Assembly: GCA_043808325.1 (NCBI GenBank)
Contig: JAZDEY010000044.1
Span: 62,001 to 126,000, forward strand
Source: JAZDEY01 sp043808325 [NCBI: Candidatus Eiseniibacteriota bacterium]
GTDB taxonomy: Bacteria; Arandabacterota; Arandabacteria; Arandabacterales
Reading direction: 5' to 3'
Length of the DNA stretch: 64,000 nt
Shown here one piece after another: positions 1-64,000 of the stretch. The notes under the pieces were generated by a model. That model did not search any database. It was not told where the DNA came from and worked only from the letters and a program-made list of their open reading frames with translations. A program made the position numbers and the translations under genes. Positions within the stretch are counted from its first letter, which is position 1. Every line of letters begins with the position of its first letter.

Positions 1-255
1 CTGGTTTACCTCCTCCTCAGCTTGCGCGCCCCGCCGCTGACCCTTGTCCTCGTAGTAGGCGGCCCGCTGGTTCGCGACCTCGTTGCGGTACTCCTCGACC
101 GTGATGCGCGTATTGCCGATCTTGCCGATGAACCCCGCCTCGACGCCGCCCGATCTCTTGAGGTTCATACCCCAAACCACGAAGATCAGGCCGACGAAAG
201 CGACGATGACAATCCACAGGACAATCTTCGTGTTTTGCCGCAGTTGTGAAAGCAT
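1..255 (-). CDS. SurA/PpiD-type periplasmic chaperone, N-terminal part
   Basis: Only the first 85 codons lie in the window; the gene runs off the left edge on the - strand. The reading starts MLSQLRQNTK and has one strong hydrophobic segment (about residues 10-30). A SurA_N-like stretch follows, with a Lys-Ile-Gly element and a helix containing the ITVEEY motif. This layout (membrane anchor, then chaperone core) is typical of PpiD and other membrane-anchored SurA-N folding factors for exported proteins. A GGGAGGA ribosome site lies 8-9 bases before the ATG, which fixes the start. It is divergent from the M23 peptidase gene. Whether a parvulin (rotamase) domain follows cannot be seen here. Confidence 0.8.
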   Translation of the reverse strand, partial: MLSQLRQNTKIVLWIVIVAFVGLIFVVWGMNLKRSGGVEAGFIGKIGNTRITVEEYRNEVANQRAAYYEDKGQRRGAQAEEEVNQ

Positions 256-289
256 AGCTTCATTCCTCCCAGATGACTTGATTTCTCAC

Positions 290-318
290 AGCATAGTAAC
301 AATTCGCCACCGGTGCAA
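290..318 (-). promoter_or_regulatory. Sigma-70-type promoter for the SurA/PpiD-like gene
   Basis: Read on the - strand, TTGCAC (318-313) and TATGCT (295-290) are separated by 17 bases. The expected start is about 30 bases before the ATG at 255. This is a pattern match only. Confidence 0.55.
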
Positions 319-349
319 CAAGGGATTTTTGATCCGCGAGCCCGGCGGC

Positions 350-379
350 TTGACACATGTGGCAGATCAGTGATAGATT
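350..379 (+). promoter_or_regulatory. Sigma-70-type promoter for the M23 peptidase-dnaE unit
   Basis: A perfect TTGACA (350-355) and TAGATT (374-379) are separated by 18 bases. The start codon at 401 has an AAGGAAG ribosome site just before it. Together with the - strand promoter this makes 256-400 a divergent promoter region. Confidence 0.6.
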
Positions 380-400
380 CGGCCATATCTTAAGGAAGAG

Positions 401-2599
401 ATGAACAGAGGTCGCTCACGTATCAGGTTCTGCATATTTGTCTTCTCGTTGGTCTGTTGCCACCTGGCCGGTCCTCTGGCCGTGGGGACCCGGCCGATGC
501 ACCCGCCCTTGCCGGGGGAGCTTTGCCCGACCTCCTCATTCGGCAGCAGACGCACAACTCACATCCATGCTGGCCTTGACTTCTCGACCGGGGGCCGGAT
601 CGGCATCCCGGTACTGGCGGTTGATACCTGTTGGGTCTGGAGAGTAAGCGTCGCGAACGCCGGCTACGGCCGGGCTCTCTACGTAGTCCTTCCCGATGGT
701 GGGGTCGCAGTATACGGTCATCTCTATCGGTTCGCTTCTCCAATCGAGAGAGAGGTCGAAGCGGAGCAGAACCGTGAGGGAGCTTATGAAGTCGAAATCT
801 ACAAAGAGCCCAGGGTCTTCGGATTCATGCCCGGGGACACTATTGCCTTCAGTGGGGATACGGGGGCCGGGCCGCCCCACCTGCACTTCGAACTGCGCTC
901 GGGGAAATTGGATCATGATAAGATCAATCCTATTCCTGACCGTTTGGACCTGAGAGATAGTGTCTCTCCCAGGATCACAAAGGTTAGGATCACACCGCTT
1001 GAGGCGGATGCGGCCATCGACGGCGGCTACGACGCCATAACCCTGGTCCCGGGTGCTCAGCCTCCGGTCCCAAGGCTATCCGGAGCCTTCGGGATGAGCG
1101 TTCATGCCCTCGACACCGGCCTTTGCGGGCGGAGTCTTTCACCCACCGGTTTCGAGGCCCGGATCGACGACCAGGTGATCTGGAGACTGTCCTTTGACGC
1201 CTTCCCTTTTGCCAAGGGTCACTTTGTTAGGGCCATATACCATATGGTCGGCGGCACTTCCTACGTCAGACTCTATGATCCGTACGGCCTGGATCTCGAA
1301 GGCTTCGATTATTATGCCCCTCGCAGTTCCCGCTTCTTTAAAGGCCTCGCTGCCGGCAATCACAAGCTGGTGGTCAAAGTGAGCGACGCGTGGGGCAATT
1401 ATGACCAGGCCGAGCTGCCGTTCTACTACGGGACTCTGCCCGATTTCGAGACGTGTACGCTCTCTCAAGACGCCTCCGGCGTCGGCGTCAAGGTCAGGCC
1501 GGCCGTGAAGGCCTGCGCCGTCAGCATTTCATATCGCAGGAGCGGCGGCGTCTGGCAGGCGGTCGAGGTGCGTGACGTTGGAGAGTCGCAGCAAGGTCGA
1601 GTGCCGGGTGCAGCTTCGGGACTCGAAGTGTCGTGCAAACTGACCGACCCCTCGGGCCTCACCAGGCAGGTTGTCCTTTCACCCGGCGGCAGCGCGTCCA
1701 CGGGGGATGGCACCCGCATCGAAACGAAGGTTCGCTTCGATTATGTCGAGGTCTGGGCTCGCACGCTCGCCGCCCCCAGCTCGCTCCCCCGCGCAGAGAT
1801 AACTGAGGGAGAAGGTCTCGCCCTGTGCGTGCTCCAGCCGGTCGAGAAGAACGTCTTCAGGGGCTGCTATTTCCCTCATGAAGATGCCACGGCCCTGCAC
1901 CTCAGAGTGGTTCTCCAATTTGGCCAGACAGAGGTTGAGCGGACCCGGGATCTGATGCTCGGGCTGATCGATCGGGGTCAGGAAGTCCGCTTTTCGGGGG
2001 CGACCCTCAGGGTCAGGCTCATCGCCGGCAAGGAGCGGACCCTGAAGACCCTCGTTAGGATCGAGGAGACCAAGCCCCAGACTTGCGCCGGCTTCAGCCG
2101 CTCCGAGGGTGGTATAGATTTCGAACCCGGGGATGCCTTCTTCGAGAAGGGGCTCAGGGTCCAGGTCAGCTCGGGCTCGGTCCGGCTCTCGCCCAAGCAC
2201 GGGCTCTTCAGCCAATCGCTAGGCAGACTGGCTTTCTTGGCGCCATTTGACTCAGCGGGCGCCTGTGAGGCCACGGTCTACACCCTGGATCCTCTGGTCG
2301 TCCTTGAGGACCTAACGGCCCCGACCGTGAAGTGGACCGGCGGACTCACGCGGAAGCGTGACGGTACCGGGGTATTCACCGGGAACGTATCGGACGGCGG
2401 GTCGGGTATAGACTCGCGGACGGTCACGGCATATGTCGATGGTGATAGGGCAATTGCCGCTTATGATCCCGACACCGGCAAGGTCAGCGTGCGAACTACA
2501 AAGCCCTTGCCATACCGTACCCATAGACTTAGGCTACGGGTGCAAGACAAGTTGGGCAACACAGGCGACAGCGAGATCGTAAGGGAGCTCGTGAGGTAG
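401..2599 (+). CDS. M23 (LytM) family metallopeptidase with long C-terminal region
   Basis: A secreted 732-residue protein with an N-terminal signal segment (about residues 8-28). The M23 endopeptidase fold covers roughly residues 45-175. The zinc ligands are all present: H56 and D60 in HAGLD and H162 in the HLHFE motif, with H160 as catalytic histidine and a YGHL element between them. It should therefore be catalytically competent, most likely cutting peptidoglycan cross-links in the periplasm. The remaining 550 residues look like beta-sandwich (Ig-like) modules, the last around residues 640-730, perhaps for substrate or partner binding. dnaE starts 7 bases downstream, so the two are probably co-transcribed, though no functional link is obvious. 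Confidence 0.85.
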   Translation: MNRGRSRIRFCIFVFSLVCCHLAGPLAVGTRPMHPPLPGELCPTSSFGSRRTTHIHAGLDFSTGGRIGIPVLAVDTCWVWRVSVANAGYGRALYVVLPDGGVAVYGHLYRFASPIEREVEAEQNREGAYEVEIYKEPRVFGFMPGDTIAFSGDTGAGPPHLHFELRSGKLDHDKINPIPDRLDLRDSVSPRITKVRITPLEADAAIDGGYDAITLVPGAQPPVPRLSGAFGMSVHALDTGLCGRSLSPTGFEARIDDQVIWRLSFDAFPFAKGHFVRAIYHMVGGTSYVRLYDPYGLDLEGFDYYAPRSSRFFKGLAAGNHKLVVKVSDAWGNYDQAELPFYYGTLPDFETCTLSQDASGVGVKVRPAVKACAVSISYRRSGGVWQAVEVRDVGESQQGRVPGAASGLEVSCKLTDPSGLTRQVVLSPGGSASTGDGTRIETKVRFDYVEVWARTLAAPSSLPRAEITEGEGLALCVLQPVEKNVFRGCYFPHEDATALHLRVVLQFGQTEVERTRDLMLGLIDRGQEVRFSGATLRVRLIAGKERTLKTLVRIEETKPQTCAGFSRSEGGIDFEPGDAFFEKGLRVQVSSGSVRLSPKHGLFSQSLGRLAFLAPFDSAGACEATVYTLDPLVVLEDLTAPTVKWTGGLTRKRDGTGVFTGNVSDGGSGIDSRTVTAYVDGDRAIAAYDPDTGKVSVRTTKPLPYRTHRLRLRVQDKLGNTGDSEIVRELVR

Positions 2600-2606
2600 C
2601 CGAGGC

Positions 2607-5600
2607 TTGAAGTATTCGGATTTTGTCCATCTGCACGTCCACTCGGATTATAGCCTCCTTGATGGAGCGGGAGCTATCTCGTCCTATATCGAGCGGGCCG
2701 GCGAGCTCAAGATGCCGGCTCTGGCACTGACCGACCACGGGTCCATGTTCGGTGCGATTGCCTTCTACAGGCAAGCTCTGAAGAACGGCATCAAACCGAT
2801 CGTCGGCTGCGAGCTGAATGTTGCCAAAGGCAGCATGCACGATAAGAAGCCCAGTGCCCGGGGGGCATGGGACGGATCCAACCACCTGATTGTGCTCGCC
2901 AGAGACGTAGAAGGTTACCATAACCTGCTGAAGGTGGTTTCCAAGGCTTACACCGAAGGCTTCTACTACAAGCCCCGGGTGGACATGGATCTTCTCAGCG
3001 GGCACAACAAGGGCCTGGTTGCGCTGTCGGCGTGTCTTAAGGGGATAGTGGGCGAGAGCATCATAGGTGGGAGGATCCCCGAAGCCGGGTCTCGGGCCGG
3101 AGCCCTTGCGGAGGTCTTCGGAAAGGGCAACTTCTATCTCGAGATCCAGCGGCACGGTCTGGCAGATGAGGAGAAAGTGATCGCGGGTGTGCTGGCACTC
3201 TCGCGGGACATCGACATTCCGGTTGTTGCCACCAATGATTGCCATTACATCAGAAAGGAAGATGCGAGAGCTCAAGATATCATGCTTTGCCTGCAAACCG
3301 GCCGGGACCTGGACGACCCGACGCGGCTCAGGTTTGAGAACGACCAGTTCTACTTCAAGAACTCCGAGGAAATGCACGAAGCCTTCTCCGAGGCTCCCCA
3401 GGCGATCACCGCCACCCTGGAGGTTGCGGAGAAGTGCAATCTCGATCTCGAACTCGGCAAGGTAAAGCTGCCTGGTTTCCCCATTCCCGAGGGCTACCGC
3501 GATGCCAATCAGTATCTGGAGAGCCTTGCCCGTGAAGGTCTCAGGTCGCGATACCCGGCGGCCACCCGGGACGTGGTCGAACGCCTTGAGTATGAGCTGC
3601 GCACCATAAAAGAGATGAATTACTCGAGCTACTTCCTGATCATAAATGACCTAGTCCAGGCCGCGCGGAGGATGGGAATCCCGGTCGGCCCGGGCAGAGG
3701 CTCCGCTGCCGGAAGTCTGGTCTCCTACTGCCTCGAGATTACCGACATCGATCCCATCAGATTCGGGCTTCTGTTTGAACGTTTCCTCAATCCCGAGCGA
3801 ATCAGCATGCCCGATATCGACATCGATTTCTGCGATAAACGGCGTCAGGAAGTGATCGATTATGTCTCGGACAAGTATGGCAGGGAGAGCGTTTCCCAGA
3901 TAATTACCTTCGGAACCATGGCCGCGAAGGCTGCTATACGTGACGTGGGCCGGGTGCTCAAGATCCCGGCCCAGGACGTTGACAAGATTGCCAAGATGAT
4001 CCCAAACGAGCCGGGGATCACGCTTAACTCCGCTCTTGAGCGGGTGGCCGATCTCAAGCAGATGGCATCCAACGAGAGATTCCGGGACTTGCTCGAGCTT
4101 GCCAGGAAGCTTGAGGGTCTCGCACGCCATGCATCGACCCACGCCGCCGGCGTACTGGTTGCGCCGGGCAAGTTGGTCGACTACGTGCCCCTTTACCGAG
4201 GAGCCAAGGGGGAGACGGTCACCCAGTATGACATGAATTCGATTGAGCACATAGGGCTTCTCAAGATGGACTTCCTGGGGCTGACGACGCTCAGCATAGT
4301 TCACGACACCCTGGATCTGATCATGCAGAGACACGGCGTCGCGCTCAAGCCCCGCGAGATTCCACTTGACGATCCGGGCGTCTATAAGATGCTGAGCAAG
4401 GGACATACGGTCGGCGTGTTTCAGCTGGAATCCAGTGGCATGCGGGAGCTCTTGCGAAGGATAGCGCCCGAGCGCTTCGAAGACGTTGTGGCAATCAATG
4501 CGCTCCACCGGCCGGGGCCGCTCGGCAGCGAGATGGTCGAGCTCTTCATCAAGCGCAAACGCGGCCAGAAGGAGATCGCCTATGAGCACCCCATGCTCGA
4601 GCCCATCCTTAAGGACACCTATGGAGTGATCCTCTATCAGGAGCAGGTAATCGAGATCGCCAGCAAACTCGCGGGATTCACCAAGGGCCAGGCCGATATT
4701 CTGAGACGGGCTATGGGCAAGAAAGAACCCGAGGTGATGGACCAGCAGCGCAGGAACTTCGTAAAGGGTGCCGGCGCAAATAAGATCAGCGAGACGATTG
4801 CCGACCGCATCTTCAATAATATCGCCTATTTCGCCGGCTATGGCTTCAACAAGTCGCACAGCGCCGCCTATGCCATGCTGTCTTTTCAGACGGCCTATCT
4901 CAAGGCCAAGTATCCCATGGAGTTCATGGCCGCGTCCCTCACCAGTGAAATGGCAAGCACCGACAGGATTGTGATCCTGCTCGAGGAATGCAAGCGAATG
5001 GGTATTCAGGTGCTTGCCCCAAGCGCGAACCAGAGCGATGCCGACTTCAAGGTGGAAGAAGGCGGGATACGATTCGGTCTCGCCGCCATCAAGAATGTGG
5101 GAAGATCGGCCATTGATTCCATCGTCGAAGCCAGAAAAGCGCATGGTCCCTTCCGGACCATATTCGATCTTTGTGAGAGAATCGATTTGAGGGCCGTCAA
5201 CAAGCGAGTGATCGAGAGCCTTGCCTATGCCGGTGCGCTTGACTGTCTGGAGGGGCACCGGGGCCAGAGCTTTGCTGCGATCGAGACCGCCATGGCTGTG
5301 GGGCAGAAGGCCCAGAAGGACCGCACAACCGGGCAAACCTCACTCCTGAAGATTCTGGAGACCCAGGGAGACAGCAGGGGCATCGAGCGGACGCAGCCTC
5401 AGGTAGAAGAGTGGTCGCTTATGGAGAAGCTGGGCCATGAACGTGAAGTGCTCGGCTTCTATTGCTCGGGGCATCCGCTCTACAGGTTCGAAAGGGAGTT
5501 GCACGCCTTCGCCACCAGCACCATTGCCGAGGTTAAGACGATGCAGGAGGGTCGGCGGGTGATTGTTGGAGGGGTGGTCTCAGGCGGGAAGACCATCCCG

Positions 5601-6071
5601 GGCAAGAACGTCCGATTTGTGCCGATCGAAGATCTGACCGGCCAGATCGAAGCGATTTTCTTCAGCGATCGGATGGCCGCACTTGAAGAGAAGCTGGCCC
5701 CGGGCCTGATGATTCTCCTGGCAGGTACGATTTCCTGCCGTAACGAGGAGCAGCCCAAGATAAAGGTCGGTGAGTTTCTGGCTCTCGAGGAGGCGCTTGA
5801 GACCCTTACCGAGAAGGTCGAGATCGACATCGATGTGAAACGCTTTGCCGAACCCTCGCTTGATCTTCTCGCCGGGGTGCTCGATGCCAATCCCGGTGAT
5901 GTGCCCATCGCTGTGGTCGTCCTGAGCGAGGAAGACGGCGATGTTGTGGTCCAGATTCCCAAGACCAGAGTCAGACCCTCGAGGGAACTGGTGGCGGCTA
6001 TAGACAGTATTGAGGGAGTGACCAACGTCAGGCTGGGTTCCAAGGCTGTGGCGAGGAAAAGGTTGCGGTAG
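2607..6071 (+). CDS. dnaE: DNA polymerase III subunit alpha
   Basis: The replicative polymerase subunit, 1,154 residues, the normal DnaE length. The N-terminal PHP domain begins with HLHVHSDY (H8, H10, H12). The polymerase core carries a glycine-rich GPGRGSAAGS element and the catalytic PDIDID motif (D403, D405, D407). Helix-hairpin-helix and OB-fold regions follow. I chose the TTG at 2607 because homologues begin close to the FVHLHVHS motif. Its ribosome site (CGAGG) is weak and very near the M23 stop codon, which suggests translational coupling. No proofreading exonuclease domain is fused, so this is DnaE and not PolC. Confidence 0.97.
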   Translation: MKYSDFVHLHVHSDYSLLDGAGAISSYIERAGELKMPALALTDHGSMFGAIAFYRQALKNGIKPIVGCELNVAKGSMHDKKPSARGAWDGSNHLIVLARDVEGYHNLLKVVSKAYTEGFYYKPRVDMDLLSGHNKGLVALSACLKGIVGESIIGGRIPEAGSRAGALAEVFGKGNFYLEIQRHGLADEEKVIAGVLALSRDIDIPVVATNDCHYIRKEDARAQDIMLCLQTGRDLDDPTRLRFENDQFYFKNSEEMHEAFSEAPQAITATLEVAEKCNLDLELGKVKLPGFPIPEGYRDANQYLESLAREGLRSRYPAATRDVVERLEYELRTIKEMNYSSYFLIINDLVQAARRMGIPVGPGRGSAAGSLVSYCLEITDIDPIRFGLLFERFLNPERISMPDIDIDFCDKRRQEVIDYVSDKYGRESVSQIITFGTMAAKAAIRDVGRVLKIPAQDVDKIAKMIPNEPGITLNSALERVADLKQMASNERFRDLLELARKLEGLARHASTHAAGVLVAPGKLVDYVPLYRGAKGETVTQYDMNSIEHIGLLKMDFLGLTTLSIVHDTLDLIMQRHGVALKPREIPLDDPGVYKMLSKGHTVGVFQLESSGMRELLRRIAPERFEDVVAINALHRPGPLGSEMVELFIKRKRGQKEIAYEHPMLEPILKDTYGVILYQEQVIEIASKLAGFTKGQADILRRAMGKKEPEVMDQQRRNFVKGAGANKISETIADRIFNNIAYFAGYGFNKSHSAAYAMLSFQTAYLKAKYPMEFMAASLTSEMASTDRIVILLEECKRMGIQVLAPSANQSDADFKVEEGGIRFGLAAIKNVGRSAIDSIVEARKAHGPFRTIFDLCERIDLRAVNKRVIESLAYAGALDCLEGHRGQSFAAIETAMAVGQKAQKDRTTGQTSLLKILETQGDSRGIERTQPQVEEWSLMEKLGHEREVLGFYCSGHPLYRFERELHAFATSTIAEVKTMQEGRRVIVGGVVSGGKTIPGKNVRFVPIEDLTGQIEAIFFSDRMAALEEKLAPGLMILLAGTISCRNEEQPKIKVGEFLALEEALETLTEKVEIDIDVKRFAEPSLDLLAGVLDANPGDVPIAVVVLSEEDGDVVVQIPKTRVRPSRELVAAIDSIEGVTNVRLGSKAVARKRLR

Positions 6072-6107
6072 CGGTGTCCTGGACAGACCCCCGTGATAGA
6101 TAGATTG

Positions 6108-6136
6108 TTGACGCAAACGCGGCATTCTGATAGTTT
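6108..6136 (+). promoter_or_regulatory. Possible sigma-70 promoter before the YjbH-like gene
   Basis: TTGACG (6108-6113) and TAGTTT (6131-6136) are separated by 17 bases, in the 88-base gap after dnaE. The -10 match is poor, so this is tentative. Confidence 0.3.
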
Positions 6137-6159
6137 GGCGTGTGTCGCAGGAGACTATG

Positions 6160-6957
6160 ATGACGCCGATATGGAAGATCGTGGTTTCGGTTTTTATCGC
6201 GGGTATTATGGTGTGTGCCTCTGCACGAACCGGTTCGGCCTCCGAGCCCCTCACGATCGTTGATTTTCCCACCGCGGGGCTTTACCAGAGAGGCGAGTAC
6301 GGGATCGCAATCGACGTCTATTCGGACGGCGGCCTCCTGGCGGGTCTGGGAGTAGGGTTCTCCCGGTTCCTGAGCTTCGGCATAACCTACGGCGGCGTGA
6401 ACGTGATCGGCAGCGGGGATCCGAAGATGGATCCGCGGCCCGAGGTCAATATCCGTGCGCGCATTCTTGAAGAGACTCTGGCGATGCCGGCGGTCGCGAT
6501 CGGCTTTGATTCCCAGGGCTACGGCAAGTACGGCAAGTATCACGGCGTGGACTCCTCGGACTTCGAGGAGAGATACCTGGTCAAGTCCCGCGGTCTTTAT
6601 GCCGTGGCCAGCAAGAACTGGGAGCTCGCCGGTCCTTTCTCCCTGCACGGCGGGATCAGCTATAGCCTGGAAAACAAGAACGATCATGACGCCACTATCT
6701 TTGTCGGAGTGATAAAGTCCCTGGCAGGCGTGATCGATCTCTCGGCAGAATTCGACTTTGCCTCCAATGACAACGAGGGTCCAATCACCATTGTGGGCCG
6801 AAGGGGCTACCTCAATGCGTCGGTCGCATGGTACATGAGTGAGAACCTCAGGCTCGCGCTTGAGGTCAGGGATCTGGCGGCCAAAGGCAAAGTGGACGTC
6901 GAGGTTGCCAGGAAATGGAACCGAGGCCTGAGCATCTCATACCGCGGTAGGATCTGA
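6160..6957 (+). CDS. YjbH-like outer-membrane beta-barrel protein
   Basis: About 265 residues with an N-terminal signal peptide (hydrophobic run, then SAS before the mature part). The mature sequence begins with a DFPTAGL motif, like the start of YjbH-family outer-membrane proteins. It continues as alternating hydrophobic strands rich in Gly, Tyr and aromatic turns, and ends in a strand suited to barrel insertion. Two adjacent ATGs occur (6157 and 6160). An AGGAG at 6149-6153 has better spacing to the second. Function is unknown; some YjbH proteins are linked to polysaccharide export, but no such genes adjoin it here. AccA follows after 10 bases. Confidence 0.65.
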   Translation: MTPIWKIVVSVFIAGIMVCASARTGSASEPLTIVDFPTAGLYQRGEYGIAIDVYSDGGLLAGLGVGFSRFLSFGITYGGVNVIGSGDPKMDPRPEVNIRARILEETLAMPAVAIGFDSQGYGKYGKYHGVDSSDFEERYLVKSRGLYAVASKNWELAGPFSLHGGISYSLENKNDHDATIFVGVIKSLAGVIDLSAEFDFASNDNEGPITIVGRRGYLNASVAWYMSENLRLALEVRDLAAKGKVDVEVARKWNRGLSISYRGRI

Positions 6958-6967
6958 GGACGGGCTG

Positions 6968-7921
6968 ATGGAATCGTGGCTGGATTTTGAGAAGCCTCTG
7001 CTTGAGCTGGAAAAGCAGATAAGGGATCTTAAGTCGCTTGCCGATGCGGGCCATCCGGAGATCGCCGAGCAGGTTGAGAAGCTCGAACGGATAGCGGAGA
7101 AGAAACGGCACGAGACCTATGAGAAGCTTACGCGCTGGGAGCGCGTTCAGCTTGCACGGCATCCGCTTCGCCCTTACACCAAGGACTACATCGGAATGAT
7201 CGCCTCTCAGTTCACCGAGATCCATGGCGACAGGCTCTTCGGGGATGACAAGGCGATGATCGGCGGGCTATGCATGATCGACGGCAGGAAAGTCATCGTC
7301 ATAGGGCAACAGAAAGGGCGGGATACAAAGGAGAACCTGGTGCGGAACTTCGGCATGTCCCACCCAGAGGGTTACCGAAAGGCCTTGAGGCTTATGAAGA
7401 TGGCCGCCAAGTTCGGAAAGCCCATTGTCACATTTGTCGATACCCCGGGGGCCTTTCCCGGCATCGGCGCCGAGGAGAGGGGGCAGGCCGAAGCAATTGC
7501 CAGGAACCTTTGCGAGATGGCCGGACTCCCAGTACCTATTCTCGTGATCGTGATTGGAGAGGGGGGTAGTGGGGGTGCTCTCGGGATAGGAGTCGGCGAT
7601 ACGGTTCTGATGATGGAGTATGCGATCTACTCGGTGATCTCCCCGGAAGGTTGCGCCGCGATCCTGTGGGGTGACCGGGCAAAGGCCCGGCAGGCTGCGG
7701 AGGCCCTTAGACTTACGGCCCCGGACCTGCTGCAGCTGGGCGTAATCGACGGCGTGATTCCCGAACCTGTGGGTGGAGCGCATCGTGATGCGCGAGGGGC
7801 AGCGGCCGGTGTCAAGAAGGCGATCGTCGAGAACCTCGATCTGCTGCTCAAGACTCCTGTTCCTGTTCTGCTCGATCGAAGGCTCGAGAAATACTCCAGG
7901 ATGGGCACCTACCTCGAATGA
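6968..7921 (+). CDS. accA: Acetyl-CoA carboxylase carboxyltransferase subunit alpha
   Basis: 317 residues, the normal AccA length. It catalyses the carboxyl transfer from biotin carrier protein to acetyl-CoA, together with AccD, in the first committed step of fatty-acid synthesis. Family features seen are the N-terminal helical LDFEKPLLELE region, RPYTKDYI, FGDRLFGDD-like core (HGDRLFGDD), PIVTFVDTPGAFPG, and the glycine-rich oxyanion segment GEGGSGGALGIGVGD. accD is not in the window. The gene ends just before an independent promoter at 7930. Confidence 0.97.
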   Translation: MESWLDFEKPLLELEKQIRDLKSLADAGHPEIAEQVEKLERIAEKKRHETYEKLTRWERVQLARHPLRPYTKDYIGMIASQFTEIHGDRLFGDDKAMIGGLCMIDGRKVIVIGQQKGRDTKENLVRNFGMSHPEGYRKALRLMKMAAKFGKPIVTFVDTPGAFPGIGAEERGQAEAIARNLCEMAGLPVPILVIVIGEGGSGGALGIGVGDTVLMMEYAIYSVISPEGCAAILWGDRAKARQAAEALRLTAPDLLQLGVIDGVIPEPVGGAHRDARGAAAGVKKAIVENLDLLLKTPVPVLLDRRLEKYSRMGTYLE

Positions 7922-7929
7922 ATAATGGC

Positions 7930-7958
7930 TTGACCGCGATGCTTCCGGTTATTAGGTT
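7930..7958 (+). promoter_or_regulatory. Sigma-70-type promoter for the leader RNA and surface cluster
   Basis: TTGACC (7930-7935) and TAGGTT (7953-7958) are 17 bases apart, directly after the accA stop. Transcription would begin about 7965, before a structured leader of some 80 bases that ends in a terminator. Confidence 0.5.
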
Positions 7959-7964
7959 TAGGTG

Positions 7965-8044
7965 GTTCCGACTCCCCAATTCACCGGGGGGAGAGCGTGA
8001 ATTTCAAGTCCTCAGCCCCGGGCAACGGCGCCCGGAGTTTTTTT
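7965..8044 (+). ncRNA. Structured leader or small RNA candidate, ending in an intrinsic terminator
   Basis: Between the promoter and the Trm112-like gene lies an RNA of about 80 nt with two hairpins. The first pairs CTCCCC (7972-7977) with GGGGAG (7988-7993). The second is a terminator (8018-8044). It matches no riboswitch class I recognise. It could be a free small RNA or an attenuator controlling the genes downstream. An in-frame GTG at 7997 would extend the Trm112-like ORF through the terminator, but the ATG at 8063 has its own ribosome site, so I treat this stretch as non-coding. Confidence 0.4.
8018..8044 (+). terminator. Intrinsic terminator (attenuator position)
   Basis: CCGGGC (8018-8023) pairs perfectly with GCCCGG (8030-8035) across a 6-base loop. 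Seven T residues follow at 8038-8044. It lies between a promoter and the start of the next gene, so it would end or attenuate transcription into the surface cluster. Confidence 0.65.
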
Positions 8045-8062
8045 ACTGCGAGGGAACGAGAT

Positions 8063-8236
8063 ATGGCCTTTGACCGGAGGCTACTCGATATTCTTGTCTG
8101 CCCCAAATGCAAGGGTGCCCTCCAGTACGATCCGGAGGGCTTAAAACTCCTGTGTGGATGCTGCGGGCTGGCCTACCCCATAAAGGACGACATACCGATC
8201 ATGCTCGAGGGGGAAGCCGAGAGGATAGACGGATAA
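8063..8236 (+). CDS. Trm112-family zinc-ribbon protein
   Basis: A 57-residue protein of the YcaR/Trm112 family. It begins MAFDRRLLDILVCP and holds a CPKC knuckle (C13, C16), a second cysteine cluster CGCC, and the family ending AYPIKDDIPIML. Eukaryotic and archaeal Trm112 proteins activate methyltransferases; bacterial members are little understood. The ATG has GAGGGAACGAG before it. The stop codon overlaps the next start (TAATG), so the pair is translationally coupled. It is preceded by the attenuator-like leader. Confidence 0.85.
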   Translation: MAFDRRLLDILVCPKCKGALQYDPEGLKLLCGCCGLAYPIKDDIPIMLEGEAERIDG

Positions 8237-8670
8237 TGTGTTCAGTCGCTCATGTGGCCTTGGGAGCTCTCATCGGAAGCCTGATCAATAACCACTTGGC
8301 GGCCTTCGCTATGGGCCTCGCGAGCCACATACCTCTGGACATTATGCCCCACTTTGATTTCAAGGATTTTCGTGCCGATGCCGGGGTATCTATAGGGCTC
8401 TTGGGATTGATCCTTCTAGCGGGAGGATTCTCTCCCCTCTTGGCCGGTGCGTTGGGGGCCGTTCTGCCCGATTTTGAGAATCTGCTGTGGAAGCTCGGCA
8501 TAATTGATGAGAAGCGCAAGATCTTTCCAACTCATTCAGGACTGATTGAACACGGCAGGGCAAAAGGCGCCGGAGGCATCAAGGCTGAAATCGTGCTGTC
8601 CGCTCTGTCGGTTGCGGTCGTGCTGCTGGCCGTGTTCCTAAGAGTCTTCCTAAGAGGAGGAACGGCTTGA
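8236..8670 (+). CDS. Small membrane protein, YdjM / metal-dependent hydrolase-like
   Basis: 144 residues with about four hydrophobic segments. The N-terminal half carries His and Asp residues in a pattern (SHIPLDIMPHFDF, and later LPDFENLL) like the inner-membrane YdjM/metal-dependent hydrolase group. That assignment rests on motif resemblance and could be wrong. The ATG overlaps the Trm112-like stop by one base. Longer starts upstream would overlap that gene completely, so I reject them. The last codons overlap the TTG start of the C25 peptidase gene. Confidence 0.6.
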   Translation: MCSVAHVALGALIGSLINNHLAAFAMGLASHIPLDIMPHFDFKDFRADAGVSIGLLGLILLAGGFSPLLAGALGAVLPDFENLLWKLGIIDEKRKIFPTHSGLIEHGRAKGAGGIKAEIVLSALSVAVVLLAVFLRVFLRGGTA

Positions 8671-11600
8671 GATCGAATATCGCTGGCATTCTGGTCGGTG
8701 TGATGATTCTGAGTGCTCCCCTCGGTCTGGCTCTGGCATCTGCCAGGATTGAAAACCAGAGCGGGCAAAATCTTACTTTGAGGTTCGATATCACGGACCT
8801 TAAGGAGATCAAGGACGAGAAGGGGCGGTGGGCCGGGGTCAGGATCCCGGGCTTCCTGCCGGCAATGGACGAAAGTCTTGGCCTATATGTCCCCGCTACC
8901 TCTTATCTGGTTGCGATTCCAATCGGCTCCGACGTGGATTGCCGGGTATTCGACCCCACCTACTATGAAATCGAGGTTTACGACTTGAGCACTCCAGGAA
9001 TCAAGCCTGCTCTGCTCAGGGATTTACCTAGGGCGGTGGCGGAAGTGACGGCCAGGGGCTACATTGGGAATCAGTGTGTGGCGTCGGTGAGAATCTCTCC
9101 CCTGGTGCTTGACCGGGCTACCGGGAGGTTGCGGGTGTATACTGGCTTCGGTGTAAGCTTCGACTTCGGGAATGCTCCGGATGGCGCGACCGAGGCTGTG
9201 GGGTTAGGGGCCGGCGACGCCGGGTCCTTTGAAGAGACCTATAAGGCTGCCCTGATAAACTATGAGCAAGGCAAGAAGTGGCGCCGGAAGGGGGCGGCAA
9301 GCCTGAGCGCCGGCGACTATTTCAATTCCTCGGCGGTGTGGATTAAGATCAAGACAGAATCGACCGGAGTCTATTGCCTGACGGGAAGGGACCTGGAAGC
9401 GATCGGGGCCGAGATCGGCTCGATAGCCCCCCAGACGCTTCGGCTTTATACCGGCGGAGGCTTGCCTCTCGGGGAGAGCCTGGCGGAGTCCAATCCCTCG
9501 TGGATGCGGCAGGTCGCTATAAAAGTGAGAGATGGCGGTGATGGGAAGTTCGGCAGCGGTGACAGCCTTCTCTTCTATGGGCTGGGTATCAGTGACTGGG
9601 CGAACTTCTACGATGCTCGCCTGCCGATTGAGGCCTACACCAAGAGCTTCTACTCGGACTTCAATTACTACTGGTTGACCTGGGGAGGCAGCTTTCAGGA
9701 GCCGCCGGAGCGGATGGCCAAAGTGAATCTTCCTTCGTGTGAAGGATGTTCCACCTACCGTCCGACCTCTTTTCTCGAACGGGTACATGCCGAACAGAAC
9801 AATCTCAATGACTTTATCGTTCAGGCCGAGGATGGTTGGTATTGGCGGCCACTAAGAGCGGGAGACGCGGTCGCCATCCTGGCCAACACATTCTCCCCGG
9901 ACATTTTAAGACCAGCTCATGTCAAAGTGAGGGTGGCCGACTGGCACAGGTCTGAAGAATGCGGCGTGGCTTTCTTCTATGCTATTCTTCGTGTCAACGG
10001 TGCAACCGTCGCGGATTCCATCTGGGAGCCTGGGCCGAACCTGGCCAAGGACCTCCAGGCAACCGTCACACTGGTGAATTCCAGTGTGCAGCGCATCGAC
10101 ATCTCTATGCCCGCGAGCCTTCCTCCCGACACTGCATACGCCGGCAAGGGGGTCTGTGACAGGCTTTACCTGGCGTGGTACGAGCTCCGGTATTGGAGCA
10201 GATTCACGGCGCGAGGCAACGCCCTGTTTTTCCTTTCACCGGACACCACCGCAACCACGCGCTATGAGATCGGTGGTTTCACGGTGCCCTCGGTCTACGT
10301 GTTTGACGTCACCGATCAGTTCAAGACCCGGGAGCTCAGGGGAGCCCAGGTGTCTGGGGGACCTGCCTTCACTGTGGCGATCGAGGATACCACCCGAGAG
10401 GATGTCCTCAGACGTTATGCCGTGGTCGCCCAGGCAGCTCTCCTCAAGCCTCGCGAGATCAGCCGGCCCGCGATCAGCAACATCCGCGGGAGGACCGCTG
10501 CCGAGTATTGTGTGATAACCCATCAAGACTTGCTGGAGCCGGCCACGACCATTTCCGACTTCCACGATGGAGAAGTTGTCACAACGGACGAGATATATAA
10601 CGAATTCGGCTGGGGGGTTCCGGATGCAACCGCCATACGTGATTTCCTGCGCTGGCGATTTGCTCAAAGGGGGCAGCAGCTTTTCAGGGTTCTGCTTTTC
10701 GGGGATGCATCATGGGATGTCAAAAACTACAAGAATGCCCCGTTCCCCAACTACGTGCCGGCATATGAGAGAAGATACTTGCCGCCGACGAGCAATCCCT
10801 ACACTACCGACGACTGGTTTGCCTACCTCGAGCCGGATGTCGGGGACAGCACGGCCTATTGGCCCACGATTCCGATAGCGAGGATCCCCGCCTCGTCTCC
10901 CGAGGAAGGGGCCCTGATAGTATCGAAGATCTTGGAATATATAACCAATCCCGAGCTCGGGCCTTGGCAGAACCGGGTCATGATTGTGGCCGATGACGAT
11001 CGGATAGGCACATCCTGCGGCAGTTTCGACAACAATCTGCACACCCAGTACGCGGAGGCCCTGAGCAACCAGTACTTCCCGCAGGTCTTCGACCATGTGA
11101 AGATCTACCTGACGGAGTATCCCCTCGAATCGACGGGGCTCAAGCCAGCGGCCCGGGCTGCCTTTATAAAGAATCTCAACGAAGGTGTCCTGATTACCAA
11201 CTACACCGGCCACGGAGATCAGTTGCGGCTTGCCCAGGAGGAGGTTTTCAATCCTGCATCGGTCGGGCTTGTCCATACGGGCAGGAAACAGACCTTCTTT
11301 ATTGCCGCCAGCTGCAACGTCAGCCGGTTCGACGAAGCTGCCAGCTCTTCGATGGCGGAGGAGTTGCTGAGGAAACCCGATGGCGGCACCATAGGGTCGC
11401 TCGCTTCTACCCATCTCGCCATGCCGCAGCCCAATCAGCTGATCAACGCAAACTTCATTGGGGCGATCTTCGGTCCCGAGGCTAAGAAGTATCCTGTGAT
11501 CCCGATCGCGGATGCCGCCATGATTGCCAAAGCCAAGACCGTCGCATTCAGCCGTTACTATTACGCCAACGATGAGATGTATGTCCTCCTGGGGGATCCG

Positions 11601-12650
11601 GCGCTCAGGCTGACTCCCCCTGTGCTTGACGTCACGGTCACTGCGGCCCAGAGCGATACCTTGCGCCGGAAGGAGATCCACCAGTTCTCGTGCCTCGTGG
11701 AGAACAGCTCTCTCCAGGCGGCCCGCTTCGCAGGCACGGCCGATATCACAATCAGAGAGGCTTTCGATACTACCGGCTATGTGACCTGCACAGGTTCTTT
11801 CCTGGATTACGACATCCCGGGAAACCCGGTCTATAGAGGTAAGGGCTCGGCGGCGAACACGGCTCTCACGTTCCAGGCGTTTGTACCCGCGGATGCGCGA
11901 GAGGGCCGGCGAGGCCAGGTCAGGTGTTTCGTGACCGACGGCGAGACCTCCGGTTCGGGGCTCCTTGACGATCTGGTGATCCGCGGGGAGAGTATATCGG
12001 GGGACAACGTGGGACCTGAGATCAGCCTGCTCGGTGACGGCGGAAGTCTTGAATCGGGCGACAGCGTGCGGGTGGGCGATAGGCTTCGCCTGAGCCTGGT
12101 TGATGACAGCGGCGTTGCCGTCAAGGCCAAGTCCGAGTTTATTCCTGCGGTCACAATATCGGTGGACGACGGCGGGAAGCAGGACATCACCGACAGCGTA
12201 TACGCTGCGGCCGGGGATTTTACGAGATCGGAGGCTTGGTTCGTGGTCCCACCGCTCAGTGTCGACCTCCACAAGTTCACGATTGCTGCTTTCGACAATG
12301 TGAACAACCTCTCGATTCGTGAATACACCTTGTTGGTAGGGTCCAAGGGCGGGCAGGCGAACAATCTCGTTTATGCCTATCCCAATCCTGCGAACGGATC
12401 CTGCTATATCGTCTGTGAGTATGAGCGGCAGGTCGCTGTCGATATTGCGATACATACCATCTCGGGAAGGAAGATATGGGAGAAATCCTCGTTGGAAGCG
12501 AGAGCATATCATCAGATTTTCTGGGATGGAACCGATATAGAAAGTGATAAGGTCGCCAACGGGGCTTACCTCGTTAAGGTGGAGGCAAGGGACCCGCTTG
12601 ATCCAGGCTTCAAGGCGACCAAGACCATCGTGGTTGCTCTAATCAGATGA
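8667..12650 (+). CDS. Gingipain-type C25 cysteine peptidase, PorU-like, with FlgD-like C-terminus
   Basis: A 1,327-residue secreted protein. The TTG start has a perfect AGGAGG six bases upstream and is followed by a signal peptide (to about residue 25). An N-terminal region of beta-rich prodomain type precedes the peptidase C25 domain at roughly residues 620-990. The catalytic pair is visible as H849 (in NYTGHG) and C883 (in AASCNVSRFD). The end (about residues 1230-1327) is an FlgD/T9SS-type sorting-like Ig domain with YPNPANG. In Bacteroidota, PorU is the C25 enzyme that cleaves sorting domains off type IX cargo, working with PorV. A PorV-like gene follows directly here, supporting that role. 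It could instead be a secreted cargo protease. Confidence 0.85.
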   Translation: MRSNIAGILVGVMILSAPLGLALASARIENQSGQNLTLRFDITDLKEIKDEKGRWAGVRIPGFLPAMDESLGLYVPATSYLVAIPIGSDVDCRVFDPTYYEIEVYDLSTPGIKPALLRDLPRAVAEVTARGYIGNQCVASVRISPLVLDRATGRLRVYTGFGVSFDFGNAPDGATEAVGLGAGDAGSFEETYKAALINYEQGKKWRRKGAASLSAGDYFNSSAVWIKIKTESTGVYCLTGRDLEAIGAEIGSIAPQTLRLYTGGGLPLGESLAESNPSWMRQVAIKVRDGGDGKFGSGDSLLFYGLGISDWANFYDARLPIEAYTKSFYSDFNYYWLTWGGSFQEPPERMAKVNLPSCEGCSTYRPTSFLERVHAEQNNLNDFIVQAEDGWYWRPLRAGDAVAILANTFSPDILRPAHVKVRVADWHRSEECGVAFFYAILRVNGATVADSIWEPGPNLAKDLQATVTLVNSSVQRIDISMPASLPPDTAYAGKGVCDRLYLAWYELRYWSRFTARGNALFFLSPDTTATTRYEIGGFTVPSVYVFDVTDQFKTRELRGAQVSGGPAFTVAIEDTTREDVLRRYAVVAQAALLKPREISRPAISNIRGRTAAEYCVITHQDLLEPATTISDFHDGEVVTTDEIYNEFGWGVPDATAIRDFLRWRFAQRGQQLFRVLLFGDASWDVKNYKNAPFPNYVPAYERRYLPPTSNPYTTDDWFAYLEPDVGDSTAYWPTIPIARIPASSPEEGALIVSKILEYITNPELGPWQNRVMIVADDDRIGTSCGSFDNNLHTQYAEALSNQYFPQVFDHVKIYLTEYPLESTGLKPAARAAFIKNLNEGVLITNYTGHGDQLRLAQEEVFNPASVGLVHTGRKQTFFIAASCNVSRFDEAASSSMAEELLRKPDGGTIGSLASTHLAMPQPNQLINANFIGAIFGPEAKKYPVIPIADAAMIAKAKTVAFSRYYYANDEMYVLLGDPALRLTPPVLDVTVTAAQSDTLRRKEIHQFSCLVENSSLQAARFAGTADITIREAFDTTGYVTCTGSFLDYDIPGNPVYRGKGSAANTALTFQAFVPADAREGRRGQVRCFVTDGETSGSGLLDDLVIRGESISGDNVGPEISLLGDGGSLESGDSVRVGDRLRLSLVDDSGVAVKAKSEFIPAVTISVDDGGKQDITDSVYAAAGDFTRSEAWFVVPPLSVDLHKFTIAAFDNVNNLSIREYTLLVGSKGGQANNLVYAYPNPANGSCYIVCEYERQVAVDIAIHTISGRKIWEKSSLEARAYHQIFWDGTDIESDKVANGAYLVKVEARDPLDPGFKATKTIVVALIR

Positions 12651-12664
12651 GGGAGGGTCGAGAC

Positions 12665-13669
12665 ATGGTTCGCAGGGTGGTGGGTCTGGCCGTGTTGATT
12701 GGGCTTGGCTTGTGCTCGCAGGCGATGGCCGTAGGCGAAGCGGCTGCACCTTCACTGATCATATCGCCGTCGGCGAGAGCATGGGGCCTGGGGCAGTCCT
12801 TCGTGGCCGTGGCCGATGATGCGACTGCGATGTACTGGAATCCCGCCGGACTTGGATTCCTGGAAGGCAGCCATCTCTCGCTCACCCACAGCCAGCTGAT
12901 ACCTATGCTTGCCGATGACGTCTACTTCGAGACTTTCGATATGGCTCACAGTGTCTCCGACATCGGTACCTTAGGGTTGAGCATAATCTATCTCACCTAC
13001 GGCAAGTGGTGGGAGACCACGGCGGGGGGCCAGGAGGTCGCGGAGCACACCAGCTATGAGTTTGCCTTCGGCGGTTACTACGCCCTCAGATTGACCGACA
13101 CGGCGTCTCTGGGAGTAGGCCTCAAGGTGTGCCACGTGTTTCTCTCGCCTGCGGTCGAAGCCACAGGTTTCAAGGAGGGTGCGGGAACCAGTTTCGCGGC
13201 GGACTTCGGCATTCTGGCCAGACCGACCCCGCGCATCTCATTCGGGATTGCCCTTCAGAACCTGGGTCCCGACATGAGCTTCATCCAGAAAGAGGACTCC
13301 GCCCCGTTGCCGAGGACCCTGAGGGGAGGGATCGCTTTCAAGCCTTTTGTCGGCGAGGAGTACTCAACCCTGGTCTCGCTGGAGGCGACCAAGGCGCTGA
13401 TCGGGCTCAACGAGATCTTCAGCAAGGGCCATTTCAGCGAAGTCAGGCGCGATGCTACCTTGAACGGTGGTGTCGAACTGACCTTCGCGAATTTCGTTTC
13501 GCCGCGGACGGGATACATCTACGACCCTGACGGCAAGATCAAAGGCTTCACCTTCGGCTTCGGGGTCAGAGTGCCGGTGGGCCGCGGCCTCAACTTCAAC
13601 TACGCGAGCGTTCCCAAGGCCGAAGACCTCGGCAGGGAAAACAAGTTCTCTCTGGACTATAACCTCTAG
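12665..13669 (+). CDS. PorV/PorQ-family outer-membrane barrel protein
   Basis: 334 residues with a signal peptide ending near AMA. The mature N-terminus has the family signature (SARAWGLGQ, then DDATAMYWNPAGL) found in PorV/LptO and related 14-strand barrels of the FadL superfamily. Alternating strands run to a C-terminal barrel strand. In type IX secretion PorV shuttles cargo from the translocon to the PorU attachment complex. The PorU-like C25 gene overlaps just upstream. A start at 12647 is possible, but the ATG at 12665 has GGAGGG eight bases before it. Confidence 0.85.
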   Translation: MVRRVVGLAVLIGLGLCSQAMAVGEAAAPSLIISPSARAWGLGQSFVAVADDATAMYWNPAGLGFLEGSHLSLTHSQLIPMLADDVYFETFDMAHSVSDIGTLGLSIIYLTYGKWWETTAGGQEVAEHTSYEFAFGGYYALRLTDTASLGVGLKVCHVFLSPAVEATGFKEGAGTSFAADFGILARPTPRISFGIALQNLGPDMSFIQKEDSAPLPRTLRGGIAFKPFVGEEYSTLVSLEATKALIGLNEIFSKGHFSEVRRDATLNGGVELTFANFVSPRTGYIYDPDGKIKGFTFGFGVRVPVGRGLNFNYASVPKAEDLGRENKFSLDYNL

Positions 13670-13691
13670 GGTGAAGAAGGGAGAGGGATTG

Positions 13692-16600
13692 GTGCGGTGT
13701 AGGTGCCTGCTCCGCGTTGCACTTTTCGGGATCCTCCTTGCGGCCTGCATGCCCGGGTATGCAGGCATCCTGAGGATCGAGAAGCCTTTGCCCGATTCCG
13801 GCCTGACCGGGATCGCCGATGTCAGAGCCGAGAAGTGGCTCAAGGCGCCTGTAAGAGACCTGCCCTCGAAGCGACATCTCTTGCGGCGGACGGAGAAGAA
13901 GTTCCCCCAGGTGTCGGGCCGGCGCGGCCAGGATGTGCTCCGGCTATGTGCGATCAGGGTCGAGTTCGAGAGTGTGCCCGATCCCGCCAAGATTTCGGGC
14001 AACGGCGGACGGTTCGATCTCAGCGACCGGCGCAGCACCATTTTCATCGATCCCCCACCCCACAATCGGAAGTATTTCTCGAAGCACATGGAGGCGCTTG
14101 CCAACTATTTCCGCGCGATGTCCTACGGCAAGCTGGAGATCCAGTGGGAGGTGTTCCCGCTGGCCACCGACGGCGCCTACCGGGTTCCGGGGGTCGAGAA
14201 GTATAACCCTGAAGGCGTTGTAGGATCATGGTCCTGGGATAATCTGGAGCTCTTCTTCCGGGACGCGATCACCGCGGCTGACCAGGACCCCGATCTTCGA
14301 TTCAGCGATTTTGATGCCTTCCTGATCTTCCATGCGGGCTCCGACTGGCAGAATGACCTGCGCGGGGACAGCCCCTACGACATTCCCTCGTTCTTCATCT
14401 CGCTTGCCGAAAGCATTGCGGTCGATGACAGCACCTTCTTCGTTTTCGATGGAAGCGTGGTTCCCGAGACCGGTTCTCAGGACGGCTATCTTAACGGGAT
14501 AAACGGCGTGGTGGCCCACGAGACCGGCCACCAGGTTGGCTTGCCCGATCTCTACGATACTCAGACCGGCATAAGCGCGGTTGGCTACTGGGATCTGATG
14601 GACTTTGGGTCGGGCGTAGGGGTCGTGCTCGAGGACCCGAGCACCAGCGATGCCTATTACGTCACGGGAATCCTCCCGGGATCGATTTCAGCCTGGAGCA
14701 AGTCCGTACTGGGCTGGGTGGTGCCCGATACGCTCACGGATCAGGCAAGCTTCACGCTCAGGGCCACCGAGCTTCAGGGTGAAAGCCCGAACCGGGAAGC
14801 CGTTATGATTCCGATCAACTCGTACGAGTACTTCATTATCGAGAACCGGCAGAGCGACCTTGATGGTGATTCCACGGGCATAATCCTTTCCGATCCCAGC
14901 CCGGATTCCACCGGTGTAATCATGGGCCCGGTGGACGCGGACCGCCAATTCAATTATGAATATGACTGGCCGCTTCCCGGAAGCGGACTCCTGGTCTGGC
15001 GCATAGATGATGTGATGGTAAGGCTTCTGTCTCCCTACGACGCCGTCAACGCTTTTCCCCAGCGACGGGGTGTGAGGCTCCTCGAAGCCGACGGGATTCC
15101 GGATCTTGGAGATTACAACTCGTTCTATTTTCTAGGGAGCCCCTATGACCCGTTCTTCAGGGGCAACAACGACCTGCTTGCCGACGACACCTATCCCAAC
15201 TCGAGAAGCGGTAGCGGCTGTTATTCCCACATCGTGGTTGACGGCATAAGTGAATCATCGATCGCGATGGATCTGCGGGTGAAATACGACTGGCGCAAGC
15301 GGGGCTTTCCCCTGGCGCTCGGTGATTCACTTCGCTTCGGCGTGCCCTCGCTCCTTGTCGGCGACACTGATAATGACTCGCGCGACGAAGTGGAGGCCGC
15401 GCTTAAGCGCGCAGCGTGGAAGGATTCCGTACGGATTGTGGATGGGGACACCGTCGACGTGCAATACGTGGAGTACTCGTATGCCCAGGTCTATGCTTTC
15501 GACTACAGTGCGGGTGGTGGGCTTGGTCTGGTTCCGGGCTGGCCGCGGCGGCTCCACGGATCGAATCCCACGGAGCTTACCGGCGCCGATCTGGATGGGG
15601 ACGGCCGGCTGGAGACCCTGGTCGCCGATGAGACCGGGAGGGTTTACGCCTTTCGCGGCGACGGCTCGGCGTTCTATCCTTGGTCAGATTCCCTGGCGGC
15701 GTTCCTTGTTCGCGAACGCATCAATGGTAGCCCTGTGGCATTTCGTGTGCCCGGCGAGCAACGTGACCGAGTGGCATTAGGGACGGATGATGGGATTGTC
15801 TTCTTTGGTGAATCGGGCCAAGTTGTCGACCAATCACCTGCTGCCGCATCGGATGGATCGATGGTCCCTGCGAGTCAGCCGGTCGTGGCCGATCTCTTTG
15901 ATTTCGAACAGGGCCTCGAGACGGTTTATTATACGGTAGGCGCAATCATTGTGGAGGGCTATGGCGGCGATCTTCACCACTGGCCCGTGGCCTGTTCCGC
16001 CGAACCGGATCAGGTCTTCCTCGCCGTGGCGGACCTCGATCGCAAGGACGATGCGGCATTTGAGGTTCTCCTGGTATCCCGAGATGGCTGGGTGTGGGTG
16101 TTCGATTCCGCGGGACAGGAGTTGCCCGGCTGGGGCAAACAGGTTTGCGATCAATTGGTCGGTCCACCGGCCTTTGCTGACGTCAATACGGACGGCTATC
16201 TGGAAGTGATTCTGACCGATAGGAACTTCGAAACCAGAGTCTTTACCTGGAATGGCAGCCACCTCGCCGGGTGGCCCGAGAAGTGGTTTGGGTGCTCGCT
16301 ACCGGCCTGGGACGGGGGCTTCTTCACCGCCGATACCACCATCGCAGTACCCTCGCCGGTGGTTGCCGACTTCGGCTGCGGTGGGCAACTCGGTATCTTC
16401 CAGGGCTCGCTCTTTGAATGTATAGTAGGGTGGGGCCCGGATGGGGCGGGGCTTGAAGGATTCCCCGTGACGCTCGGCGGCGGCTGCTCGTCAGTCGCGA
16501 TCGGGGACATCGACGGTGACAGTAGGATGGATCTGGTTGCAGGCAGTGGCGACGGTCACCTCTATGGGTTCTCCAATCCGGGATGCAGCGGAGCGGATTT

Positions 16601-16970
16601 CAGGGCGCCCTGGCGGACGGCATACTTCGGCGTGGAGAGAAACTGCGTCTACCCGATGGAGCTCTTGCCTCCGGTTCCCGAACCTGGGACGAGACTGCTG
16701 GTCGAGGGCTCCTTCCATGCTTTCCCCAATCCGGTCACTTCAGGAGCTGTCACCTTTGCATTTGAGAGCGACACGGGCGGCGATGCCAGCGTGGAGATCT
16801 TCGATTTGACCGGGGCCACCGTGAGCTCGGCCCGTTTCTTCGGCTCGGGGAAAGTGGAGAAAACGATCGATTTAGCCGATCTCGGCAACGGACTCTATGT
16901 GTGCAGGCTCGATCTTGCCGGCGGCGGCAAGAAGGCGAGTGAGTTTTTCAAGTTGGCGATAAAGCGGTAG
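13692..16970 (+). CDS. M6-family metalloprotease with repeat region and T9SS-type sorting domain
   Basis: About 1,092 residues, secreted (signal peptide with AACMPGYAG near its end). The M6 (immune inhibitor A-like) peptidase domain contains the zinc site HETGH (H276, E277, H280), followed by GYWDLMDFGSG. The middle (about 550-1000) carries VCBS/FG-GAP-like segments rich in DxDxDG (for example DLDGDGR and DIDGDSR), which suggest a calcium-bound propeller. The last 80 residues begin FHAFPNPV and end in a short basic tail, the layout of a type IX sorting (type A) domain. It is a likely cargo of the PorU/PorV-like pair just upstream. A GTG at 13671 is an alternative start. Confidence 0.85.
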   Translation: MRCRCLLRVALFGILLAACMPGYAGILRIEKPLPDSGLTGIADVRAEKWLKAPVRDLPSKRHLLRRTEKKFPQVSGRRGQDVLRLCAIRVEFESVPDPAKISGNGGRFDLSDRRSTIFIDPPPHNRKYFSKHMEALANYFRAMSYGKLEIQWEVFPLATDGAYRVPGVEKYNPEGVVGSWSWDNLELFFRDAITAADQDPDLRFSDFDAFLIFHAGSDWQNDLRGDSPYDIPSFFISLAESIAVDDSTFFVFDGSVVPETGSQDGYLNGINGVVAHETGHQVGLPDLYDTQTGISAVGYWDLMDFGSGVGVVLEDPSTSDAYYVTGILPGSISAWSKSVLGWVVPDTLTDQASFTLRATELQGESPNREAVMIPINSYEYFIIENRQSDLDGDSTGIILSDPSPDSTGVIMGPVDADRQFNYEYDWPLPGSGLLVWRIDDVMVRLLSPYDAVNAFPQRRGVRLLEADGIPDLGDYNSFYFLGSPYDPFFRGNNDLLADDTYPNSRSGSGCYSHIVVDGISESSIAMDLRVKYDWRKRGFPLALGDSLRFGVPSLLVGDTDNDSRDEVEAALKRAAWKDSVRIVDGDTVDVQYVEYSYAQVYAFDYSAGGGLGLVPGWPRRLHGSNPTELTGADLDGDGRLETLVADETGRVYAFRGDGSAFYPWSDSLAAFLVRERINGSPVAFRVPGEQRDRVALGTDDGIVFFGESGQVVDQSPAAASDGSMVPASQPVVADLFDFEQGLETVYYTVGAIIVEGYGGDLHHWPVACSAEPDQVFLAVADLDRKDDAAFEVLLVSRDGWVWVFDSAGQELPGWGKQVCDQLVGPPAFADVNTDGYLEVILTDRNFETRVFTWNGSHLAGWPEKWFGCSLPAWDGGFFTADTTIAVPSPVVADFGCGGQLGIFQGSLFECIVGWGPDGAGLEGFPVTLGGGCSSVAIGDIDGDSRMDLVAGSGDGHLYGFSNPGCSGADFRAPWRTAYFGVERNCVYPMELLPPVPEPGTRLLVEGSFHAFPNPVTSGAVTFAFESDTGGDASVEIFDLTGATVSSARFFGSGKVEKTIDLADLGNGLYVCRLDLAGGGKKASEFFKLAIKR

Positions 16971-16981
16971 GAGGCAGCACC

Positions 16982-17902
16982 ATGCCAAGATGGGTGCACA
17001 TCCTGACAATAGCATGCTGGCTCACGGGTTTGGCTGCCGCAGGGGTATCGTCCGGGCCGGCCCGCAGCGATTTCAATCTCAGGGCCGGGATCCTCATAAA
17101 TGGGATTGACGCTAAGGACGAAGGCGACCGGCCGGTCACAGTGGGCAGTGGCGGTGCCGGCCGGGAGAAATCGGTGGTCAGAGGGATGCTGCTTTCAGCA
17201 CTGCTTCCCGGGCTGGGCGAGATCTATGCCGACGGTACACGCGGTCATGTCTCGGGAGCCGTGATGGCTGCGACAGACGTTTTTTCCGTCTGGCAGTACT
17301 TCACCAACAACGGCAAAGGGGATGACTGGAAGCAGGACTATCAGCGGTTTGCCCGAGCGCACTATGATAGGGATAGCCTCGGAGCATATATCAGGGGTAC
17401 CATCGCCGTATACAGCGGAACCGAAGCGCTGGGCCGGTGCCGGCCCGGACCCACCTACGATCCAGTTGCATGTAGCGTGCAGGTCGATGAGATCTTTCCG
17501 CTTTCCAAAACGAACGACGACGACTTCTATCTACAGATAGGGACCGAGGACAGGTACATCTTCGGGTGGGATGACTGGAATACCGAGGGAATCGAGAACC
17601 CGGAGGTCAAGTGGACCGGCTGGAATCCGGGCGACCCCATCCCCGTGGATTTCCAGTCGAGGTCGGCGCGCAGGGTGGAATATCAGGGCATGAGAGACCA
17701 CGCGGACGATTTCTACAGCAAGGCTGATCGTTATGCGTGGGTGATGGTGATTGGACGCGTGATAAGCATCGTGGACACGGCGATCCTGGTGAAGCTCCGA
17801 AACCGCGATCTGGCGGGTGTGGGCACCAACCCGCGCTTGAGTCTTAAGGTTGATCTCCTGGGCAGACCCGATTTCAGAATGGCGATCAAGGTGAGGTTCT
17901 AA
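16982..17902 (+). CDS. DUF5683-like membrane-associated protein, copy 1
   Basis: 306 residues, ATG after a strong AGGAGG. A signal-like hydrophobic N-terminus is followed by a hydrophobic segment with the motif SALLPGLGEIY, typical of DUF5683-type proteins found in Bacteroidota-related genomes. A second hydrophobic stretch and a long soluble region follow. The C-terminal VMVIGRVISIVDTAILVK stretch matches a similar stretch in the next gene. Function is unknown. The tight spacing (11 bases before, 3 after) shows it belongs to the surface-protein operon. Confidence 0.6.
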   Translation: MPRWVHILTIACWLTGLAAAGVSSGPARSDFNLRAGILINGIDAKDEGDRPVTVGSGGAGREKSVVRGMLLSALLPGLGEIYADGTRGHVSGAVMAATDVFSVWQYFTNNGKGDDWKQDYQRFARAHYDRDSLGAYIRGTIAVYSGTEALGRCRPGPTYDPVACSVQVDEIFPLSKTNDDDFYLQIGTEDRYIFGWDDWNTEGIENPEVKWTGWNPGDPIPVDFQSRSARRVEYQGMRDHADDFYSKADRYAWVMVIGRVISIVDTAILVKLRNRDLAGVGTNPRLSLKVDLLGRPDFRMAIKVRF

Positions 17903-17905
17903 CAT

Positions 17906-18592
17906 ATGCGATTTGCTGTGAGGGTCACGATAATCGTGCTTGTCTCGTTGGCTTCCGCGATACCGGGTTGGGGTGCAGCGCCGGGCAGGGACAAGTCCTT
18001 GAGAAAGGCCCTGCTCCTGTCGATGGTGGTCCCCGGGGCAGGGGAGGCGTACCTGGGATACACCGGTCGCGCGAAAGCGATGTTCGTCTCCGAGGCCGGT
18101 GTCTGGACAGGTCTTGCTTTGTTCCGAGTTCAGGGCAGAATGAGAGAAGACAGCTACAAAGAGATGGCCCACCTCTTTGCAGGGGCTCCCTCCGAAGCTG
18201 ATGACTATTACTACAAGGCGATCGCCTACTATCTCTCCAGTGAGGAATACAACGTCGACGTGTTGAGGGATGCCCGCCTGAGGTATCCGGACGATCGGGA
18301 GGCGCAGCTCGCCTATTTCGAGCAAGGAAGCTATTTCGGAGACAGGGCCTGGGAGTGGGACAGCCTTGAAAAGATGGAGGCCTATGATCGCGCGCGCACT
18401 TTGAGCCGCGAGAGCTACAGGAGGGCCACGCTTACCACAGGCTTTGCAGTTCTCAACAGAATGATCAGCATGATTGATGTTTATCTATCCTTTAAGTTGG
18501 GGCGGGAGGCCGTAGGGCAGTCAGGGCTTGGCTTGAGGGTAGAGGCAGCGCCTGATTACGGCTTTAGACTTTACCTTGGAGCGCCATTCTAG
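17906..18592 (+). CDS. DUF5683-like membrane-associated protein, copy 2
   Basis: 228 residues. It has the same layout as the preceding gene: N-terminal signal, then LLLSMVVPGAGEAYLGY corresponding to the PGLGEIY motif, a charged middle with many Tyr and Asp, and a C-terminal RMISMIDVYLSFKLG matching RVISIVDTAILVKLR. The two are probably tandem duplicates that have diverged. It starts 3 bases after its neighbour, so it is in the same transcript. The role is unknown. Confidence 0.6.
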   Translation: MRFAVRVTIIVLVSLASAIPGWGAAPGRDKSLRKALLLSMVVPGAGEAYLGYTGRAKAMFVSEAGVWTGLALFRVQGRMREDSYKEMAHLFAGAPSEADDYYYKAIAYYLSSEEYNVDVLRDARLRYPDDREAQLAYFEQGSYFGDRAWEWDSLEKMEAYDRARTLSRESYRRATLTTGFAVLNRMISMIDVYLSFKLGREAVGQSGLGLRVEAAPDYGFRLYLGAPF

Positions 18593-18619
18593 GCCACCGC
18601 TCAGAGAGCGGCTTCACAC

Positions 18620-19543
18620 ATGCGTACACCGGTCTTGGTCTCGCTCACATGCATCCTATGTCTTGTAGCCTTGTCTGTGCCGGGGCAAGGCCCGGTCCGG
18701 GCGGAAGGCGCATCCCCAAACGTACTTCCCGAGTCGTGCGTGAGCCACCTTGCTTCCGTCCCATGCTTCGATGCCGAGACCGGCCTGAGGTTCTCGCCGC
18801 TGGGGCTTGCCTATGACGTGACGGGAGCTCTCTACGTCGTAGATTCCGACAATTCCAAGATCTTCGTTGTCTCCGATTCCTCTGGGAGCCTTGGGTTCTT
18901 TGCCGGCTGCCCTGAGGGGCTGGGTGGCTGCAGCTTCATAGATATTGCGACCGATGCCGGGTGGTTCTACGTCTCGGAGAGATCGCATGGTTTGCTCGTG
19001 GTGCTTGATTCAAGGGGCAGCCCCCGCCTTACGACCGAGGTCGGTGGTGGTATCGGGGGGATTGGCTTGGGGGAGCCCGGGCAGGTCTACGTCGCAATGA
19101 CGCATGCCGGTTCGATTGTGATCAGCGATGTCTACGGTGAGAAATCCCCGATTGTCTGCCCGATATCGGGTGGTGGCGAGGGTTCCTATCCGATCGACTG
19201 CTTGGTCGAGAAATCGCAGAGGGTGTTGGTCACCGACGCCAACTCGAAGAAGGTACTGATACTGGGGATCCTGGGCGATAGCCGTGGTTATCTTGAGGGT
19301 TTCGCCTTCAAGAATCCGTTTGGAGTCACGGCAACCGCTGACGGCCTGGTCCTGGTCTCGGACTCCGGGCTAGGTCTGGTTGCAGTTTTCGATGCCGCCG
19401 GCAAGTTTCGCGGTACGTTCGGGCAGGGCCATCTCAAGACGCCGGCCTTCATCGCTGCCAGAGGTGACGGCACTGTGTCCGTTGCCGATCCCGGCAAAAT
19501 GACCGTCGAGGTATTTCACTTTGAGGGACTGGGGAAGGAATAG
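18620..19543 (+). CDS. Secreted NHL-type beta-propeller protein
   Basis: 307 residues with a signal peptide (about residues 1-30). The mature part is built of repeats of about 40 residues of the type GALYVVDSDNSKIFV, HGLLVVLDSRG, VLVTDANSKKVLIL, LVLVSDSGLGLVAVFD. These resemble NHL / six-bladed propeller blades. Such proteins are usually binding or scaffold modules. It lies inside the surface cluster and its 3' end overlaps the TTG start of the large outer-membrane protein by 23 bases, so the two are likely translated together. Confidence 0.7.
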   Translation: MRTPVLVSLTCILCLVALSVPGQGPVRAEGASPNVLPESCVSHLASVPCFDAETGLRFSPLGLAYDVTGALYVVDSDNSKIFVVSDSSGSLGFFAGCPEGLGGCSFIDIATDAGWFYVSERSHGLLVVLDSRGSPRLTTEVGGGIGGIGLGEPGQVYVAMTHAGSIVISDVYGEKSPIVCPISGGGEGSYPIDCLVEKSQRVLVTDANSKKVLILGILGDSRGYLEGFAFKNPFGVTATADGLVLVSDSGLGLVAVFDAAGKFRGTFGQGHLKTPAFIAARGDGTVSVADPGKMTVEVFHFEGLGKE

Positions 19544-22500
19544 GATTCTCTGGCTGGTGTTCGTACTCGCCCTGTCGGGAGCTACGGGCACGGCGTCGGC
19601 CGAAAGTGTTACGGTGTCGAGCCGGCATCAGGAAACCTTCACAGCCGCCGACTTGTCGCGCCCGGTCGTTTATCTTTCCTGTCGGCCGCTGGTCTCGTCA
19701 AGTGAAACCGTAACACTTGACGGCGCGCTGCTTCGGTGTGACGCGGACTACTCCGTAGACTACCTCGAGGGCATTATCTACCTCACCCGGGCGGCTGCGC
19801 CCGGAAGCTCGATTTGTGTGGGCTACTCGGTTTTGCCTTTTGCCTTAAAGCCGAGCTACCAGCATAGGGAAATCCAGGAGCAGAGCCATGATCCTCTGGG
19901 GGCGGCCAAGATCCAACCGATCTTGAAGCCAAGGAAGTCGTCGTACGATCTCAAGGCCTCCGGTACCAAGACCATAAGCATTGAAGCCGGGAGTCTCAGC
20001 GACTTTCGGGTGAGTCAGGCCTTGAATCTGGCCATAGGCGGGAAGGTCGGGGACGCCGTGGAGGTAAGAGGGGTGCTCTCCGACAAGGACATGACCTTGA
20101 GCGAACGGACATCGACCACGGAGCTCAAGGACCTTGATCGCGTCTTCATGGAAGTGCGGTCGACTCGAGCGTATGCACGGGTGGGCGATCTGGAAATAAA
20201 CGAAGCCCCCGGGGAGCTCCTGAGTTTCAGGCGCAGCCTTACGGGTTTCCTTGGGGATGCTTCATTTGGTTCCGAACGCGTGATGCTTTCGGGTGCCCAA
20301 TCACGGTCCAGGTACGAGACCGCAGAGGTCACCGGCCGGGAGGGTATCGCCGGCCCCTACTTTTTGAGTGGTCCCGAACGCCTGGAGATTGCGATTGTCA
20401 CCGGCACCGATAAGGTCTGGCTTGATGGCGAATCGATGAAGCGGGGCCGGAACGCGGATTACGTGATCGACTATGAGAAGGGCGAGATCTATTTCAATCC
20501 CAGTCGTCTGGTCCGCGACGGGGCCAGGATCGTCGTCGATTTTGAAAGCCGAAGCGAGAGCGAGCGTAAGCAGTTCTATTTTGCACGCTCCAATCTTAAG
20601 TTTGGCGCCAGAGCCGGTATCAGTGTCAGCTTCCTTAATGAAGGCACTCTTCCGCAGGCGGCGGCCGGCCCGGACCCACTCGGTGTAAGCCCCGAGAACC
20701 TCGGAGCTCAGGCTCAAGGCTGGCTTGACGGTGCGAAGTACGTGGGCCTGGGAAACGGCGATTACTTCCGGGTCAAGCAGGACTCGCTGGTCTACTACGA
20801 ATATGCGGGCGAGGGTGCCGGCGAGTACGATGTTAGCTTCACTTTCGTCGGTGAAGGCAAGGGAATCTACTCCTATGTTTTCTCCGACAGGTGGGGGCGT
20901 GAAGTTCATATCTATACCGGCTTGGGAGCCTACGTCGATAGGATCCGTGAGGCGCCCAAGCTGATGTCTCAGGTGGTGCACCTCGGCGCGTCCGCCAGAC
21001 CATCGGACTGGCTCGAATTGACGTCGGAATTCGCCCAGTCCAAGGGCCACAAGGAGGCGCAGGACGGCGCTTGGCGCCTGAGTGAGGATCGGGCGTACAC
21101 CGTGGGCGCGAAGAGCAACACCGATTTGCCCAGGGTGGGCGGGCACGGGATCGGTGGCGTCGAGTTAGCCCTCAAGCGCCGGTGGGTGGGGCCGGGTTAT
21201 CTTGCCTTTGATAGACTCAGGAGCCCTGGCATTCTCGAGCGCTGGGCCGAGGATCCCGGTGACGGCTTTGAGGCGACCAACGAACTCAGTTTCGGCTATA
21301 GACTTGGAGCCGGGGTCAAGACTTCCTTTGAACTGGGCTCGATGGGAACCCGGGATGGGGATTCGCGTCGCACGAGGTATGCGGTCGACGTCGGTAACGC
21401 CAGGCTGGGACTTGCTGCGACATCCGAGGTTGCCAGAGTCGAGTCGGGTGCCAGGGAACGCGGCATCCGGCGGAGTGGGCTTGCCGTCAGAGTCCCCGTC
21501 AAGACGATCGACCTGGAGTTCGGCAGAACTTCGGATCTCAAGGACCGTCTCACCGACGACCAATCCCAGATGCGGGTCGAGTATTATTCGCTGGCCAGGG
21601 TCCGAGCGAGCCGAAGCACCGCCGCCCTTAGTCTCACCAAGGGTACCGAGGCGAGGTCCGCCAGCGGGGCGGCCCGCGAGGCATATTCCAGCTCGCTTGA
21701 CGGCAAACTCCAGTTTGAGACCGATCAGGGGCGGAGGTTCGCTTTTCGGGGACAGGTAGCGCATCGGCGGGTCAGCTACGTCCCGCCGGTTGAGCTTGGC
21801 CGGCGGCAGATGACAAGCGCCGACTTCGGGCTCAACCTGAGGGACATTCTGGTCCTGAGCTCGGTAGCCTTGGACTATGGCCTCGCCAGCACGCTGACGT
21901 CGGTCTATTCCAGCAAGCTCGTGAAGGTCGGGGCTGGTGGCGACTACGACAGCCTCGGCAACTACCTTCCGGGCTCCGGCGGTTATGAGATAACGCGGTA
22001 TGAGACCGGCAGGCAGCCTGTCACACGAATGAAGGCCAACTTCGTAGTGGAGGCCGGCCTAAAGGGCAAGATTATGCTCGAGAAGGCGCTCTCCTTAAGA
22101 AGCACGCTTGAGCTCGAAGGTGAGAGCTCCAAGGACAACATCGGACATCTTGCACTTCCCAATCCGGCCTTTGTAACCCGAGCCGACCAGGTTGTGTTCG
22201 GTAGGGCAAACCTCAACGAGGAACTGGTGCTAAACCGTTTCAGGGGTGTCACCGTTGCGATGGTCGCTAGGGCAACCAAGACGACCGACCGAAGGTGCTC
22301 CGAGCGCACCGAGCAGGATCTAACGACCCAGTTCCAGACCCGAGTATCGAGTACCAGCTTGAACAGACTGAACGTGGCCTTGGAGGGCCGCTTGGGACGG
22401 GTGGAGAAATCCATCGAGACCAGCTCAAGTAAGATCCAGCCGTCCAGTCGCACCTGGTCGGTCAGCGCCGGCTTTGAACGGTTCGTAGCCAACTCGTTTC

Positions 22501-22820
22501 GCGGACGTTTCATGCTTGAGATTCTTGGAGACCGGCGGAGCGAGCCCCGGTCGAGCCTCACCCAGGGGAGTATCTCCCCCGGATTCACCCTGTTCCTTGG
22601 TCCCCTGCGGTGCGATACCGGGCTGAATGTGAGAAGACTCCTCAGGTCGCGCTCACTGTCCCCTTACGAATTGCGCTCGAGGGATTTACTGGACTGGAAC
22701 TCACGAATCAATCTCCGTCAGGGCAGGTACACCTCGCTTGCCCTGGAGTATGTTGGTCGCAGGACGCGCGGGCTTGATACCGTGCACAACGTCAAGGCTT
22801 CACTTAGTGCCACATTCTAA
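19521..22820 (+). CDS. Large outer-membrane beta-barrel protein with SprA-like segments
   Basis: 1,099 residues. After a signal peptide there are two copies of a small module: one near residues 65-105 (LDGALLRCDADYSVDY) and one near 299-345 (VWLDGESMKRG, then DYVIDYEKGEIYFNP). This 'LDG...DY.IDY..G.I.F' pattern resembles repeats I associate with the type IX translocon protein SprA. From about residue 500 onward the protein is a run of alternating strands ending in a barrel-type C-terminus. It is only about half the length of SprA, so it may be a relative, a truncated form or an unrelated barrel. The TTG at 19521 has a GAGG nine bases before it and gives a complete signal peptide; a GTG at 19557 is an alternative. 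Confidence 0.55.
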   Translation: MRDWGRNRILWLVFVLALSGATGTASAESVTVSSRHQETFTAADLSRPVVYLSCRPLVSSSETVTLDGALLRCDADYSVDYLEGIIYLTRAAAPGSSICVGYSVLPFALKPSYQHREIQEQSHDPLGAAKIQPILKPRKSSYDLKASGTKTISIEAGSLSDFRVSQALNLAIGGKVGDAVEVRGVLSDKDMTLSERTSTTELKDLDRVFMEVRSTRAYARVGDLEINEAPGELLSFRRSLTGFLGDASFGSERVMLSGAQSRSRYETAEVTGREGIAGPYFLSGPERLEIAIVTGTDKVWLDGESMKRGRNADYVIDYEKGEIYFNPSRLVRDGARIVVDFESRSESERKQFYFARSNLKFGARAGISVSFLNEGTLPQAAAGPDPLGVSPENLGAQAQGWLDGAKYVGLGNGDYFRVKQDSLVYYEYAGEGAGEYDVSFTFVGEGKGIYSYVFSDRWGREVHIYTGLGAYVDRIREAPKLMSQVVHLGASARPSDWLELTSEFAQSKGHKEAQDGAWRLSEDRAYTVGAKSNTDLPRVGGHGIGGVELALKRRWVGPGYLAFDRLRSPGILERWAEDPGDGFEATNELSFGYRLGAGVKTSFELGSMGTRDGDSRRTRYAVDVGNARLGLAATSEVARVESGARERGIRRSGLAVRVPVKTIDLEFGRTSDLKDRLTDDQSQMRVEYYSLARVRASRSTAALSLTKGTEARSASGAAREAYSSSLDGKLQFETDQGRRFAFRGQVAHRRVSYVPPVELGRRQMTSADFGLNLRDILVLSSVALDYGLASTLTSVYSSKLVKVGAGGDYDSLGNYLPGSGGYEITRYETGRQPVTRMKANFVVEAGLKGKIMLEKALSLRSTLELEGESSKDNIGHLALPNPAFVTRADQVVFGRANLNEELVLNRFRGVTVAMVARATKTTDRRCSERTEQDLTTQFQTRVSSTSLNRLNVALEGRLGRVEKSIETSSSKIQPSSRTWSVSAGFERFVANSFRGRFMLEILGDRRSEPRSSLTQGSISPGFTLFLGPLRCDTGLNVRRLLRSRSLSPYELRSRDLLDWNSRINLRQGRYTSLALEYVGRRTRGLDTVHNVKASLSATF

Positions 22821-24531
22821 GGTCGAGCCCGTCTCCGGCATCCTGTCAGTACTGGTGCTGGCTTGCGTGCTTGGGGGTCTTCCCGGCGTGGTTCCAGCGG
22901 AGAACGCACGCTTGGTCGTGACCGGCAACTCGCACCTCAGCCTTGATGCGATCACGGCCGAAACCGCCAAGGTCGTCTGTGCCGGTGCGGACTCCTTCTG
23001 CGCTGACCAGATTTGTAAGACCATAGCCGGGGCATACTGGGCTCAAGGCTACCTTGACGCCGAGATAAAGTGCGAAAGATCGAATGCGACCGGCGACACG
23101 GTGAGAATAGCCATCTCCGAAGGCACACCAAGTCTTCTCGCTTCGATCAAGCTGGATGGAGCCTCAGGCGAGGACACGCCTCAGCTTGATGCGATCTTTG
23201 CCGGCAGCAGGGGGATTCCGTTTTCGAAGCCCGAGCTTGAGGAAGCGATCGATGACGCGCTCGGCTTCTATGATGGCCGCGGCTATCCGCTGGCCAGGAT
23301 CCGGCCTGAAATCCTCGAGGTTGCCCGTGGCGAGCTGGGAGTGATCCTCAGGATTTCGCCGGGGCCGAGGGCCAAGCTGGGTCGTGTGAGTTTCCGGGGT
23401 ATGAAGAAAACCAGGGAATCGGTTTTGCTTCGCGAGTCGGGCCTTGTTGTGGGTCGAGCGTATGATGGTGACCGGGTTGACGGCGCCAGGGAGAAGCTCT
23501 TGGGCCTCGGCATACTTGAGGAGGTCTCCGAGCCGGTCCTGGGCTTTGACTCGCAGGACACTACGGTTGCAATTACCTTCGACGTCGCGGAGGCCAGGAC
23601 AAGCCTCTTCGAGGGAGTGCTGGCTTACTCTCCGGGCGCCGAAGGTACAAGTCTGGTGGGTTCCTTCACCCTGGAGATGCTGAACCTTGGAGGGACACTC
23701 CGGCGCGCGAAGGTTCTCTGGACCAGAAGGGGCGACCGCAGGCTCAGCTGGAGTCTGTATTACCGGGAACCTCGGCTGGTGGGCAAGCCTCTGGGGCTTG
23801 AGGCCGGTCTGTCGTCCGACGTGGTCGACACATCGTATGCCCGCAGCAAGTTCTGGGTCGGCCTGATCTTTGTGGGTGAGCCGCGGCTTGAGATTGGAAC
23901 CGGCGCCTTCCTTGGGTCGGCCAAGGACCGGGCTCCGGCGGGCGGCGAGGGCAGTTTCAGGGAAAGAGGGCTATCGTTCTCACTGCGCTACGAGGGACGA
24001 ACGGCGCCCGTCAATCCGCAGTCGGGAGGTTTCTTCGAGGTCTCCCACGAGGTGGAATCCCTGGATTATGTCGATGACCCCGCGCTTGACCGTACGCTCT
24101 CGAATCTCGCATCTGGCGCCGAGTACGTACTTGGACTCGCCGGCCGCACCAAGCTAACGTTTGGTGGCCGGTTCCAGGGGGTTTTCTCCAGCTCCGGCAG
24201 GGTCCCACCCTCTCACATGGTCAGATGGGGTGGCATGGAGACCCTGCGGGGCTACCCCGAGGAATGGTTTAACGTTGAAAAGGCGCTTACGCTCAGCCTT
24301 GAGGTGAGGAGGCTGCTGGGAGCCTACTCCCGAATCTATGCTTTCATCGATGCGGCTACCCTTGGAGGCGCCACCTCCTCCTTCGGTAACCTCGAGAACC
24401 TCCCCTATGGTTACGGCTTCGGTTTCATGGGGGGAACCACCGCAGGGATGCTGCGGCTGGAGATCGCCATGGGCCGCGGGGATACCTGGTCGGAGGCCAA
24501 GCTCCATCTTGGTTTCGTGGAGCAGTTCTGA
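22807..24531 (+). CDS. Omp85-family (BamA/TamA-like) outer-membrane protein
   Basis: 574 residues. A signal peptide (hydrophobic run ending near VVPA) leads to about three POTRA-type repeats up to roughly residue 280. One carries the GYPLARIRP strand-helix pattern and another GKVSF-like GRVSFRG. The C-terminal half is the 16-strand surface-antigen barrel and includes the GGMETLRGYPEE segment, the family's conserved RGY motif. Omp85 proteins insert or translocate proteins through the outer membrane. The chain is shorter than a normal BamA (five POTRAs), so this looks like a dedicated accessory Omp85 for this cluster and not the housekeeping BamA. I chose GTG 22807 (14-base overlap, AAGG before it) over the ATG at 22738. 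Confidence 0.85.
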   Translation: MPHSKVEPVSGILSVLVLACVLGGLPGVVPAENARLVVTGNSHLSLDAITAETAKVVCAGADSFCADQICKTIAGAYWAQGYLDAEIKCERSNATGDTVRIAISEGTPSLLASIKLDGASGEDTPQLDAIFAGSRGIPFSKPELEEAIDDALGFYDGRGYPLARIRPEILEVARGELGVILRISPGPRAKLGRVSFRGMKKTRESVLLRESGLVVGRAYDGDRVDGAREKLLGLGILEEVSEPVLGFDSQDTTVAITFDVAEARTSLFEGVLAYSPGAEGTSLVGSFTLEMLNLGGTLRRAKVLWTRRGDRRLSWSLYYREPRLVGKPLGLEAGLSSDVVDTSYARSKFWVGLIFVGEPRLEIGTGAFLGSAKDRAPAGGEGSFRERGLSFSLRYEGRTAPVNPQSGGFFEVSHEVESLDYVDDPALDRTLSNLASGAEYVLGLAGRTKLTFGGRFQGVFSSSGRVPPSHMVRWGGMETLRGYPEEWFNVEKALTLSLEVRRLLGAYSRIYAFIDAATLGGATSSFGNLENLPYGYGFGFMGGTTAGMLRLEIAMGRGDTWSEAKLHLGFVEQF

Positions 24532-24543
24532 GGGGCGTCGCGG

Positions 24544-24572
24544 TTGACTTGGCGGGGGTTCTGAGATATATT
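24544..24572 (+). promoter_or_regulatory. Strong sigma-70-type promoter for the thiC-hut operon
   Basis: TTGACT (24544-24549) and TATATT (24567-24572) are separated by exactly 17 bases. The leader to the thiC start is only about 45 nt, too short for a thiamine-pyrophosphate riboswitch. Confidence 0.7.
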
Positions 24573-24623
24573 GAACCTCGGAGGCTTCCTGGATCGGTTT
24601 CTTCCTCGTGACTGGAGAACGCA

Positions 24624-25919
24624 GTGAATCAAATTGAAGCCGCACGCAAGGGCATCCTTACCGATGAAATGCGCTCGGTTGCCGAGCGCGAAAACAGGGA
24701 CACATCCCATATTTTGGAGGGCCTCAAGGCCGGCACGATCGTCATTCCCGTGAACAGGCTTCGCAGGGGCAGGTATGCGTGCGGAGTGGGTGCGGGCTTG
24801 ACCACCAAGGTGAACGCAAACCTGGGGAGTTCCTCCGACGACGCCCTCTTGGAGCACGAGCTTGAGAAGCTGGATGCGGCCGTAGAGGCCGGCGCAGACA
24901 CCGTGATGGACCTCAGCACGGGAGGGGATATTGATGGGATTCGCCGCGCCGTGCTTGCGCGATCTGGAGTCCCGGTAGGCACGGTGCCCATCTATGAGGC
25001 CGCAATAGGCGCGGTCAAATCCCGGCGAGCGATGGTTGAGATGACCGAGGATGAAATCTTCTCCGCGATCGAGCGTCACCTGGCCTCGGGCGTCGATTTC
25101 ATCACGGTTCACTGCGGGGTTATCAAGTCTACGATCGATAAGCTCAGGGAGTGTGGAAGACTGACCGACATTGTAAGTCGTGGTGGATCGTTCATGCTCG
25201 AGTGGATGTACTATAATGATAAGGAAAACCCCCTCTATTCTGGGTACGACCGGCTGCTCGAGATTGCTCACGAATATGATGGGACCTTGAGCCTGGGTGA
25301 CGGCCTGCGGCCCGGGTCGCTGGCCGATGCCACCGACCTTCTTCAGGTGAGCGAACTTGTGGTGATGGGCGAGCTGGTGGCGAGGGCCCGTCGAGCCGGG
25401 GTTCAGGTGATGGTAGAGGGTCCCGGCCATGTGCCGCTTAACGAGATCGAAGCCAACGTGGTAATCGAGAAGAAGATCTGCCGGGGTGCTCCATTCTACG
25501 TCCTGGGGCCGCTCGTGACGGACGTCAGTGCCGGCTATGACCATATTGCGGGAGCCATCGGTGGGGCGATTGCCGCGGCCGCAGGGGCGGATTTCCTGTG
25601 CTACGTGACCCCGTCTGAGCACTTGAGACTGCCTGACGTGGACGATGTGAGAGAAGGCGTTATCGCCTCCAAGATAGCGGCTCATGCGGGGGACATCGCC
25701 AAGGGAATCCCGGGTGCCCTGGAATGGGATCGCAAAATGTCCCAGGCGCGCAAGTCACTTGACTGGGATGCAATGCTAAAGCTTGCCCTGGCTCCTTCGC
25801 GCGCCCGGTTCTTACGGGAGAGCTCCCGGCCCAGCGATACTAACTTATGCACCATGTGCGGCGAATACTGCGCCATGAAGAAGGTAAGAGACGTGATGGG
25901 CGGGAAGCCTTCAACGTGA
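24624..25919 (+). CDS. thiC: Phosphomethylpyrimidine synthase (ThiC), short form
   Basis: A radical-SAM-like enzyme that rearranges aminoimidazole ribotide into hydroxymethylpyrimidine phosphate for thiamine. At 431 residues it is the short type common in anaerobes and archaea. Motifs seen are the N-terminal AARKGILTDEM, MDLSTGGDI, the EGPGHVP loop, and the C-terminal iron-sulfur cysteines C409, C412 and C416 in CTMCGEYC. The GTG start has GGAG before it. No other thi gene is nearby. Close paralogues (BzaF and relatives) make the lower ligand of cobamides, and a cobalamin riboswitch lies 8 kb away, so that role cannot be excluded from motifs alone; ThiC is the simpler call. Confidence 0.88.
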   Translation: MNQIEAARKGILTDEMRSVAERENRDTSHILEGLKAGTIVIPVNRLRRGRYACGVGAGLTTKVNANLGSSSDDALLEHELEKLDAAVEAGADTVMDLSTGGDIDGIRRAVLARSGVPVGTVPIYEAAIGAVKSRRAMVEMTEDEIFSAIERHLASGVDFITVHCGVIKSTIDKLRECGRLTDIVSRGGSFMLEWMYYNDKENPLYSGYDRLLEIAHEYDGTLSLGDGLRPGSLADATDLLQVSELVVMGELVARARRAGVQVMVEGPGHVPLNEIEANVVIEKKICRGAPFYVLGPLVTDVSAGYDHIAGAIGGAIAAAAGADFLCYVTPSEHLRLPDVDDVREGVIASKIAAHAGDIAKGIPGALEWDRKMSQARKSLDWDAMLKLALAPSRARFLRESSRPSDTNLCTMCGEYCAMKKVRDVMGGKPST

Positions 25920-25930
25920 GGTGTTGAGCG

Positions 25931-27592
25931 TTGGCAAAGATCCGTCAGGTCGGGCCGATTAAGGCTCCTCGTGGTACCAAGATCACCTGCAAGAGCTGGC
26001 AGCAGGAAGGGGCCATGAGAATGCTGATGAACAACTTGGACGGCGAGGTCGCTGAAAAGCCCGAGGAGCTTATCGTCTATGGCGGTTGTGGGAAAGCGGC
26101 GCGCAACTGGGAGTGCTACGAGGCTATCGTAGAGACCCTCAAAAATCTGGAGAACAACGAGACCCTGATGGTCCAATCCGGTAAGCCCGTAGCGGTCTTT
26201 GAGACCACGCCGGATGCACCGAGGGTGCTGATCGCGAATTCGCTTCTGGTGCCGGCCTGGGCTACCTGGGAAAAATTCTGGGAGCTCGAGGCAAAGGGCC
26301 TGATCATGTACGGTCAGATGACTGCCGGCAGTTGGATATACATAGGCACCCAGGGCATTCTCCAGGGCACATATGAGACCCTGGCGGAGCTTGCCCGGCA
26401 GCATTTTGGGGGTTCGCTCCGGGGAAGATTCGTGCTCACGGCGGGCATGGGTGGTATGGGTGGGGCTCAACCCCTGGCAGTCACGATGAATGAGGGAGTC
26501 TGCCTTGATGTCGAAGTTGACCGCGCACGAATCGAGCGGAGGGTCCGCACCGGCTACTGCGACACGATGACCGAGAGCCTTGACGAGGCCCTGAGCCTTG
26601 TCAGGGAGGCCTGCGAAAAGCAGATCGCCAGATCAATCGGTCTGGTGGGCAACGCGGCCGACACGCATCCTGAGATCTTGGCGAGAGGCCTGGTGCCCGA
26701 CGTGGTGACCGATCAGACCTCGGCTCACGACCCGCTTGCGGGTTATGTCCCCAACGGGATGACCCTGGAGGAAGCCCTGGCTCTTCGGAGCAGGGATCCG
26801 CGCGGGTACGTCAGGCGGTCGACAGAGGCTATAGCTGCCCACGTGAGAGCGATGCTGGGCTTCAAGGCCAAGGGTGCGATCGTTTTCGACTACGGCAACA
26901 ACATCCGGGGAGAGGCCAAGAAAGCCGGGGTTCACGACGCTTTTGACTTCCCCGGCTTTGTGGAGAGATACATAAGGCCGATGTTCTGCGAGGGCAAGGG
27001 CCCCTTCAGATGGGTAGCGCTTTCCGGCGAACCCGACGACATCTATAAGACCGATCAGGCGGTCCTGGAGGAGTTTCCTGAAGACCAGGCACTGGCGAGA
27101 TGGATCGAACTTGCGCGCGAGCGGGTGAGGTTCCAGGGGCTACCCGCCAGGGTTTGTTGGCTAGGCTACGGCGAAAGAGCGCGCTTCGGCAAGCGCATCA
27201 ACGAAATGGTAAAGCGTGGGGAGCTCACCGCGCCGATCGTGATCGGCCGCGACCATCTGGATAGCGGATCGGTCGCCTCCCCCAACCGGGAGACCGAAGG
27301 TATGCGGGACGGCAGCGACGCCATTGCTGATTGGCCGATCCTCAATGCACTCCTCAACGCGGCCTCTGGAGCCACTTGGGTATCGGTTCATCATGGCGGC
27401 GGCGTCGGGATCGGAAACTCGATTCACGCCGGCATGGTGGTTGTGGCCGATGGAACCGACCAAGCCCGGCAGCGCTTGGGCCGGGTGCTTACCGTCGACC
27501 CCGGCATGGGCGTTGCGAGACATGCGGATGCCGGTTACGAAGCCGCGATCGGAGTGGCACGTAGCCGCGGAATCAGGATACCGATGTTGTAG
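25931..27592 (+). CDS. hutU: Urocanate hydratase
   Basis: 553 residues, the normal length. It converts urocanate to imidazolonepropionate, the second step of histidine breakdown, with tightly bound NAD. Seen are the N-terminal [28 protein letters not shown], the NAD-binding glycine run ([10 protein letters not shown]) and the active-site cysteine region [13 protein letters not shown], followed by [13 protein letters not shown]. The TTG start lies 11 bases after thiC and has a GAGG upstream. hutI follows 13 bases later, so the genes form one operon. Confidence 0.97.
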
Positions 27593-27605
27593 GTGGAGCA
27601 GCCAA

Positions 27606-28886
27606 TTGCCTTCTCCTTATGATTTCTCGATAGAGAACATCTCTCGCCTTGTAACCTGTAGCACTCTCGCATTTGATTCCACCGATACCGAGGGGCAGGC
27701 CCTTGGCCTGATTGACCAGGCCTGCGTCGCCGGGTCGGGAGGCAGGATAGAGTGGGTCGGCAGGCAGAGGAAATTCGCGGCGCTGGGCCTTTCGGTATCG
27801 AAGCGCATCGACGCCGAGGGCCTGGTGGGTCTTCCGGGTTTCGTCGACGCTCATACTCATGCAGTTTTCGTGGGCACGCGGGAGCGAGAGTACGAGATGA
27901 GGCTCAAGGGCAAGACCTACATGGAGATCGCCCGCGGGGGTGGGGGGATAAAGGCCACCGTCCGGCTGGTAAGGCAGGCCTCGGAGGAAACTCTGGCGGC
28001 AGCCGGTCTCGCGCGTGTGAGGGCGATGGTGGAATCTGGAACCACCACCGTCGAGATAAAGAGTGGCTACGGACTGAGCCTCGATGCGGAGCTCAAGATG
28101 CTTCGTGCGATAAGGCGCATTGGGGAGGAATCTCGGATCGACGTGGTCGCCACCTTTCTTGGAGCCCACGAGATCCCTGACGAATTCGCCGGGCGTCGCG
28201 GCCGCTATGTTGATCTGGTGGCTGAGGAGATGATCCCGGCAGTTGCGAGTGCCGGACTGGCGGAGTTCTGCGACGTCTTTTGTGAGAAAGGCGTCTTTAC
28301 CCCCGAGGAATCGCGCAGGATTCTCATTCGCGCCAAGGAGTCGGGGCTTAAGCCCATGATTCACGCCGACGAATTCGTTGCCTCCGGTGGGGTCGAGGTC
28401 GCGGCCGAGGTCGGCGCGGTGTGCGCCGCGCATCTTGGCTACGCGCCACGCGCGGGGCTTGAGGCCATGAGGCGGGCGGGCACGGTTGCGGTCCTCCTTC
28501 CGGGGGTCGGCCTGGGCTTAGGAAAGCTGGAATTCGCCGACGCGCGCGGCATGATCGAGATGGGCCTTGATGTCGCGCTGGCCACCGATTTCAATCCCGG
28601 GAGTTCCATGGTTCATTCGCTTTCGATTGTATCAAGCCTCGGCTGTTCCTTTATGAAGATGACGCCCGCCGAGGCCATCCTGGCAGTGACCCGGGGAGGC
28701 GCCAAGGCCCTCGGCCGAGATGATACGGTCGGGAGCCTCGAGCCCGGCAAGAAGGCCGATCTGGTCTTGTTTGACATCCCGGACTTCAGGTATATTCCTT
28801 ATCATGTGGGTGGGGCGCGCGTCAAAATGGTTATCAAAGACGGCAGGACCGTCTATACTGGAGATCGTATGGAGGCCGACCAATGA
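27606..28886 (+). CDS. hutI: Imidazolonepropionase
   Basis: 426 residues. This amidohydrolase opens the imidazolone ring to give formiminoglutamate, the third step of histidine breakdown. The metal-binding DAHTH motif supplies H83 and H85. Other family elements are GGGGIKATV, IKSGYGL, HADEF and ATDFNPGS. The open frame extends far upstream into hutU, but TTG at 27606 has GGAG seven bases before it and gives the family's normal length. The stop codon overlaps the ftcD start (ATGA). Confidence 0.95.
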   Translation: MPSPYDFSIENISRLVTCSTLAFDSTDTEGQALGLIDQACVAGSGGRIEWVGRQRKFAALGLSVSKRIDAEGLVGLPGFVDAHTHAVFVGTREREYEMRLKGKTYMEIARGGGGIKATVRLVRQASEETLAAAGLARVRAMVESGTTTVEIKSGYGLSLDAELKMLRAIRRIGEESRIDVVATFLGAHEIPDEFAGRRGRYVDLVAEEMIPAVASAGLAEFCDVFCEKGVFTPEESRRILIRAKESGLKPMIHADEFVASGGVEVAAEVGAVCAAHLGYAPRAGLEAMRRAGTVAVLLPGVGLGLGKLEFADARGMIEMGLDVALATDFNPGSSMVHSLSIVSSLGCSFMKMTPAEAILAVTRGGAKALGRDDTVGSLEPGKKADLVLFDIPDFRYIPYHVGGARVKMVIKDGRTVYTGDRMEADQ

Positions 28887-30436
28887 GGAAGATCGTGCAA
28901 TGTGTGCCCAACTTCAGTGAAGGAAGGCGCAAACACGTGGTTGACGCGATTGTGGCCGAAATCGCGAGTGTCCGGGAGGCCCTTGTGCTCGACGTTGAGA
29001 TGGATGCCGATCATAACCGTTGTGTCGTTACCTTTATAGGAACGCCTGTCGCGGTCGAAGAGGCTGCGCTTAAGGCGGTGGGTAAGGCAGCCGAATTGAT
29101 AGATTTGAGGTATCACAAGGGAGAGCATCCGCGAATGGGCGCGACGGACGTGGTTCCGTTTGTCCCCATCTCAGGTGTCACGATGGCTGAGTGCGTCGAG
29201 ATTGCCCGGCGCGTCGGAGAAAAGGTGGCAGGCGAGTACCACATCCCGGTCTATCTATATGAGTCGGCCGCCACTCGGCCTGACAGGGAGGACCTTGCGC
29301 AGGTGAGGAAAGGCGAGTTCGAAGGCCTGAGTGTGGAGATCGAGACCAACTCTGATCGCCGTCCGGATTTCGGCGCTGCCAAGATCCATCCCACGGCCGG
29401 AGCGACTGCAGTGGGTGCAAGGATGCCGCTGGTGGCCTTCAACGTGAACCTGTCCACCGGTGACATCGCGGTCGCCAAGAAGATAGCCAAGGCCGTGAGG
29501 GGGCGGAGCGGCGGACTGCGCTACGCAAAGGCTCTTGGCTTCGAGATAAGGGAACGCGACATCGCCCAGGTTTCGATGAATCTGGTAAACTATGAGAAGA
29601 CACCGATCCACAGGGCGTTTGAGCTTGTAAGGCTTGAGGCCGCCAGATACGGGGTAAACGTGATCGGGAGTGAGATTGTCGGGTTGGTGCCCCTTCAGGC
29701 GTTGGTCGATACGGCGGATTACTTCTTGCGGCTCGAGAACTTCACCTCGGCCCAGATCCTCGAGAGCCGGCTTCAGGAGAAGCTGGCCGAAGCCCAGGCA
29801 AGCACCTCGGGTGGATGGTCGGCCTTCGTGGACTCGGTCTATGACAGCACGCCGACCCCCGGTGGCGGCAGTGTCGCAGCCCTGGCCGGAAGTCTCGCGG
29901 CCGCTCTCGCCGGGATGGTTTCTCAGCTTACGCTCTCAAGCAAGAAGTACCGGGATGTCAGCGCCGAGATGGAGCAAGTGCGTGTCGAGGCCCGTAGCGT
30001 GATGGATGTTCTCAGGTCAAAAGTGACCGAGGATTCCCGGGCCTTCGACAAAGTGATTAAGGCGATGAAGATGCCGCGCCTCACCGACTCCCAGAAAGCC
30101 GCAAGGCACCAGGCAATGCAGGAGGCTTTCAAGCAAGCGGCCGAGGTCCCCGCCAGCGTCCTCAAGGAGTGCCGCCGTATGGTGCCGCTCGTCGAGGCCG
30201 TCGCCGCGCGGGGTCACCAGGCTTCGCTCTCGGACGCCGGGGTTGCGGCCCTGATGTGCATCGCGTGCGGCGAGGGAGCGGTCTTGAACGTCATGATCAA
30301 TCTCTCATCGATAGAGGATGCGGAATTTCGGGCCTCATGCAGGGCCAGGGTTCTCAAGGAGCTGGATGATCTGACGAGGAGCGTGGCCCCGATCCTTTCG
30401 CGTGTCAAGTCGACCTTGACCCAGGGCGGCGAGTAG
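28883..30436 (+). CDS. ftcD: Bifunctional glutamate formimidoyltransferase / formiminotetrahydrofolate cyclodeaminase
   Basis: 517 residues with two fused enzymes. Residues about 1-300 are the formiminotransferase (CVPNFSEGR at the start, HPRMGATDVVPFVP in the middle), moving the formimino group from formiminoglutamate to tetrahydrofolate. Residues about 310-510 are the cyclodeaminase (PTPGGGSVAALAGSLAAAL), which releases ammonia and gives methenyl-tetrahydrofolate. The fused form is the one known from animals and from several bacteria. Together with hutU and hutI it completes histidine breakdown from urocanate. hutH is not in the window. Confidence 0.95.
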   Translation: MRKIVQCVPNFSEGRRKHVVDAIVAEIASVREALVLDVEMDADHNRCVVTFIGTPVAVEEAALKAVGKAAELIDLRYHKGEHPRMGATDVVPFVPISGVTMAECVEIARRVGEKVAGEYHIPVYLYESAATRPDREDLAQVRKGEFEGLSVEIETNSDRRPDFGAAKIHPTAGATAVGARMPLVAFNVNLSTGDIAVAKKIAKAVRGRSGGLRYAKALGFEIRERDIAQVSMNLVNYEKTPIHRAFELVRLEAARYGVNVIGSEIVGLVPLQALVDTADYFLRLENFTSAQILESRLQEKLAEAQASTSGGWSAFVDSVYDSTPTPGGGSVAALAGSLAAALAGMVSQLTLSSKKYRDVSAEMEQVRVEARSVMDVLRSKVTEDSRAFDKVIKAMKMPRLTDSQKAARHQAMQEAFKQAAEVPASVLKECRRMVPLVEAVAARGHQASLSDAGVAALMCIACGEGAVLNVMINLSSIEDAEFRASCRARVLKELDDLTRSVAPILSRVKSTLTQGGE

Positions 30437-30446
30437 GAGGACTGAG

Positions 30447-31565
30447 TTGGCGGAGATTTCCGAGATCAGAAAGCGGGCTCACGGGTACGTGCAGCACGGC
30501 GACCTGGACGCCGCCCTTGAAGAATACGGCAAGTTGCTGAGCGGCGAGTCGGTGGACCCCAACATCTATAACCTGATGGGTGACGTCTACATCAAGAAGA
30601 GCGAGAAGGAAGAGGGCTTCCGGCAGTATGAAGAGGCAGTGCGCGCCTACCGGAAAGACGATCTCTACAGCAATGCGATCGCCGTATGCCGCAAGATGAT
30701 AAGGCTTGACCCCGGCTACTTCGAGGCAAGTCGCCTGCTGGGCGAACTCCATTCGGACCAGGGTTTCGTAAGTGAGGCGTCGGGCTATTTTCTCGAATAT
30801 GCAGAGAAGCTGATTGGCAGGGGAGACCTGGTAAGGGCCGCTGAGGTACTAAGGCGGGTGATCGAGGGAGCTCCGGCAGGGGTCAGGGTAAGGGAGCATC
30901 TGGCCGAGGTCTACCTCAGTCTTGGCATGACCGACGAGGCACGAAGCGAGCTGATTGCCGCCGGGGAGATTTACGAGCACGAGGGGGAGCACGACAAGGC
31001 GGCCGCCCTCAAGGCAAGAGTTCAGGAGATCAAGGGCAGCGGACGCACCCAGACTGAGGAGGCCAGTGTCGAGGGCAAAGGGACGGACAAGGTCGAGATC
31101 GTTCACAAGCGCATAGGCCTTGCCCACCACGTGCCGCTGAAGATTGACGAGGTTCTGAGAAGTTTCCGGGAAGAGATCAAGCAGGCGATCGGGGAAGAGG
31201 ACTATCAAAGTCACTATGATCTCGGAATGTCCTATCTCAACATGGAATTCTACGATGAAGCCCTGGCCGAGTTCAGCCTGGCTCAGAAGCAGCCCGAACT
31301 GCGGCTTCGGAGCATTGAAATGGTGGGAAGGTGTTTCATGGAGCGTGATGATGTCGAGCTGGCGATCGAGGAGCTCAAGGCCGGACTCGAGCTCAAAGGG
31401 TACTCGGAGGCCGAGTATCTGGGCCTGAGATACAATCTCGCGATGGCCTACGAGAAACTTGGCGAGCTGGATCAAGCTAGACAACATTACCGAGAGATCT
31501 GCCGCGCGGATCCAAGTTTCCGTGACGCGAGGATCCGCCTCGAGGAACTGAGCCGCAAGAAATGA
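30447..31565 (+). CDS. TPR-repeat protein
   Basis: 372 residues, made of helical repeats matching the tetratricopeptide pattern (for example IYNLMGDVYIKKS, YLSLGMTDEARSELIAAGEIYEH, SHYDLGMSYLNMEFYDEALAEF). No signal peptide or membrane segment, so it is probably cytoplasmic. A charged linker (about residues 195-225) divides two repeat blocks. TTG with AGGAGG six to seven bases before it is the start. It follows ftcD by 10 bases and overlaps the PHP gene by 4, but its function is unknown. Confidence 0.85.
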   Translation: MAEISEIRKRAHGYVQHGDLDAALEEYGKLLSGESVDPNIYNLMGDVYIKKSEKEEGFRQYEEAVRAYRKDDLYSNAIAVCRKMIRLDPGYFEASRLLGELHSDQGFVSEASGYFLEYAEKLIGRGDLVRAAEVLRRVIEGAPAGVRVREHLAEVYLSLGMTDEARSELIAAGEIYEHEGEHDKAAALKARVQEIKGSGRTQTEEASVEGKGTDKVEIVHKRIGLAHHVPLKIDEVLRSFREEIKQAIGEEDYQSHYDLGMSYLNMEFYDEALAEFSLAQKQPELRLRSIEMVGRCFMERDDVELAIEELKAGLELKGYSEAEYLGLRYNLAMAYEKLGELDQARQHYREICRADPSFRDARIRLEELSRKK

Positions 31566-32392
31566 AACCGCCGAATGGTAGCGCCGATCTTCACGTTCAT
31601 ACCTGCTTTTCCGATGGGGACATGATGCCCGAGGAGGTCGTGTTTGAGGCCAAGCGGATCGGCCTTGCTGCGGTGGCGATAACCGATCACGATGCGATCG
31701 GAGGCGTCGAAATCGGGATCGAAGCAGCCGGATCCGGTGATCTTGAAGTGGTTCCCGGAGTGGAACTCAGCACGTCCGACGGCAAGGCCGACGTTCACGT
31801 GCTTGGCTATATGATAGATGTCCGGGATGAGAACCTCCTTAGATACATCAAGATCTTCGCGGATGCCCGGCGCGTGCGCGGTCTGGAGATGGTCCAACGC
31901 CTGAAGGGCATGGGGGTCAATATGGATCCCGATCAGGTACTGGAGATCGCGGCGGGCGGCGCCGTCGGCAGGCCGCATATTGCGGAGGCGTTGGTCAGGG
32001 GCGGGTTTGTGGGATCCCACGAGGAGGCCTTCAGAAAATTCATTGGGTTCGAGTCGCCGGCATACGTCCCCAAGTATCACCTCGAACCTCACATTGCCTT
32101 CGAACTGATAGCGAAGGCCGGTGGTATCGGAGCCATCGCCCATCCGGGAACCCTGAGGCGGGACGGCTTGATCACCGAATACATGGCGTGCGGGATGAAG
32201 GCGATCGAGGTCTATCACCCTAAGCACAGTGAGAAACATGCCGCGCACTACCAGAGAATGGCCGACAAAATGGGACTGGTTGCCACCGGGGGCTCCGATA
32301 GCCATGGAAGGCGGGACGGGAATCTGTTGCTTGGCACGTGCACCGTTCCTTCGTCCGCAGTCGACCAGCTCAGAAAGGCCCGTTCCTACTAG
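31562..32392 (+). CDS. PHP-domain phosphoesterase (TrpH/YciV-like)
   Basis: 276 residues. The N-terminal DLHVHTCFSDG holds the first metal ligands (H11, H13), followed by ITDHDAIGG, a central insertion, AHPGT and the final GGSDSHG. This is the layout of the TrpH/YciV group, which includes 3',5'-nucleoside bisphosphate phosphatase and RNase AM activities that trim 5' ends of RNA. Exact substrate is not decidable here. It is the last gene of the thiC-hut unit. Confidence 0.88.
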   Translation: MKPPNGSADLHVHTCFSDGDMMPEEVVFEAKRIGLAAVAITDHDAIGGVEIGIEAAGSGDLEVVPGVELSTSDGKADVHVLGYMIDVRDENLLRYIKIFADARRVRGLEMVQRLKGMGVNMDPDQVLEIAAGGAVGRPHIAEALVRGGFVGSHEEAFRKFIGFESPAYVPKYHLEPHIAFELIAKAGGIGAIAHPGTLRRDGLITEYMACGMKAIEVYHPKHSEKHAAHYQRMADKMGLVATGGSDSHGRRDGNLLLGTCTVPSSAVDQLRKARSY

Positions 32393-32405
32393 ACCCGGCG
32401 ATCAG

Positions 32406-32450
32406 GCCCGGTGGTTCCGGGCAAGGGCTCGGGTCCTGGCCAGCCGGCCA
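32406..32450 (+). other. Two GC-rich hairpins after the PHP gene
   Basis: GCCCGG/CCGGGC (32406-32422, 5-base loop) and TGGCC/GGCCA (32437-32450, 4-base loop) follow the stop codon. Neither is followed by a T run, so they are not clear intrinsic terminators. They may protect the 3' end or mark the end of the operon. Of the 347 bases between the PHP gene and the next gene, the rest is the promoter, riboswitch and hairpin listed below. Confidence 0.35.
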
Positions 32451-32475
32451 TGGCGAATCCCTCCGAGAACAGGCC

Positions 32476-32503
32476 TTGACAAACCATGTGAAGATCGTGT
32501 AAA
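32476..32503 (+). promoter_or_regulatory. Probable promoter upstream of the cobalamin riboswitch
   Basis: A perfect TTGACA (32476-32481) is followed after 16 bases by TGTAAA (32498-32503). A second TTGACA at 32508-32513 has no -10 partner. Transcription from about 32510 would place the whole riboswitch in the leader. Confidence 0.4.
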
Positions 32504-32523
32504 CGTATTGACATATAGATCAA

Positions 32524-32667
32524 GTGTGGGCGCCGCAGGCTTAATAGGGAAGCACTCAAGCGCGGCCCCGCCACTGTAGTCGGCGACGAAACCCGCATGT
32601 GCCACTGGGGCAACCCGGGAAGGCGCGGGGAGTAGGATGACCCGATAGCCAGGAGACCTGCCCACAC
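32524..32667 (+). promoter_or_regulatory. Cobalamin (B12) riboswitch
   Basis: All hallmark pieces are present in order: AATAGGGAAG, the B12-box region GCGGCCCCGCCACTG, a GGGAAGGCGCGG segment, AGTAGGATGA, and AGCCAGGAGACCTGCC at the end. The closing helix P1 is GTGTGGG (32524-32530) with CCCACAC (32661-32667). It should bind adenosylcobalamin or a related form and lower expression of the two uptake genes that follow. Confidence 0.95.
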
Positions 32668-32704
32668 CGGTTTGGAGTACTGCCTTCGAGGGGAGGTGAC
32701 TGCA

Positions 32705-32733
32705 AGCCCCGGCCTCGCCCGTGCGGCTGGGCT
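32705..32733 (+). terminator. Possible expression-platform hairpin of the riboswitch
   Basis: AGCCC (32705-32709) can pair with GGGCT (32729-32733), with partial pairing inside and a short pyrimidine tract (TTCTTCT) after it. It may be a weak intrinsic terminator. It also separates a strong GAGGGGAGGTG purine tract (32688-32698) from the ATG at 32740. Confidence 0.3.
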
Positions 32734-32739
32734 TCTTCT

Positions 32740-33354
32740 ATGCGGAAGGACCTCGCTACAACCGCAATCCTTATCGCCCTGGCTGTCGCAGTTGGGATCC
32801 TGCTCGCAACCGTGCCCAACGTCGAAGGTATATCGGCTGTATGCTTCTTCTCGGGGTATCTTGTCGGCTGGAAGCGCGGGGCAACGATCGGGGCCACGGC
32901 GATGCTGTTACTATCATTGCTTAACCCCCTGGGCCCGGCGCCTCCGCCCGTGCTTGCCTCGCAAGTGGCCGGCATGGCCGTGGTGGGTGCCGCAGGAAGC
33001 GTGTTTCGCCGGGTTGGCGGTCGGCTGCTTGGAGTGGGTTTCTGGGCCGCGGGCTTCGGCGCCGGCCTCACGCTCGTCTATGACGGCCTTACCAACTACG
33101 GGGTCGCGGTCTCTATCGGAAGATGGCGCGCCCCCATCCCAATTCTCCTTGCCGGCGTCCCATTTGCAGTGATCCACATAGCCACCAACGCCTTGATCTT
33201 CGGAGCGGTATCTGCCCTGGTCACGCGCAAGCGGTGGCCCGGGGCGCACGGCGTGAGGCAGGCAGCCGACCGCACGGCGCAGGACCGGCGCCGGCAGGCA
33301 GTTGAGGATTTGAATAGGACTACCCAGGATCCGCAAGGGAAGGATCGGCACTGA
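32740..33354 (+). CDS. ECF transporter S-component, probably for cobalamin
   Basis: 204 residues with about five to six membrane segments in the first 165 residues and a charged, Gln/Arg-rich tail. The segment with NVEGISAVCFFSGYLVG and the LLNPLGPAPPP loop are typical of ECF-type substrate-binding proteins regulated by B12 riboswitches (the CblT/CbrT type). The upstream riboswitch and downstream BtuB-like receptor make cobalamin the likely substrate. No EcfA/EcfT energizing genes are nearby, so a shared module elsewhere would be needed. The ATG has no ribosome site directly before it. Confidence 0.75.
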   Translation: MRKDLATTAILIALAVAVGILLATVPNVEGISAVCFFSGYLVGWKRGATIGATAMLLLSLLNPLGPAPPPVLASQVAGMAVVGAAGSVFRRVGGRLLGVGFWAAGFGAGLTLVYDGLTNYGVAVSIGRWRAPIPILLAGVPFAVIHIATNALIFGAVSALVTRKRWPGAHGVRQAADRTAQDRRRQAVEDLNRTTQDPQGKDRH

Positions 33355-33384
33355 GAACAGGTGGACAATCAAGGAGGGTGCGTG

Positions 33385-35322
33385 ATGGCCGTGGGTCTCG
33401 GAAAAATATCGGCTGCGATAGCAATGGTTGGTTGGTTGGGTTCGGCCCTGTTGGGTTCGGGTGGGGCCCACGCCGAGGTCGGTGCCGACAGTGTGTCTGC
33501 CGGCGCTCAGGTCTCTCAAGATTCCCTCGTTTCCCGGGATTCTCTCGGGGTCTACCGGCTCGAAGAGATCCTTGTTACTGCGAGCCGCTTGCCCTCGAAT
33601 AGGCCGCTATTCTTCAGCAACGTGGCTGTGGCGTCCGAGACCCAGATCCGGGAGCTTGCATCCGCAAGCGCGGCCGAGGCCCTCTCCGTCGACTCCGGCG
33701 TCGGCCTGATCAGATACGGGTCCTACGGGTCCCTCGAGACAATGACCCTGAGAGGGGGAAGTTCCAATGAGGTTACCTACCTCTTGGACGGAGTCCCGAT
33801 CGCCGATCCTCAGATCGCCGTGATGGACCTCAATTGGCTGCCGATGTCCGGAACGGCGCGCGTCGAGGCCATGAAGGGCGGAGCATCAGCGCTATACGGT
33901 TCGGGAGCGATTGGCGGTGCCGTCAACCTCGTCTCCCTGGATGCCATGCCGGAAGTGCCTTCAAGTGAGGTGACGGGCTGGAGGGGGAGTTTCGACTCGA
34001 GGGCGGTAGGTCTCACACTGCGCCGTTCATTTGCCGGCCGGCTGGGATTCCTCGGAGCCTATGACGACATCAAGTCTGGGGGATGGCTTCCGAACAGCGC
34101 CTACAATGGCGAGAAACTCTACGGCAAGATGACCCACAGGACGGCCGGAGGAATCCGAGCGGACGCGGTCGGCTTCAAGCATACCAGTGAGATTGAGATC
34201 CCGGGGAGCATGCCCGGTGTAGAGAAAGATCGCAGAAGCTTCGTCCGGTTCTCCCTCGCGAGCCTTGACGAGAGCGGCTTTCTCCTCAGTTACCATCATT
34301 CGGCGTCGCACCAGACCTACGTCTCCCGGAGCAGCCTCTTCCCGCCCTATCTCTACAAGCACGAGGGCAGGCTTGATGGAGTCCAGCTTGAAGCATACGG
34401 CCGTTCGGACACGAGCGAAGCGTCGTCTTTAGGCCTGGGCGTAGAGCGGAAGCTGATGGAAAGCAATTCAGTCGGCAGTCGATCTGCTACCGACGCCTAC
34501 TTGTCGGTCCAGAGGGAAATCAGCCAGGGACCGGTCAGGCTCACTGGAAGTCTGAGGATCGAGAAGAACTCCGAATTCAAGATGGAGTTGTCTCCCCAGA
34601 TTACAGCGTGGCTCTTCCTGCCGGGCGAGGTCGCCCTGTTCACCAAGATTGACCGCAGCTTCATGTACCCGAGTTTCAACGACCTTTACTGGAGGGGACC
34701 CAATGAAGCGGGTGATCCCACCTTGAGAACCGAGCACTCAAGAGGTTTCGAGCTGGGCACCCACCTTAAGCGCGGGCCGGCGCAGGCCGGAGCCACATTC
34801 TACTATCGGAATGTGGACGATATGATCCTGTGGCGAGCGGACCAGACCTGCATTCCCGTCAGGTCCACCAACCTCGAGGCCCGCCTCAAGGGACTTGAGC
34901 TCTCATGCGACTTGACTCCCGGTTGGGGACTGGAGGCTTCGCTCAGCTACTGGGTCGGCAGCGCCCGGGACGGTGCGGGCAGGAGGATCGAGTACCGGCC
35001 CGACAACATCTTCACCTGGTCGGTCAAAGCGGAGCGGGATCTTACCAGGCACGTCTCCTGTGGGACTGTATTTGCCGGAAGAAATGTATCCGGGGTCTAC
35101 TCGGGCGATCAATACGACTATACGGACTTCACCTGCCTGCGCGGCACCGGCCTGCCCCGCTACTCCTCGGCGCTCCTCTACGCCTATGTGGGAATCGACC
35201 GTGCGCGGCTGTTCGCCCGGGTCACCAATCTCTTCAATGCTCGGATCTATTCCACCTGGGGTATGCCGGGCCTGCCCCGGCGAGCCTACGAGATTGGTGC
35301 GTCCTGGGAGCTCCGGGACTGA
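33385..35322 (+). CDS. btuB: TonB-dependent outer-membrane receptor, BtuB-like
   Basis: 645 residues. A signal peptide ends near AHA. A TonB box-like EEILVTA lies at residues 60-66, followed by a plug domain with TMTLRGGSSNEVTYLLDGVPI and ALYGSGAIGGAVNLVS. The rest is the 22-strand barrel. It is the second gene after the cobalamin riboswitch, which makes corrinoid uptake the best assignment; without that context it would be a generic TonB receptor. I chose ATG 33385 because AAGGAGGG lies 6-7 bases before it; a GTG at 33361 is less likely. Confidence 0.88.
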   Translation: MAVGLGKISAAIAMVGWLGSALLGSGGAHAEVGADSVSAGAQVSQDSLVSRDSLGVYRLEEILVTASRLPSNRPLFFSNVAVASETQIRELASASAAEALSVDSGVGLIRYGSYGSLETMTLRGGSSNEVTYLLDGVPIADPQIAVMDLNWLPMSGTARVEAMKGGASALYGSGAIGGAVNLVSLDAMPEVPSSEVTGWRGSFDSRAVGLTLRRSFAGRLGFLGAYDDIKSGGWLPNSAYNGEKLYGKMTHRTAGGIRADAVGFKHTSEIEIPGSMPGVEKDRRSFVRFSLASLDESGFLLSYHHSASHQTYVSRSSLFPPYLYKHEGRLDGVQLEAYGRSDTSEASSLGLGVERKLMESNSVGSRSATDAYLSVQREISQGPVRLTGSLRIEKNSEFKMELSPQITAWLFLPGEVALFTKIDRSFMYPSFNDLYWRGPNEAGDPTLRTEHSRGFELGTHLKRGPAQAGATFYYRNVDDMILWRADQTCIPVRSTNLEARLKGLELSCDLTPGWGLEASLSYWVGSARDGAGRRIEYRPDNIFTWSVKAERDLTRHVSCGTVFAGRNVSGVYSGDQYDYTDFTCLRGTGLPRYSSALLYAYVGIDRARLFARVTNLFNARIYSTWGMPGLPRRAYEIGASWELRD

Positions 35323-35334
35323 AGCAGTATTGGC

Positions 35335-35364
35335 TTGACACCTCTTCCGGCTGCATTGTAGGCT
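35335..35364 (+). promoter_or_regulatory. Sigma-70-type promoter for the cvpA-manB-manC unit
   Basis: A perfect TTGACA (35335-35340) and TAGGCT (35359-35364) are 18 bases apart. The following leader of about 140 bases shows no structure I recognise. Confidence 0.5.
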
Positions 35365-35510
35365 CAGGGCGCGATGAACCGCGTGGTCTTGGTGGTTTTG
35401 CGGTTGTGGGGGCATTAATGGTGACTCGGGCCTCTGATTGCTCGGACCTTGACCCTAGCACGAAACTTCCTCAGTTGCGTTGGCAGAAAACACGAGCGAG
35501 GTGAGCAGCT

Positions 35511-36038
35511 GTGAACCTGGTGGATGGAGCGATAGTTCTGGTGATGGTTGCCGGTTTCATTCATGGCGCGATAAAGGGCGCCATTCAGGAAGTTACGGGT
35601 GTAGTCGCCCTGATTGTGGGCGTCGTGGTGGCTGGCAAGGTCGCAACTGGAACCCTTTCGGTGACGGGCACGCTGTCACACCCCACGGCAGGGAAGATAT
35701 TTGCCTTCGTAGTCGCCTTCATCATAGTGGCTGTCGCCATTGGCCTGCTGGGTACGGTCATCTCAAGAATGGTCAAGAAGAGCACCCTCTCACCGATCGA
35801 TAGGATCCTCGGAGGCGTTATCGGAGCATGTCTGGTGGGCATTGTTGTGGGGCTGGTTTTTAAGCTGATGGTGATGGGAGGCCTTGGGGGGGACGCGATC
35901 CCTGCCTCGCCGCTTGCGCAGAAACTGATGAACGCGGTCTCATATCTTACAAGATTCCTCCCCCAGGGATCCGACGAGGGGGCCAGGTCCGCGACCTACA
36001 TCTCGACTGCAATCGGAAGAGTGTTCGGTGGAGCTTAA
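35511..36038 (+). CDS. CvpA-family inner-membrane protein
   Basis: 175 residues with four hydrophobic segments. The N-terminus VDGAIVLVMVAGFIHGAIKG matches the CvpA signature, and IDRILGGVIGACLVGIVVG follows after the third segment. CvpA proteins are linked to colicin V export and, more recently, to envelope homeostasis. The GTG start has GAGG nine bases before it. The gene overlaps the phosphomannomutase start by 11 bases. Confidence 0.85.
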   Translation: MNLVDGAIVLVMVAGFIHGAIKGAIQEVTGVVALIVGVVVAGKVATGTLSVTGTLSHPTAGKIFAFVVAFIIVAVAIGLLGTVISRMVKKSTLSPIDRILGGVIGACLVGIVVGLVFKLMVMGGLGGDAIPASPLAQKLMNAVSYLTRFLPQGSDEGARSATYISTAIGRVFGGA

Positions 36039-37404
36039 TCCCGAGATATTCCGAGAGTACGATATAAGGGGCAGGGTCGGAGTCGATCTCACCGACCGTA
36101 GCGTTGCCCTGCTTGCCAAAGCGACTGGTTCATACCTCCAGCAGCATGGCGCAAAGCGGGTCTCGCTTGCCAGCGACAACAGACTCAGTTCCGATGGCTT
36201 CCGAGGGATCGTGGCTCGGGAGCTTGCCGGTTTGGGGCTCGGCGTGACCGATTTCGGAGTGATCCCGACGCCGGTCTTCTATTTCACGCTCTTCCGTTAC
36301 CCTGTTGATGGCGGGATTATGATAACGGGCAGCCACAATCCACCCGAGTTCAACGGCTTCAAGGTGGCGAGCGGCAAGTCCACCATATACGGCGATGAAA
36401 TCCGGAAGATAAGGGATATCGCCGCGAGAATCGGCTCGACCCCAGGCGGAGGCCGGATCGAAAAGGCCGATCCCAGGGAAGCTTACATCGAGGCGGTCCT
36501 CAGCCAGATCGACATCAAGCGGAACCTTCGAATCGCAGTAGACTGCGGCAACGGCACCGCCGGGCTGGTGGTCCGGGATATGTTTGCAAGGCTGGGCACA
36601 TCGGCGGAGTTGCTTTACAGTGAACCGGACGGCAGGTTCCCCAATCATCACCCCGATCCGACTGTGCCCCGCAATCTCGAGGATCTTATCCGTGCGGTCA
36701 GGGGCGGCCGGCTTGAGGCGGGAATCGCTTATGACGGTGACGCCGATCGAATCGGCGTGATCGATGAGAAATGCGAGATCCTGTGGGGAGACAAGCTTCT
36801 CATACTGTTCGCAAGAGACATAATCGCGCGCCACCCAGGTTGCAAAGTGATCTTCGAGGTCAAGTGTTCTCAGGCGCTCCCGGAAGCGATCACCTCAGCC
36901 GGCGGTGTGCCCATAATGTGGAAGACCGGCCATTCTCTGATCAAGGAAAAGATGAAGGAGGAAGGGGCGCTGCTGGCGGGGGAGATGAGCGGCCACATTT
37001 TCTTCAATGACCGCTACTACGGTTATGACGATGCGGTGTACGCTTCCTTGAGGCTGCTGGAGATTCTCTCGAGAAGCAGGTCAAGCCTATCGTCCCAATT
37101 GAGCGATGTGCCCAAGTATTTCATCACGCCCGAGATAAGACTAGATTGTCCCGACCGCCTCAAGTTCAAAGTGGTCGAGGATCTGAAGCACCTGCTCAAG
37201 CCGGACCACCAAGTGATTGATATCGATGGTGTAAGAGTGGTCTATCCCGACGGCTGGGGGCTCGTAAGAGCTTCGAACACACAGCCGGTGCTGGTCCTGA
37301 GGTTCGAGGCCCGGACCCAGGCAAGGCTCACCGAGATCCGCGCCGAGTTAATGTCCCGGCTCCAGGAGGTTGGCGGCGCAAATATCGGCATTCCGGAGGC
37401 ATGA
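36028..37404 (+). CDS. manB: Phosphomannomutase / phosphoglucomutase
   Basis: 458 residues, the AlgC/ManB type of alpha-D-phosphohexomutase. It begins IFREYDIRG. The phosphoserine loop is TGSHNPPEFNG, the metal loop YDGDADRIG, the sugar-specificity loop GEMSGHIFF, and the phosphate-binding loop near the C-terminus is RASNTQP. It would make mannose-1-phosphate (and perhaps glucose-1-phosphate) from the 6-phosphate. The GDP-mannose enzyme follows directly, so the local pathway is GDP-mannose supply for surface polysaccharide or glycoprotein. Confidence 0.93.
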   Translation: MELNPEIFREYDIRGRVGVDLTDRSVALLAKATGSYLQQHGAKRVSLASDNRLSSDGFRGIVARELAGLGLGVTDFGVIPTPVFYFTLFRYPVDGGIMITGSHNPPEFNGFKVASGKSTIYGDEIRKIRDIAARIGSTPGGGRIEKADPREAYIEAVLSQIDIKRNLRIAVDCGNGTAGLVVRDMFARLGTSAELLYSEPDGRFPNHHPDPTVPRNLEDLIRAVRGGRLEAGIAYDGDADRIGVIDEKCEILWGDKLLILFARDIIARHPGCKVIFEVKCSQALPEAITSAGGVPIMWKTGHSLIKEKMKEEGALLAGEMSGHIFFNDRYYGYDDAVYASLRLLEILSRSRSSLSSQLSDVPKYFITPEIRLDCPDRLKFKVVEDLKHLLKPDHQVIDIDGVRVVYPDGWGLVRASNTQPVLVLRFEARTQARLTEIRAELMSRLQEVGGANIGIPEA

Positions 37405-37405
37405 A

Positions 37406-38479
37406 GTGCGGATCGCAGTGATAATGGCCGGCGGAAGTGGGCGGCGCTTTTGGCCGTTGAGCCGCGAGGCACGGCCGAAGCAGCTTTTACCTTTGATAGA
37501 CGGCAAGTGCTTGCTCGAGCTTACTATCGAGCGGTTGCTTCCCATCTTTCGGCCCGAGAACATCTGGATTGTGACCCAGGCGAAGCAACTTGAGGCGACC
37601 GAACGTGTGGCCTCGGTTTATGGCAGGGTCCGTTTGCTGAGCGAACCCGTCGGCAAGAACACTGCTCCCTGCATGGCATACGCGGCGACTCTGGCAAGGG
37701 CGGGTCACGGTGACCCGGCGATGGTCTTCTTGCCCGCCGATCACCTGATCAGCGACCATACGGGATTTCGAGCGGTCATCGCCGCGGGCCTAGACTTCGT
37801 CGAGCGCGAGGACAAGCTCTTGACGCTGGGTATCAAACCTCAGAGGCCGGCCACCGGCTTTGGGTATATACGATGTGGGAAGGAGGTATCCGATCATGGC
37901 CCCTTCTCCTTCTTCAAAGTCAGGAAATTCGCCGAGAAGCCGTCGCTGAGAGTCGCGCGCCGGTACCTTACTTCGGGAGACTACCTGTGGAATGCGGGGA
38001 TTTTTCTCTTCAGAGCCTCGGTCGTCCTTAAAGAGATGGCACGGCATCTCCCGGAGTTGATGATCGAGTTCGAACGGTTTGCGGCCTCCGTGGGCGGGCC
38101 CGAGGAGGACCGCCAGAAGATGCGGTGCTACGAGGCTGTCCGGGAGGCATCGATCGACTTCGGAGTGATGGAAAAGACCAGCAGAGCCTGTGTGGTCCCC
38201 GCCGACATAGATTGGGACGATCTTGGGACCTGGGATTCCTTCTCCAGGTACATGGAGAAGGACCGATCGGGCAATTCCATCCGCGGCAACCACGTCGGGG
38301 TTGACTCCAGGGGCTGTGTGGTATACTCGGACAAGAGGCTCGTTGCCACCATCGGACTTGAGGATGTTATAATCGTCGCTACTGATGATGCAATCCTCCT
38401 CGCCAGAAGAGATGAGGCGGAGAGGGTAAGGGAGCTGGTCGATCTCATGGAAGAGAAGGGATTCGGTAACCTTCTTTAG
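37406..38479 (+). CDS. manC: Mannose-1-phosphate guanylyltransferase
   Basis: 357 residues, the short form without the phosphomannose isomerase domain. It starts VRIAVIMAGGSGRRFWPLSR, the pyrophosphorylase loop, with RPKQ following, and contains KFAEKP and the DIDWDDLGTWD element near residue 275. It makes GDP-mannose from GTP and mannose-1-phosphate made by the preceding enzyme. GTG at 37406 with GGAGG six bases before it is preferred over an earlier in-frame ATG inside manB. Confidence 0.93.
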   Translation: MRIAVIMAGGSGRRFWPLSREARPKQLLPLIDGKCLLELTIERLLPIFRPENIWIVTQAKQLEATERVASVYGRVRLLSEPVGKNTAPCMAYAATLARAGHGDPAMVFLPADHLISDHTGFRAVIAAGLDFVEREDKLLTLGIKPQRPATGFGYIRCGKEVSDHGPFSFFKVRKFAEKPSLRVARRYLTSGDYLWNAGIFLFRASVVLKEMARHLPELMIEFERFAASVGGPEEDRQKMRCYEAVREASIDFGVMEKTSRACVVPADIDWDDLGTWDSFSRYMEKDRSGNSIRGNHVGVDSRGCVVYSDKRLVATIGLEDVIIVATDDAILLARRDEAERVRELVDLMEEKGFGNLL

Positions 38480-38607
38480 CTCCCCGGGATCCTGCTCACA
38501 ATTGCTTAATTTTTGAAGCAAGGTCTAAACCGTGCGGGAAATTCTGACGATAAGTTGTGTTGAATAGGTCCGGGAACGGGTTTGGATGATTGGGTGGGGT
38601 GGGGATC

Positions 38608-39015
38608 ATGAATAAGAGAGAGAGGTTTGCAGGTGCAATCCTGGTGATTACCTTGGCGGTCGGCATCCTTGTTAGTATGATCGACAAGCAGGGGGATCGG
38701 CGCGATCAGGCGGCTTGCCAAGTGGCTACGGCGGAAGGCGACGCCCCTCGGGATACATCCGGAGCGTCGCCGGCGGCTGCCGGTGTGGAGCCGGCATCTG
38801 CCATGCCCGGGAATTATCGTAGGCTTGATCTCAACACGGCCAGTGCGGAAGAGCTCGAGCTCTTGCCGGGAATAGGCCCCAAGAAAGCTGAGGCGGTCCT
38901 CGCCTGGCGCGATACTAACGGACGGTTCAGTCGTGTGGAGGATCTGCTTGAGATAAAGGGAATAGGGGAGCGTACCCTGGAGCGCCTGAGGCCCTATGTC
39001 TGTGTCGACCGGTGA
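38608..39015 (+). CDS. ComEA-like helix-hairpin-helix protein
   Basis: 135 residues: one N-terminal membrane segment (about residues 10-27), a low-complexity Ala/Gly linker, then a double helix-hairpin-helix domain (LNTASAEELELLPGIGPKKA and IKGIGERTLERLRPY). This is the layout of ComEA, the periplasmic DNA receptor of natural transformation, which works with type IV pili. The pilus locus begins 250 bases downstream. The ATG has GGGG before it. Binding to other nucleic acids or a simple anchor role are possible alternatives. Confidence 0.8.
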   Translation: MNKRERFAGAILVITLAVGILVSMIDKQGDRRDQAACQVATAEGDAPRDTSGASPAAAGVEPASAMPGNYRRLDLNTASAEELELLPGIGPKKAEAVLAWRDTNGRFSRVEDLLEIKGIGERTLERLRPYVCVDR

Positions 39016-39016
39016 C

Positions 39017-39031
39017 ATTGCAATTTGCAAT
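39017..39031 (+). repeat. 15-bp palindrome upstream of pilB
   Basis: ATTGCAA-T-TTGCAAT is a perfect inverted repeat just after the comEA stop. Related half-sites (TTGCTAATTGCG) follow at about 39037-39048. It lies about 150 bp upstream of the sigma-54 promoter, a normal enhancer distance, and could be a PilR site. Confidence 0.45.
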
Positions 39032-39178
39032 AGAGGTTGCTAATTGCGAACCCAGGCACTAGAATAGGTTTCGAAAGCGGAGGTCGCGATTGTCAGCGGG
39101 TTTTGCTCGACTGGGGTGTTTTGCTCAATCGATGCGATTACTTGGCGGCAGACCCCGAGCCGAGAGGTTGCCGACGGC

Positions 39179-39194
39179 TGGTACGGGTGTTGCA
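39179..39194 (+). promoter_or_regulatory. Sigma-54 (-24/-12) promoter for pilB
   Basis: TGGTACGGGTGTTGCA matches the consensus TGGCACG-N4-TTGCA at 11 of 12 defined positions and keeps the exact GG-N10-GC spacing. Transcription would start about 39205, some 58 bases before the pilB ATG. A sigma-54 activator (pilR) lies in the same locus. Confidence 0.75.
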
Positions 39195-39262
39195 GTATCG
39201 CCACTGGCGGGTCTTTGTGTAAGAAGCAAACTGCCGGGGCAGCTACAGGGGATCAGTGGATC

Positions 39263-40966
39263 ATGGTGACCAAGACCGATATTTCAGAGAAGCTGGTCAG
39301 TCTCGGTGTTCTGCGGCACGATGAGGTCGCAGCCATAACCAGGCAGGCCGAGACGGGCAGCATGTCCTTCCAGAAGGCCCTCGTTAAGATGGGCTATATG
39401 TCGGAGGAACGCCTCCTCGAGTTCTTGGTACACATATACGACGTTGAGGCGGTCAACCCCCTCTCGATTGAGATACCGCACTCGGTGATCAAGCTGATTT
39501 CCCCCGAGATCGCGGCCAAATTCAAGGTCCTGCCAGTTGACAAACACGGCAGGGTGCTGTCGCTTGCGATGAGCGACCCGACCGACATGTTCGCCCTTAA
39601 TGATCTGAAGTTCATCACCGGGCTTGAGATCAAGCCGATGATTGCCACCGAGAGTGCTCTCGCGGCCGCCATCGAGAAAGAGTACAAGGCCCAGGACAAC
39701 TTCGAGGAGATGATCAAGGGCCTCGGTGACCTGGGCGAAGGCGATTTGGAGGTACTGGAAGAGAAGGTGGAGGAGGATGAAGGGGCCGAGGAAGCCGAGC
39801 AGGCCCCGGTGATAAGGTTTGTGAACTCCATGATTGCCGACGCCGTCAGAAAGCAGGCCAGCGATATCCACATCGAGCCCTCCGAGAAGATATTCCGGGT
39901 GCGGTTCCGGATCGACGGTACGCTCCAGGAAGTGATCAAGCAGCCCGCCAGGACCAAGTCCGCGATCATATCGAGGCTTAAGATCATGGCCGAGATGGAT
40001 ATCTCCGAGAAGCGGATCCCTCAGGACGGCAGGATCAAAGCGAGGGTCGCTACCAAGACCGTTGACATCAGAGTTTCGAGCCTGCCGACCATATTCGGGG
40101 AGAAGATGGTCTTAAGAATCCTGGACAAAGGAAATCTCGCTCTGGACCTCGCCCGCTTCGGTTTTGAGGAGAACGCGCTCAAGAACTTCATAAAGGCAGT
40201 CGAAGCTCCATACGGGATGGTGCTGGTCACCGGTCCCACGGGAAGCGGCAAGACCACGACGCTCTATTCGGCGCTCAACAGGATCAACAAGCCGGAAGTC
40301 AATATCATGACCGCCGAGGATCCCGTGGAGTACAACATCGAAGGCATAAATCAGGTGCACGTGAACGAGGATATCGGGCTGACGTTCGCGAAGGTCTTGA
40401 GGGCTTTCTTGCGCCAAGATCCGAACATCATCATGGTCGGCGAGATCAGGGACTCGGACACCGCCTCGATAGCTACCAAGGCGGCCCTTACGGGCCACCT
40501 GGTGCTCTCTACGGTTCACACCAACGATGCTCCGAGCACCATTGACAGGCTTGTGGACATGGGCGTGGAGCCCTTCCTGGTGGCCGCATCGGTCAACCTG
40601 ATCCTTGCCCAGAGACTTGTCAGACGAATATGCAGCAAGTGCAAGATTGCAATTGAGGTTCACAGTGAAGCCCTGAGGGAACTGGGCATACCGCCCGCTG
40701 AGGCCCGGACCCTCAAGTTCTACAAGGGCCGTGGCTGTCCGAACTGTAACAATACCGGCTACTCCGGGAGACTGGGCATTTTCGAAGTGATGCCCGTAAG
40801 CCCGGCCATAAGAAGAATGATTCTTGACAGGTCATCTTGTGAGAACATAAAGAGACAAGCGATGAGCGAAGGCATGTTGACGCTGAGGCAGGACGCGCTG
40901 CTCAAGCTGAGGGCAGGCAGCACAACTGTCGAAGAAGTCCTGAGAGAAACTGCAGGGGATGACTGA
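39263..40966 (+). CDS. pilB: Type IV pilus assembly ATPase PilB
   Basis: 567 residues, the hexameric ATPase that powers pilus extension. The N-terminal domain (about 1-150) is the MshEN/T2SSE-N type. The ATPase core has Walker A GPTGSGKTT (324-332), an Asp box, Walker B near DPNIIMVGEIRD and a His box (TGHLVLSTVHTND). The PilB-specific zinc site has two Cys pairs (C457/C460 and C492/C495). The frame stays open upstream to 39116, but ATG 39263 gives the normal N-terminus. The gene is under the sigma-54 promoter above and overlaps or abuts pilT. Confidence 0.97.
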   Translation: MVTKTDISEKLVSLGVLRHDEVAAITRQAETGSMSFQKALVKMGYMSEERLLEFLVHIYDVEAVNPLSIEIPHSVIKLISPEIAAKFKVLPVDKHGRVLSLAMSDPTDMFALNDLKFITGLEIKPMIATESALAAAIEKEYKAQDNFEEMIKGLGDLGEGDLEVLEEKVEEDEGAEEAEQAPVIRFVNSMIADAVRKQASDIHIEPSEKIFRVRFRIDGTLQEVIKQPARTKSAIISRLKIMAEMDISEKRIPQDGRIKARVATKTVDIRVSSLPTIFGEKMVLRILDKGNLALDLARFGFEENALKNFIKAVEAPYGMVLVTGPTGSGKTTTLYSALNRINKPEVNIMTAEDPVEYNIEGINQVHVNEDIGLTFAKVLRAFLRQDPNIIMVGEIRDSDTASIATKAALTGHLVLSTVHTNDAPSTIDRLVDMGVEPFLVAASVNLILAQRLVRRICSKCKIAIEVHSEALRELGIPPAEARTLKFYKGRGCPNCNNTGYSGRLGIFEVMPVSPAIRRMILDRSSCENIKRQAMSEGMLTLRQDALLKLRAGSTTVEEVLRETAGDD

Positions 40967-40988
40967 TCTCAGTCGGAGGGAGTCGACA

Positions 40989-42095
40989 ATGGTCTCATTG
41001 AGAGAGCTGCTGGACGAAATCGTTAGGCTAAAAGCATCTGACCTGCACATTACGGCGGGTCTACCGGCGCAGTTCAGGATCGACGGTGAAATCGTCTCGT
41101 CCAAGTCCGAGGTGCTTGCCCCCGATATCACCAAGCAGCTGGCGTACAGCATCTTGAACGAGGATCAGCGGAAGAGGTTTGAAATTGACAAGGAGCTGGA
41201 TTTCTCTTTCGGCATCAAGGGTCTGAGCCGCTTCAGGGCAAACGTCTACCTCCAGCGGGGAGTCGTGACGATGGCCATACGGCAGATTCCCTTCGAGATA
41301 ATGGGATTCGATGATCTCGGGCTCCCGCCGGTCGTGAAGGACTTCGCGGCCAAACAGAAAGGTTTGATCCTGGTCACCGGCCCCACGGGCTGCGGCAAGT
41401 CCACCACTCTTGCCTCGATCATAAGCAAAATAAACGAGGAACGCAGCTGTAACATCATCACCATCGAAGATCCTATCGAGTACATGCACCATCACAAGCG
41501 TTCCATCGTGAACCAGCGGGAGGTGCGTGCCGACACGCATTCCTTCTGCGACGCGTTGAAGCACATCTTGAGACAGGATCCCGACGTAATCCTGATAGGT
41601 GAAATGAGAGATCTTGAAACCATAGCGGCGGCTCTTACCATAGCCGAGACGGGCCACCTGACGCTGGCCACTCTGCACACCAACTCCACCTATGAGTCGA
41701 TAAATCGAGTGGTGGACGTCTTTCCGGAACACCAGCAGAGTCAGGTGTTGGCTCAGCTTGCGTTCACTCTTGAAGGTGTGATAACCCAGCAGCTTCTGCC
41801 CAAGCTGGGCGGGGCGGGACGAGTTCTGGCGGCGGAGGTGCTGGTATGCACGCCGGCGATCAAGGCGCTGATCAGAGAAAAGAAGGTGCACCAGATATAC
41901 TCCCTGATGCAGGCAGGGCAGAAGTTCGGGATGCAGACCATGAACCAGTCGCTTTACAGGCTCTACACCACCAGGCAGATCTCCCTGGAAGAGGCGATGG
42001 GTAGGACTTCCGATCTTACCGAGTTCGAGACTATGCTGGCTCGGGGAAGATCTCTAAGCGGTACCGGGGAGAAAGAAAGGTCCTTCAGTAGATAA
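40989..42095 (+). CDS. pilT: Pilus retraction ATPase PilT
   Basis: 368 residues, the ATPase that disassembles the pilus and drives twitching and DNA uptake. Walker A is GPTGCGKS (131-138), with Cys where Ser or Ala is also seen in the family. The Asp box IEDPIEY, the Walker B region DPDVILIGEMRD and the His box GHLTLATLHTN follow. There is no zinc-binding Cys set, which separates it from PilB. A start at 40959 would overlap pilB; ATG 40989 has GGAGGG at good distance. Confidence 0.96.
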   Translation: MVSLRELLDEIVRLKASDLHITAGLPAQFRIDGEIVSSKSEVLAPDITKQLAYSILNEDQRKRFEIDKELDFSFGIKGLSRFRANVYLQRGVVTMAIRQIPFEIMGFDDLGLPPVVKDFAAKQKGLILVTGPTGCGKSTTLASIISKINEERSCNIITIEDPIEYMHHHKRSIVNQREVRADTHSFCDALKHILRQDPDVILIGEMRDLETIAAALTIAETGHLTLATLHTNSTYESINRVVDVFPEHQQSQVLAQLAFTLEGVITQQLLPKLGGAGRVLAAEVLVCTPAIKALIREKKVHQIYSLMQAGQKFGMQTMNQSLYRLYTTRQISLEEAMGRTSDLTEFETMLARGRSLSGTGEKERSFSR

Positions 42096-42107
42096 GGGGG
42101 CGGTGCT

Positions 42108-43322
42108 TTGGCTACCACATATCTCTGGAAAGGCAAAACGGCAGCCGGTGAGGTAATCGCCGGCGAGATGCTCGCGAAATCTAAAAATGAGCTTATGCTC
42201 AACCTCAGGAAGCGGCGAGTCACTCTGACTTCTGCAAAGGAGAAGTCCAGAGGGCTGTCCCTGCCCTTTGGGGTCATGAGGGGAGTCAGCACAAAGGATC
42301 TTGCCGTGTTCACCAGGCAGTTCTCGACCATGATCAATTCGGGCCTTCCCCTGGTCCAGTGCCTTGATATTCTTGCCAGGCAATCCGAGAAGGAGCACTT
42401 CCGCAAGATCATCTCCTCCACGATGAGGGACGTCGAATCGGGTGCCACGCTTGCGGATGCCCTTTCCAAGCATCCCAATGTCTATAGCGAGCTCTATGTC
42501 AATATGGTCGAAGCAGGCGAGACCGGTGGAGTGCTTGACGTGATCTTGGCCAGGCTTGCCACTTATCTGGAGAAGATGGACAGCCTCAAACGCAAGGTTC
42601 GAGGCGCAATGACCTACCCTGCCGTGGTCTGCTTCGTGACGATCGCCGCCACGGTATTCATGCTGGTATTCATCATTCCGACCTTCGCCAAGCTCTATTC
42701 GGACTTCGGGGGCGAGCTTCCCGGTCCGACCCGAGTGGTGATGGCGATCAGCAGCTTCCTGAGGACCAAGTGGTGGCTCCTGGTCGGGATCATCCTGGCT
42801 TTGGTCTTCGGGATACGCCGGTACTACAGGAGCAAGGCGGGGCGGGCCAAGATCGACAGGTTGGCGCTTAGCGTTCCGGTTTTTGGGTCGGTGCTTCTCA
42901 AGGCGTCGATTGCAAGATTCACCAGAACCCTCGGTACCCTGGTGTCCAGCGGTGTGCCCATACTTGAAGGGCTTGAGATCACGGCCAAGGCAGCCGGTAA
43001 CAGCGTGGTCAGAGAGGCCGTGATGAAAACCCGGGCGAGCATCTCGAGCGGTCAGACCATTGCGGAGCCGCTCAAGCAGTCCGGGATTTTTCCCCCGATG
43101 GTGGTGCAGATGATCTCGGTCGGTGAGGAGACCGGTGCCCTTGACGAGATGCTTTCCAAGATAGCGGATTTCTATGATGAAGAGGTCGACACCGCAGTTG
43201 AGGCGATGACCTCGGTGATAGAGCCGATCATGATCGTGATGATGGGAGGTGTGGTGGGAGGCATGGTGGTGGCTATGTATCTGCCGATCTTCAAGCTGGT
43301 CACGGTAATAGTGGGGAAATAG
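42108..43322 (+). CDS. pilC: Type IV pilus inner-membrane platform protein PilC
   Basis: 404 residues with two T2SSF domains (about 70-195 and 275-395) and three main membrane segments. It begins MATTYLWKGKTAAGEV, the family start, and includes TRQFSTMINSGLPL and its counterpart TLGTLVSSGVPILEGL. PilC links the PilB/PilT motors to the growing pilus. The start is TTG with AAGGGGG seven bases before it; pilT ends 12 bases upstream. Confidence 0.95.
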   Translation: MATTYLWKGKTAAGEVIAGEMLAKSKNELMLNLRKRRVTLTSAKEKSRGLSLPFGVMRGVSTKDLAVFTRQFSTMINSGLPLVQCLDILARQSEKEHFRKIISSTMRDVESGATLADALSKHPNVYSELYVNMVEAGETGGVLDVILARLATYLEKMDSLKRKVRGAMTYPAVVCFVTIAATVFMLVFIIPTFAKLYSDFGGELPGPTRVVMAISSFLRTKWWLLVGIILALVFGIRRYYRSKAGRAKIDRLALSVPVFGSVLLKASIARFTRTLGTLVSSGVPILEGLEITAKAAGNSVVREAVMKTRASISSGQTIAEPLKQSGIFPPMVVQMISVGEETGALDEMLSKIADFYDEEVDTAVEAMTSVIEPIMIVMMGGVVGGMVVAMYLPIFKLVTVIVGK

Positions 43323-43326
43323 ACCT

Positions 43327-45051
43327 GTGGCTCACAAGATCGAAGACAGGGATCTCGAGAAACTATGCCTGATGATGATCGTGGTCCGGATCATCTGCGT
43401 GGGCGCGGCCCTGTCCCTGATCGCTTTCCTTGCCGGTACGGGTCTTGAGACGCGGAATGCCCTGCTGGTTGCGGGGCTTCTTTTCGTTGTCTTCCCGGTC
43501 AGCGTGATCTGGTGGCTGGTCTTCAGGTCAGGTCGTGCCCGGAAGCCGCTGGTGTATGCTCAGCTTGCCGGAGACGTCGTTCTGGCAAGCGGCATCGTTT
43601 TCTATACCGGAGGGGCGCAGAGCCATTTCACCCTGCTCTATTTCATTACGATTCTACTGGCGAGCATATTCCTTTCGATGCGCGGGGCTCTCTTGACGGC
43701 GACGCTCTCCAGTGTGCTCTATGCGACCGCATCTCTGGTGGAACACGCGAGGTACCAGGGCACCACGCCGGCCTCGACCGATGTCGCCTCCACATATACC
43801 ATACTCAACGTGGGTCTGCAGATCGCCTTCTTCTATTCAGTGGCGGTCTTGAGCGGCTACCTGTCCCAGAGGATGGGCATATTCGGTGCACGGCTCAAGT
43901 CGACTACCCGGGAACTCCAGAAGATCAGGATGGATACCCATTCCATAACCGAGAGCATGTCCAGCGGGTTCGTAGTGGTCGACTCCGATTTCACAGTGAC
44001 TGAGTTCAACAGGTCGGCGTCCCGGATGCTGGGAGTCCGGGTGGCCGATGCGATAGGCCGCCGGGCCTCTGAAGTGATTGAACCTATCTCCTCGGAGCTC
44101 CACGAGAAGGTGGTCGGTGCGCTCACCGACGGCAGGGAAGAGGAAAGGGCCGAGGTCAACGCGGTCACCGGCGACGGCCGGGAGCTTCCTCTGGGAGTGA
44201 GCGTTTCTCTTCTCAGGGATGATGGAGCCACCCGGGGTGTGGTGCTGATCTTCCAGGATCTGACCGACGTCAAGATGATGACAGAGAGGATGCGGCTGGC
44301 GGACCGGCTTGCGGTCCTCGGGGAGCTCTCAGCCGGGATCGCTCACGAGATAAGAACGCCTCTTGCCTCGATTTCGGGATCGATTGAGATGCTTAAGGAC
44401 TCGCTCGACATCAAGGGCGAGAACAGGCAGCTTCTCGATCTGGTGGTCAAGGAATCCGATAGACTCAAGAACATAATCGATCACTTCCTCGAGTTCGCTC
44501 GATCCAGACCTCAGCGGCTGCGCGGAGCGGATCTTACTGAGGTTCTCGCGGAGGTGGTTCATCTGGTGAAGAACCACCCTTCGTTCAATGACCGGGTGAA
44601 GGTGGAGGTGAAGGCGCCGTCTATTGTGAGGGCGCGGGTTGACGACGAGACGATCAGACAAGTCTTCTACAATCTTGCTCTGAATGCGGTTGAGGCTTTG
44701 CATTCTGGCGGAATATTAGAGATAAAGCTCACGACCTGCTGTGCCGAAGAAGGCACAAGATATGCGGCAGTCACCTTTGAGGACAACGGTGTGGGGATCG
44801 ACCAGAGAGACCTTAAGCAGGTTTTCCAACCGTTCTTCACACGCAAGAAGATGGGCACAGGGCTGGGACTGGCGATCGCGGCCAAGATCGTCGAGGAACA
44901 CCACGGCAAGATTGAGATCAAGAGCACCAAGGGGTTGGGCACCGCCGTGACGGTGTACCTGCCTTTGGATAGATCGGACAGCAGCAATACCTACAGCGGA
45001 ATGGCTTCGCATGTCCTCGTCGATGCGGCAACAAAGGGCGGAGTGATCTGA
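43327..45051 (+). CDS. pilS: Sensor histidine kinase PilS
   Basis: 574 residues. Five or six membrane segments fill the first 190 residues. A PAS domain (about 205-320) comes next, then the HisKA domain with phosphoacceptor H340 in AGIAHEIRTPLAS, and the HATPase domain with N box NLALNAVEAL, G1 DNGVGI and G2 GTGLGLAI. In known systems PilS senses pilin in the membrane and controls pilin gene transcription through PilR. pilR starts two bases after the stop. The GTG start has only a weak ribosome site, so coupling to pilC is likely. Confidence 0.93.
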   Translation: MAHKIEDRDLEKLCLMMIVVRIICVGAALSLIAFLAGTGLETRNALLVAGLLFVVFPVSVIWWLVFRSGRARKPLVYAQLAGDVVLASGIVFYTGGAQSHFTLLYFITILLASIFLSMRGALLTATLSSVLYATASLVEHARYQGTTPASTDVASTYTILNVGLQIAFFYSVAVLSGYLSQRMGIFGARLKSTTRELQKIRMDTHSITESMSSGFVVVDSDFTVTEFNRSASRMLGVRVADAIGRRASEVIEPISSELHEKVVGALTDGREEERAEVNAVTGDGRELPLGVSVSLLRDDGATRGVVLIFQDLTDVKMMTERMRLADRLAVLGELSAGIAHEIRTPLASISGSIEMLKDSLDIKGENRQLLDLVVKESDRLKNIIDHFLEFARSRPQRLRGADLTEVLAEVVHLVKNHPSFNDRVKVEVKAPSIVRARVDDETIRQVFYNLALNAVEALHSGGILEIKLTTCCAEEGTRYAAVTFEDNGVGIDQRDLKQVFQPFFTRKKMGTGLGLAIAAKIVEEHHGKIEIKSTKGLGTAVTVYLPLDRSDSSNTYSGMASHVLVDAATKGGVI

Positions 45052-45052
45052 C

Positions 45053-46468
45053 ATGTCAGGAGAGCGAATACTTGTTGTAGAAGATGAAGAGGGAATGAGG
45101 GAGTTCCTGAAGATCCTCCTTGCCAAGGAAGGTTATGAGGTGGTGGCCTTCGAAGAAGGCACAAGCGCACTCGAACGTTTCAAGGATGAGAGTTTCCATC
45201 TTGTGATCACCGACATAAAGATGCCGGGACTAAGCGGCATTGAATTGCTGGCCCGCGTTAAGGAGATCGACCCATCGGTCCCGGTGATACTCATGACCGG
45301 CCACGGCTCCATGGAGACCGCGATCGAAGCAGTCAACAACGATGCCTTTGCGTACCTTCTCAAGCAGGCCAGGAATGATGAGATCAAGCAGCTGGTGAAG
45401 AAGGCCGTCGAGATGAGGATGCTTCAGAAAGAGAACAGGCTTCTGAAGCAGCAGCTGAAGAAGAACCTCGCGGAGAGGCCGACCATCGGCAAGAGCCAGA
45501 AGATCCGCCAGGTGTTCGCGCTGGTCGATAAGGTCGCGGAGACCGATTCCACGATCTTGATTAGCGGCGAGAGCGGAACGGGCAAGGAGCTCGTGGCAAG
45601 GGAGATCCACATTAAGAGCGGCCGTTCTGAGGGGCCCTTCGTTTCAATAAACTGTGGAGCTCTCCCCGAGACGCTCCTGGAGAGCGAGCTTTTCGGCCAC
45701 GTTCGAGGCTCCTTTACCGGCGCCATCAGGGACAAGGACGGGCTTTTTGCGGTCGCGAAGGGCGGCACCTTCTTCCTTGACGAAGTGGGGGAGACCTCAC
45801 CCACTATTCAGGTCAAGCTCCTGAGAGTGCTGCAGGAGCGGGAGATCATTCCCGTCGGCGGAGTCAAGCCGATCAAAGTCGACGTGAGACTGATCGCCGC
45901 CACCAATGCAGATCTCGAGCGGGACGTCGAGACCGGCAAGTTCAGGCCCGATCTCTATTACAGGCTCAACGTTATCCCAGTTGTGATGCCGCCTTTGAGG
46001 GAGCGCAAGGACGATATCCCCCTCCTGGTGGAGCACTTTCTTAAAATCTACTGTGAAAGTGCCGGCCGGCCCATGAAGACGGTATCACCCGATGCCTTTG
46101 ACATTCTGATGAGGCACGATTGGCCGGGCAACGTCAGGGAGCTTGAAAACGCTGTCGAGCGGGCGGTGATCCTTCAGGAGGACCGCGTGATAATGCCTGA
46201 TGATCTTCCCGAGAAGCTGCGCTCCAGGGGCAGGGGCAAGCCGGAATCGGTGGTCTCGGTAACCAATCTGACGTTGGACCAGCTTGAGAAGGAATACCTC
46301 ATCAAGGTGCTGGAGGAGACGGGTTGGCATAAGAAGCGCGCGGCGTCGATTCTAGGCATAAATGCATCGACCTTATACCGTAAGCTCCAGCGCTATGGTT
46401 TTGAGAAGGTGATCGGCCAGATGAGACCGGCGGAGGAGCTGGTGGGAAGTGCAAAAGACAATCTTTGA
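45053..46468 (+). CDS. pilR: Sigma-54-dependent response regulator PilR
   Basis: 471 residues: receiver (1-120) with phosphoacceptor D54 in TDIKMPG, AAA+ ATPase (about 140-380) with Walker A GESGTGKE and Walker B GGTFFLDEVGE, and a Fis-type helix-turn-helix at the end (KKRAASILGINASTLYRKL). Two unusual points: the sigma-54-contacting loop reads GSFTGA (219-224) rather than GAFTGA, and the conserved receiver Lys-Pro is K104-Q105. It is the obvious activator for the three -24/-12 promoters in this locus. Confidence 0.95.
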   Translation: MSGERILVVEDEEGMREFLKILLAKEGYEVVAFEEGTSALERFKDESFHLVITDIKMPGLSGIELLARVKEIDPSVPVILMTGHGSMETAIEAVNNDAFAYLLKQARNDEIKQLVKKAVEMRMLQKENRLLKQQLKKNLAERPTIGKSQKIRQVFALVDKVAETDSTILISGESGTGKELVAREIHIKSGRSEGPFVSINCGALPETLLESELFGHVRGSFTGAIRDKDGLFAVAKGGTFFLDEVGETSPTIQVKLLRVLQEREIIPVGGVKPIKVDVRLIAATNADLERDVETGKFRPDLYYRLNVIPVVMPPLRERKDDIPLLVEHFLKIYCESAGRPMKTVSPDAFDILMRHDWPGNVRELENAVERAVILQEDRVIMPDDLPEKLRSRGRGKPESVVSVTNLTLDQLEKEYLIKVLEETGWHKKRAASILGINASTLYRKLQRYGFEKVIGQMRPAEELVGSAKDNL

Positions 46469-46576
46469 GCTTGCAAACCGCATTGGAGATATGATAGTAT
46501 ATTTTACATCAGAGGCGCGGGGTGTGTAGATGATTCCGAGTACGCACGATAGGGCACGGCTATCCCCGGGAACAAG

Positions 46577-46592
46577 TGGTATGAACCTTGCT
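46577..46592 (+). promoter_or_regulatory. Sigma-54 (-24/-12) promoter for pilA
   Basis: TGGTATGAACCTTGCT fits TGGCACG-N4-TTGCW with GG-N10-GC spacing intact. The start would be near 46603, about 70 bases before the pilin ATG. A TTGCAAACCGCATTGG element at 46471-46486 lies about 105 bp upstream. A weak sigma-70 pair (TTGCAA 46471, TAGTAT 46495) overlaps that element. Confidence 0.75.
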
Positions 46593-46674
46593 TGTATTGG
46601 GAGACAGAGATCAGTCCAGTCAACAATGGCATATAGGGAATTCAAGTCTAGAACCTGAGAGGAGGTGAAACAAC

Positions 46675-47127
46675 ATGTTTAATCAGAAGGGTTTTACCCT
46701 GATCGAGCTTATGATCGTGGTTGTGATCATTGGCATTCTGGCTGCTATCGCCATTCCTAACTTCATCAGCATGCAGGACAGGGCGAAGGAAGCCAGCGTG
46801 AAGGGCAATATGCACACTGTCCAGCTCGCGTTCGAGGATTATGCTGTTCAGAGTGACGGGACATACCCGGTCGACGATGCCACTGCAGCATTCGCTGGTG
46901 GGCCGTCGATCAAGCAACTGTGCCCTGACACCGACAACCTTCCGGCGGATGAAGGTGAATGGCCGAACAATCCGTTCAGGGGTGACGAGAGTACTTTCAA
47001 TTGGGGAAGCGATCCCGCCACTACGGGTGACCTCGGAGCTAATCCTTCGCTGACTACTAACTATGCCATCAAGGGCTGTGGGAAGGACGACCTTGTTCTC
47101 CCGCTCGTGCTGACCACGGGTATGTAG
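46675..47127 (+). CDS. pilA: Type IV major pilin PilA
   Basis: 150 residues. The leader is MFNQKG, cut before F7; the mature N-terminus FTLIELMIVVVIIGILAAIA is the class IVa pilin helix with the conserved Glu at mature position 5. The C-terminal head is small and holds two Cys residues (in LCPD and KGCGK) that may form the disulfide of the D-region. A strong AGGAGG site precedes the ATG, and a strong terminator follows, so it is probably transcribed as its own abundant message. The prepilin peptidase PilD needed to mature it is not in this window. Confidence 0.96.
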   Translation: MFNQKGFTLIELMIVVVIIGILAAIAIPNFISMQDRAKEASVKGNMHTVQLAFEDYAVQSDGTYPVDDATAAFAGGPSIKQLCPDTDNLPADEGEWPNNPFRGDESTFNWGSDPATTGDLGANPSLTTNYAIKGCGKDDLVLPLVLTTGM

Positions 47128-47147
47128 TCGGGCTCAGGCTTCGATCT

Positions 47148-47187
47148 GAAGGCAGTGACCCAAGGGTCGCTGCCTTCTGCTTTTCCT
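47148..47187 (+). terminator. Intrinsic terminator after pilA
   Basis: A 14-bp stem with one G-T pair, GAAGGCAGTGACCC (47148-47161) with GGGTCGCTGCCTTC (47164-47177), is followed by TGCTTTTCCTTT. It separates pilA from the ABC genes. Confidence 0.85.
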
Positions 47188-47227
47188 TTACCTGCCTAAA
47201 GTGAGGCCTCCAACCTGCCGATTATAC

Positions 47228-47256
47228 TTGACACATCCCTGATTCTTTTGGATTCT
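47228..47256 (+). promoter_or_regulatory. Possible sigma-70 promoter for the ABC transporter genes
   Basis: TTGACA (47228-47233) is perfect; GATTCT (47251-47256) after 17 bases is a weak -10. It lies just after the pilA terminator. Confidence 0.4.
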
Positions 47257-47285
47257 CAAAGCGCAACCCCGTGGAGGGCCAGACG

Positions 47286-48449
47286 ATGCCGGTGCTTGAC
47301 TTTGAAGGTGTCTCGAAGGTCTTCAAGTCGAGCCTGAGAGGCAGATACCTTTATACTCTCGGGCCTCTTACCTTTGAGATCCAGGAAGGCGAGATCTTCG
47401 GCTACTTGGGCCCCAATGGTGCCGGCAAGACAACCACAATAAAGCTCGCCATGGGCCTGCTCAAACCGACCTCGGGAAGGATACTGCTGTTCGGAGACCC
47501 GTCGAATTCGACCGAGGCGAGGAGCCGAATAGGTTTTCTACCGGAGCAGCCCTATTTCTATCAGCACTTGAGTGCCTTCGAGCTGCTGGAGTTCTATGGG
47601 GACATCTTTGGGCTCTCGCGCGCCGAGATCCGCCGCAGAGCCGACCAGCTCCTGGAGATAGTCGGTCTCAAGGAATCGAGGAATACCACTATCTCCAAGT
47701 TCTCGAAAGGCATGCTCCAGAGAATCGGACTCGCCCAGGCTCTGGTCAATGATCCCGATCTCATTGTTCTCGACGAGCCTCTTTCCGGTCTTGACCCGGT
47801 CGGGCGGCGTGAAATCAGGGATCTCATCATCGATCTCAAAGCAAGGGGCAAGACGGTCTTCTTCAGCTCCCACATCCTTCAGGACGTGGAGATGATCTGC
47901 GATCGTGTCGGGATAATCTCTGCCGGCAGGATACTCAAGATAACCAGCGTGGCCGAAGTGCTGGAGAAGAGCGTACGGTGGATTGAGGTCGAGGTAGCCG
48001 GTCTGCCGGTTGAGAGGGTCAGGGCCCTTGGCCTGACCGACGTCACCACCCTGAGCGACAAGACCGTGATCCACGTCGCCCACGAGGACCAGCTCAATGG
48101 CACGATCAGCAAGTTGATCGCAGCCGGGGCAAGAATAGCTGCGGTGATTCCGATGAGACTTACGCTCGAGGACTACTTCATGAGCCAGATTGCCGAGGGT
48201 GGGGATACCCGGGTCCGCGGCGGTCCGGGCGATGGCCCGGATCACCTGAAACCCGACAACGTGAGGGGCGGTCTCCACGATTCCGACAGTCGATATCGAA
48301 ACTGTCGCAGTCTCAAGCGCCGCAGCGGTGTCGATCGTAACTGCGCCGGCGCGGACTCCGGCAGCCGCAATCACAACGGTCAAAATCACGGGAACTGCAC
48401 TACATCGGGTCAGGACAGCTGCTCTGCCTCGATGGGGAAAAGGGCGTGA
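47286..48449 (+). CDS. ABC transporter ATP-binding protein of the pilus locus
   Basis: 387 residues. The ABC domain covers about the first 230 residues: Walker A GPNGAGKTTT, signature FSKGMLQRIGLAQAL, Walker B LIVLDEPLSGLDP, and the switch histidine in SSHILQD. The ABC-2 type C-terminal part ends near residue 305 (EDYFMSQIAEGG). About 80 further residues are an unusual low-complexity tail rich in Arg, Gly, Ser and Cys. In Myxococcus xanthus an ABC ATPase and permease (PilH, PilI) sit at the same place between pilA and pilMNOPQ and are needed for pili; this is likely their counterpart. ATG 47286 has GGAGGG seven bases upstream. Confidence 0.85.
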   Translation: MPVLDFEGVSKVFKSSLRGRYLYTLGPLTFEIQEGEIFGYLGPNGAGKTTTIKLAMGLLKPTSGRILLFGDPSNSTEARSRIGFLPEQPYFYQHLSAFELLEFYGDIFGLSRAEIRRRADQLLEIVGLKESRNTTISKFSKGMLQRIGLAQALVNDPDLIVLDEPLSGLDPVGRREIRDLIIDLKARGKTVFFSSHILQDVEMICDRVGIISAGRILKITSVAEVLEKSVRWIEVEVAGLPVERVRALGLTDVTTLSDKTVIHVAHEDQLNGTISKLIAAGARIAAVIPMRLTLEDYFMSQIAEGGDTRVRGGPGDGPDHLKPDNVRGGLHDSDSRYRNCRSLKRRSGVDRNCAGADSGSRNHNGQNHGNCTTSGQDSCSASMGKRA

Positions 48450-49225
48450 CGTCAATGACCGCGAGGGTGCTCGGCATAGCCAGGAATACCTTCAGGGAAG
48501 GGGTAAGGGACAGGCTTTTCCTGGCGATCGGCGTTTTCGCCGTTTTCGTGCTCGGAAGCAGCCTGGTGATCGGCCCGATTTCTCTGGGGGAGCAGGTGCG
48601 CATCACCCAGGACCTGGGGCTCGCCGCTATCTCGGTCCTGAGCTTCATGATTGCAGTCCTCGTGGGCACAAGCATTGTCCACCGGGAGATCGACAGGCGG
48701 ACGATTTACACCGTAATCTCCAAACCGGTTGCGAGGTGGCAGTTCATCTTAGGCAAGTTCCTGGGACTGATTACCACCGTCAGCCTGCTCCTGGGCGGCA
48801 TGACCGTGCTCTTTGTGGCAATCAATCTGATCGTTGCCGGATCTTTCAATTCGCAGCTTCTCGTCGCGATTCTGCTTACCTGGATGGAAATGGTGCTCCT
48901 GACGGCACTTTCGGTGCTGATGTCGACCATCGCCTCCCCGATTCTGGGTGCGATCTTCTCGTTGCTCCTCTACGTGATAGGTCATGCCTCGGCCGATGTC
49001 AAAGACCTGGCGGTGAGATTCGGTTCGGGAACGCTCAGGGCCATAAGCGATGTAGTTTACTATGCCCTGCCTAACCTCGAATATCTGAACGTGAGAAGCA
49101 AGGTCACCCATGGCGTACAGATCGACATTGCATATGTGGCGTTTGCGTCCTCGTATGCGCTGCTCTACTCACTTGCATTCCTCGTGGTGGCGGTTCTGGT
49201 GTTCGAGAGGAAGGAATTCAGGTGA
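48446..49225 (+). CDS. ABC-2 type permease of the pilus locus
   Basis: 259 residues with about six membrane segments, including one in SVLSFMIAVLVGTSIVHREID and one near the C-terminus before FERKEFR. The RVLGIARNTFREGVRDRLF start is typical of ABC-2 permeases. It is the membrane partner of the ATPase upstream, whose stop codon it overlaps (GTGA); an ATG at 48455 is an alternative start. Position matches PilI of Myxococcus. The transported substrate is unknown. Confidence 0.85.
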   Translation: MTSMTARVLGIARNTFREGVRDRLFLAIGVFAVFVLGSSLVIGPISLGEQVRITQDLGLAAISVLSFMIAVLVGTSIVHREIDRRTIYTVISKPVARWQFILGKFLGLITTVSLLLGGMTVLFVAINLIVAGSFNSQLLVAILLTWMEMVLLTALSVLMSTIASPILGAIFSLLLYVIGHASADVKDLAVRFGSGTLRAISDVVYYALPNLEYLNVRSKVTHGVQIDIAYVAFASSYALLYSLAFLVVAVLVFERKEFR

Positions 49226-50265
49226 AGAAGTCTTCTTTGCTGCCGTTGCTGTCTCTCTTGGTTATCGCAGTTATCGCGATTTACGCGATCGGCCCGGGGC
49301 TCGACCAGCGGCGCTATTCGAACGATGTGATCGAGGAGCTCACCTATTTCCCATCCGGCAGGATGCTTCAGGTGGCGGACCTCGGCTTTGGCTCGCTCCT
49401 GGCCGACGCGATGTGGCTCCGCGGGATCCAATACTATGGGGAGCACCGGAGGACCGATCGGGAATACCCTTTGGCGGAACACATCTTCTCGACGATCACC
49501 AATCTTGACCCCGGATTCATCGGCGCATACAGGTTTGGCGCTCTGGTGCTCGCGGAAGACGCGGGTACCCCCGCGGGGGCCATCGATCTATTGAGGAAGG
49601 GCATAAGAAGCAACCCTGAAAGCTGGGAGATCCCTTTCGATCTCGGCTTCATCTACTTCATGAATCTCGGCGACTATCGGAGAGCGGCCCACTACTTCAG
49701 GATGGCTTCACGCTATGAAGGAGCTCCCGACATTGCCAAGCGTTTCACTGCATTTGCATATCGCAGGGCAGGAAGAACGGACATCGCAGAGGAGCTCTGG
49801 GAGGGGATCTGCCGCTCCAGCCAGAACAAGCTGATGAGGGAAAGCGCGGAACTGGCGCTCAAGGACATTGCGCTCGAGAAGACCGCTGCAGCGTTGGGGG
49901 AGGAGGTCAAGCGTTACGTCCTGTCCTTCGGCAGATCGCCTCAAGATCTCGCCGAACTGGTTCGTGCCGGTCTGGTAAGCGAGATCCCGCACGATCCCTT
50001 CGGGGGAAGCTATTTCCTTGATCCCTCGACCGGCTGCGTCCTGAGCACCACGAGCGTGATGCGCGAGGGCGCTGCGAAGAAGACCTACCTCGAGAGGAGA
50101 ATCAGGCAGTTCGCCGATCGCAACGGCCGCCTGCCCCAGTCACTGGACGAGCTCAAGACGCAGGGTTTCGTTGTCGAAATACCTAGAGTGGCCGGCGCCA
50201 GGGTCGGATACGACCCGGCAACCGGCCGCGTGACCTATGAATCACTCTGGAAAGAAGCTAGGTAA
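49222..50265 (+). CDS. TPR-containing membrane-anchored protein of the pilus locus
   Basis: 347 residues. One N-terminal membrane segment (about 6-25) is followed by helical TPR-like repeats (LDPGFIGAYRFGALVLAED, WEIPFDLGFIYFMNLGDYR). The C-terminal half contains two copies of a short Pro-Gln-Asp/Leu-type element followed by a beta segment (SPQDLAELVRAGLVSEIPHDPFGG and LPQSLDELKTQGFV). It overlaps both neighbours by one to four bases. In Myxococcus a third gene, pilG, accompanies the pilHI transporter; I cannot say whether this is its homologue. Confidence 0.7.
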   Translation: MKKSSLLPLLSLLVIAVIAIYAIGPGLDQRRYSNDVIEELTYFPSGRMLQVADLGFGSLLADAMWLRGIQYYGEHRRTDREYPLAEHIFSTITNLDPGFIGAYRFGALVLAEDAGTPAGAIDLLRKGIRSNPESWEIPFDLGFIYFMNLGDYRRAAHYFRMASRYEGAPDIAKRFTAFAYRRAGRTDIAEELWEGICRSSQNKLMRESAELALKDIALEKTAAALGEEVKRYVLSFGRSPQDLAELVRAGLVSEIPHDPFGGSYFLDPSTGCVLSTTSVMREGAAKKTYLERRIRQFADRNGRLPQSLDELKTQGFVVEIPRVAGARVGYDPATGRVTYESLWKEAR

Positions 50266-50891
50266 TGAGACAGCGTCTTCGCCGGCGGCTGGCACGCCTG
50301 GGAGCATCCCTTAGCGCGTTCTTCGGGATCAAGCGAAAGGACAGACGAAACGTGACTCGTCAGACTTGGAGACTCGATGAGATAAAGGACATCGACAACG
50401 TTATCGAGACCTTCAACGGCCTGGTCGCCAGGCTGTGCCACGACGGCAATCAGCTGGGGGAGCTTTACGTCAAGGCCGAGGAGAAGGCCGCCAGGTACGC
50501 CCTGTTGAGCGAAACCGTGATCGATTCGGTCTCAAGCGGAATCCTTGTGATTGAGAGCATGGGCAATGTGGCCCTCGCCAACTCTGCGGCGAGGCTCCTT
50601 CTGGGGCTTAACGCCCAGGCGGAAATCGCGGGCAAGAGACTGGCCGAGATTCTTGATGACTCGGGCGAGCTCGAATCGCTGGTAGCCGAGAACTTCAAGA
50701 CCTCGACCAACGCCTCAAGGCGAATCATCAATGTCCGGGCGCGTGGGGGAAGGGAACTGTGTCTGGGCGCCAGCACCTCGTGCGTCAGCTCAGCACCTCC
50801 CCGGGTGGATGCCGTGATCGTCGTGTTCACGGAACTCGGGAGCCGGCCCGATGCCGCCCCTGCTCCGGGTGCGGGTGAGGCCGATCGGTGA
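50265..50891 (+). CDS. PAS-domain protein without kinase module
   Basis: 208 residues. A very basic N-terminus (Arg-rich, about 1-30) leads to a coiled stretch (about 45-80) and a PAS domain (about 83-190) with SVSSGILVIESMGNVALANSAA. The sequence resembles the PAS part of a PilS-like sensor, but no HisKA or ATPase domain follows. It may be a soluble sensor or adaptor, or the remnant of a kinase. It begins on the last base of the TPR gene's stop codon. Confidence 0.7.
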   Translation: MRQRLRRRLARLGASLSAFFGIKRKDRRNVTRQTWRLDEIKDIDNVIETFNGLVARLCHDGNQLGELYVKAEEKAARYALLSETVIDSVSSGILVIESMGNVALANSAARLLLGLNAQAEIAGKRLAEILDDSGELESLVAENFKTSTNASRRIINVRARGGRELCLGASTSCVSSAPPRVDAVIVVFTELGSRPDAAPAPGAGEADR

Positions 50892-51111
50892 GTCCCTGAG
50901 GGAGTTCCGATCCGACCAGGACCTCCGCAGGGAGGCGGGCCTGATGCTCTTGAGGTCGCTTTCCTCTGAGAACCACCGGGTCGCCCTGGACGAACGAGAA
51001 GGCAACCTGGTTGTCCGGATCGTTTTCGCGGCGCCTGTCAAGCATGGCAAGCCGGCAGGGCCTGCCGCCCAGCGAGGCGACGCTTCTGAGAGAGGGCCCG
51101 ATGGGGTTTAG
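50851..51111 (+). CDS. Small hypothetical protein
   Basis: 86 residues overlapping the end of the PAS gene by 41 bases. I recognise no family. Third codon positions are mostly G or C, as in neighbouring genes, which gives some support to coding. Part of it (VALDEREGNLVVRIVFAA) looks like a strand pair from a kinase-type ATPase domain. The start is uncertain; GTG codons inside it are alternatives. It may be a decayed end of a sensor kinase. Confidence 0.35.
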   Translation: MPPLLRVRVRPIGESLREFRSDQDLRREAGLMLLRSLSSENHRVALDEREGNLVVRIVFAAPVKHGKPAGPAAQRGDASERGPDGV

Positions 51112-51175
51112 GCGCAAGCCCCTTGCAGAATCAGAGGTCTGGTGTTGCATATTGGAATTGGCCTGTCGATTAAGC

Positions 51176-51204
51176 TTGACAGCTTTAGGAGGAAATCACA
51201 TACT
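51176..51204 (+). promoter_or_regulatory. Sigma-70-type promoter upstream of pilM
   Basis: TTGACA (51176-51181) and CATACT (51199-51204) are 17 bases apart. The -35 sits inside the inverted repeat AAGCT-TGAC-AGCTT. It lies upstream of the sigma-54 promoter, giving a possible basal plus activated arrangement. Confidence 0.45.
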
Positions 51205-51229
51205 CTGGGCGTTTTTCAACAAAGGGTCT

Positions 51230-51245
51230 GGGCATGATGGTTGCT
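51230..51245 (+). promoter_or_regulatory. Sigma-54 (-24/-12) promoter for pilMNOPQ
   Basis: GGGCATGATGGTTGCT fits TGGCACG-N4-TTGCW with the GG-N10-GC spacing kept; the first T is replaced by G. The start would be near 51256, about 50 bases before pilM. A TTGCATATTGGAATTGG element at 51145-51161 lies about 85 bp upstream. Confidence 0.7.
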
Positions 51246-51307
51246 TTTCTCCCGTATCTGCGTGTTGCGCTCTCGACCAGTTTCGGCATTACGAAGGGGT
51301 GTAGAAG

Positions 51308-52354
51308 ATGCCGCTAATTGCCAAGAAACATAAGACCAGCGTAGGGCTTGATGTGGGCAGCTACGCCATCAAAGTGATCGAAATGAAGCGTGCTGCCGAC
51401 AAGAACGAGATTGTCAAGGTCGGTATCAAGAAGCTCTTTCCCGGTGCGATCGTGGATGGCGAGCCGATGGACCGAGATGCAGTGATCTCAGCCATCAAGG
51501 AAGTCTATGAGGAGGAAGGCATCGTCAATAATGAGGTTGCCAGTGCGGTCTGCGGTAGGTCGGTGATAGTAAAGAAGATAAGAATGCAGGATATGGATGA
51601 TGACACCGCTCGGGACGTGATTCCTCTCGAAGCCGAGCAGTACGTGCCGTTCGAAAAGGAAGAGCTGACCGTTGATTTTGAGATCCTGAGGAGGGGGCTG
51701 CCCGGGGACACCATGGAAGTTCTGCTTGTTGCGGCAAAGAAAGAGAAAGTGCTCTCCCACGTGGAGCTGTTGCGGGATGCAGGACTGGTGCCCACAATCA
51801 TAGACGTCGATGCCTTCGCAGTGCAGAATGCTTTCGAGCTCAATTATGAATACGAAGAGGGTAAGGTCTATGCGCTTATAGATATAGGTCTTAGCGCGAC
51901 CAACATTGGGATCGTTCGTGACGGCATACCGCTCTTTAACAGGGACGTACCGCTTGGCGGCGAGACCTTCGTCGAGGGCATGCAGCGAATGTTCGGTGTG
52001 ACCTCGGAGGAAGGCCGGGCAGCGCTCGAGGGACTTCCCGGGTCCAAGCCGGACATGGTACTGAAGGCGATCGAATCGGTCGGCGAGGACCTCAGCGTAG
52101 CGATCGAGCGCTCCTTCTCTCACCTGCGGGCTTCCGGTGAGGCCGAGTCGGTTGACCGGATCTTCATAAGTGGGGGCGGGGCGCGCATTTCAGGCCTGCA
52201 GTCCTTCCTGGCAGAGAAACTGTCTGTTCCTGTTGACATAGCGAATCCGCTGCGCGGGTTGACATTCAGCGAGGACGTCTTGGGCGCGGATCCGATTGCC
52301 ATTGGGCCGTCTCTGATGGTTGCGATCGGGCTCGCAACAAGAAAAGGGAGCTAG
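51308..52354 (+). CDS. pilM: Type IV pilus assembly protein PilM
   Basis: 348 residues, an FtsA/actin-like ATP-binding protein on the cytoplasmic face of the pilus machine. It begins with GLDVGSYAIKVIEM (phosphate-binding loop 1) and has IDIGLSATNIGI and ISGGGARISGL as the later actin-fold loops. It binds the short cytoplasmic tail of PilN. It is the first gene of the alignment-complex operon, with the four partners following in the standard order. Confidence 0.95.
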   Translation: MPLIAKKHKTSVGLDVGSYAIKVIEMKRAADKNEIVKVGIKKLFPGAIVDGEPMDRDAVISAIKEVYEEEGIVNNEVASAVCGRSVIVKKIRMQDMDDDTARDVIPLEAEQYVPFEKEELTVDFEILRRGLPGDTMEVLLVAAKKEKVLSHVELLRDAGLVPTIIDVDAFAVQNAFELNYEYEEGKVYALIDIGLSATNIGIVRDGIPLFNRDVPLGGETFVEGMQRMFGVTSEEGRAALEGLPGSKPDMVLKAIESVGEDLSVAIERSFSHLRASGEAESVDRIFISGGGARISGLQSFLAEKLSVPVDIANPLRGLTFSEDVLGADPIAIGPSLMVAIGLATRKGS

Positions 52355-52357
52355 CCT

Positions 52358-52984
52358 ATGATAAGAATAAACCTCCTGCCGAAAGAGGAAAAGCCCTCTA
52401 GAGAGGCCTTGCAGTGGAGCCGGATATTTATCTGGTCGCTAATAGGCGCCGCACTAGTGGTGATCGTAGGTGTTGGCTTCCATATTTACCGCACCTATGA
52501 GATTGCGGCGCTCAAGGCGGATATCGCCGAGACGCGGCGCGAGCTTGCGAAATACGAGGGCCAGGCCGCGCTTGTGAGAGACCTTACAGCGAAGCGTCAG
52601 GCGATCCAACAGCGAATAGATGTGATAGAGAACCTCGACCGGGATCGCTTCTTGAGAGTATATCTCCTGGATGAGCTTGCACGATCGGTGCCCGAATATA
52701 TTTGGATCGAGGAATGTGCAGAGAAGGCCGGCACCGTCAGCCTCAAGGGGGTGGCGTTCTCGAACCTGGCAGTTTCCCAATTGATGGATGATCTCGAGGC
52801 CAAGGCCCACGCTGACTCGGTCACACTGCGAATCATAAGGAAAGAAGAGGTAGACAACCAACCTGTGCTTGGTTTTGAACTCAGATACAATATCCCTGCG
52901 GTCCAGATCATCAAGGCTCCGGCGGCCGGAACCTCGGGCAAAGCCCCGGCAAGCAAGGCCCGGGGGGGAGCGAAGAGCTCATGA
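52358..52984 (+). CDS. pilN: Type IV pilus assembly protein PilN
   Basis: 208 residues. The N-terminus MIRINLLPKE is the PilM-binding motif of the family. One membrane segment follows (about residues 25-47), then a coiled stretch and the periplasmic ferredoxin-like domain (about 110-185). The C-terminus is an Ala/Lys-rich tail. The stop codon overlaps the pilO start (ATGA). Confidence 0.93.
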   Translation: MIRINLLPKEEKPSREALQWSRIFIWSLIGAALVVIVGVGFHIYRTYEIAALKADIAETRRELAKYEGQAALVRDLTAKRQAIQQRIDVIENLDRDRFLRVYLLDELARSVPEYIWIEECAEKAGTVSLKGVAFSNLAVSQLMDDLEAKAHADSVTLRIIRKEEVDNQPVLGFELRYNIPAVQIIKAPAAGTSGKAPASKARGGAKSS

Positions 52985-53625
52985 ACCTAAGACAACCACA
53001 TACGCAGAGAGGCATAGCCGGCATTCTTCTGGTGATCGTGCTGATATGGCTGATATTCTTCACAAGCTATCTTCCGTTCTCTCCGAAACGCACTTCGGAC
53101 CAGTTGGCTAGGTTCAAGGATGAGCTCCAGCTCACCGCCGGTGAGCTTCAGCGAGCCAAAAGTGTCGCAGAGAGTATCCCGAGGCTCCAGATGGAGCTCT
53201 CTCAGATGCAAAGCAAGTGGGAGTCGCTTAAGAGCCTGCTGCCAAAAGCGACGGATATGAGCAAGCTCCTTACTGAGGTAACCACTTCGGGGCTGCGGGC
53301 AGGAGTCCAGTTCACCCTCTTTGAGCCGCAGCCGCCTGAGCCTGCCGAGTTGTATACAAGGTATCCCATAAAGGTGACCGTCAATGGCGGCTATCACCAG
53401 GTGGGCGGTTTCTTCGATAACATCTGTAACATGGAGAGACTGGTCGGAATCTCCGACGTGAAGCTTGCCCAGTTTGAGAAAGGGCAGACCACTTCTACCG
53501 TCGAAGCGACCGTAACGATTTCGGCTTACACCTACAACGAGGAACCCAGAAAGATCGAACAGCCTCAAGCATCGCCTAACCAGAAGGCTGCCGCCAAGCA
53601 GCCGACCAAGAAGCCAAAGGAGTAA
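52981..53625 (+). CDS. pilO: Type IV pilus assembly protein PilO
   Basis: 214 residues: a short cytoplasmic start, one membrane segment (about 11-28), a coiled stretch (about 40-85), and the PilO domain (about 90-185) with FTLFEPQPPEPAELYTRYP and GGYHQVGGFFDNICNMERL. It forms the PilN/PilO periplasmic ring. The last 25 residues are a Lys/Gln-rich tail. Confidence 0.92.
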   Translation: MNLRQPHTQRGIAGILLVIVLIWLIFFTSYLPFSPKRTSDQLARFKDELQLTAGELQRAKSVAESIPRLQMELSQMQSKWESLKSLLPKATDMSKLLTEVTTSGLRAGVQFTLFEPQPPEPAELYTRYPIKVTVNGGYHQVGGFFDNICNMERLVGISDVKLAQFEKGQTTSTVEATVTISAYTYNEEPRKIEQPQASPNQKAAAKQPTKKPKE

Positions 53626-53631
53626 GACCAT

Positions 53632-54354
53632 ATGCAGGTCAAACGGTCGAATATTCTCAGGCATTTTCGAGGAAGGCGCATGATCCCGCTCTTGGCAGCG
53701 GCCGGGATTATGGTTTTTGCCCTTGGCGGCTACAAGGGAATCATGAGTTTCGCGATGGATGAGATGACCGGATTCCTCGGGGGTACGGGCAGTCCTGGAG
53801 ACGAGGACCTGCTTGCCCAAGCCGGTAGTCCTAAGGCCGCACCCGCGGCCAAGGCGGAACCTGCCAGGCAAATGGTTACGCCGAAAGAGCGGACCGCTGA
53901 GCGCCAGGCTTCCAAACCTGTCGTGGCAGTTGTGGCCCAGGCCCAGAGCGGCAGGCAGTCGGCTCCCGCGCAGCCGAGCCCACGGTCGGCAAGTCAGGCG
54001 TCCCCCGCTCCTCAAACGGCTGGCGGAGACAGCGTCGCCGTGAGGAAGATAATGAAGGTTTACACGGCATCTTTTCTCAGGGATCCTTTCTACTCACTCG
54101 TTCAGGCGGGCAAGGACAGGCCTACCAAGCTTCTTGACCTCGCCCGTGCCAAGATGGTGGGATCGGTGTGGGGTGAATCTGGCATCATAGCGCTCTTGGA
54201 GGACGATACGGGCCGGAGCTATGCCCTTAAGGTCGGCGATCGGGTGGTCAATGGAAGGGTGATCGCAGTGACTCCGGCTTCAATAACGTTTTCGATAACG
54301 ACGTTTGGGCTTACGAAGACCGTAACCTTGGAACTTGCAGAAGAGGGTGAATGA
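53632..54354 (+). CDS. pilP: PilP-like pilus assembly protein
   Basis: 240 residues. One membrane segment (about 17-40) is followed by an Ala/Pro/Gln-rich linker (about 60-140) and a compact C-terminal beta domain (about 155-240) with RDPFYSLVQ, MVGSVWGESGIIALLED and YALKVGDRVVNGRVI, typical of PilP. It has a membrane helix rather than a lipobox, unlike Pseudomonas PilP. It should connect PilN/PilO to the PilQ secretin; its stop overlaps the pilQ start. Confidence 0.85.
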   Translation: MQVKRSNILRHFRGRRMIPLLAAAGIMVFALGGYKGIMSFAMDEMTGFLGGTGSPGDEDLLAQAGSPKAAPAAKAEPARQMVTPKERTAERQASKPVVAVVAQAQSGRQSAPAQPSPRSASQASPAPQTAGGDSVAVRKIMKVYTASFLRDPFYSLVQAGKDRPTKLLDLARAKMVGSVWGESGIIALLEDDTGRSYALKVGDRVVNGRVIAVTPASITFSITTFGLTKTVTLELAEEGE

Positions 54355-55649
54355 TGATGCTAAGACTCAAGTTATCGAGCTATTCCGCGCTGCTGTCCGT
54401 CGTGGGTGTGGTGCTTGTTGCTGCTGCTGTGGTGCGTGCCGGCGTTCCCGAAAGCGAGACCATATCCATGGATTTCCAGAATGCGGACGTCAAGACCGTG
54501 CTCCGTAGTTTCTCGGTCTATGCCGGCAAGAACATTATCGCCGGGCCCGAAGTCAAGGGGCCGATAAATGTTCACCTTGAGAATATCCCATGGAGGAAGG
54601 CGCTTGACACGGTGCTCAAGGCGAACGGTTACGGAGCGCTGGAACAGGACGACGTGATACGCGTCGGGCTGTGGGACCAGTTTGTAAACGAAGAGATCAA
54701 GATGGAGGAGGCCCAGCGGAAGAAGGACGATATCAAGCCGCTGGTGACCAAAGTGGTCGACATTAGTTTCGCAAAGGCTGAGGAAGTCACCACGCCGCTT
54801 CAGGGACTCCTGAGCCGCCGCGGAGTCCTCGAAGTCGATGAGAGGACCAACTCGGTGATCGTCTCCGACATTGAGGAGCGTGTGGAAGAGATATCCAGGA
54901 TGATCAAGGCCCTGGACAGCCAGACTCCTCAGGTAGAGATTACCGCGAAGCTTGTCGACGTGGACGCTCGTTTCACACGGGATCTGGGCATCAAGTGGAA
55001 CGCGGAGAACATCGCGATCCCCGGGGTCCAGGGTCTACACGGCATCAATGTCGACGCCACCGGGGCAAGCGAAGGCACGACCGGTGGGACGGAGACCCAG
55101 CAGCCCGAGGCCAAACTGACGATCGGTACTATCTTGGGGCCTAACGGCAGTTTTGACGCCACGATCCAGGCACTTGAGCGAGAGAACAAGGCGAACATAA
55201 TCTCCAATCCCAGAATCACCACCTTGAATAACCGCGAAGCGACCATCATTGTCGGCAAGAAGATTCCTCTGATCGTTACCGATGAGGCGGGAAATCCGAT
55301 CACCCAGCTGACTACGGTCGGCGTCCAGATGCGGGTCACCCCGCACGTCAACAGCAAGACCGGCGAGATAACGATGGATCTCCATCCTGAAGTCAGCGAC
55401 CTTTCCGCGCAGGCCACGGTCCAGGGTGGAATCATAATCGTCACCGAGGAAGCGGACACCCGTGTGATGGTTAAGAACGGCGAGACAGCCGTTATCGGCG
55501 GCCTGATAAGAAGCAACGAGAGTTACTTCAAGACCGGCGTGCCCATACTTAGAAGCCTTCCTCTGTTCGGGGCTCTCTTTGGTTCCAACAGCAAAGCCAG
55601 CGAGCAGAGAGAACTGCTGATCTTTGTCACTCCAAGGATCGTTGAGTGA
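54351..55649 (+). CDS. pilQ: Type IV pilus secretin PilQ, short form
   Basis: 432 residues, an outer-membrane secretin pore for the pilus. A signal peptide is followed by an STN/N0-type domain (MDFQNADVKTVLRSFSVYAGKNI), an N1-like domain (TTPLQGLLSRRGVLEVDERTNSV), and the secretin domain (about 200-430) with VPILRSLPLFGALF and RELLIFVTPRIV at the end. It lacks the AMIN peptidoglycan-binding domains present in most PilQ proteins, so it is roughly half the usual length. Three successive ATGs make the exact start ambiguous by two codons. Confidence 0.95.
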   Translation: MMMLRLKLSSYSALLSVVGVVLVAAAVVRAGVPESETISMDFQNADVKTVLRSFSVYAGKNIIAGPEVKGPINVHLENIPWRKALDTVLKANGYGALEQDDVIRVGLWDQFVNEEIKMEEAQRKKDDIKPLVTKVVDISFAKAEEVTTPLQGLLSRRGVLEVDERTNSVIVSDIEERVEEISRMIKALDSQTPQVEITAKLVDVDARFTRDLGIKWNAENIAIPGVQGLHGINVDATGASEGTTGGTETQQPEAKLTIGTILGPNGSFDATIQALERENKANIISNPRITTLNNREATIIVGKKIPLIVTDEAGNPITQLTTVGVQMRVTPHVNSKTGEITMDLHPEVSDLSAQATVQGGIIIVTEEADTRVMVKNGETAVIGGLIRSNESYFKTGVPILRSLPLFGALFGSNSKASEQRELLIFVTPRIVE

Positions 55650-55671
55650 AAGGCGATTGGGGGTATTTGAG

Positions 55672-58600
55672 ATGAACCTGAGTAAGAAGAGGTTGCTTGC
55701 CCTGGCGATTGTCGCGACAACGCTGCTTTTAGTGCAGTGCGCTGAAGACGAAGGTACGCTGAACCCATACGTTGATACTGAACCGCCTCAGTACGTGATA
55801 TCGAGCCTGACTGCCTCACCGCTTATGATTGAGCCCAATAAGCAAGCCACCATTGAGGCGAAGCTTGTGGATCGCGACGACGGTCCTGTCAACGGTCATG
55901 AATTGCTGTTCAGAACTGATATTGGAACCGTAACGTCTCGAGCAACAACCAACGAGCAAGGCATCGCGCAGGTCACCTATTCCGCGCCCTGCAGCACGGG
56001 ATATGCCACCGTGGTGGCTTACGCGGAACGTGTTATCCCAAAGACCACGTTTGTCCAGATCGGCCAGGGGGCTCTGACCGTCAGCCCACAGAGTATTCTA
56101 GCTGACGGCATATCAACTGCAATCGTATTTGTGAGTCTTGTTGATCCTGACGGCAAGCCGATATCTGGCGCAAGCGTGACCTTCTCAACCGATAAGGGTT
56201 CGCTAGATAATGCCTCTGCCCAAACCGACGCAAATGGTTATGCGAGTGCCACACTTCTCAGCGAAGCCAGCCGTAATGATGTGACTGCAAACGTCCGAGC
56301 AGCCATATGCTATGGCGACAGATCCTACACAGAGACCGCTCCGCTCACAATGAGGGGCGTCTCGATATCCTTTACAGCGGATCCAGTGCAGATACCTGCT
56401 GACGGCAAGTCAATTTCGGTGATAACGGCATGGCTTAGAGAGACGGCATCAGAAGCTCCGATTACCGATGTGAGGTTTGATTTTAGGACTTCCCTCGGTG
56501 TGATAGAAGCTTCAGGTACTACCGATGAGAACGGGTTCGCACGGACAACTCTCCAGAGCTCCACTACTCCCGGTGTTGCCACGGTTAAGGGCATCTATGG
56601 CCTTGCTGTGGATTCGACGCAGGTCACCGTGGGCAACCTCAGCCTCTCAATCACTGCAGATCCGGTGCAGATACCTGCTGACGGCAAATCTACGTCGGCC
56701 ATAACTGCGCGGCTCACAGAGGCCGCCTCGGGTCTTCCGATTGTTGACACGCAAGTTGATTTTAGGACTTCACTTGGCGTAGTCGATGCTTCAAGTGTTA
56801 CCGATGAGAACGGTTTTGCCAGGGCGACCCTTGTGAGTTCAACGGCTCCGGGTGTTGCCACGGTAAAGGCGCTCTTTGGCATAGTTGCTGATTCGGCGCA
56901 GGTCACTCTGGGTAGCCTTCGACTCTCAGTTTCGGCTGCTCAGGAAAGAATGGTTGCCGACGGGGTTTCCTCTCAGTATGTTGTAGCTACCCTTGTGACA
57001 GGGAGCAACAACCCCGTAAGTGGCGTTGTGATAGATTTCTCTACCAACCACGGGGTGATCACCAGGAGTGTTACCACCGATTCTCGCGGAATGGCTGCCG
57101 CACTGCTTACTAGTACATCATACCCGGGAAGCGGAAAGGTGATCGTCTCTTTCAAGGGAGTCTATAAGGATACCGTCGAGATCAGCTTCGAGGATCCGCT
57201 CTTAGACCTCAAGCCTCTGCCGATGTCGGTGAAGGTCATGGGCTCACTTAGCGTAGTGACACATGTCTCGTTCAGCGACGGGACGCCGGTTCCTGACAAC
57301 ACCAGCGTCAGGTTCGCGACCACGCAGGGGGCAATAGAAAGGACTGGGATCACGAGTTCCGGCCTTACAGAAGCGACCCTCCAGGCAAACGGCATAGCCG
57401 ACGATAATGTGATTGTAACGGCGATGTGCGGCAACACCACCGAGACCACCCAGGTGATGTTCACTCCGGGCGTGCCGGGTCGGATCGTCTGCCACGCATT
57501 GCCTGATACCGTAACGGTTGGAGGGACTGCCTTTTCAGCTGTAGTTGCACAAGTTACCGATATCTACGGCAATCCGGTTGAAGACGGAACGCCTGTAGCG
57601 TTCACGATGGTGGGAGGTTCCGGTTGGGTGAGCCCGAGTGCGCTCACTATAGGAGGACTGGCAACGGCGCGGTTCACACCGGGAGCCGGCGGAATCGCTA
57701 GAGTCAAAGCTAGTTCGGCGCCAGCTTCCGGCGAGACCGGAATAGTTGTGCTCGCCCAGTCTGCGGGCTCGGTGGTCGCCAGTCCCGACACTGCTTGGAT
57801 AGCGGTTGGCGACACCCAGGGTCGTACTCAGGCTGTGATCACGGCGCGCGTCTACGATTCCCACATGAGCCCCGTCGTTGACACAACGCATGTTACCTTC
57901 GCGATTGCTTATGGTCCCGGAGGTGGCGAGTATCTCGACCAGCCGACGTTCGGCTATGGGCCTGTGGAGAAACAGACTTCAGGTGGTATGGCATCGGTCA
58001 CGGTGAACGCCGGGACCAAGCCGGGTACTCTCTTGATGACGATACAGGCCGGCGACCACATTGCCACTGTGGTCAAGGTTGGGATAGCGGCAGGGCTTCC
58101 CGATTCTATTTTCATTACAACGGGTAATGTGGTAACCGGCGGCGATGGAGTCTATATAGAGGCCGTGTCGGCATTCGTGCGCGACAAGTACAACAATCCT
58201 GTCGAAGATGGTACGGTGGTCTATTTCACCCTCGACAGGTCCGACATAGGCTTCATCAACCCCGAGAGTTTCACAGGTGGTGGGTTCCCTTGCCCCGAGT
58301 TTACCGGTACCCCCAATAAGGGCATTACGCATGCATGTCTCAAGTTCCCGACATCGTCTATGACCAAAGCGGTCACCATAATAGCGCGGTGCGGACAGCT
58401 GCTGGAAAGCCAGTTCCCGACCAGCATCCCCATCGTTCTGCCCGTGACGCTGTTGGTGGATGCTGTGCCGCCCTCGATAAGCGGCGCGGCAGGTGGCACG
58501 GTGGCGGTCGTCGTGAGGCTTTCGGATGGATATGCGCTCCCGATCGAGGGGGCATGCATTGGGTTCGCGCTGACGGGGGCCGGCTCGATCTCCCCGGCAT

Positions 58601-58740
58601 TCGGCGTCACTGACCAGTATGGTACGGCCGGGACCACAGTCACCATTCCAGCCGGGACCCCCGCCGGGAAGACGACGGTCAAGGCCAAGATTTGCATGTC
58701 TGATGTCGAGAAAGAAGTGGAAATAACGATAAACGACTAG
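55672..58740 (+). CDS. Large lipoprotein with invasin-type (Big_1) Ig repeats
   Basis: 1,022 residues. The signal peptide ends in a lipobox LVQC with lipidated C23. The rest is about ten bacterial Ig-like domains of roughly 90-100 residues, each with strands such as SADGIS.. / GKPISGASVTFST / TDANGYASATL. This is the Big_1 (invasin/intimin) pattern. Two neighbouring repeats are nearly identical (listed separately). Such proteins act as surface stalks in adhesion or as matrix parts. It follows pilQ after 22 bases with only a weak ribosome site and probably belongs to the pilM-Q transcript, so a role at the pilus or its pore is possible. Confidence 0.85.
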   Translation: MNLSKKRLLALAIVATTLLLVQCAEDEGTLNPYVDTEPPQYVISSLTASPLMIEPNKQATIEAKLVDRDDGPVNGHELLFRTDIGTVTSRATTNEQGIAQVTYSAPCSTGYATVVAYAERVIPKTTFVQIGQGALTVSPQSILADGISTAIVFVSLVDPDGKPISGASVTFSTDKGSLDNASAQTDANGYASATLLSEASRNDVTANVRAAICYGDRSYTETAPLTMRGVSISFTADPVQIPADGKSISVITAWLRETASEAPITDVRFDFRTSLGVIEASGTTDENGFARTTLQSSTTPGVATVKGIYGLAVDSTQVTVGNLSLSITADPVQIPADGKSTSAITARLTEAASGLPIVDTQVDFRTSLGVVDASSVTDENGFARATLVSSTAPGVATVKALFGIVADSAQVTLGSLRLSVSAAQERMVADGVSSQYVVATLVTGSNNPVSGVVIDFSTNHGVITRSVTTDSRGMAAALLTSTSYPGSGKVIVSFKGVYKDTVEISFEDPLLDLKPLPMSVKVMGSLSVVTHVSFSDGTPVPDNTSVRFATTQGAIERTGITSSGLTEATLQANGIADDNVIVTAMCGNTTETTQVMFTPGVPGRIVCHALPDTVTVGGTAFSAVVAQVTDIYGNPVEDGTPVAFTMVGGSGWVSPSALTIGGLATARFTPGAGGIARVKASSAPASGETGIVVLAQSAGSVVASPDTAWIAVGDTQGRTQAVITARVYDSHMSPVVDTTHVTFAIAYGPGGGEYLDQPTFGYGPVEKQTSGGMASVTVNAGTKPGTLLMTIQAGDHIATVVKVGIAAGLPDSIFITTGNVVTGGDGVYIEAVSAFVRDKYNNPVEDGTVVYFTLDRSDIGFINPESFTGGGFPCPEFTGTPNKGITHACLKFPTSSMTKAVTIIARCGQLLESQFPTSIPIVLPVTLLVDAVPPSISGAAGGTVAVVVRLSDGYALPIEGACIGFALTGAGSISPAFGVTDQYGTAGTTVTIPAGTPAGKTTVKAKICMSDVEKEVEITIND
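56380..56937 (+). repeat. Two near-identical Ig-domain repeats of 279 bp
   Basis: The units begin at 56380 and 56659, exactly 93 codons apart. Both start with GATCC(A/G)GTGCAGATACC and share long identical stretches (for example PADGKS, DFRTSLGV, TDENGFAR, PGVATVK at the protein level). They look like a recent in-frame duplication inside the lipoprotein gene. Confidence 0.85.
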
Positions 58741-58762
58741 CCGACAGGGGGTAGGAAAAATC

Positions 58763-59521
58763 ATGAGATGCCTGATCATTGCGAGTATCGCTGCAACGCT
58801 CCTGGTTCCCTCGCTTGCCTTAGGAGGTAGCGCAGGCAACCCAGCCTCCAATGTGGGCAAGGAGAACTTTGGGTGCAGTTTCGAGATCGAGAACCAGGTG
58901 AAGAGCGTTGACCAGGATCTTACCACATCGAAGCGCTGGCTAGGCAAACTGACCTGGGGTGCTGCCGACCGGATCGATATCTATGCCAAGTTGGGCGCAA
59001 GCGATCTCCGGGTAGATGTGGCGAGTACGCAGGACTACGAAGGCAAGCGGGGTATGACCTGGGGTGGTGGCGCAAGGTGCATGGTGGCGGAGATCGAGCG
59101 GCCCAAGATCGCCACTTACATGGACCTTCAGATGCTCTCGTTCCACACGAAAGGGACGGTCTGGAAGTCTTTCGAGAGCGATGGTTACGTCGAGAGGTAC
59201 GACAACCGCTACAAGTGGAACGAGGTTCAGTTCAGTTTTGTCGCCGTCTGGCAGCGCGAGATCTTCACTCCATATGTGGGTTTTGGCATAACGAATGTGT
59301 TTGGCAATGTCGAGAAGACTGTCTACAGGATTAGCGGCAACGTGGGAGAGTTCTACGCTCACCAGACCAACGACTTCCGTGAGGATGCGATTCCGGAATT
59401 GATCCTGGGCGTCGACTTTGGCGTCGGCGGCACCGGGCATTTGAGCGGCGAGATCAGGTACAGCGAGGAAGAAGATATCTCTTTCTTCGTAGGTGCAAGC
59501 GAGCTCTGGCGCCTGAAGTAG
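58763..59521 (+). CDS. Predicted outer-membrane beta-barrel protein
   Basis: 252 residues with a signal peptide ending near LALGG. The mature sequence is a chain of alternating strands (ADRIDIYAKLGASDLRV, EVQFSFVAVWQREIFTPYVGFGITN, TGHLSGEIRYSEEEDISFFVGA) with aromatic ends, suiting an 8-12-strand barrel. No family is recognised with certainty. It follows the Ig lipoprotein by 22 bases and precedes a strong terminator, so it is the last gene of that transcript; a role as anchor or partner of the lipoprotein is a guess. Confidence 0.65.
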   Translation: MRCLIIASIAATLLVPSLALGGSAGNPASNVGKENFGCSFEIENQVKSVDQDLTTSKRWLGKLTWGAADRIDIYAKLGASDLRVDVASTQDYEGKRGMTWGGGARCMVAEIERPKIATYMDLQMLSFHTKGTVWKSFESDGYVERYDNRYKWNEVQFSFVAVWQREIFTPYVGFGITNVFGNVEKTVYRISGNVGEFYAHQTNDFREDAIPELILGVDFGVGGTGHLSGEIRYSEEEDISFFVGASELWRLK

Positions 59522-59537
59522 CAGGCGTTGACATAGT

Positions 59538-59576
59538 CCGTGTCTTATTGTTAAGATAAGGCACGGATTTGTTTTT
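59538..59576 (+). terminator. Intrinsic terminator after the pilus/surface operon
   Basis: CCGTGTCTTAT (59538-59548) pairs with ATAAGGCACGG (59556-59566) across a 7-base loop, with one G-T pair, followed by ATTTGTTTTT. A promoter-like pair (TTGACA 59528-59533, TAAGAT 59552-59557, 18-base spacer) overlaps it and might serve rsmD. Confidence 0.85.
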
Positions 59577-59586
59577 GGGGTGTGCT

Positions 59587-60147
59587 ATGAGAATCATAGG
59601 CGGAAAACTCAGAGGACGGGAGGTTGAAGCACCTCGTGGGCTGCTCTCGAGACCGCCTCTTTCCATAATAAGGGAGGCGGTCTTCGATATAATCGGTGAG
59701 GCGATCGAGGGCAAGACCGTCCTGGATCTCTTTGCGGGCAGCGGCTCGCTCGGGATTGAGGCCCTCTCGAGGGGAGCAGGCCAGGCCCATTTCGTCGATT
59801 CCGCCCGAAGATGCATCGAAATGCTGGAACATAATACCCGCAATCTCGACCTTGGGGACCACTCAAGGATTACCCGCCAAGACGCCGTGGAATTCGTAAG
59901 GACATGGAAGGGAGGAGCCTTCGATATCGTCTTCATCGATCCTCCGTTTCTATCCGGAAAGGTCGGGGAGGTCTTAAGTGGCCTCGCCGGCACGGCCCTG
60001 GTGTCCGATAGAACCTTGATCGTCGCCAGGGTACACTGGCGCGAGCAAGTGTCGCCCCCGCAGGATCTTCACATCATCAGGAAGAGGAAATTCGGAGACA
60101 GCCTGGTGCTCTTCATAAGGAGACCGAGGCAGGGGATCTGTCAGTGA
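59587..60147 (+). CDS. rsmD: 16S rRNA (guanine-966 N2)-methyltransferase
   Basis: 186 residues. The N-terminus MRIIGGKLRGREV and RPPLSIIREAVFDI (usually RPTTDRVREALFN) are RsmD features. The S-adenosylmethionine loop is DLFAGSGSLGIEAL and the catalytic motif is IDPPF, as in N2-guanine methylases. coaD follows with overlap, the common rsmD-coaD pairing in bacteria. ATG 59587 gives the family start; an upstream in-frame codon lies inside the terminator. Confidence 0.93.
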   Translation: MRIIGGKLRGREVEAPRGLLSRPPLSIIREAVFDIIGEAIEGKTVLDLFAGSGSLGIEALSRGAGQAHFVDSARRCIEMLEHNTRNLDLGDHSRITRQDAVEFVRTWKGGAFDIVFIDPPFLSGKVGEVLSGLAGTALVSDRTLIVARVHWREQVSPPQDLHIIRKRKFGDSLVLFIRRPRQGICQ

Positions 60148-60626
60148 GAATCGGGCTCTACGCTGGAACTTTCGACCCCGTCACCAACGGACACATCGAT
60201 ATTCTGTCGCGTAGCCTGGCGATCTTCGACAAGGTGATAGTCGCTGTGGCGGCGAGCACACCTAAGACCACGATGTTCAGCCTGGATGAACGCTTGGAGA
60301 TGTTCCGGGCCGCAATCCCGGCGCTCGAGCGTGCCGAGGTCGAACCTTTTGACGGTCTCCTGGTGGCGTTTGCCAGGGAGAGGGGTGCGGTGGCGATGAT
60401 ACGGGGCCTACGCGTGGTTTCGGATTTTGAGTACGAGTTCCAGATGGCCCTGATGAACCGGCATCTGGATCGAGGTCTTGAAACCGTGTTCCTTATGCCC
60501 AGTGCGGAATATACCTACCTCAACTCCACCCTGATCAAAGCGGTCGCCTCCACCGGGGGCGACATCTCCCAATTCGTTCCCGAGATAGTTGCCAGGAAAC
60601 TCAGCGAGAGATTCAAGCAGGCGTAG
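60144..60626 (+). CDS. coaD: Phosphopantetheine adenylyltransferase
   Basis: 160 residues, the usual length. It adds AMP to 4'-phosphopantetheine in coenzyme A synthesis. The nucleotidyl-transferase motif YAGTFDPVTNGH is at the start, IRGLR and FEYEFQMALMN in the middle, and the second ATP motif near STLIK. The GTG start overlaps the rsmD stop (GTGA). Confidence 0.96.
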   Translation: MRIGLYAGTFDPVTNGHIDILSRSLAIFDKVIVAVAASTPKTTMFSLDERLEMFRAAIPALERAEVEPFDGLLVAFARERGAVAMIRGLRVVSDFEYEFQMALMNRHLDRGLETVFLMPSAEYTYLNSTLIKAVASTGGDISQFVPEIVARKLSERFKQA

Positions 60627-60640
60627 GAGAAGCCGGTTCG

Positions 60641-61633
60641 ATGGAAATACTGGCATCGATATGGGAACGAGCACGGGCCAGGGCATCACGAATTGTGCTT
60701 CCCGAGATCGACGCCCCATGTATCCTCAAGGCAGCAGCGACAGCCCTGAGGGAGGGACTGGCCGAGCCGGTGCTGGTCGGAGGGGCTGCCCTGATCCAGG
60801 ATTGTGCGGGGCGGCATCGGGTGGACACAAAGGGTCTCACGATCGCTGATCCTTCTGGTAGTGACAGGCTTGGGCACTATGCTCATCTGCTGTATGAACG
60901 ACGCAAGCACAAAGGCCTGACCCTGGCGGAAGCCCGGGACCTGGCCAGGAGCCCGCTCTACTTCGGTGCGTTGATGGTCGCCGCCGGCGACGCGGACGGC
61001 ATCGTTGCCGGCGCGTGTACCTCTACCGCCGACGTGGTACGTGCTCTGCTCTGGTCGATAGGCAAATCCGAAAACGTCGCAGTCGTGTCCAGCGCCTTGC
61101 TGGTGATCTTGCCCCCAAGTGACGGCGGGGAGAGGGCATTCATATTTGCCGATGTCGGCGTGGTCCCTGATCCCACACCTGACCAGCTTGCAGCGATTGC
61201 GGTCGCCTCGGCGCGAACCCGCCGGCTCCTTGTGGGGGACGTGCCGTATGTCGCGATGCTATCTTTCTCCACCAAGGGTAGTGCCGAACACCCGGCGGTT
61301 GAAAAGGTAAGGCGGGCAACCGAGATCGCGAAGCAAATCGCACCGGACCTGGCGATCGATGGTGAACTACAGGCCGATGCTGCGATAGTCCCCTCGATAG
61401 CGGGACATAAGGCACCGGGCAGTCCGGTGGCGGGGCGCGCCAATGTACTCGTCTTTCCCAATCTCGATGCGGGGAACATAGGCTATAAGCTGGTGGAGAG
61501 ACTTGCTGGGGCGGGAGCGATAGGGCCGCTGCTTCAGGGTCTCAAGCGACCTGCGAGCGATCTCTCGCGCGGCTGCTCGACCGATGACGTCGTCAATGTG
61601 ATAGCGGCCATCGGCGCCCAGAGAGAGCTCTGA
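60641..61633 (+). CDS. pta: Phosphate acetyltransferase
   Basis: 330 residues, the short Pta without the DRTGG domain. Typical stretches are RIVLPEI at the start, YFGALMVAAGDADGIVAG, the ADVGVVPDPTPDQLA region, MLSFSTKGSA, and the C-terminal GRANVLVFPNLDAGNIGYKL. It interconverts acetyl-CoA and acetyl phosphate. The partner ackA is not in the window. Phosphate butyryltransferase is a related family, but these motifs favour Pta. Confidence 0.93.
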   Translation: MEILASIWERARARASRIVLPEIDAPCILKAAATALREGLAEPVLVGGAALIQDCAGRHRVDTKGLTIADPSGSDRLGHYAHLLYERRKHKGLTLAEARDLARSPLYFGALMVAAGDADGIVAGACTSTADVVRALLWSIGKSENVAVVSSALLVILPPSDGGERAFIFADVGVVPDPTPDQLAAIAVASARTRRLLVGDVPYVAMLSFSTKGSAEHPAVEKVRRATEIAKQIAPDLAIDGELQADAAIVPSIAGHKAPGSPVAGRANVLVFPNLDAGNIGYKLVERLAGAGAIGPLLQGLKRPASDLSRGCSTDDVVNVIAAIGAQREL

Positions 61634-61659
61634 GCTCCGTACCCCGGGGAAACAGCGTG

Positions 61660-64000
<2,341 letters not shown>

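What the first reader, a model, noticed from the sequence alone, without database searches (positions are those of the whole stretch)
8667..24531. Co-directional outer-membrane/secretion cluster: C25 peptidase, PorV-like, M6 cargo, DUF5683 pair, propeller, SprA-like barrel, Omp85
Eight adjacent genes with gaps under 30 bp or overlaps encode a PorU-like peptidase (H849/C883), a PorV-like barrel, a likely cargo with a C-terminal sorting domain, and two further large outer-membrane proteins, one of them Omp85. In Bacteroidota, PorU and PorV are type IX parts, but an Omp85 protein and tandem DUF5683-like proteins in the same operon are not part of the known machine. This may be a compact or divergent secretion and surface-attachment system in a non-Bacteroidota phylum. 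PorU/PorV roles are inferred from motifs and adjacency.
Basis: partly seen in the sequence, partly recalled or inferred. Interest (0 to 1): 0.75.

Follow-up and report, generated by a model that had tools for sequence, protein, structure and literature searches.

The report
Type IX secretion operon, unassigned barrel
This is the surface-attachment part of a known bacterial protein-export machine (type IX secretion), found in a little-known bacterial group and joined in one operon to a predicted outer-membrane protein of unknown function that turns up almost only in genomes that have this machine, which makes that protein a good candidate for a missing part of it.

Summary
The eight genes are real, co-directional and tightly packed (8667-24531). 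The C25 peptidase is a PorU sortase (over the NCBIfam cut-off; matches PorU crystal structure 6za2; His/Cys dyad in 20 of 20 sequences checked). Next comes a PorV-family protein, then an M6 metallopeptidase with a type A sorting domain. So this is a type IX secretion (T9SS) locus outside Bacteroidota, but not a self-contained system: sister genomes keep the SprA translocon elsewhere, and the 'SprA-like' barrel shares only about 100 residues with SprA. That barrel ('BAR') belongs to an unannotated family of ~1100-residue predicted outer-membrane proteins, found in 39 of 49 SprA-positive but 4 of 144 other genomes in one set, and in 93 of 117 versus 0 of 31 in a Bacteroidota-like set. Outside the phylum an Omp85 gene follows it directly in 19 of 33 loci; PorU, PorV and BAR share a stretch in 8 of 37. 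Best reading: a PorU-PorV attachment module fused to a propeller-BAR-Omp85 module; BAR is a candidate unrecognised T9SS component, its function inferred. No GldL/M/N motor was recognised, but divergent ones escape the models.

The parts
8236..8670 (+). Small predicted membrane protein (mechanical ORF from 8107), first gene of the unit; overlaps PorU by 4 nt
   Evidence: homologues of ~140 aa directly before PorU in L001, L002, L022, L023; only a weak YdjM match, 9.9 of 29 bits
8667..12650 (+). PorU, type IX secretion sortase (C25 peptidase with a C-terminal sorting-like domain); dyad H849/C883
   Evidence: NF033707 565.4 bits (cut-off 420); PDB 6za2 PorU E 3.2e-62; dyad 20 of 20 checked
12647..13669 (+). 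PorV-family protein, probable outer-membrane shuttle (possible start also at 12665)
   Evidence: NF033709 202.3 bits (cut-off 90) but under the PorV equivalog cut-off; PDB 6h3i_F PorV E 1.8e-24; 70-74% identity to sisters
13671..16970 (+). M6 metallopeptidase with FG-GAP repeats and type A sorting domain: T9SS cargo; zinc motif HETGHQVGLPD
   Evidence: PF05547, PF18962 and TIGR04183 over cut-off; zinc motif in the window protein and 11 of 11 homologues, but in none of 4 further ones
16982..17902 (+). D1, DUF5683-like protein with N-terminal hydrophobic segment
   Evidence: PF18935 15.9 bits, below gathering 26.7; similar to D2
17906..18592 (+). D2, DUF5683-like protein, relative of D1
   Evidence: PF18935 16.0 of 26.7 and PF20382 (DUF6677) 16.6 of 24.3 bits, both below gathering
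18620..19543 (+). NHL-repeat beta-propeller with N-terminal hydrophobic segment, no sorting domain matched
   Evidence: PF01436 45.7 bits; a propeller gene directly before BAR in 16 of 37 loci outside the phylum by the first profile, 19 by the widened one
19521..22820 (+). BAR: ~1100-aa predicted outer-membrane protein of an unannotated family; contains a module shared with SprA, ends in Phe
   Evidence: no Pfam or NCBIfam model over cut-off, no PDB match
22738..24531 (+). Short Omp85-family protein: POTRA domains plus barrel; true start uncertain
   Evidence: PF07244, PF08479, PF01103 over gathering; BamA and TamA structures; directly after BAR in 19 of 33 loci outside the phylum

Best explanation
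The unit is the outer-membrane processing and attachment module of a type IX secretion system, fused in one operon with a second module (propeller, BAR, Omp85) that is probably also part of that system. Shown by sequence: PorU sortase, PorV-family protein, M6 cargo with type A sorting domain, SprA encoded elsewhere in sister genomes, conserved gene order, and co-occurrence of BAR with SprA and PorU. Established for these families (literature): cargo crosses the inner membrane by Sec and the outer membrane through SprA, is collected by PorV through its C-terminal domain, and PorU removes that domain and links the protein to the surface. Inferred: the M6 protein is exported by this route; BAR is an accessory outer-membrane platform of translocation or attachment; the short Omp85 folds or partners BAR; the propeller is a soluble adaptor on it; the two DUF5683-like proteins have no assigned step.
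For: PorU: searches (565 bits; 6za2), dyad in 20 of 20 checked. PorV family. Cargo. SprA elsewhere. All eight genes in the same order on one contig in three sister genomes, G002, G004, G005. Outside the phylum PorU, PorV and BAR share a stretch in 8 of 37 loci; the full set is seen in G108, and in G018 and G078 with one weak call each. BAR and SprA: 39 of 49 against 4 of 144; BAR and PorU: 34 of 36 against 9 of 157; second set 93 of 117 against 0 of 31. Omp85 directly after BAR in 19 of 33 loci. On a quick BAR tree the PorU-linked loci need 7 changes of state over 55 rows, so the linkage is old and often lost, or has recurred.
Against: In 20 loci of the Bacteroidota-like set Omp85 follows BAR in 0 of 19 with room downstream and no PorV is seen; one holds a PorU-type match. 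So the operon link is lineage-limited. BAR is missing in 10 of 49 and 24 of 117 SprA-positive genomes, so it cannot be essential everywhere. Counts are not corrected for relatedness. Inside the phylum, housekeeping neighbours (dnaE, accA, thiC, urocanase) are equally syntenic, so in-phylum order alone proves little. BAR's barrel is inferred: the structure model failed (pLDDT 27).
Confidence: 0.62

Rival explanations
1. Ordinary T9SS attachment genes (PorU, PorV, M6) that happen to sit next to an independent outer-membrane biogenesis pair (BAR and Omp85) serving envelope assembly in general.
For: In the Bacteroidota-like set BAR is away from Omp85 and PorV; propeller-BAR-Omp85 occurs without PorU in the stretch in many loci outside the phylum, e.g. 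L058, L063, L070.
Against: BAR is nearly confined to SprA-positive genomes in two sets; PorU-linked clusters recur on several branches of the BAR tree.
Confidence: 0.25
2. BAR is a second, smaller SprA-type translocon and the cluster is an alternative secretion route with its own sortase and shuttle.
For: BAR contains the SprA-type module and scores 30.9 bits with the SprA model; PorU, a PorV-family protein and a cargo lie in the same operon.
Against: Only 85-102 of ~1100 columns align with SprA; sister genomes have a separate SprA; the same module also weakly matches phage tail protein models.
Confidence: 0.08
3. The C25 and PorV-like proteins are an unrelated secreted protease and FadL-type porin that resemble T9SS parts.
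For: PorU-model matches at E <= 0.001 occur in 107 of 193 genomes but pass the cut-off in only 36, and ring below cut-off in 2 of 14 control genomes; the PorV-like protein stays under the PorV equivalog cut-off (117.4 of 250 bits).
Against: PorU equivalog cut-off passed, and in G002 the cluster gene is the best PorU match (568.1 against 183.0 bits); the best PDB matches are PorU and PorV themselves.
Confidence: 0.04

Closest known systems
Type IX secretion system of Porphyromonas gingivalis and Flavobacterium johnsoniae
   Same: PorU sortase, PorV-family protein, type A CTD cargo, SprA in sister genomes
   Different: PorU and PorV share an operon with M6, two DUF5683-like proteins, a propeller, BAR and a short Omp85; no GldL, GldM or GldN over cut-off in the SprA-positive relatives tested
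PorU-PorV-PorQ-PorZ attachment complex
   Same: PorU and PorV-family proteins; a beta-propeller protein is encoded nearby, as PorZ is a propeller protein (PorZ architecture recalled)
   Different: The NHL propeller matched no sorting-domain or PorZ model; only one PorV/PorQ-family gene in the cluster
SprA/Sov translocon
   Same: Shared ~100-residue module in BAR
   Different: No full-length homology; BAR is about half the size and coexists with SprA
BamA and TamA (Omp85 assembly factors)
   Same: POTRA domains plus Omp85 barrel
   Different: Shorter than BamA and below the BamA equivalog cut-off (93.8 of 297.15 bits); position directly after BAR

Membership tests
Type IX secretion system | SprA/Sov translocon in the genome | tested here: met
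   Met in sisters: over cut-off in 3 of 3 genomes first probed and in 8 of 8 genomes of the sister phylum. The window's own genome is not held
Type IX secretion system | PorU sortase | tested here: met
   NF033707 565.4 of 420 bits; 6za2
Type IX secretion system | Cargo with type A C-terminal sorting domain | tested here: met
   M6 protein TIGR04183 29.0 of 23 bits, PF18962 31.8 of 27
Type IX secretion system | GldL/GldM (PorL/PorM) motor and GldN/PorN ring | tested here: inconclusive
   TIGR03517, TIGR03513 and TIGR03523 over cut-off only in G071 of 193 (GldL has 4 weak matches below cut-off). PF22827 over cut-off in 0 of 49 SprA-positive relatives and 8 of 8 GldM-positive controls, but also in 0 of 23 other genomes of the Bacteroidota-like set. 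TIGR03517 matches only 39 of 117 SprA-positive genomes of that set, and G306, G216, G317 carry divergent GldL/GldM-like genes
Type IX secretion system | PorT, PorW, PorE, PorF, PorG, Plug, PorA | not tested
   No search made for these
PorU | C25 His/Cys dyad and PorU domain order with C-terminal domain | tested here: met
   20 of 20 checked; alignment to 6za2 runs to residue 1154 of 1156. The CTD itself is under the TIGR04183 and PF18962 cut-offs (18.7 of 23; 22.1 of 27)
PorV | PorV/PorQ family model | tested here: met
   NF033709 202.3 of 90 bits
PorV | PorV equivalog model | tested here: not met
   NF033710 117.4 of 250 bits; hence called PorV-family, not PorV
PorV | FadL-like barrel fold | tested here: inconclusive
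   AlphaFold model from three sequences, pLDDT 34; no fold search made
SprA/Sov (for BAR) | Model cut-off and full-length homology | tested here: not met
   30.9 of 200 bits; 102 and 85 aligned columns only
BamA (for the Omp85 protein) | BamA equivalog cut-off | tested here: not met
   TIGR03303 93.8 of 297.15 bits
Omp85 superfamily | POTRA plus Omp85 barrel | tested here: met
   PF07244, PF08479, PF01103 over gathering
DUF5683 (D1, D2) | Pfam gathering score | tested here: not met
   15.9 and 16.0 of 26.7 bits
T9SS-dependent M6-like inactivated metalloprotease (NF052323) | Cut-off and lost zinc site | tested here: not met
   278.7 of 600 bits; zinc motif intact in the window protein. Four homologues in PorU-PorV-M6 loci of other genomes lack the motif

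The most novel reading that the evidence does not exclude
BAR, with its propeller and Omp85, is an ancestral outer-membrane component of type IX secretion that parts lists have missed, and in many FCB lineages the system runs without the GldLM-type rotary motor, the outer-membrane PorU-PorV-BAR-Omp85 assembly being the conserved core.
Probability: 0.15. Interest if true: 0.85.

Novelty: new variant of a known kind. Interest (0 to 1): 0.6.

Why it matters
The T9SS parts list comes mainly from two model bacteria. A protein family without a Pfam or NCBIfam model over cut-off that tracks SprA in two genome sets, and that in several lineages shares an operon with the sortase and a shuttle protein, is a directly testable candidate for an unassigned step (outer-membrane assembly or attachment). 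The results also suggest that sortase, shuttle and translocon spread wider than the standard motor models recognise.

Tried and rejected
Motor-less T9SS: attractive, but the control search showed that the GldM model misses most SprA-positive genomes of the Bacteroidota-like set, and divergent GldL/GldM-like genes beside a GldK-like gene exist in G306. Kept only inside the novel case.

BAR restricted to candidate phyla: my reading; refuted (93 strong matches in the Bacteroidota-like set).

BAR as SprA paralogue: rejected.

First neighbourhood count (Omp85 after BAR in 16 loci) used a greedy gene caller that hid genes under opposite-strand ORFs and profiles widened over two rounds; replaced (all ORFs; all ORFs, first profiles only), which agree on 19 of 33. 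One search's count of Omp85 hits among 476 genes has the same flaw and is not used. The group labels on the tree came; one search repeats the change counts with corrected labels. M6 zinc motif: one search gave 11 of 11, but the re-check found four further homologues without it, so it is 12 of 16 with the window's.

Dropped before counts: weak BAR matches, which may be SprA's shared module. In the 193-genome set only E <= 1e-20 was counted, so G128, G129, G135 and G109, with intermediate scores, count as negative; in the 148-genome set 8 weak matches (G237, G255, G275, G280, G295, G302, G336, G338) were dropped. The genome lists were typed from the tables. Rows left out: L024, L026 and L027 (PorU count), L059, L069, L090 and L027 (Omp85 count), being cut by contig ends.

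Structure predictions of BAR and the PorV-family protein were useless; no fold search was run. Viral contig scans found no BAR or only ~50-residue matches to the shared module. Phylum name: not found; the main-text term searches for the sister MAG names in PMC9727166 (Bin_137), PMC11323493 (Bin_137, GMC4) and PMC13271369 (GMC4) had no hit.
Full report
What is there. Eight co-directional ORFs fill 8667-24531 as described. A ninth ORF (8107-8670; homologues begin at 8236) overlaps the first by 4 nt. A terminator-like hairpin after accA (8018-8035) and a promoter-like site before thiC (24544-24572) frame the unit, though neither scan was above its shuffles overall.

Identities. The C25 protein passes the NCBIfam PorU equivalog cut-off (565.4 of 420 bits). 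A profile of five orthologues finds the P. gingivalis PorU crystal structure 6za2 (E 3.2e-62), aligned to residue 1154 of 1156. The catalytic His and Cys are present in 20 of 20 sequences that could be checked (19 with the window's, one more; one is partly masked). In sister genome G002 the cluster gene is the best PorU match (568.1 bits; next 183.0). The second protein passes the PorV/PorQ family cut-off (202.3 of 90) but not the PorV equivalog cut-off (117.4 of 250); the only PDB sequence found at E <= 1 is PorV, 6h3i chain F (E 1.8e-24). The M6 protein has a type A sorting domain over cut-off and an intact zinc motif. So have 11 of 11 homologues over 900 aa; but four M6 homologues from PorU-PorV-M6 loci without BAR in the stretch (G067, G010, G016, G153) lack the motif, like the 'inactivated' M6 family NF052323 that NCBI describes. 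The two DUF5683 matches are below gathering. The propeller has NHL repeats. The last protein has POTRA and Omp85 domains and finds BamA and, more weakly, TamA structures.

The barrel, BAR. The window protein matched no Pfam or NCBIfam model over cut-off, nor did five Bacteroidota-like homologues against NCBIfam. Neither BAR profile matched a PDB chain. It is not SprA: profile-profile alignment covers 102 and 85 columns of a module that SprA also has. The C-terminal residue is Phe in 52 of 58 homologues, as expected of an outer-membrane barrel. The barrel itself is inferred, because the AlphaFold model from two sequences failed (pLDDT 27).

The translocon is elsewhere. In the three genomes reached first (two sisters, G001 and G002, and a WOR-3 genome, G003) SprA over cut-off lies on contigs other than the cluster's; only in G002 are both contigs long. 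SprA is over cut-off in 8 of 8 genomes of the sister phylum. The window's own genome is not held, so its SprA is inferred from its sisters.

Conservation inside the phylum. The phylum of G002 holds 8 genomes; 7 have BAR. G002, G004 and G005 show all eight genes in order on one contig (L002 with L025; L021 with L022; L023). G006, G001, G007 and G009 show parts of the set on short contigs. No BAR was found in G008. Since dnaE, accA, thiC and urocanase are equally syntenic here, this alone says little.

Conservation outside the phylum. I took 37 BAR loci: 35 of the 36 strong matches outside the phylum (G088 not taken) and the intermediate G128 and G129 (a 38th stretch, L095 from G008, is an SprA fragment). 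With all ORFs considered, Omp85 follows BAR directly in 19 of 33 loci with room downstream, by the first and the widened profiles alike. A propeller gene precedes it in 16 of 37 by the first profile and 19 by the widened one (the two lists differ in part). PorU and PorV lie in the same stretch in 8 of 37 (G078, G111, G108, G139, G075, G034, G018, G112). All eight gene types are seen in G108; in G018 with the propeller found only by the widened profile; in G078 with a weak PorU match (E 3e-7) in a gene that is partly masked; and in G034 all but the Omp85, where the contig ends. Many stretches are cut by contig ends, so these are lower bounds. PorU-PorV-M6 also stands without BAR in the stretch in G067, G010, G016 and G153. 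In G054 and G063 neither PorV nor M6 is near PorU, and in G145 a PorV match lies about 3.8 kb away. In G067, G016 and G153 the gene after M6 encodes a 1022-1086-aa protein with TolB-like propeller repeats; in G067 it also has an Omp85-type barrel over the Pfam gathering score. So a propeller and, in G067, an outer-membrane barrel recur beside PorU-PorV-M6. In the Bacteroidota-like set I took 20 of the 93 BAR genomes: Omp85 next to BAR in 0 of 19, propeller in 2 of 18, no PorV, one PorU-type match of 504 aa; some stretches are short.

Co-occurrence. Over 193 relatives of G002, SprA is over cut-off in 49, PorU in 36, and BAR at E <= 1e-20 in 43. BAR is in 39 of 49 SprA-positive and 4 of 144 other genomes, and in 34 of 36 PorU-positive and 9 of 157 other genomes. 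Three of the four exceptions (G048, G076, G193) have SprA-model matches below cut-off in frames of 1766-2221 codons; G112 has only a weak one. In 148 genomes of the phylum of G071, SprA is over cut-off in 117 and BAR is found in 93 of these and 0 of the other 31. I call that phylum Bacteroidota-like from its T9SS genes; names are not shown. The BAR profiles of the two sets align over 1046 columns. Relatedness is not corrected for, so the Fisher values overstate the significance.

BAR tree. On a quick tree of 58 BAR proteins (20 of 55 inner branches poorly supported, many long branches), 'PorU in the stretch' needs 7 changes over 55 rows and 'Omp85 next' 11 over 54. The linkage is thus old and repeatedly lost, or repeatedly gained; the tree cannot tell which.

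How it probably works. From the literature (PMC12618676 and PMC8754138, passages): type A cargo passes Sec and SprA and is collected by PorV, and the attachment complex with PorU, PorQ and PorZ cleaves the C-terminal domain and anchors the protein to A-LPS. The window supplies PorU, a PorV-family protein and an M6 cargo. I infer that BAR is an accessory outer-membrane platform of this step, that the short Omp85 is its dedicated folding factor or partner, and that the propeller is an adaptor. No result here shows a function for BAR, D1 or D2.

The motor. GldM, GldL and GldN models are over cut-off only in G071 of 193 genomes; GldL has four weak matches below cut-off, two of them in SprA-positive genomes (G135, G153). 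The GldL_N domain is over cut-off in 0 of 49 SprA-positive relatives (G149 has a match below cut-off), in 8 of 8 GldM-positive controls, and in 0 of 23 other SprA-positive genomes of the Bacteroidota-like set (G306 below cut-off). But the GldM model itself matches only 39 of 117 SprA-positive genomes of that set, and G306 carries GldL-, GldM- and GldK-like neighbours below the NCBIfam cut-offs. Absence of a motor is therefore not established.

Novelty. A 2016 survey (PMC4793230, passages) found T9SS in 60 of 97 Bacteroidetes genomes and in no other clade. A 2018 paper (PMC5837995, passages) says BLAST suggests it in Chlorobi, Fibrobacteres and Ignavibacteriae. PMC4814513 (passages) describes Por sorting domains on chitinases of a Fibrobacteres isolate. 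[quoted passage not shown] T9SS genes beyond Bacteroidota are thus not new in themselves. The component list in PMC8754138 (passages) names no Omp85 and no family I could equate with BAR; PorF, a poorly characterised component, was not compared. In the capped listings of the paper searches (titles and starts of abstracts seen) no entry is about this operon or BAR; most subscription journals are not in that library.

Noticed in passing
L149 (G306), 6287-11136: GldK-like (661 aa), GldM-like (380 aa) and GldL-like (242 aa) genes in one run, below the NCBIfam cut-offs; L150 (G216) has genes of matching sizes with GldM and borderline GldL_N matches, and L151 (G317) GldL/GldM-like neighbours: standard T9SS motor models miss this class.
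   Followed up: partly
L140:14385-17477 (G067), L145:10373-13633 (G153), L144:673-3741 (G016): Proteins of 1022-1086 aa with TolB-like propeller repeats, plus an Omp85-type barrel (over gathering in L140) and a peptidase-MA domain (over gathering in L145), encoded directly after M6 in the PorU operon of other lineages.
   Followed up: partly
L140, L141, L144, L145: the M6 gene: The M6 homologue lacks the zinc motif in 4 of 4 PorU-PorV-M6 loci that have no BAR in the stretch, while 12 of 12 others examined keep it.
   Followed up: partly
window 6968-7921: accA stands upstream of PorU here and also in G108, G075, G010, G016 and G153 outside the phylum, an unexpectedly old gene order.
   Followed up: partly
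window 32511-32679: Cobalamin riboswitch before a predicted ECF transporter component (32740; Pfam score slightly below gathering) and a TonB-dependent receptor (33361).
   Followed up: no
window 39116-58740: Type IV pilus/type II secretion genes (ATPases, inner-membrane protein, PilS-like kinase and sigma-54 regulator, PilM, secretin) followed directly by a 1038-aa protein of Big_1/invasin-D3 repeats (first ATPase).
   Followed up: no
G071 (a Bacteroidota-like genome): GldL, GldM and GldN are over cut-off but no SprA was found at E <= 0.001.
   Followed up: no
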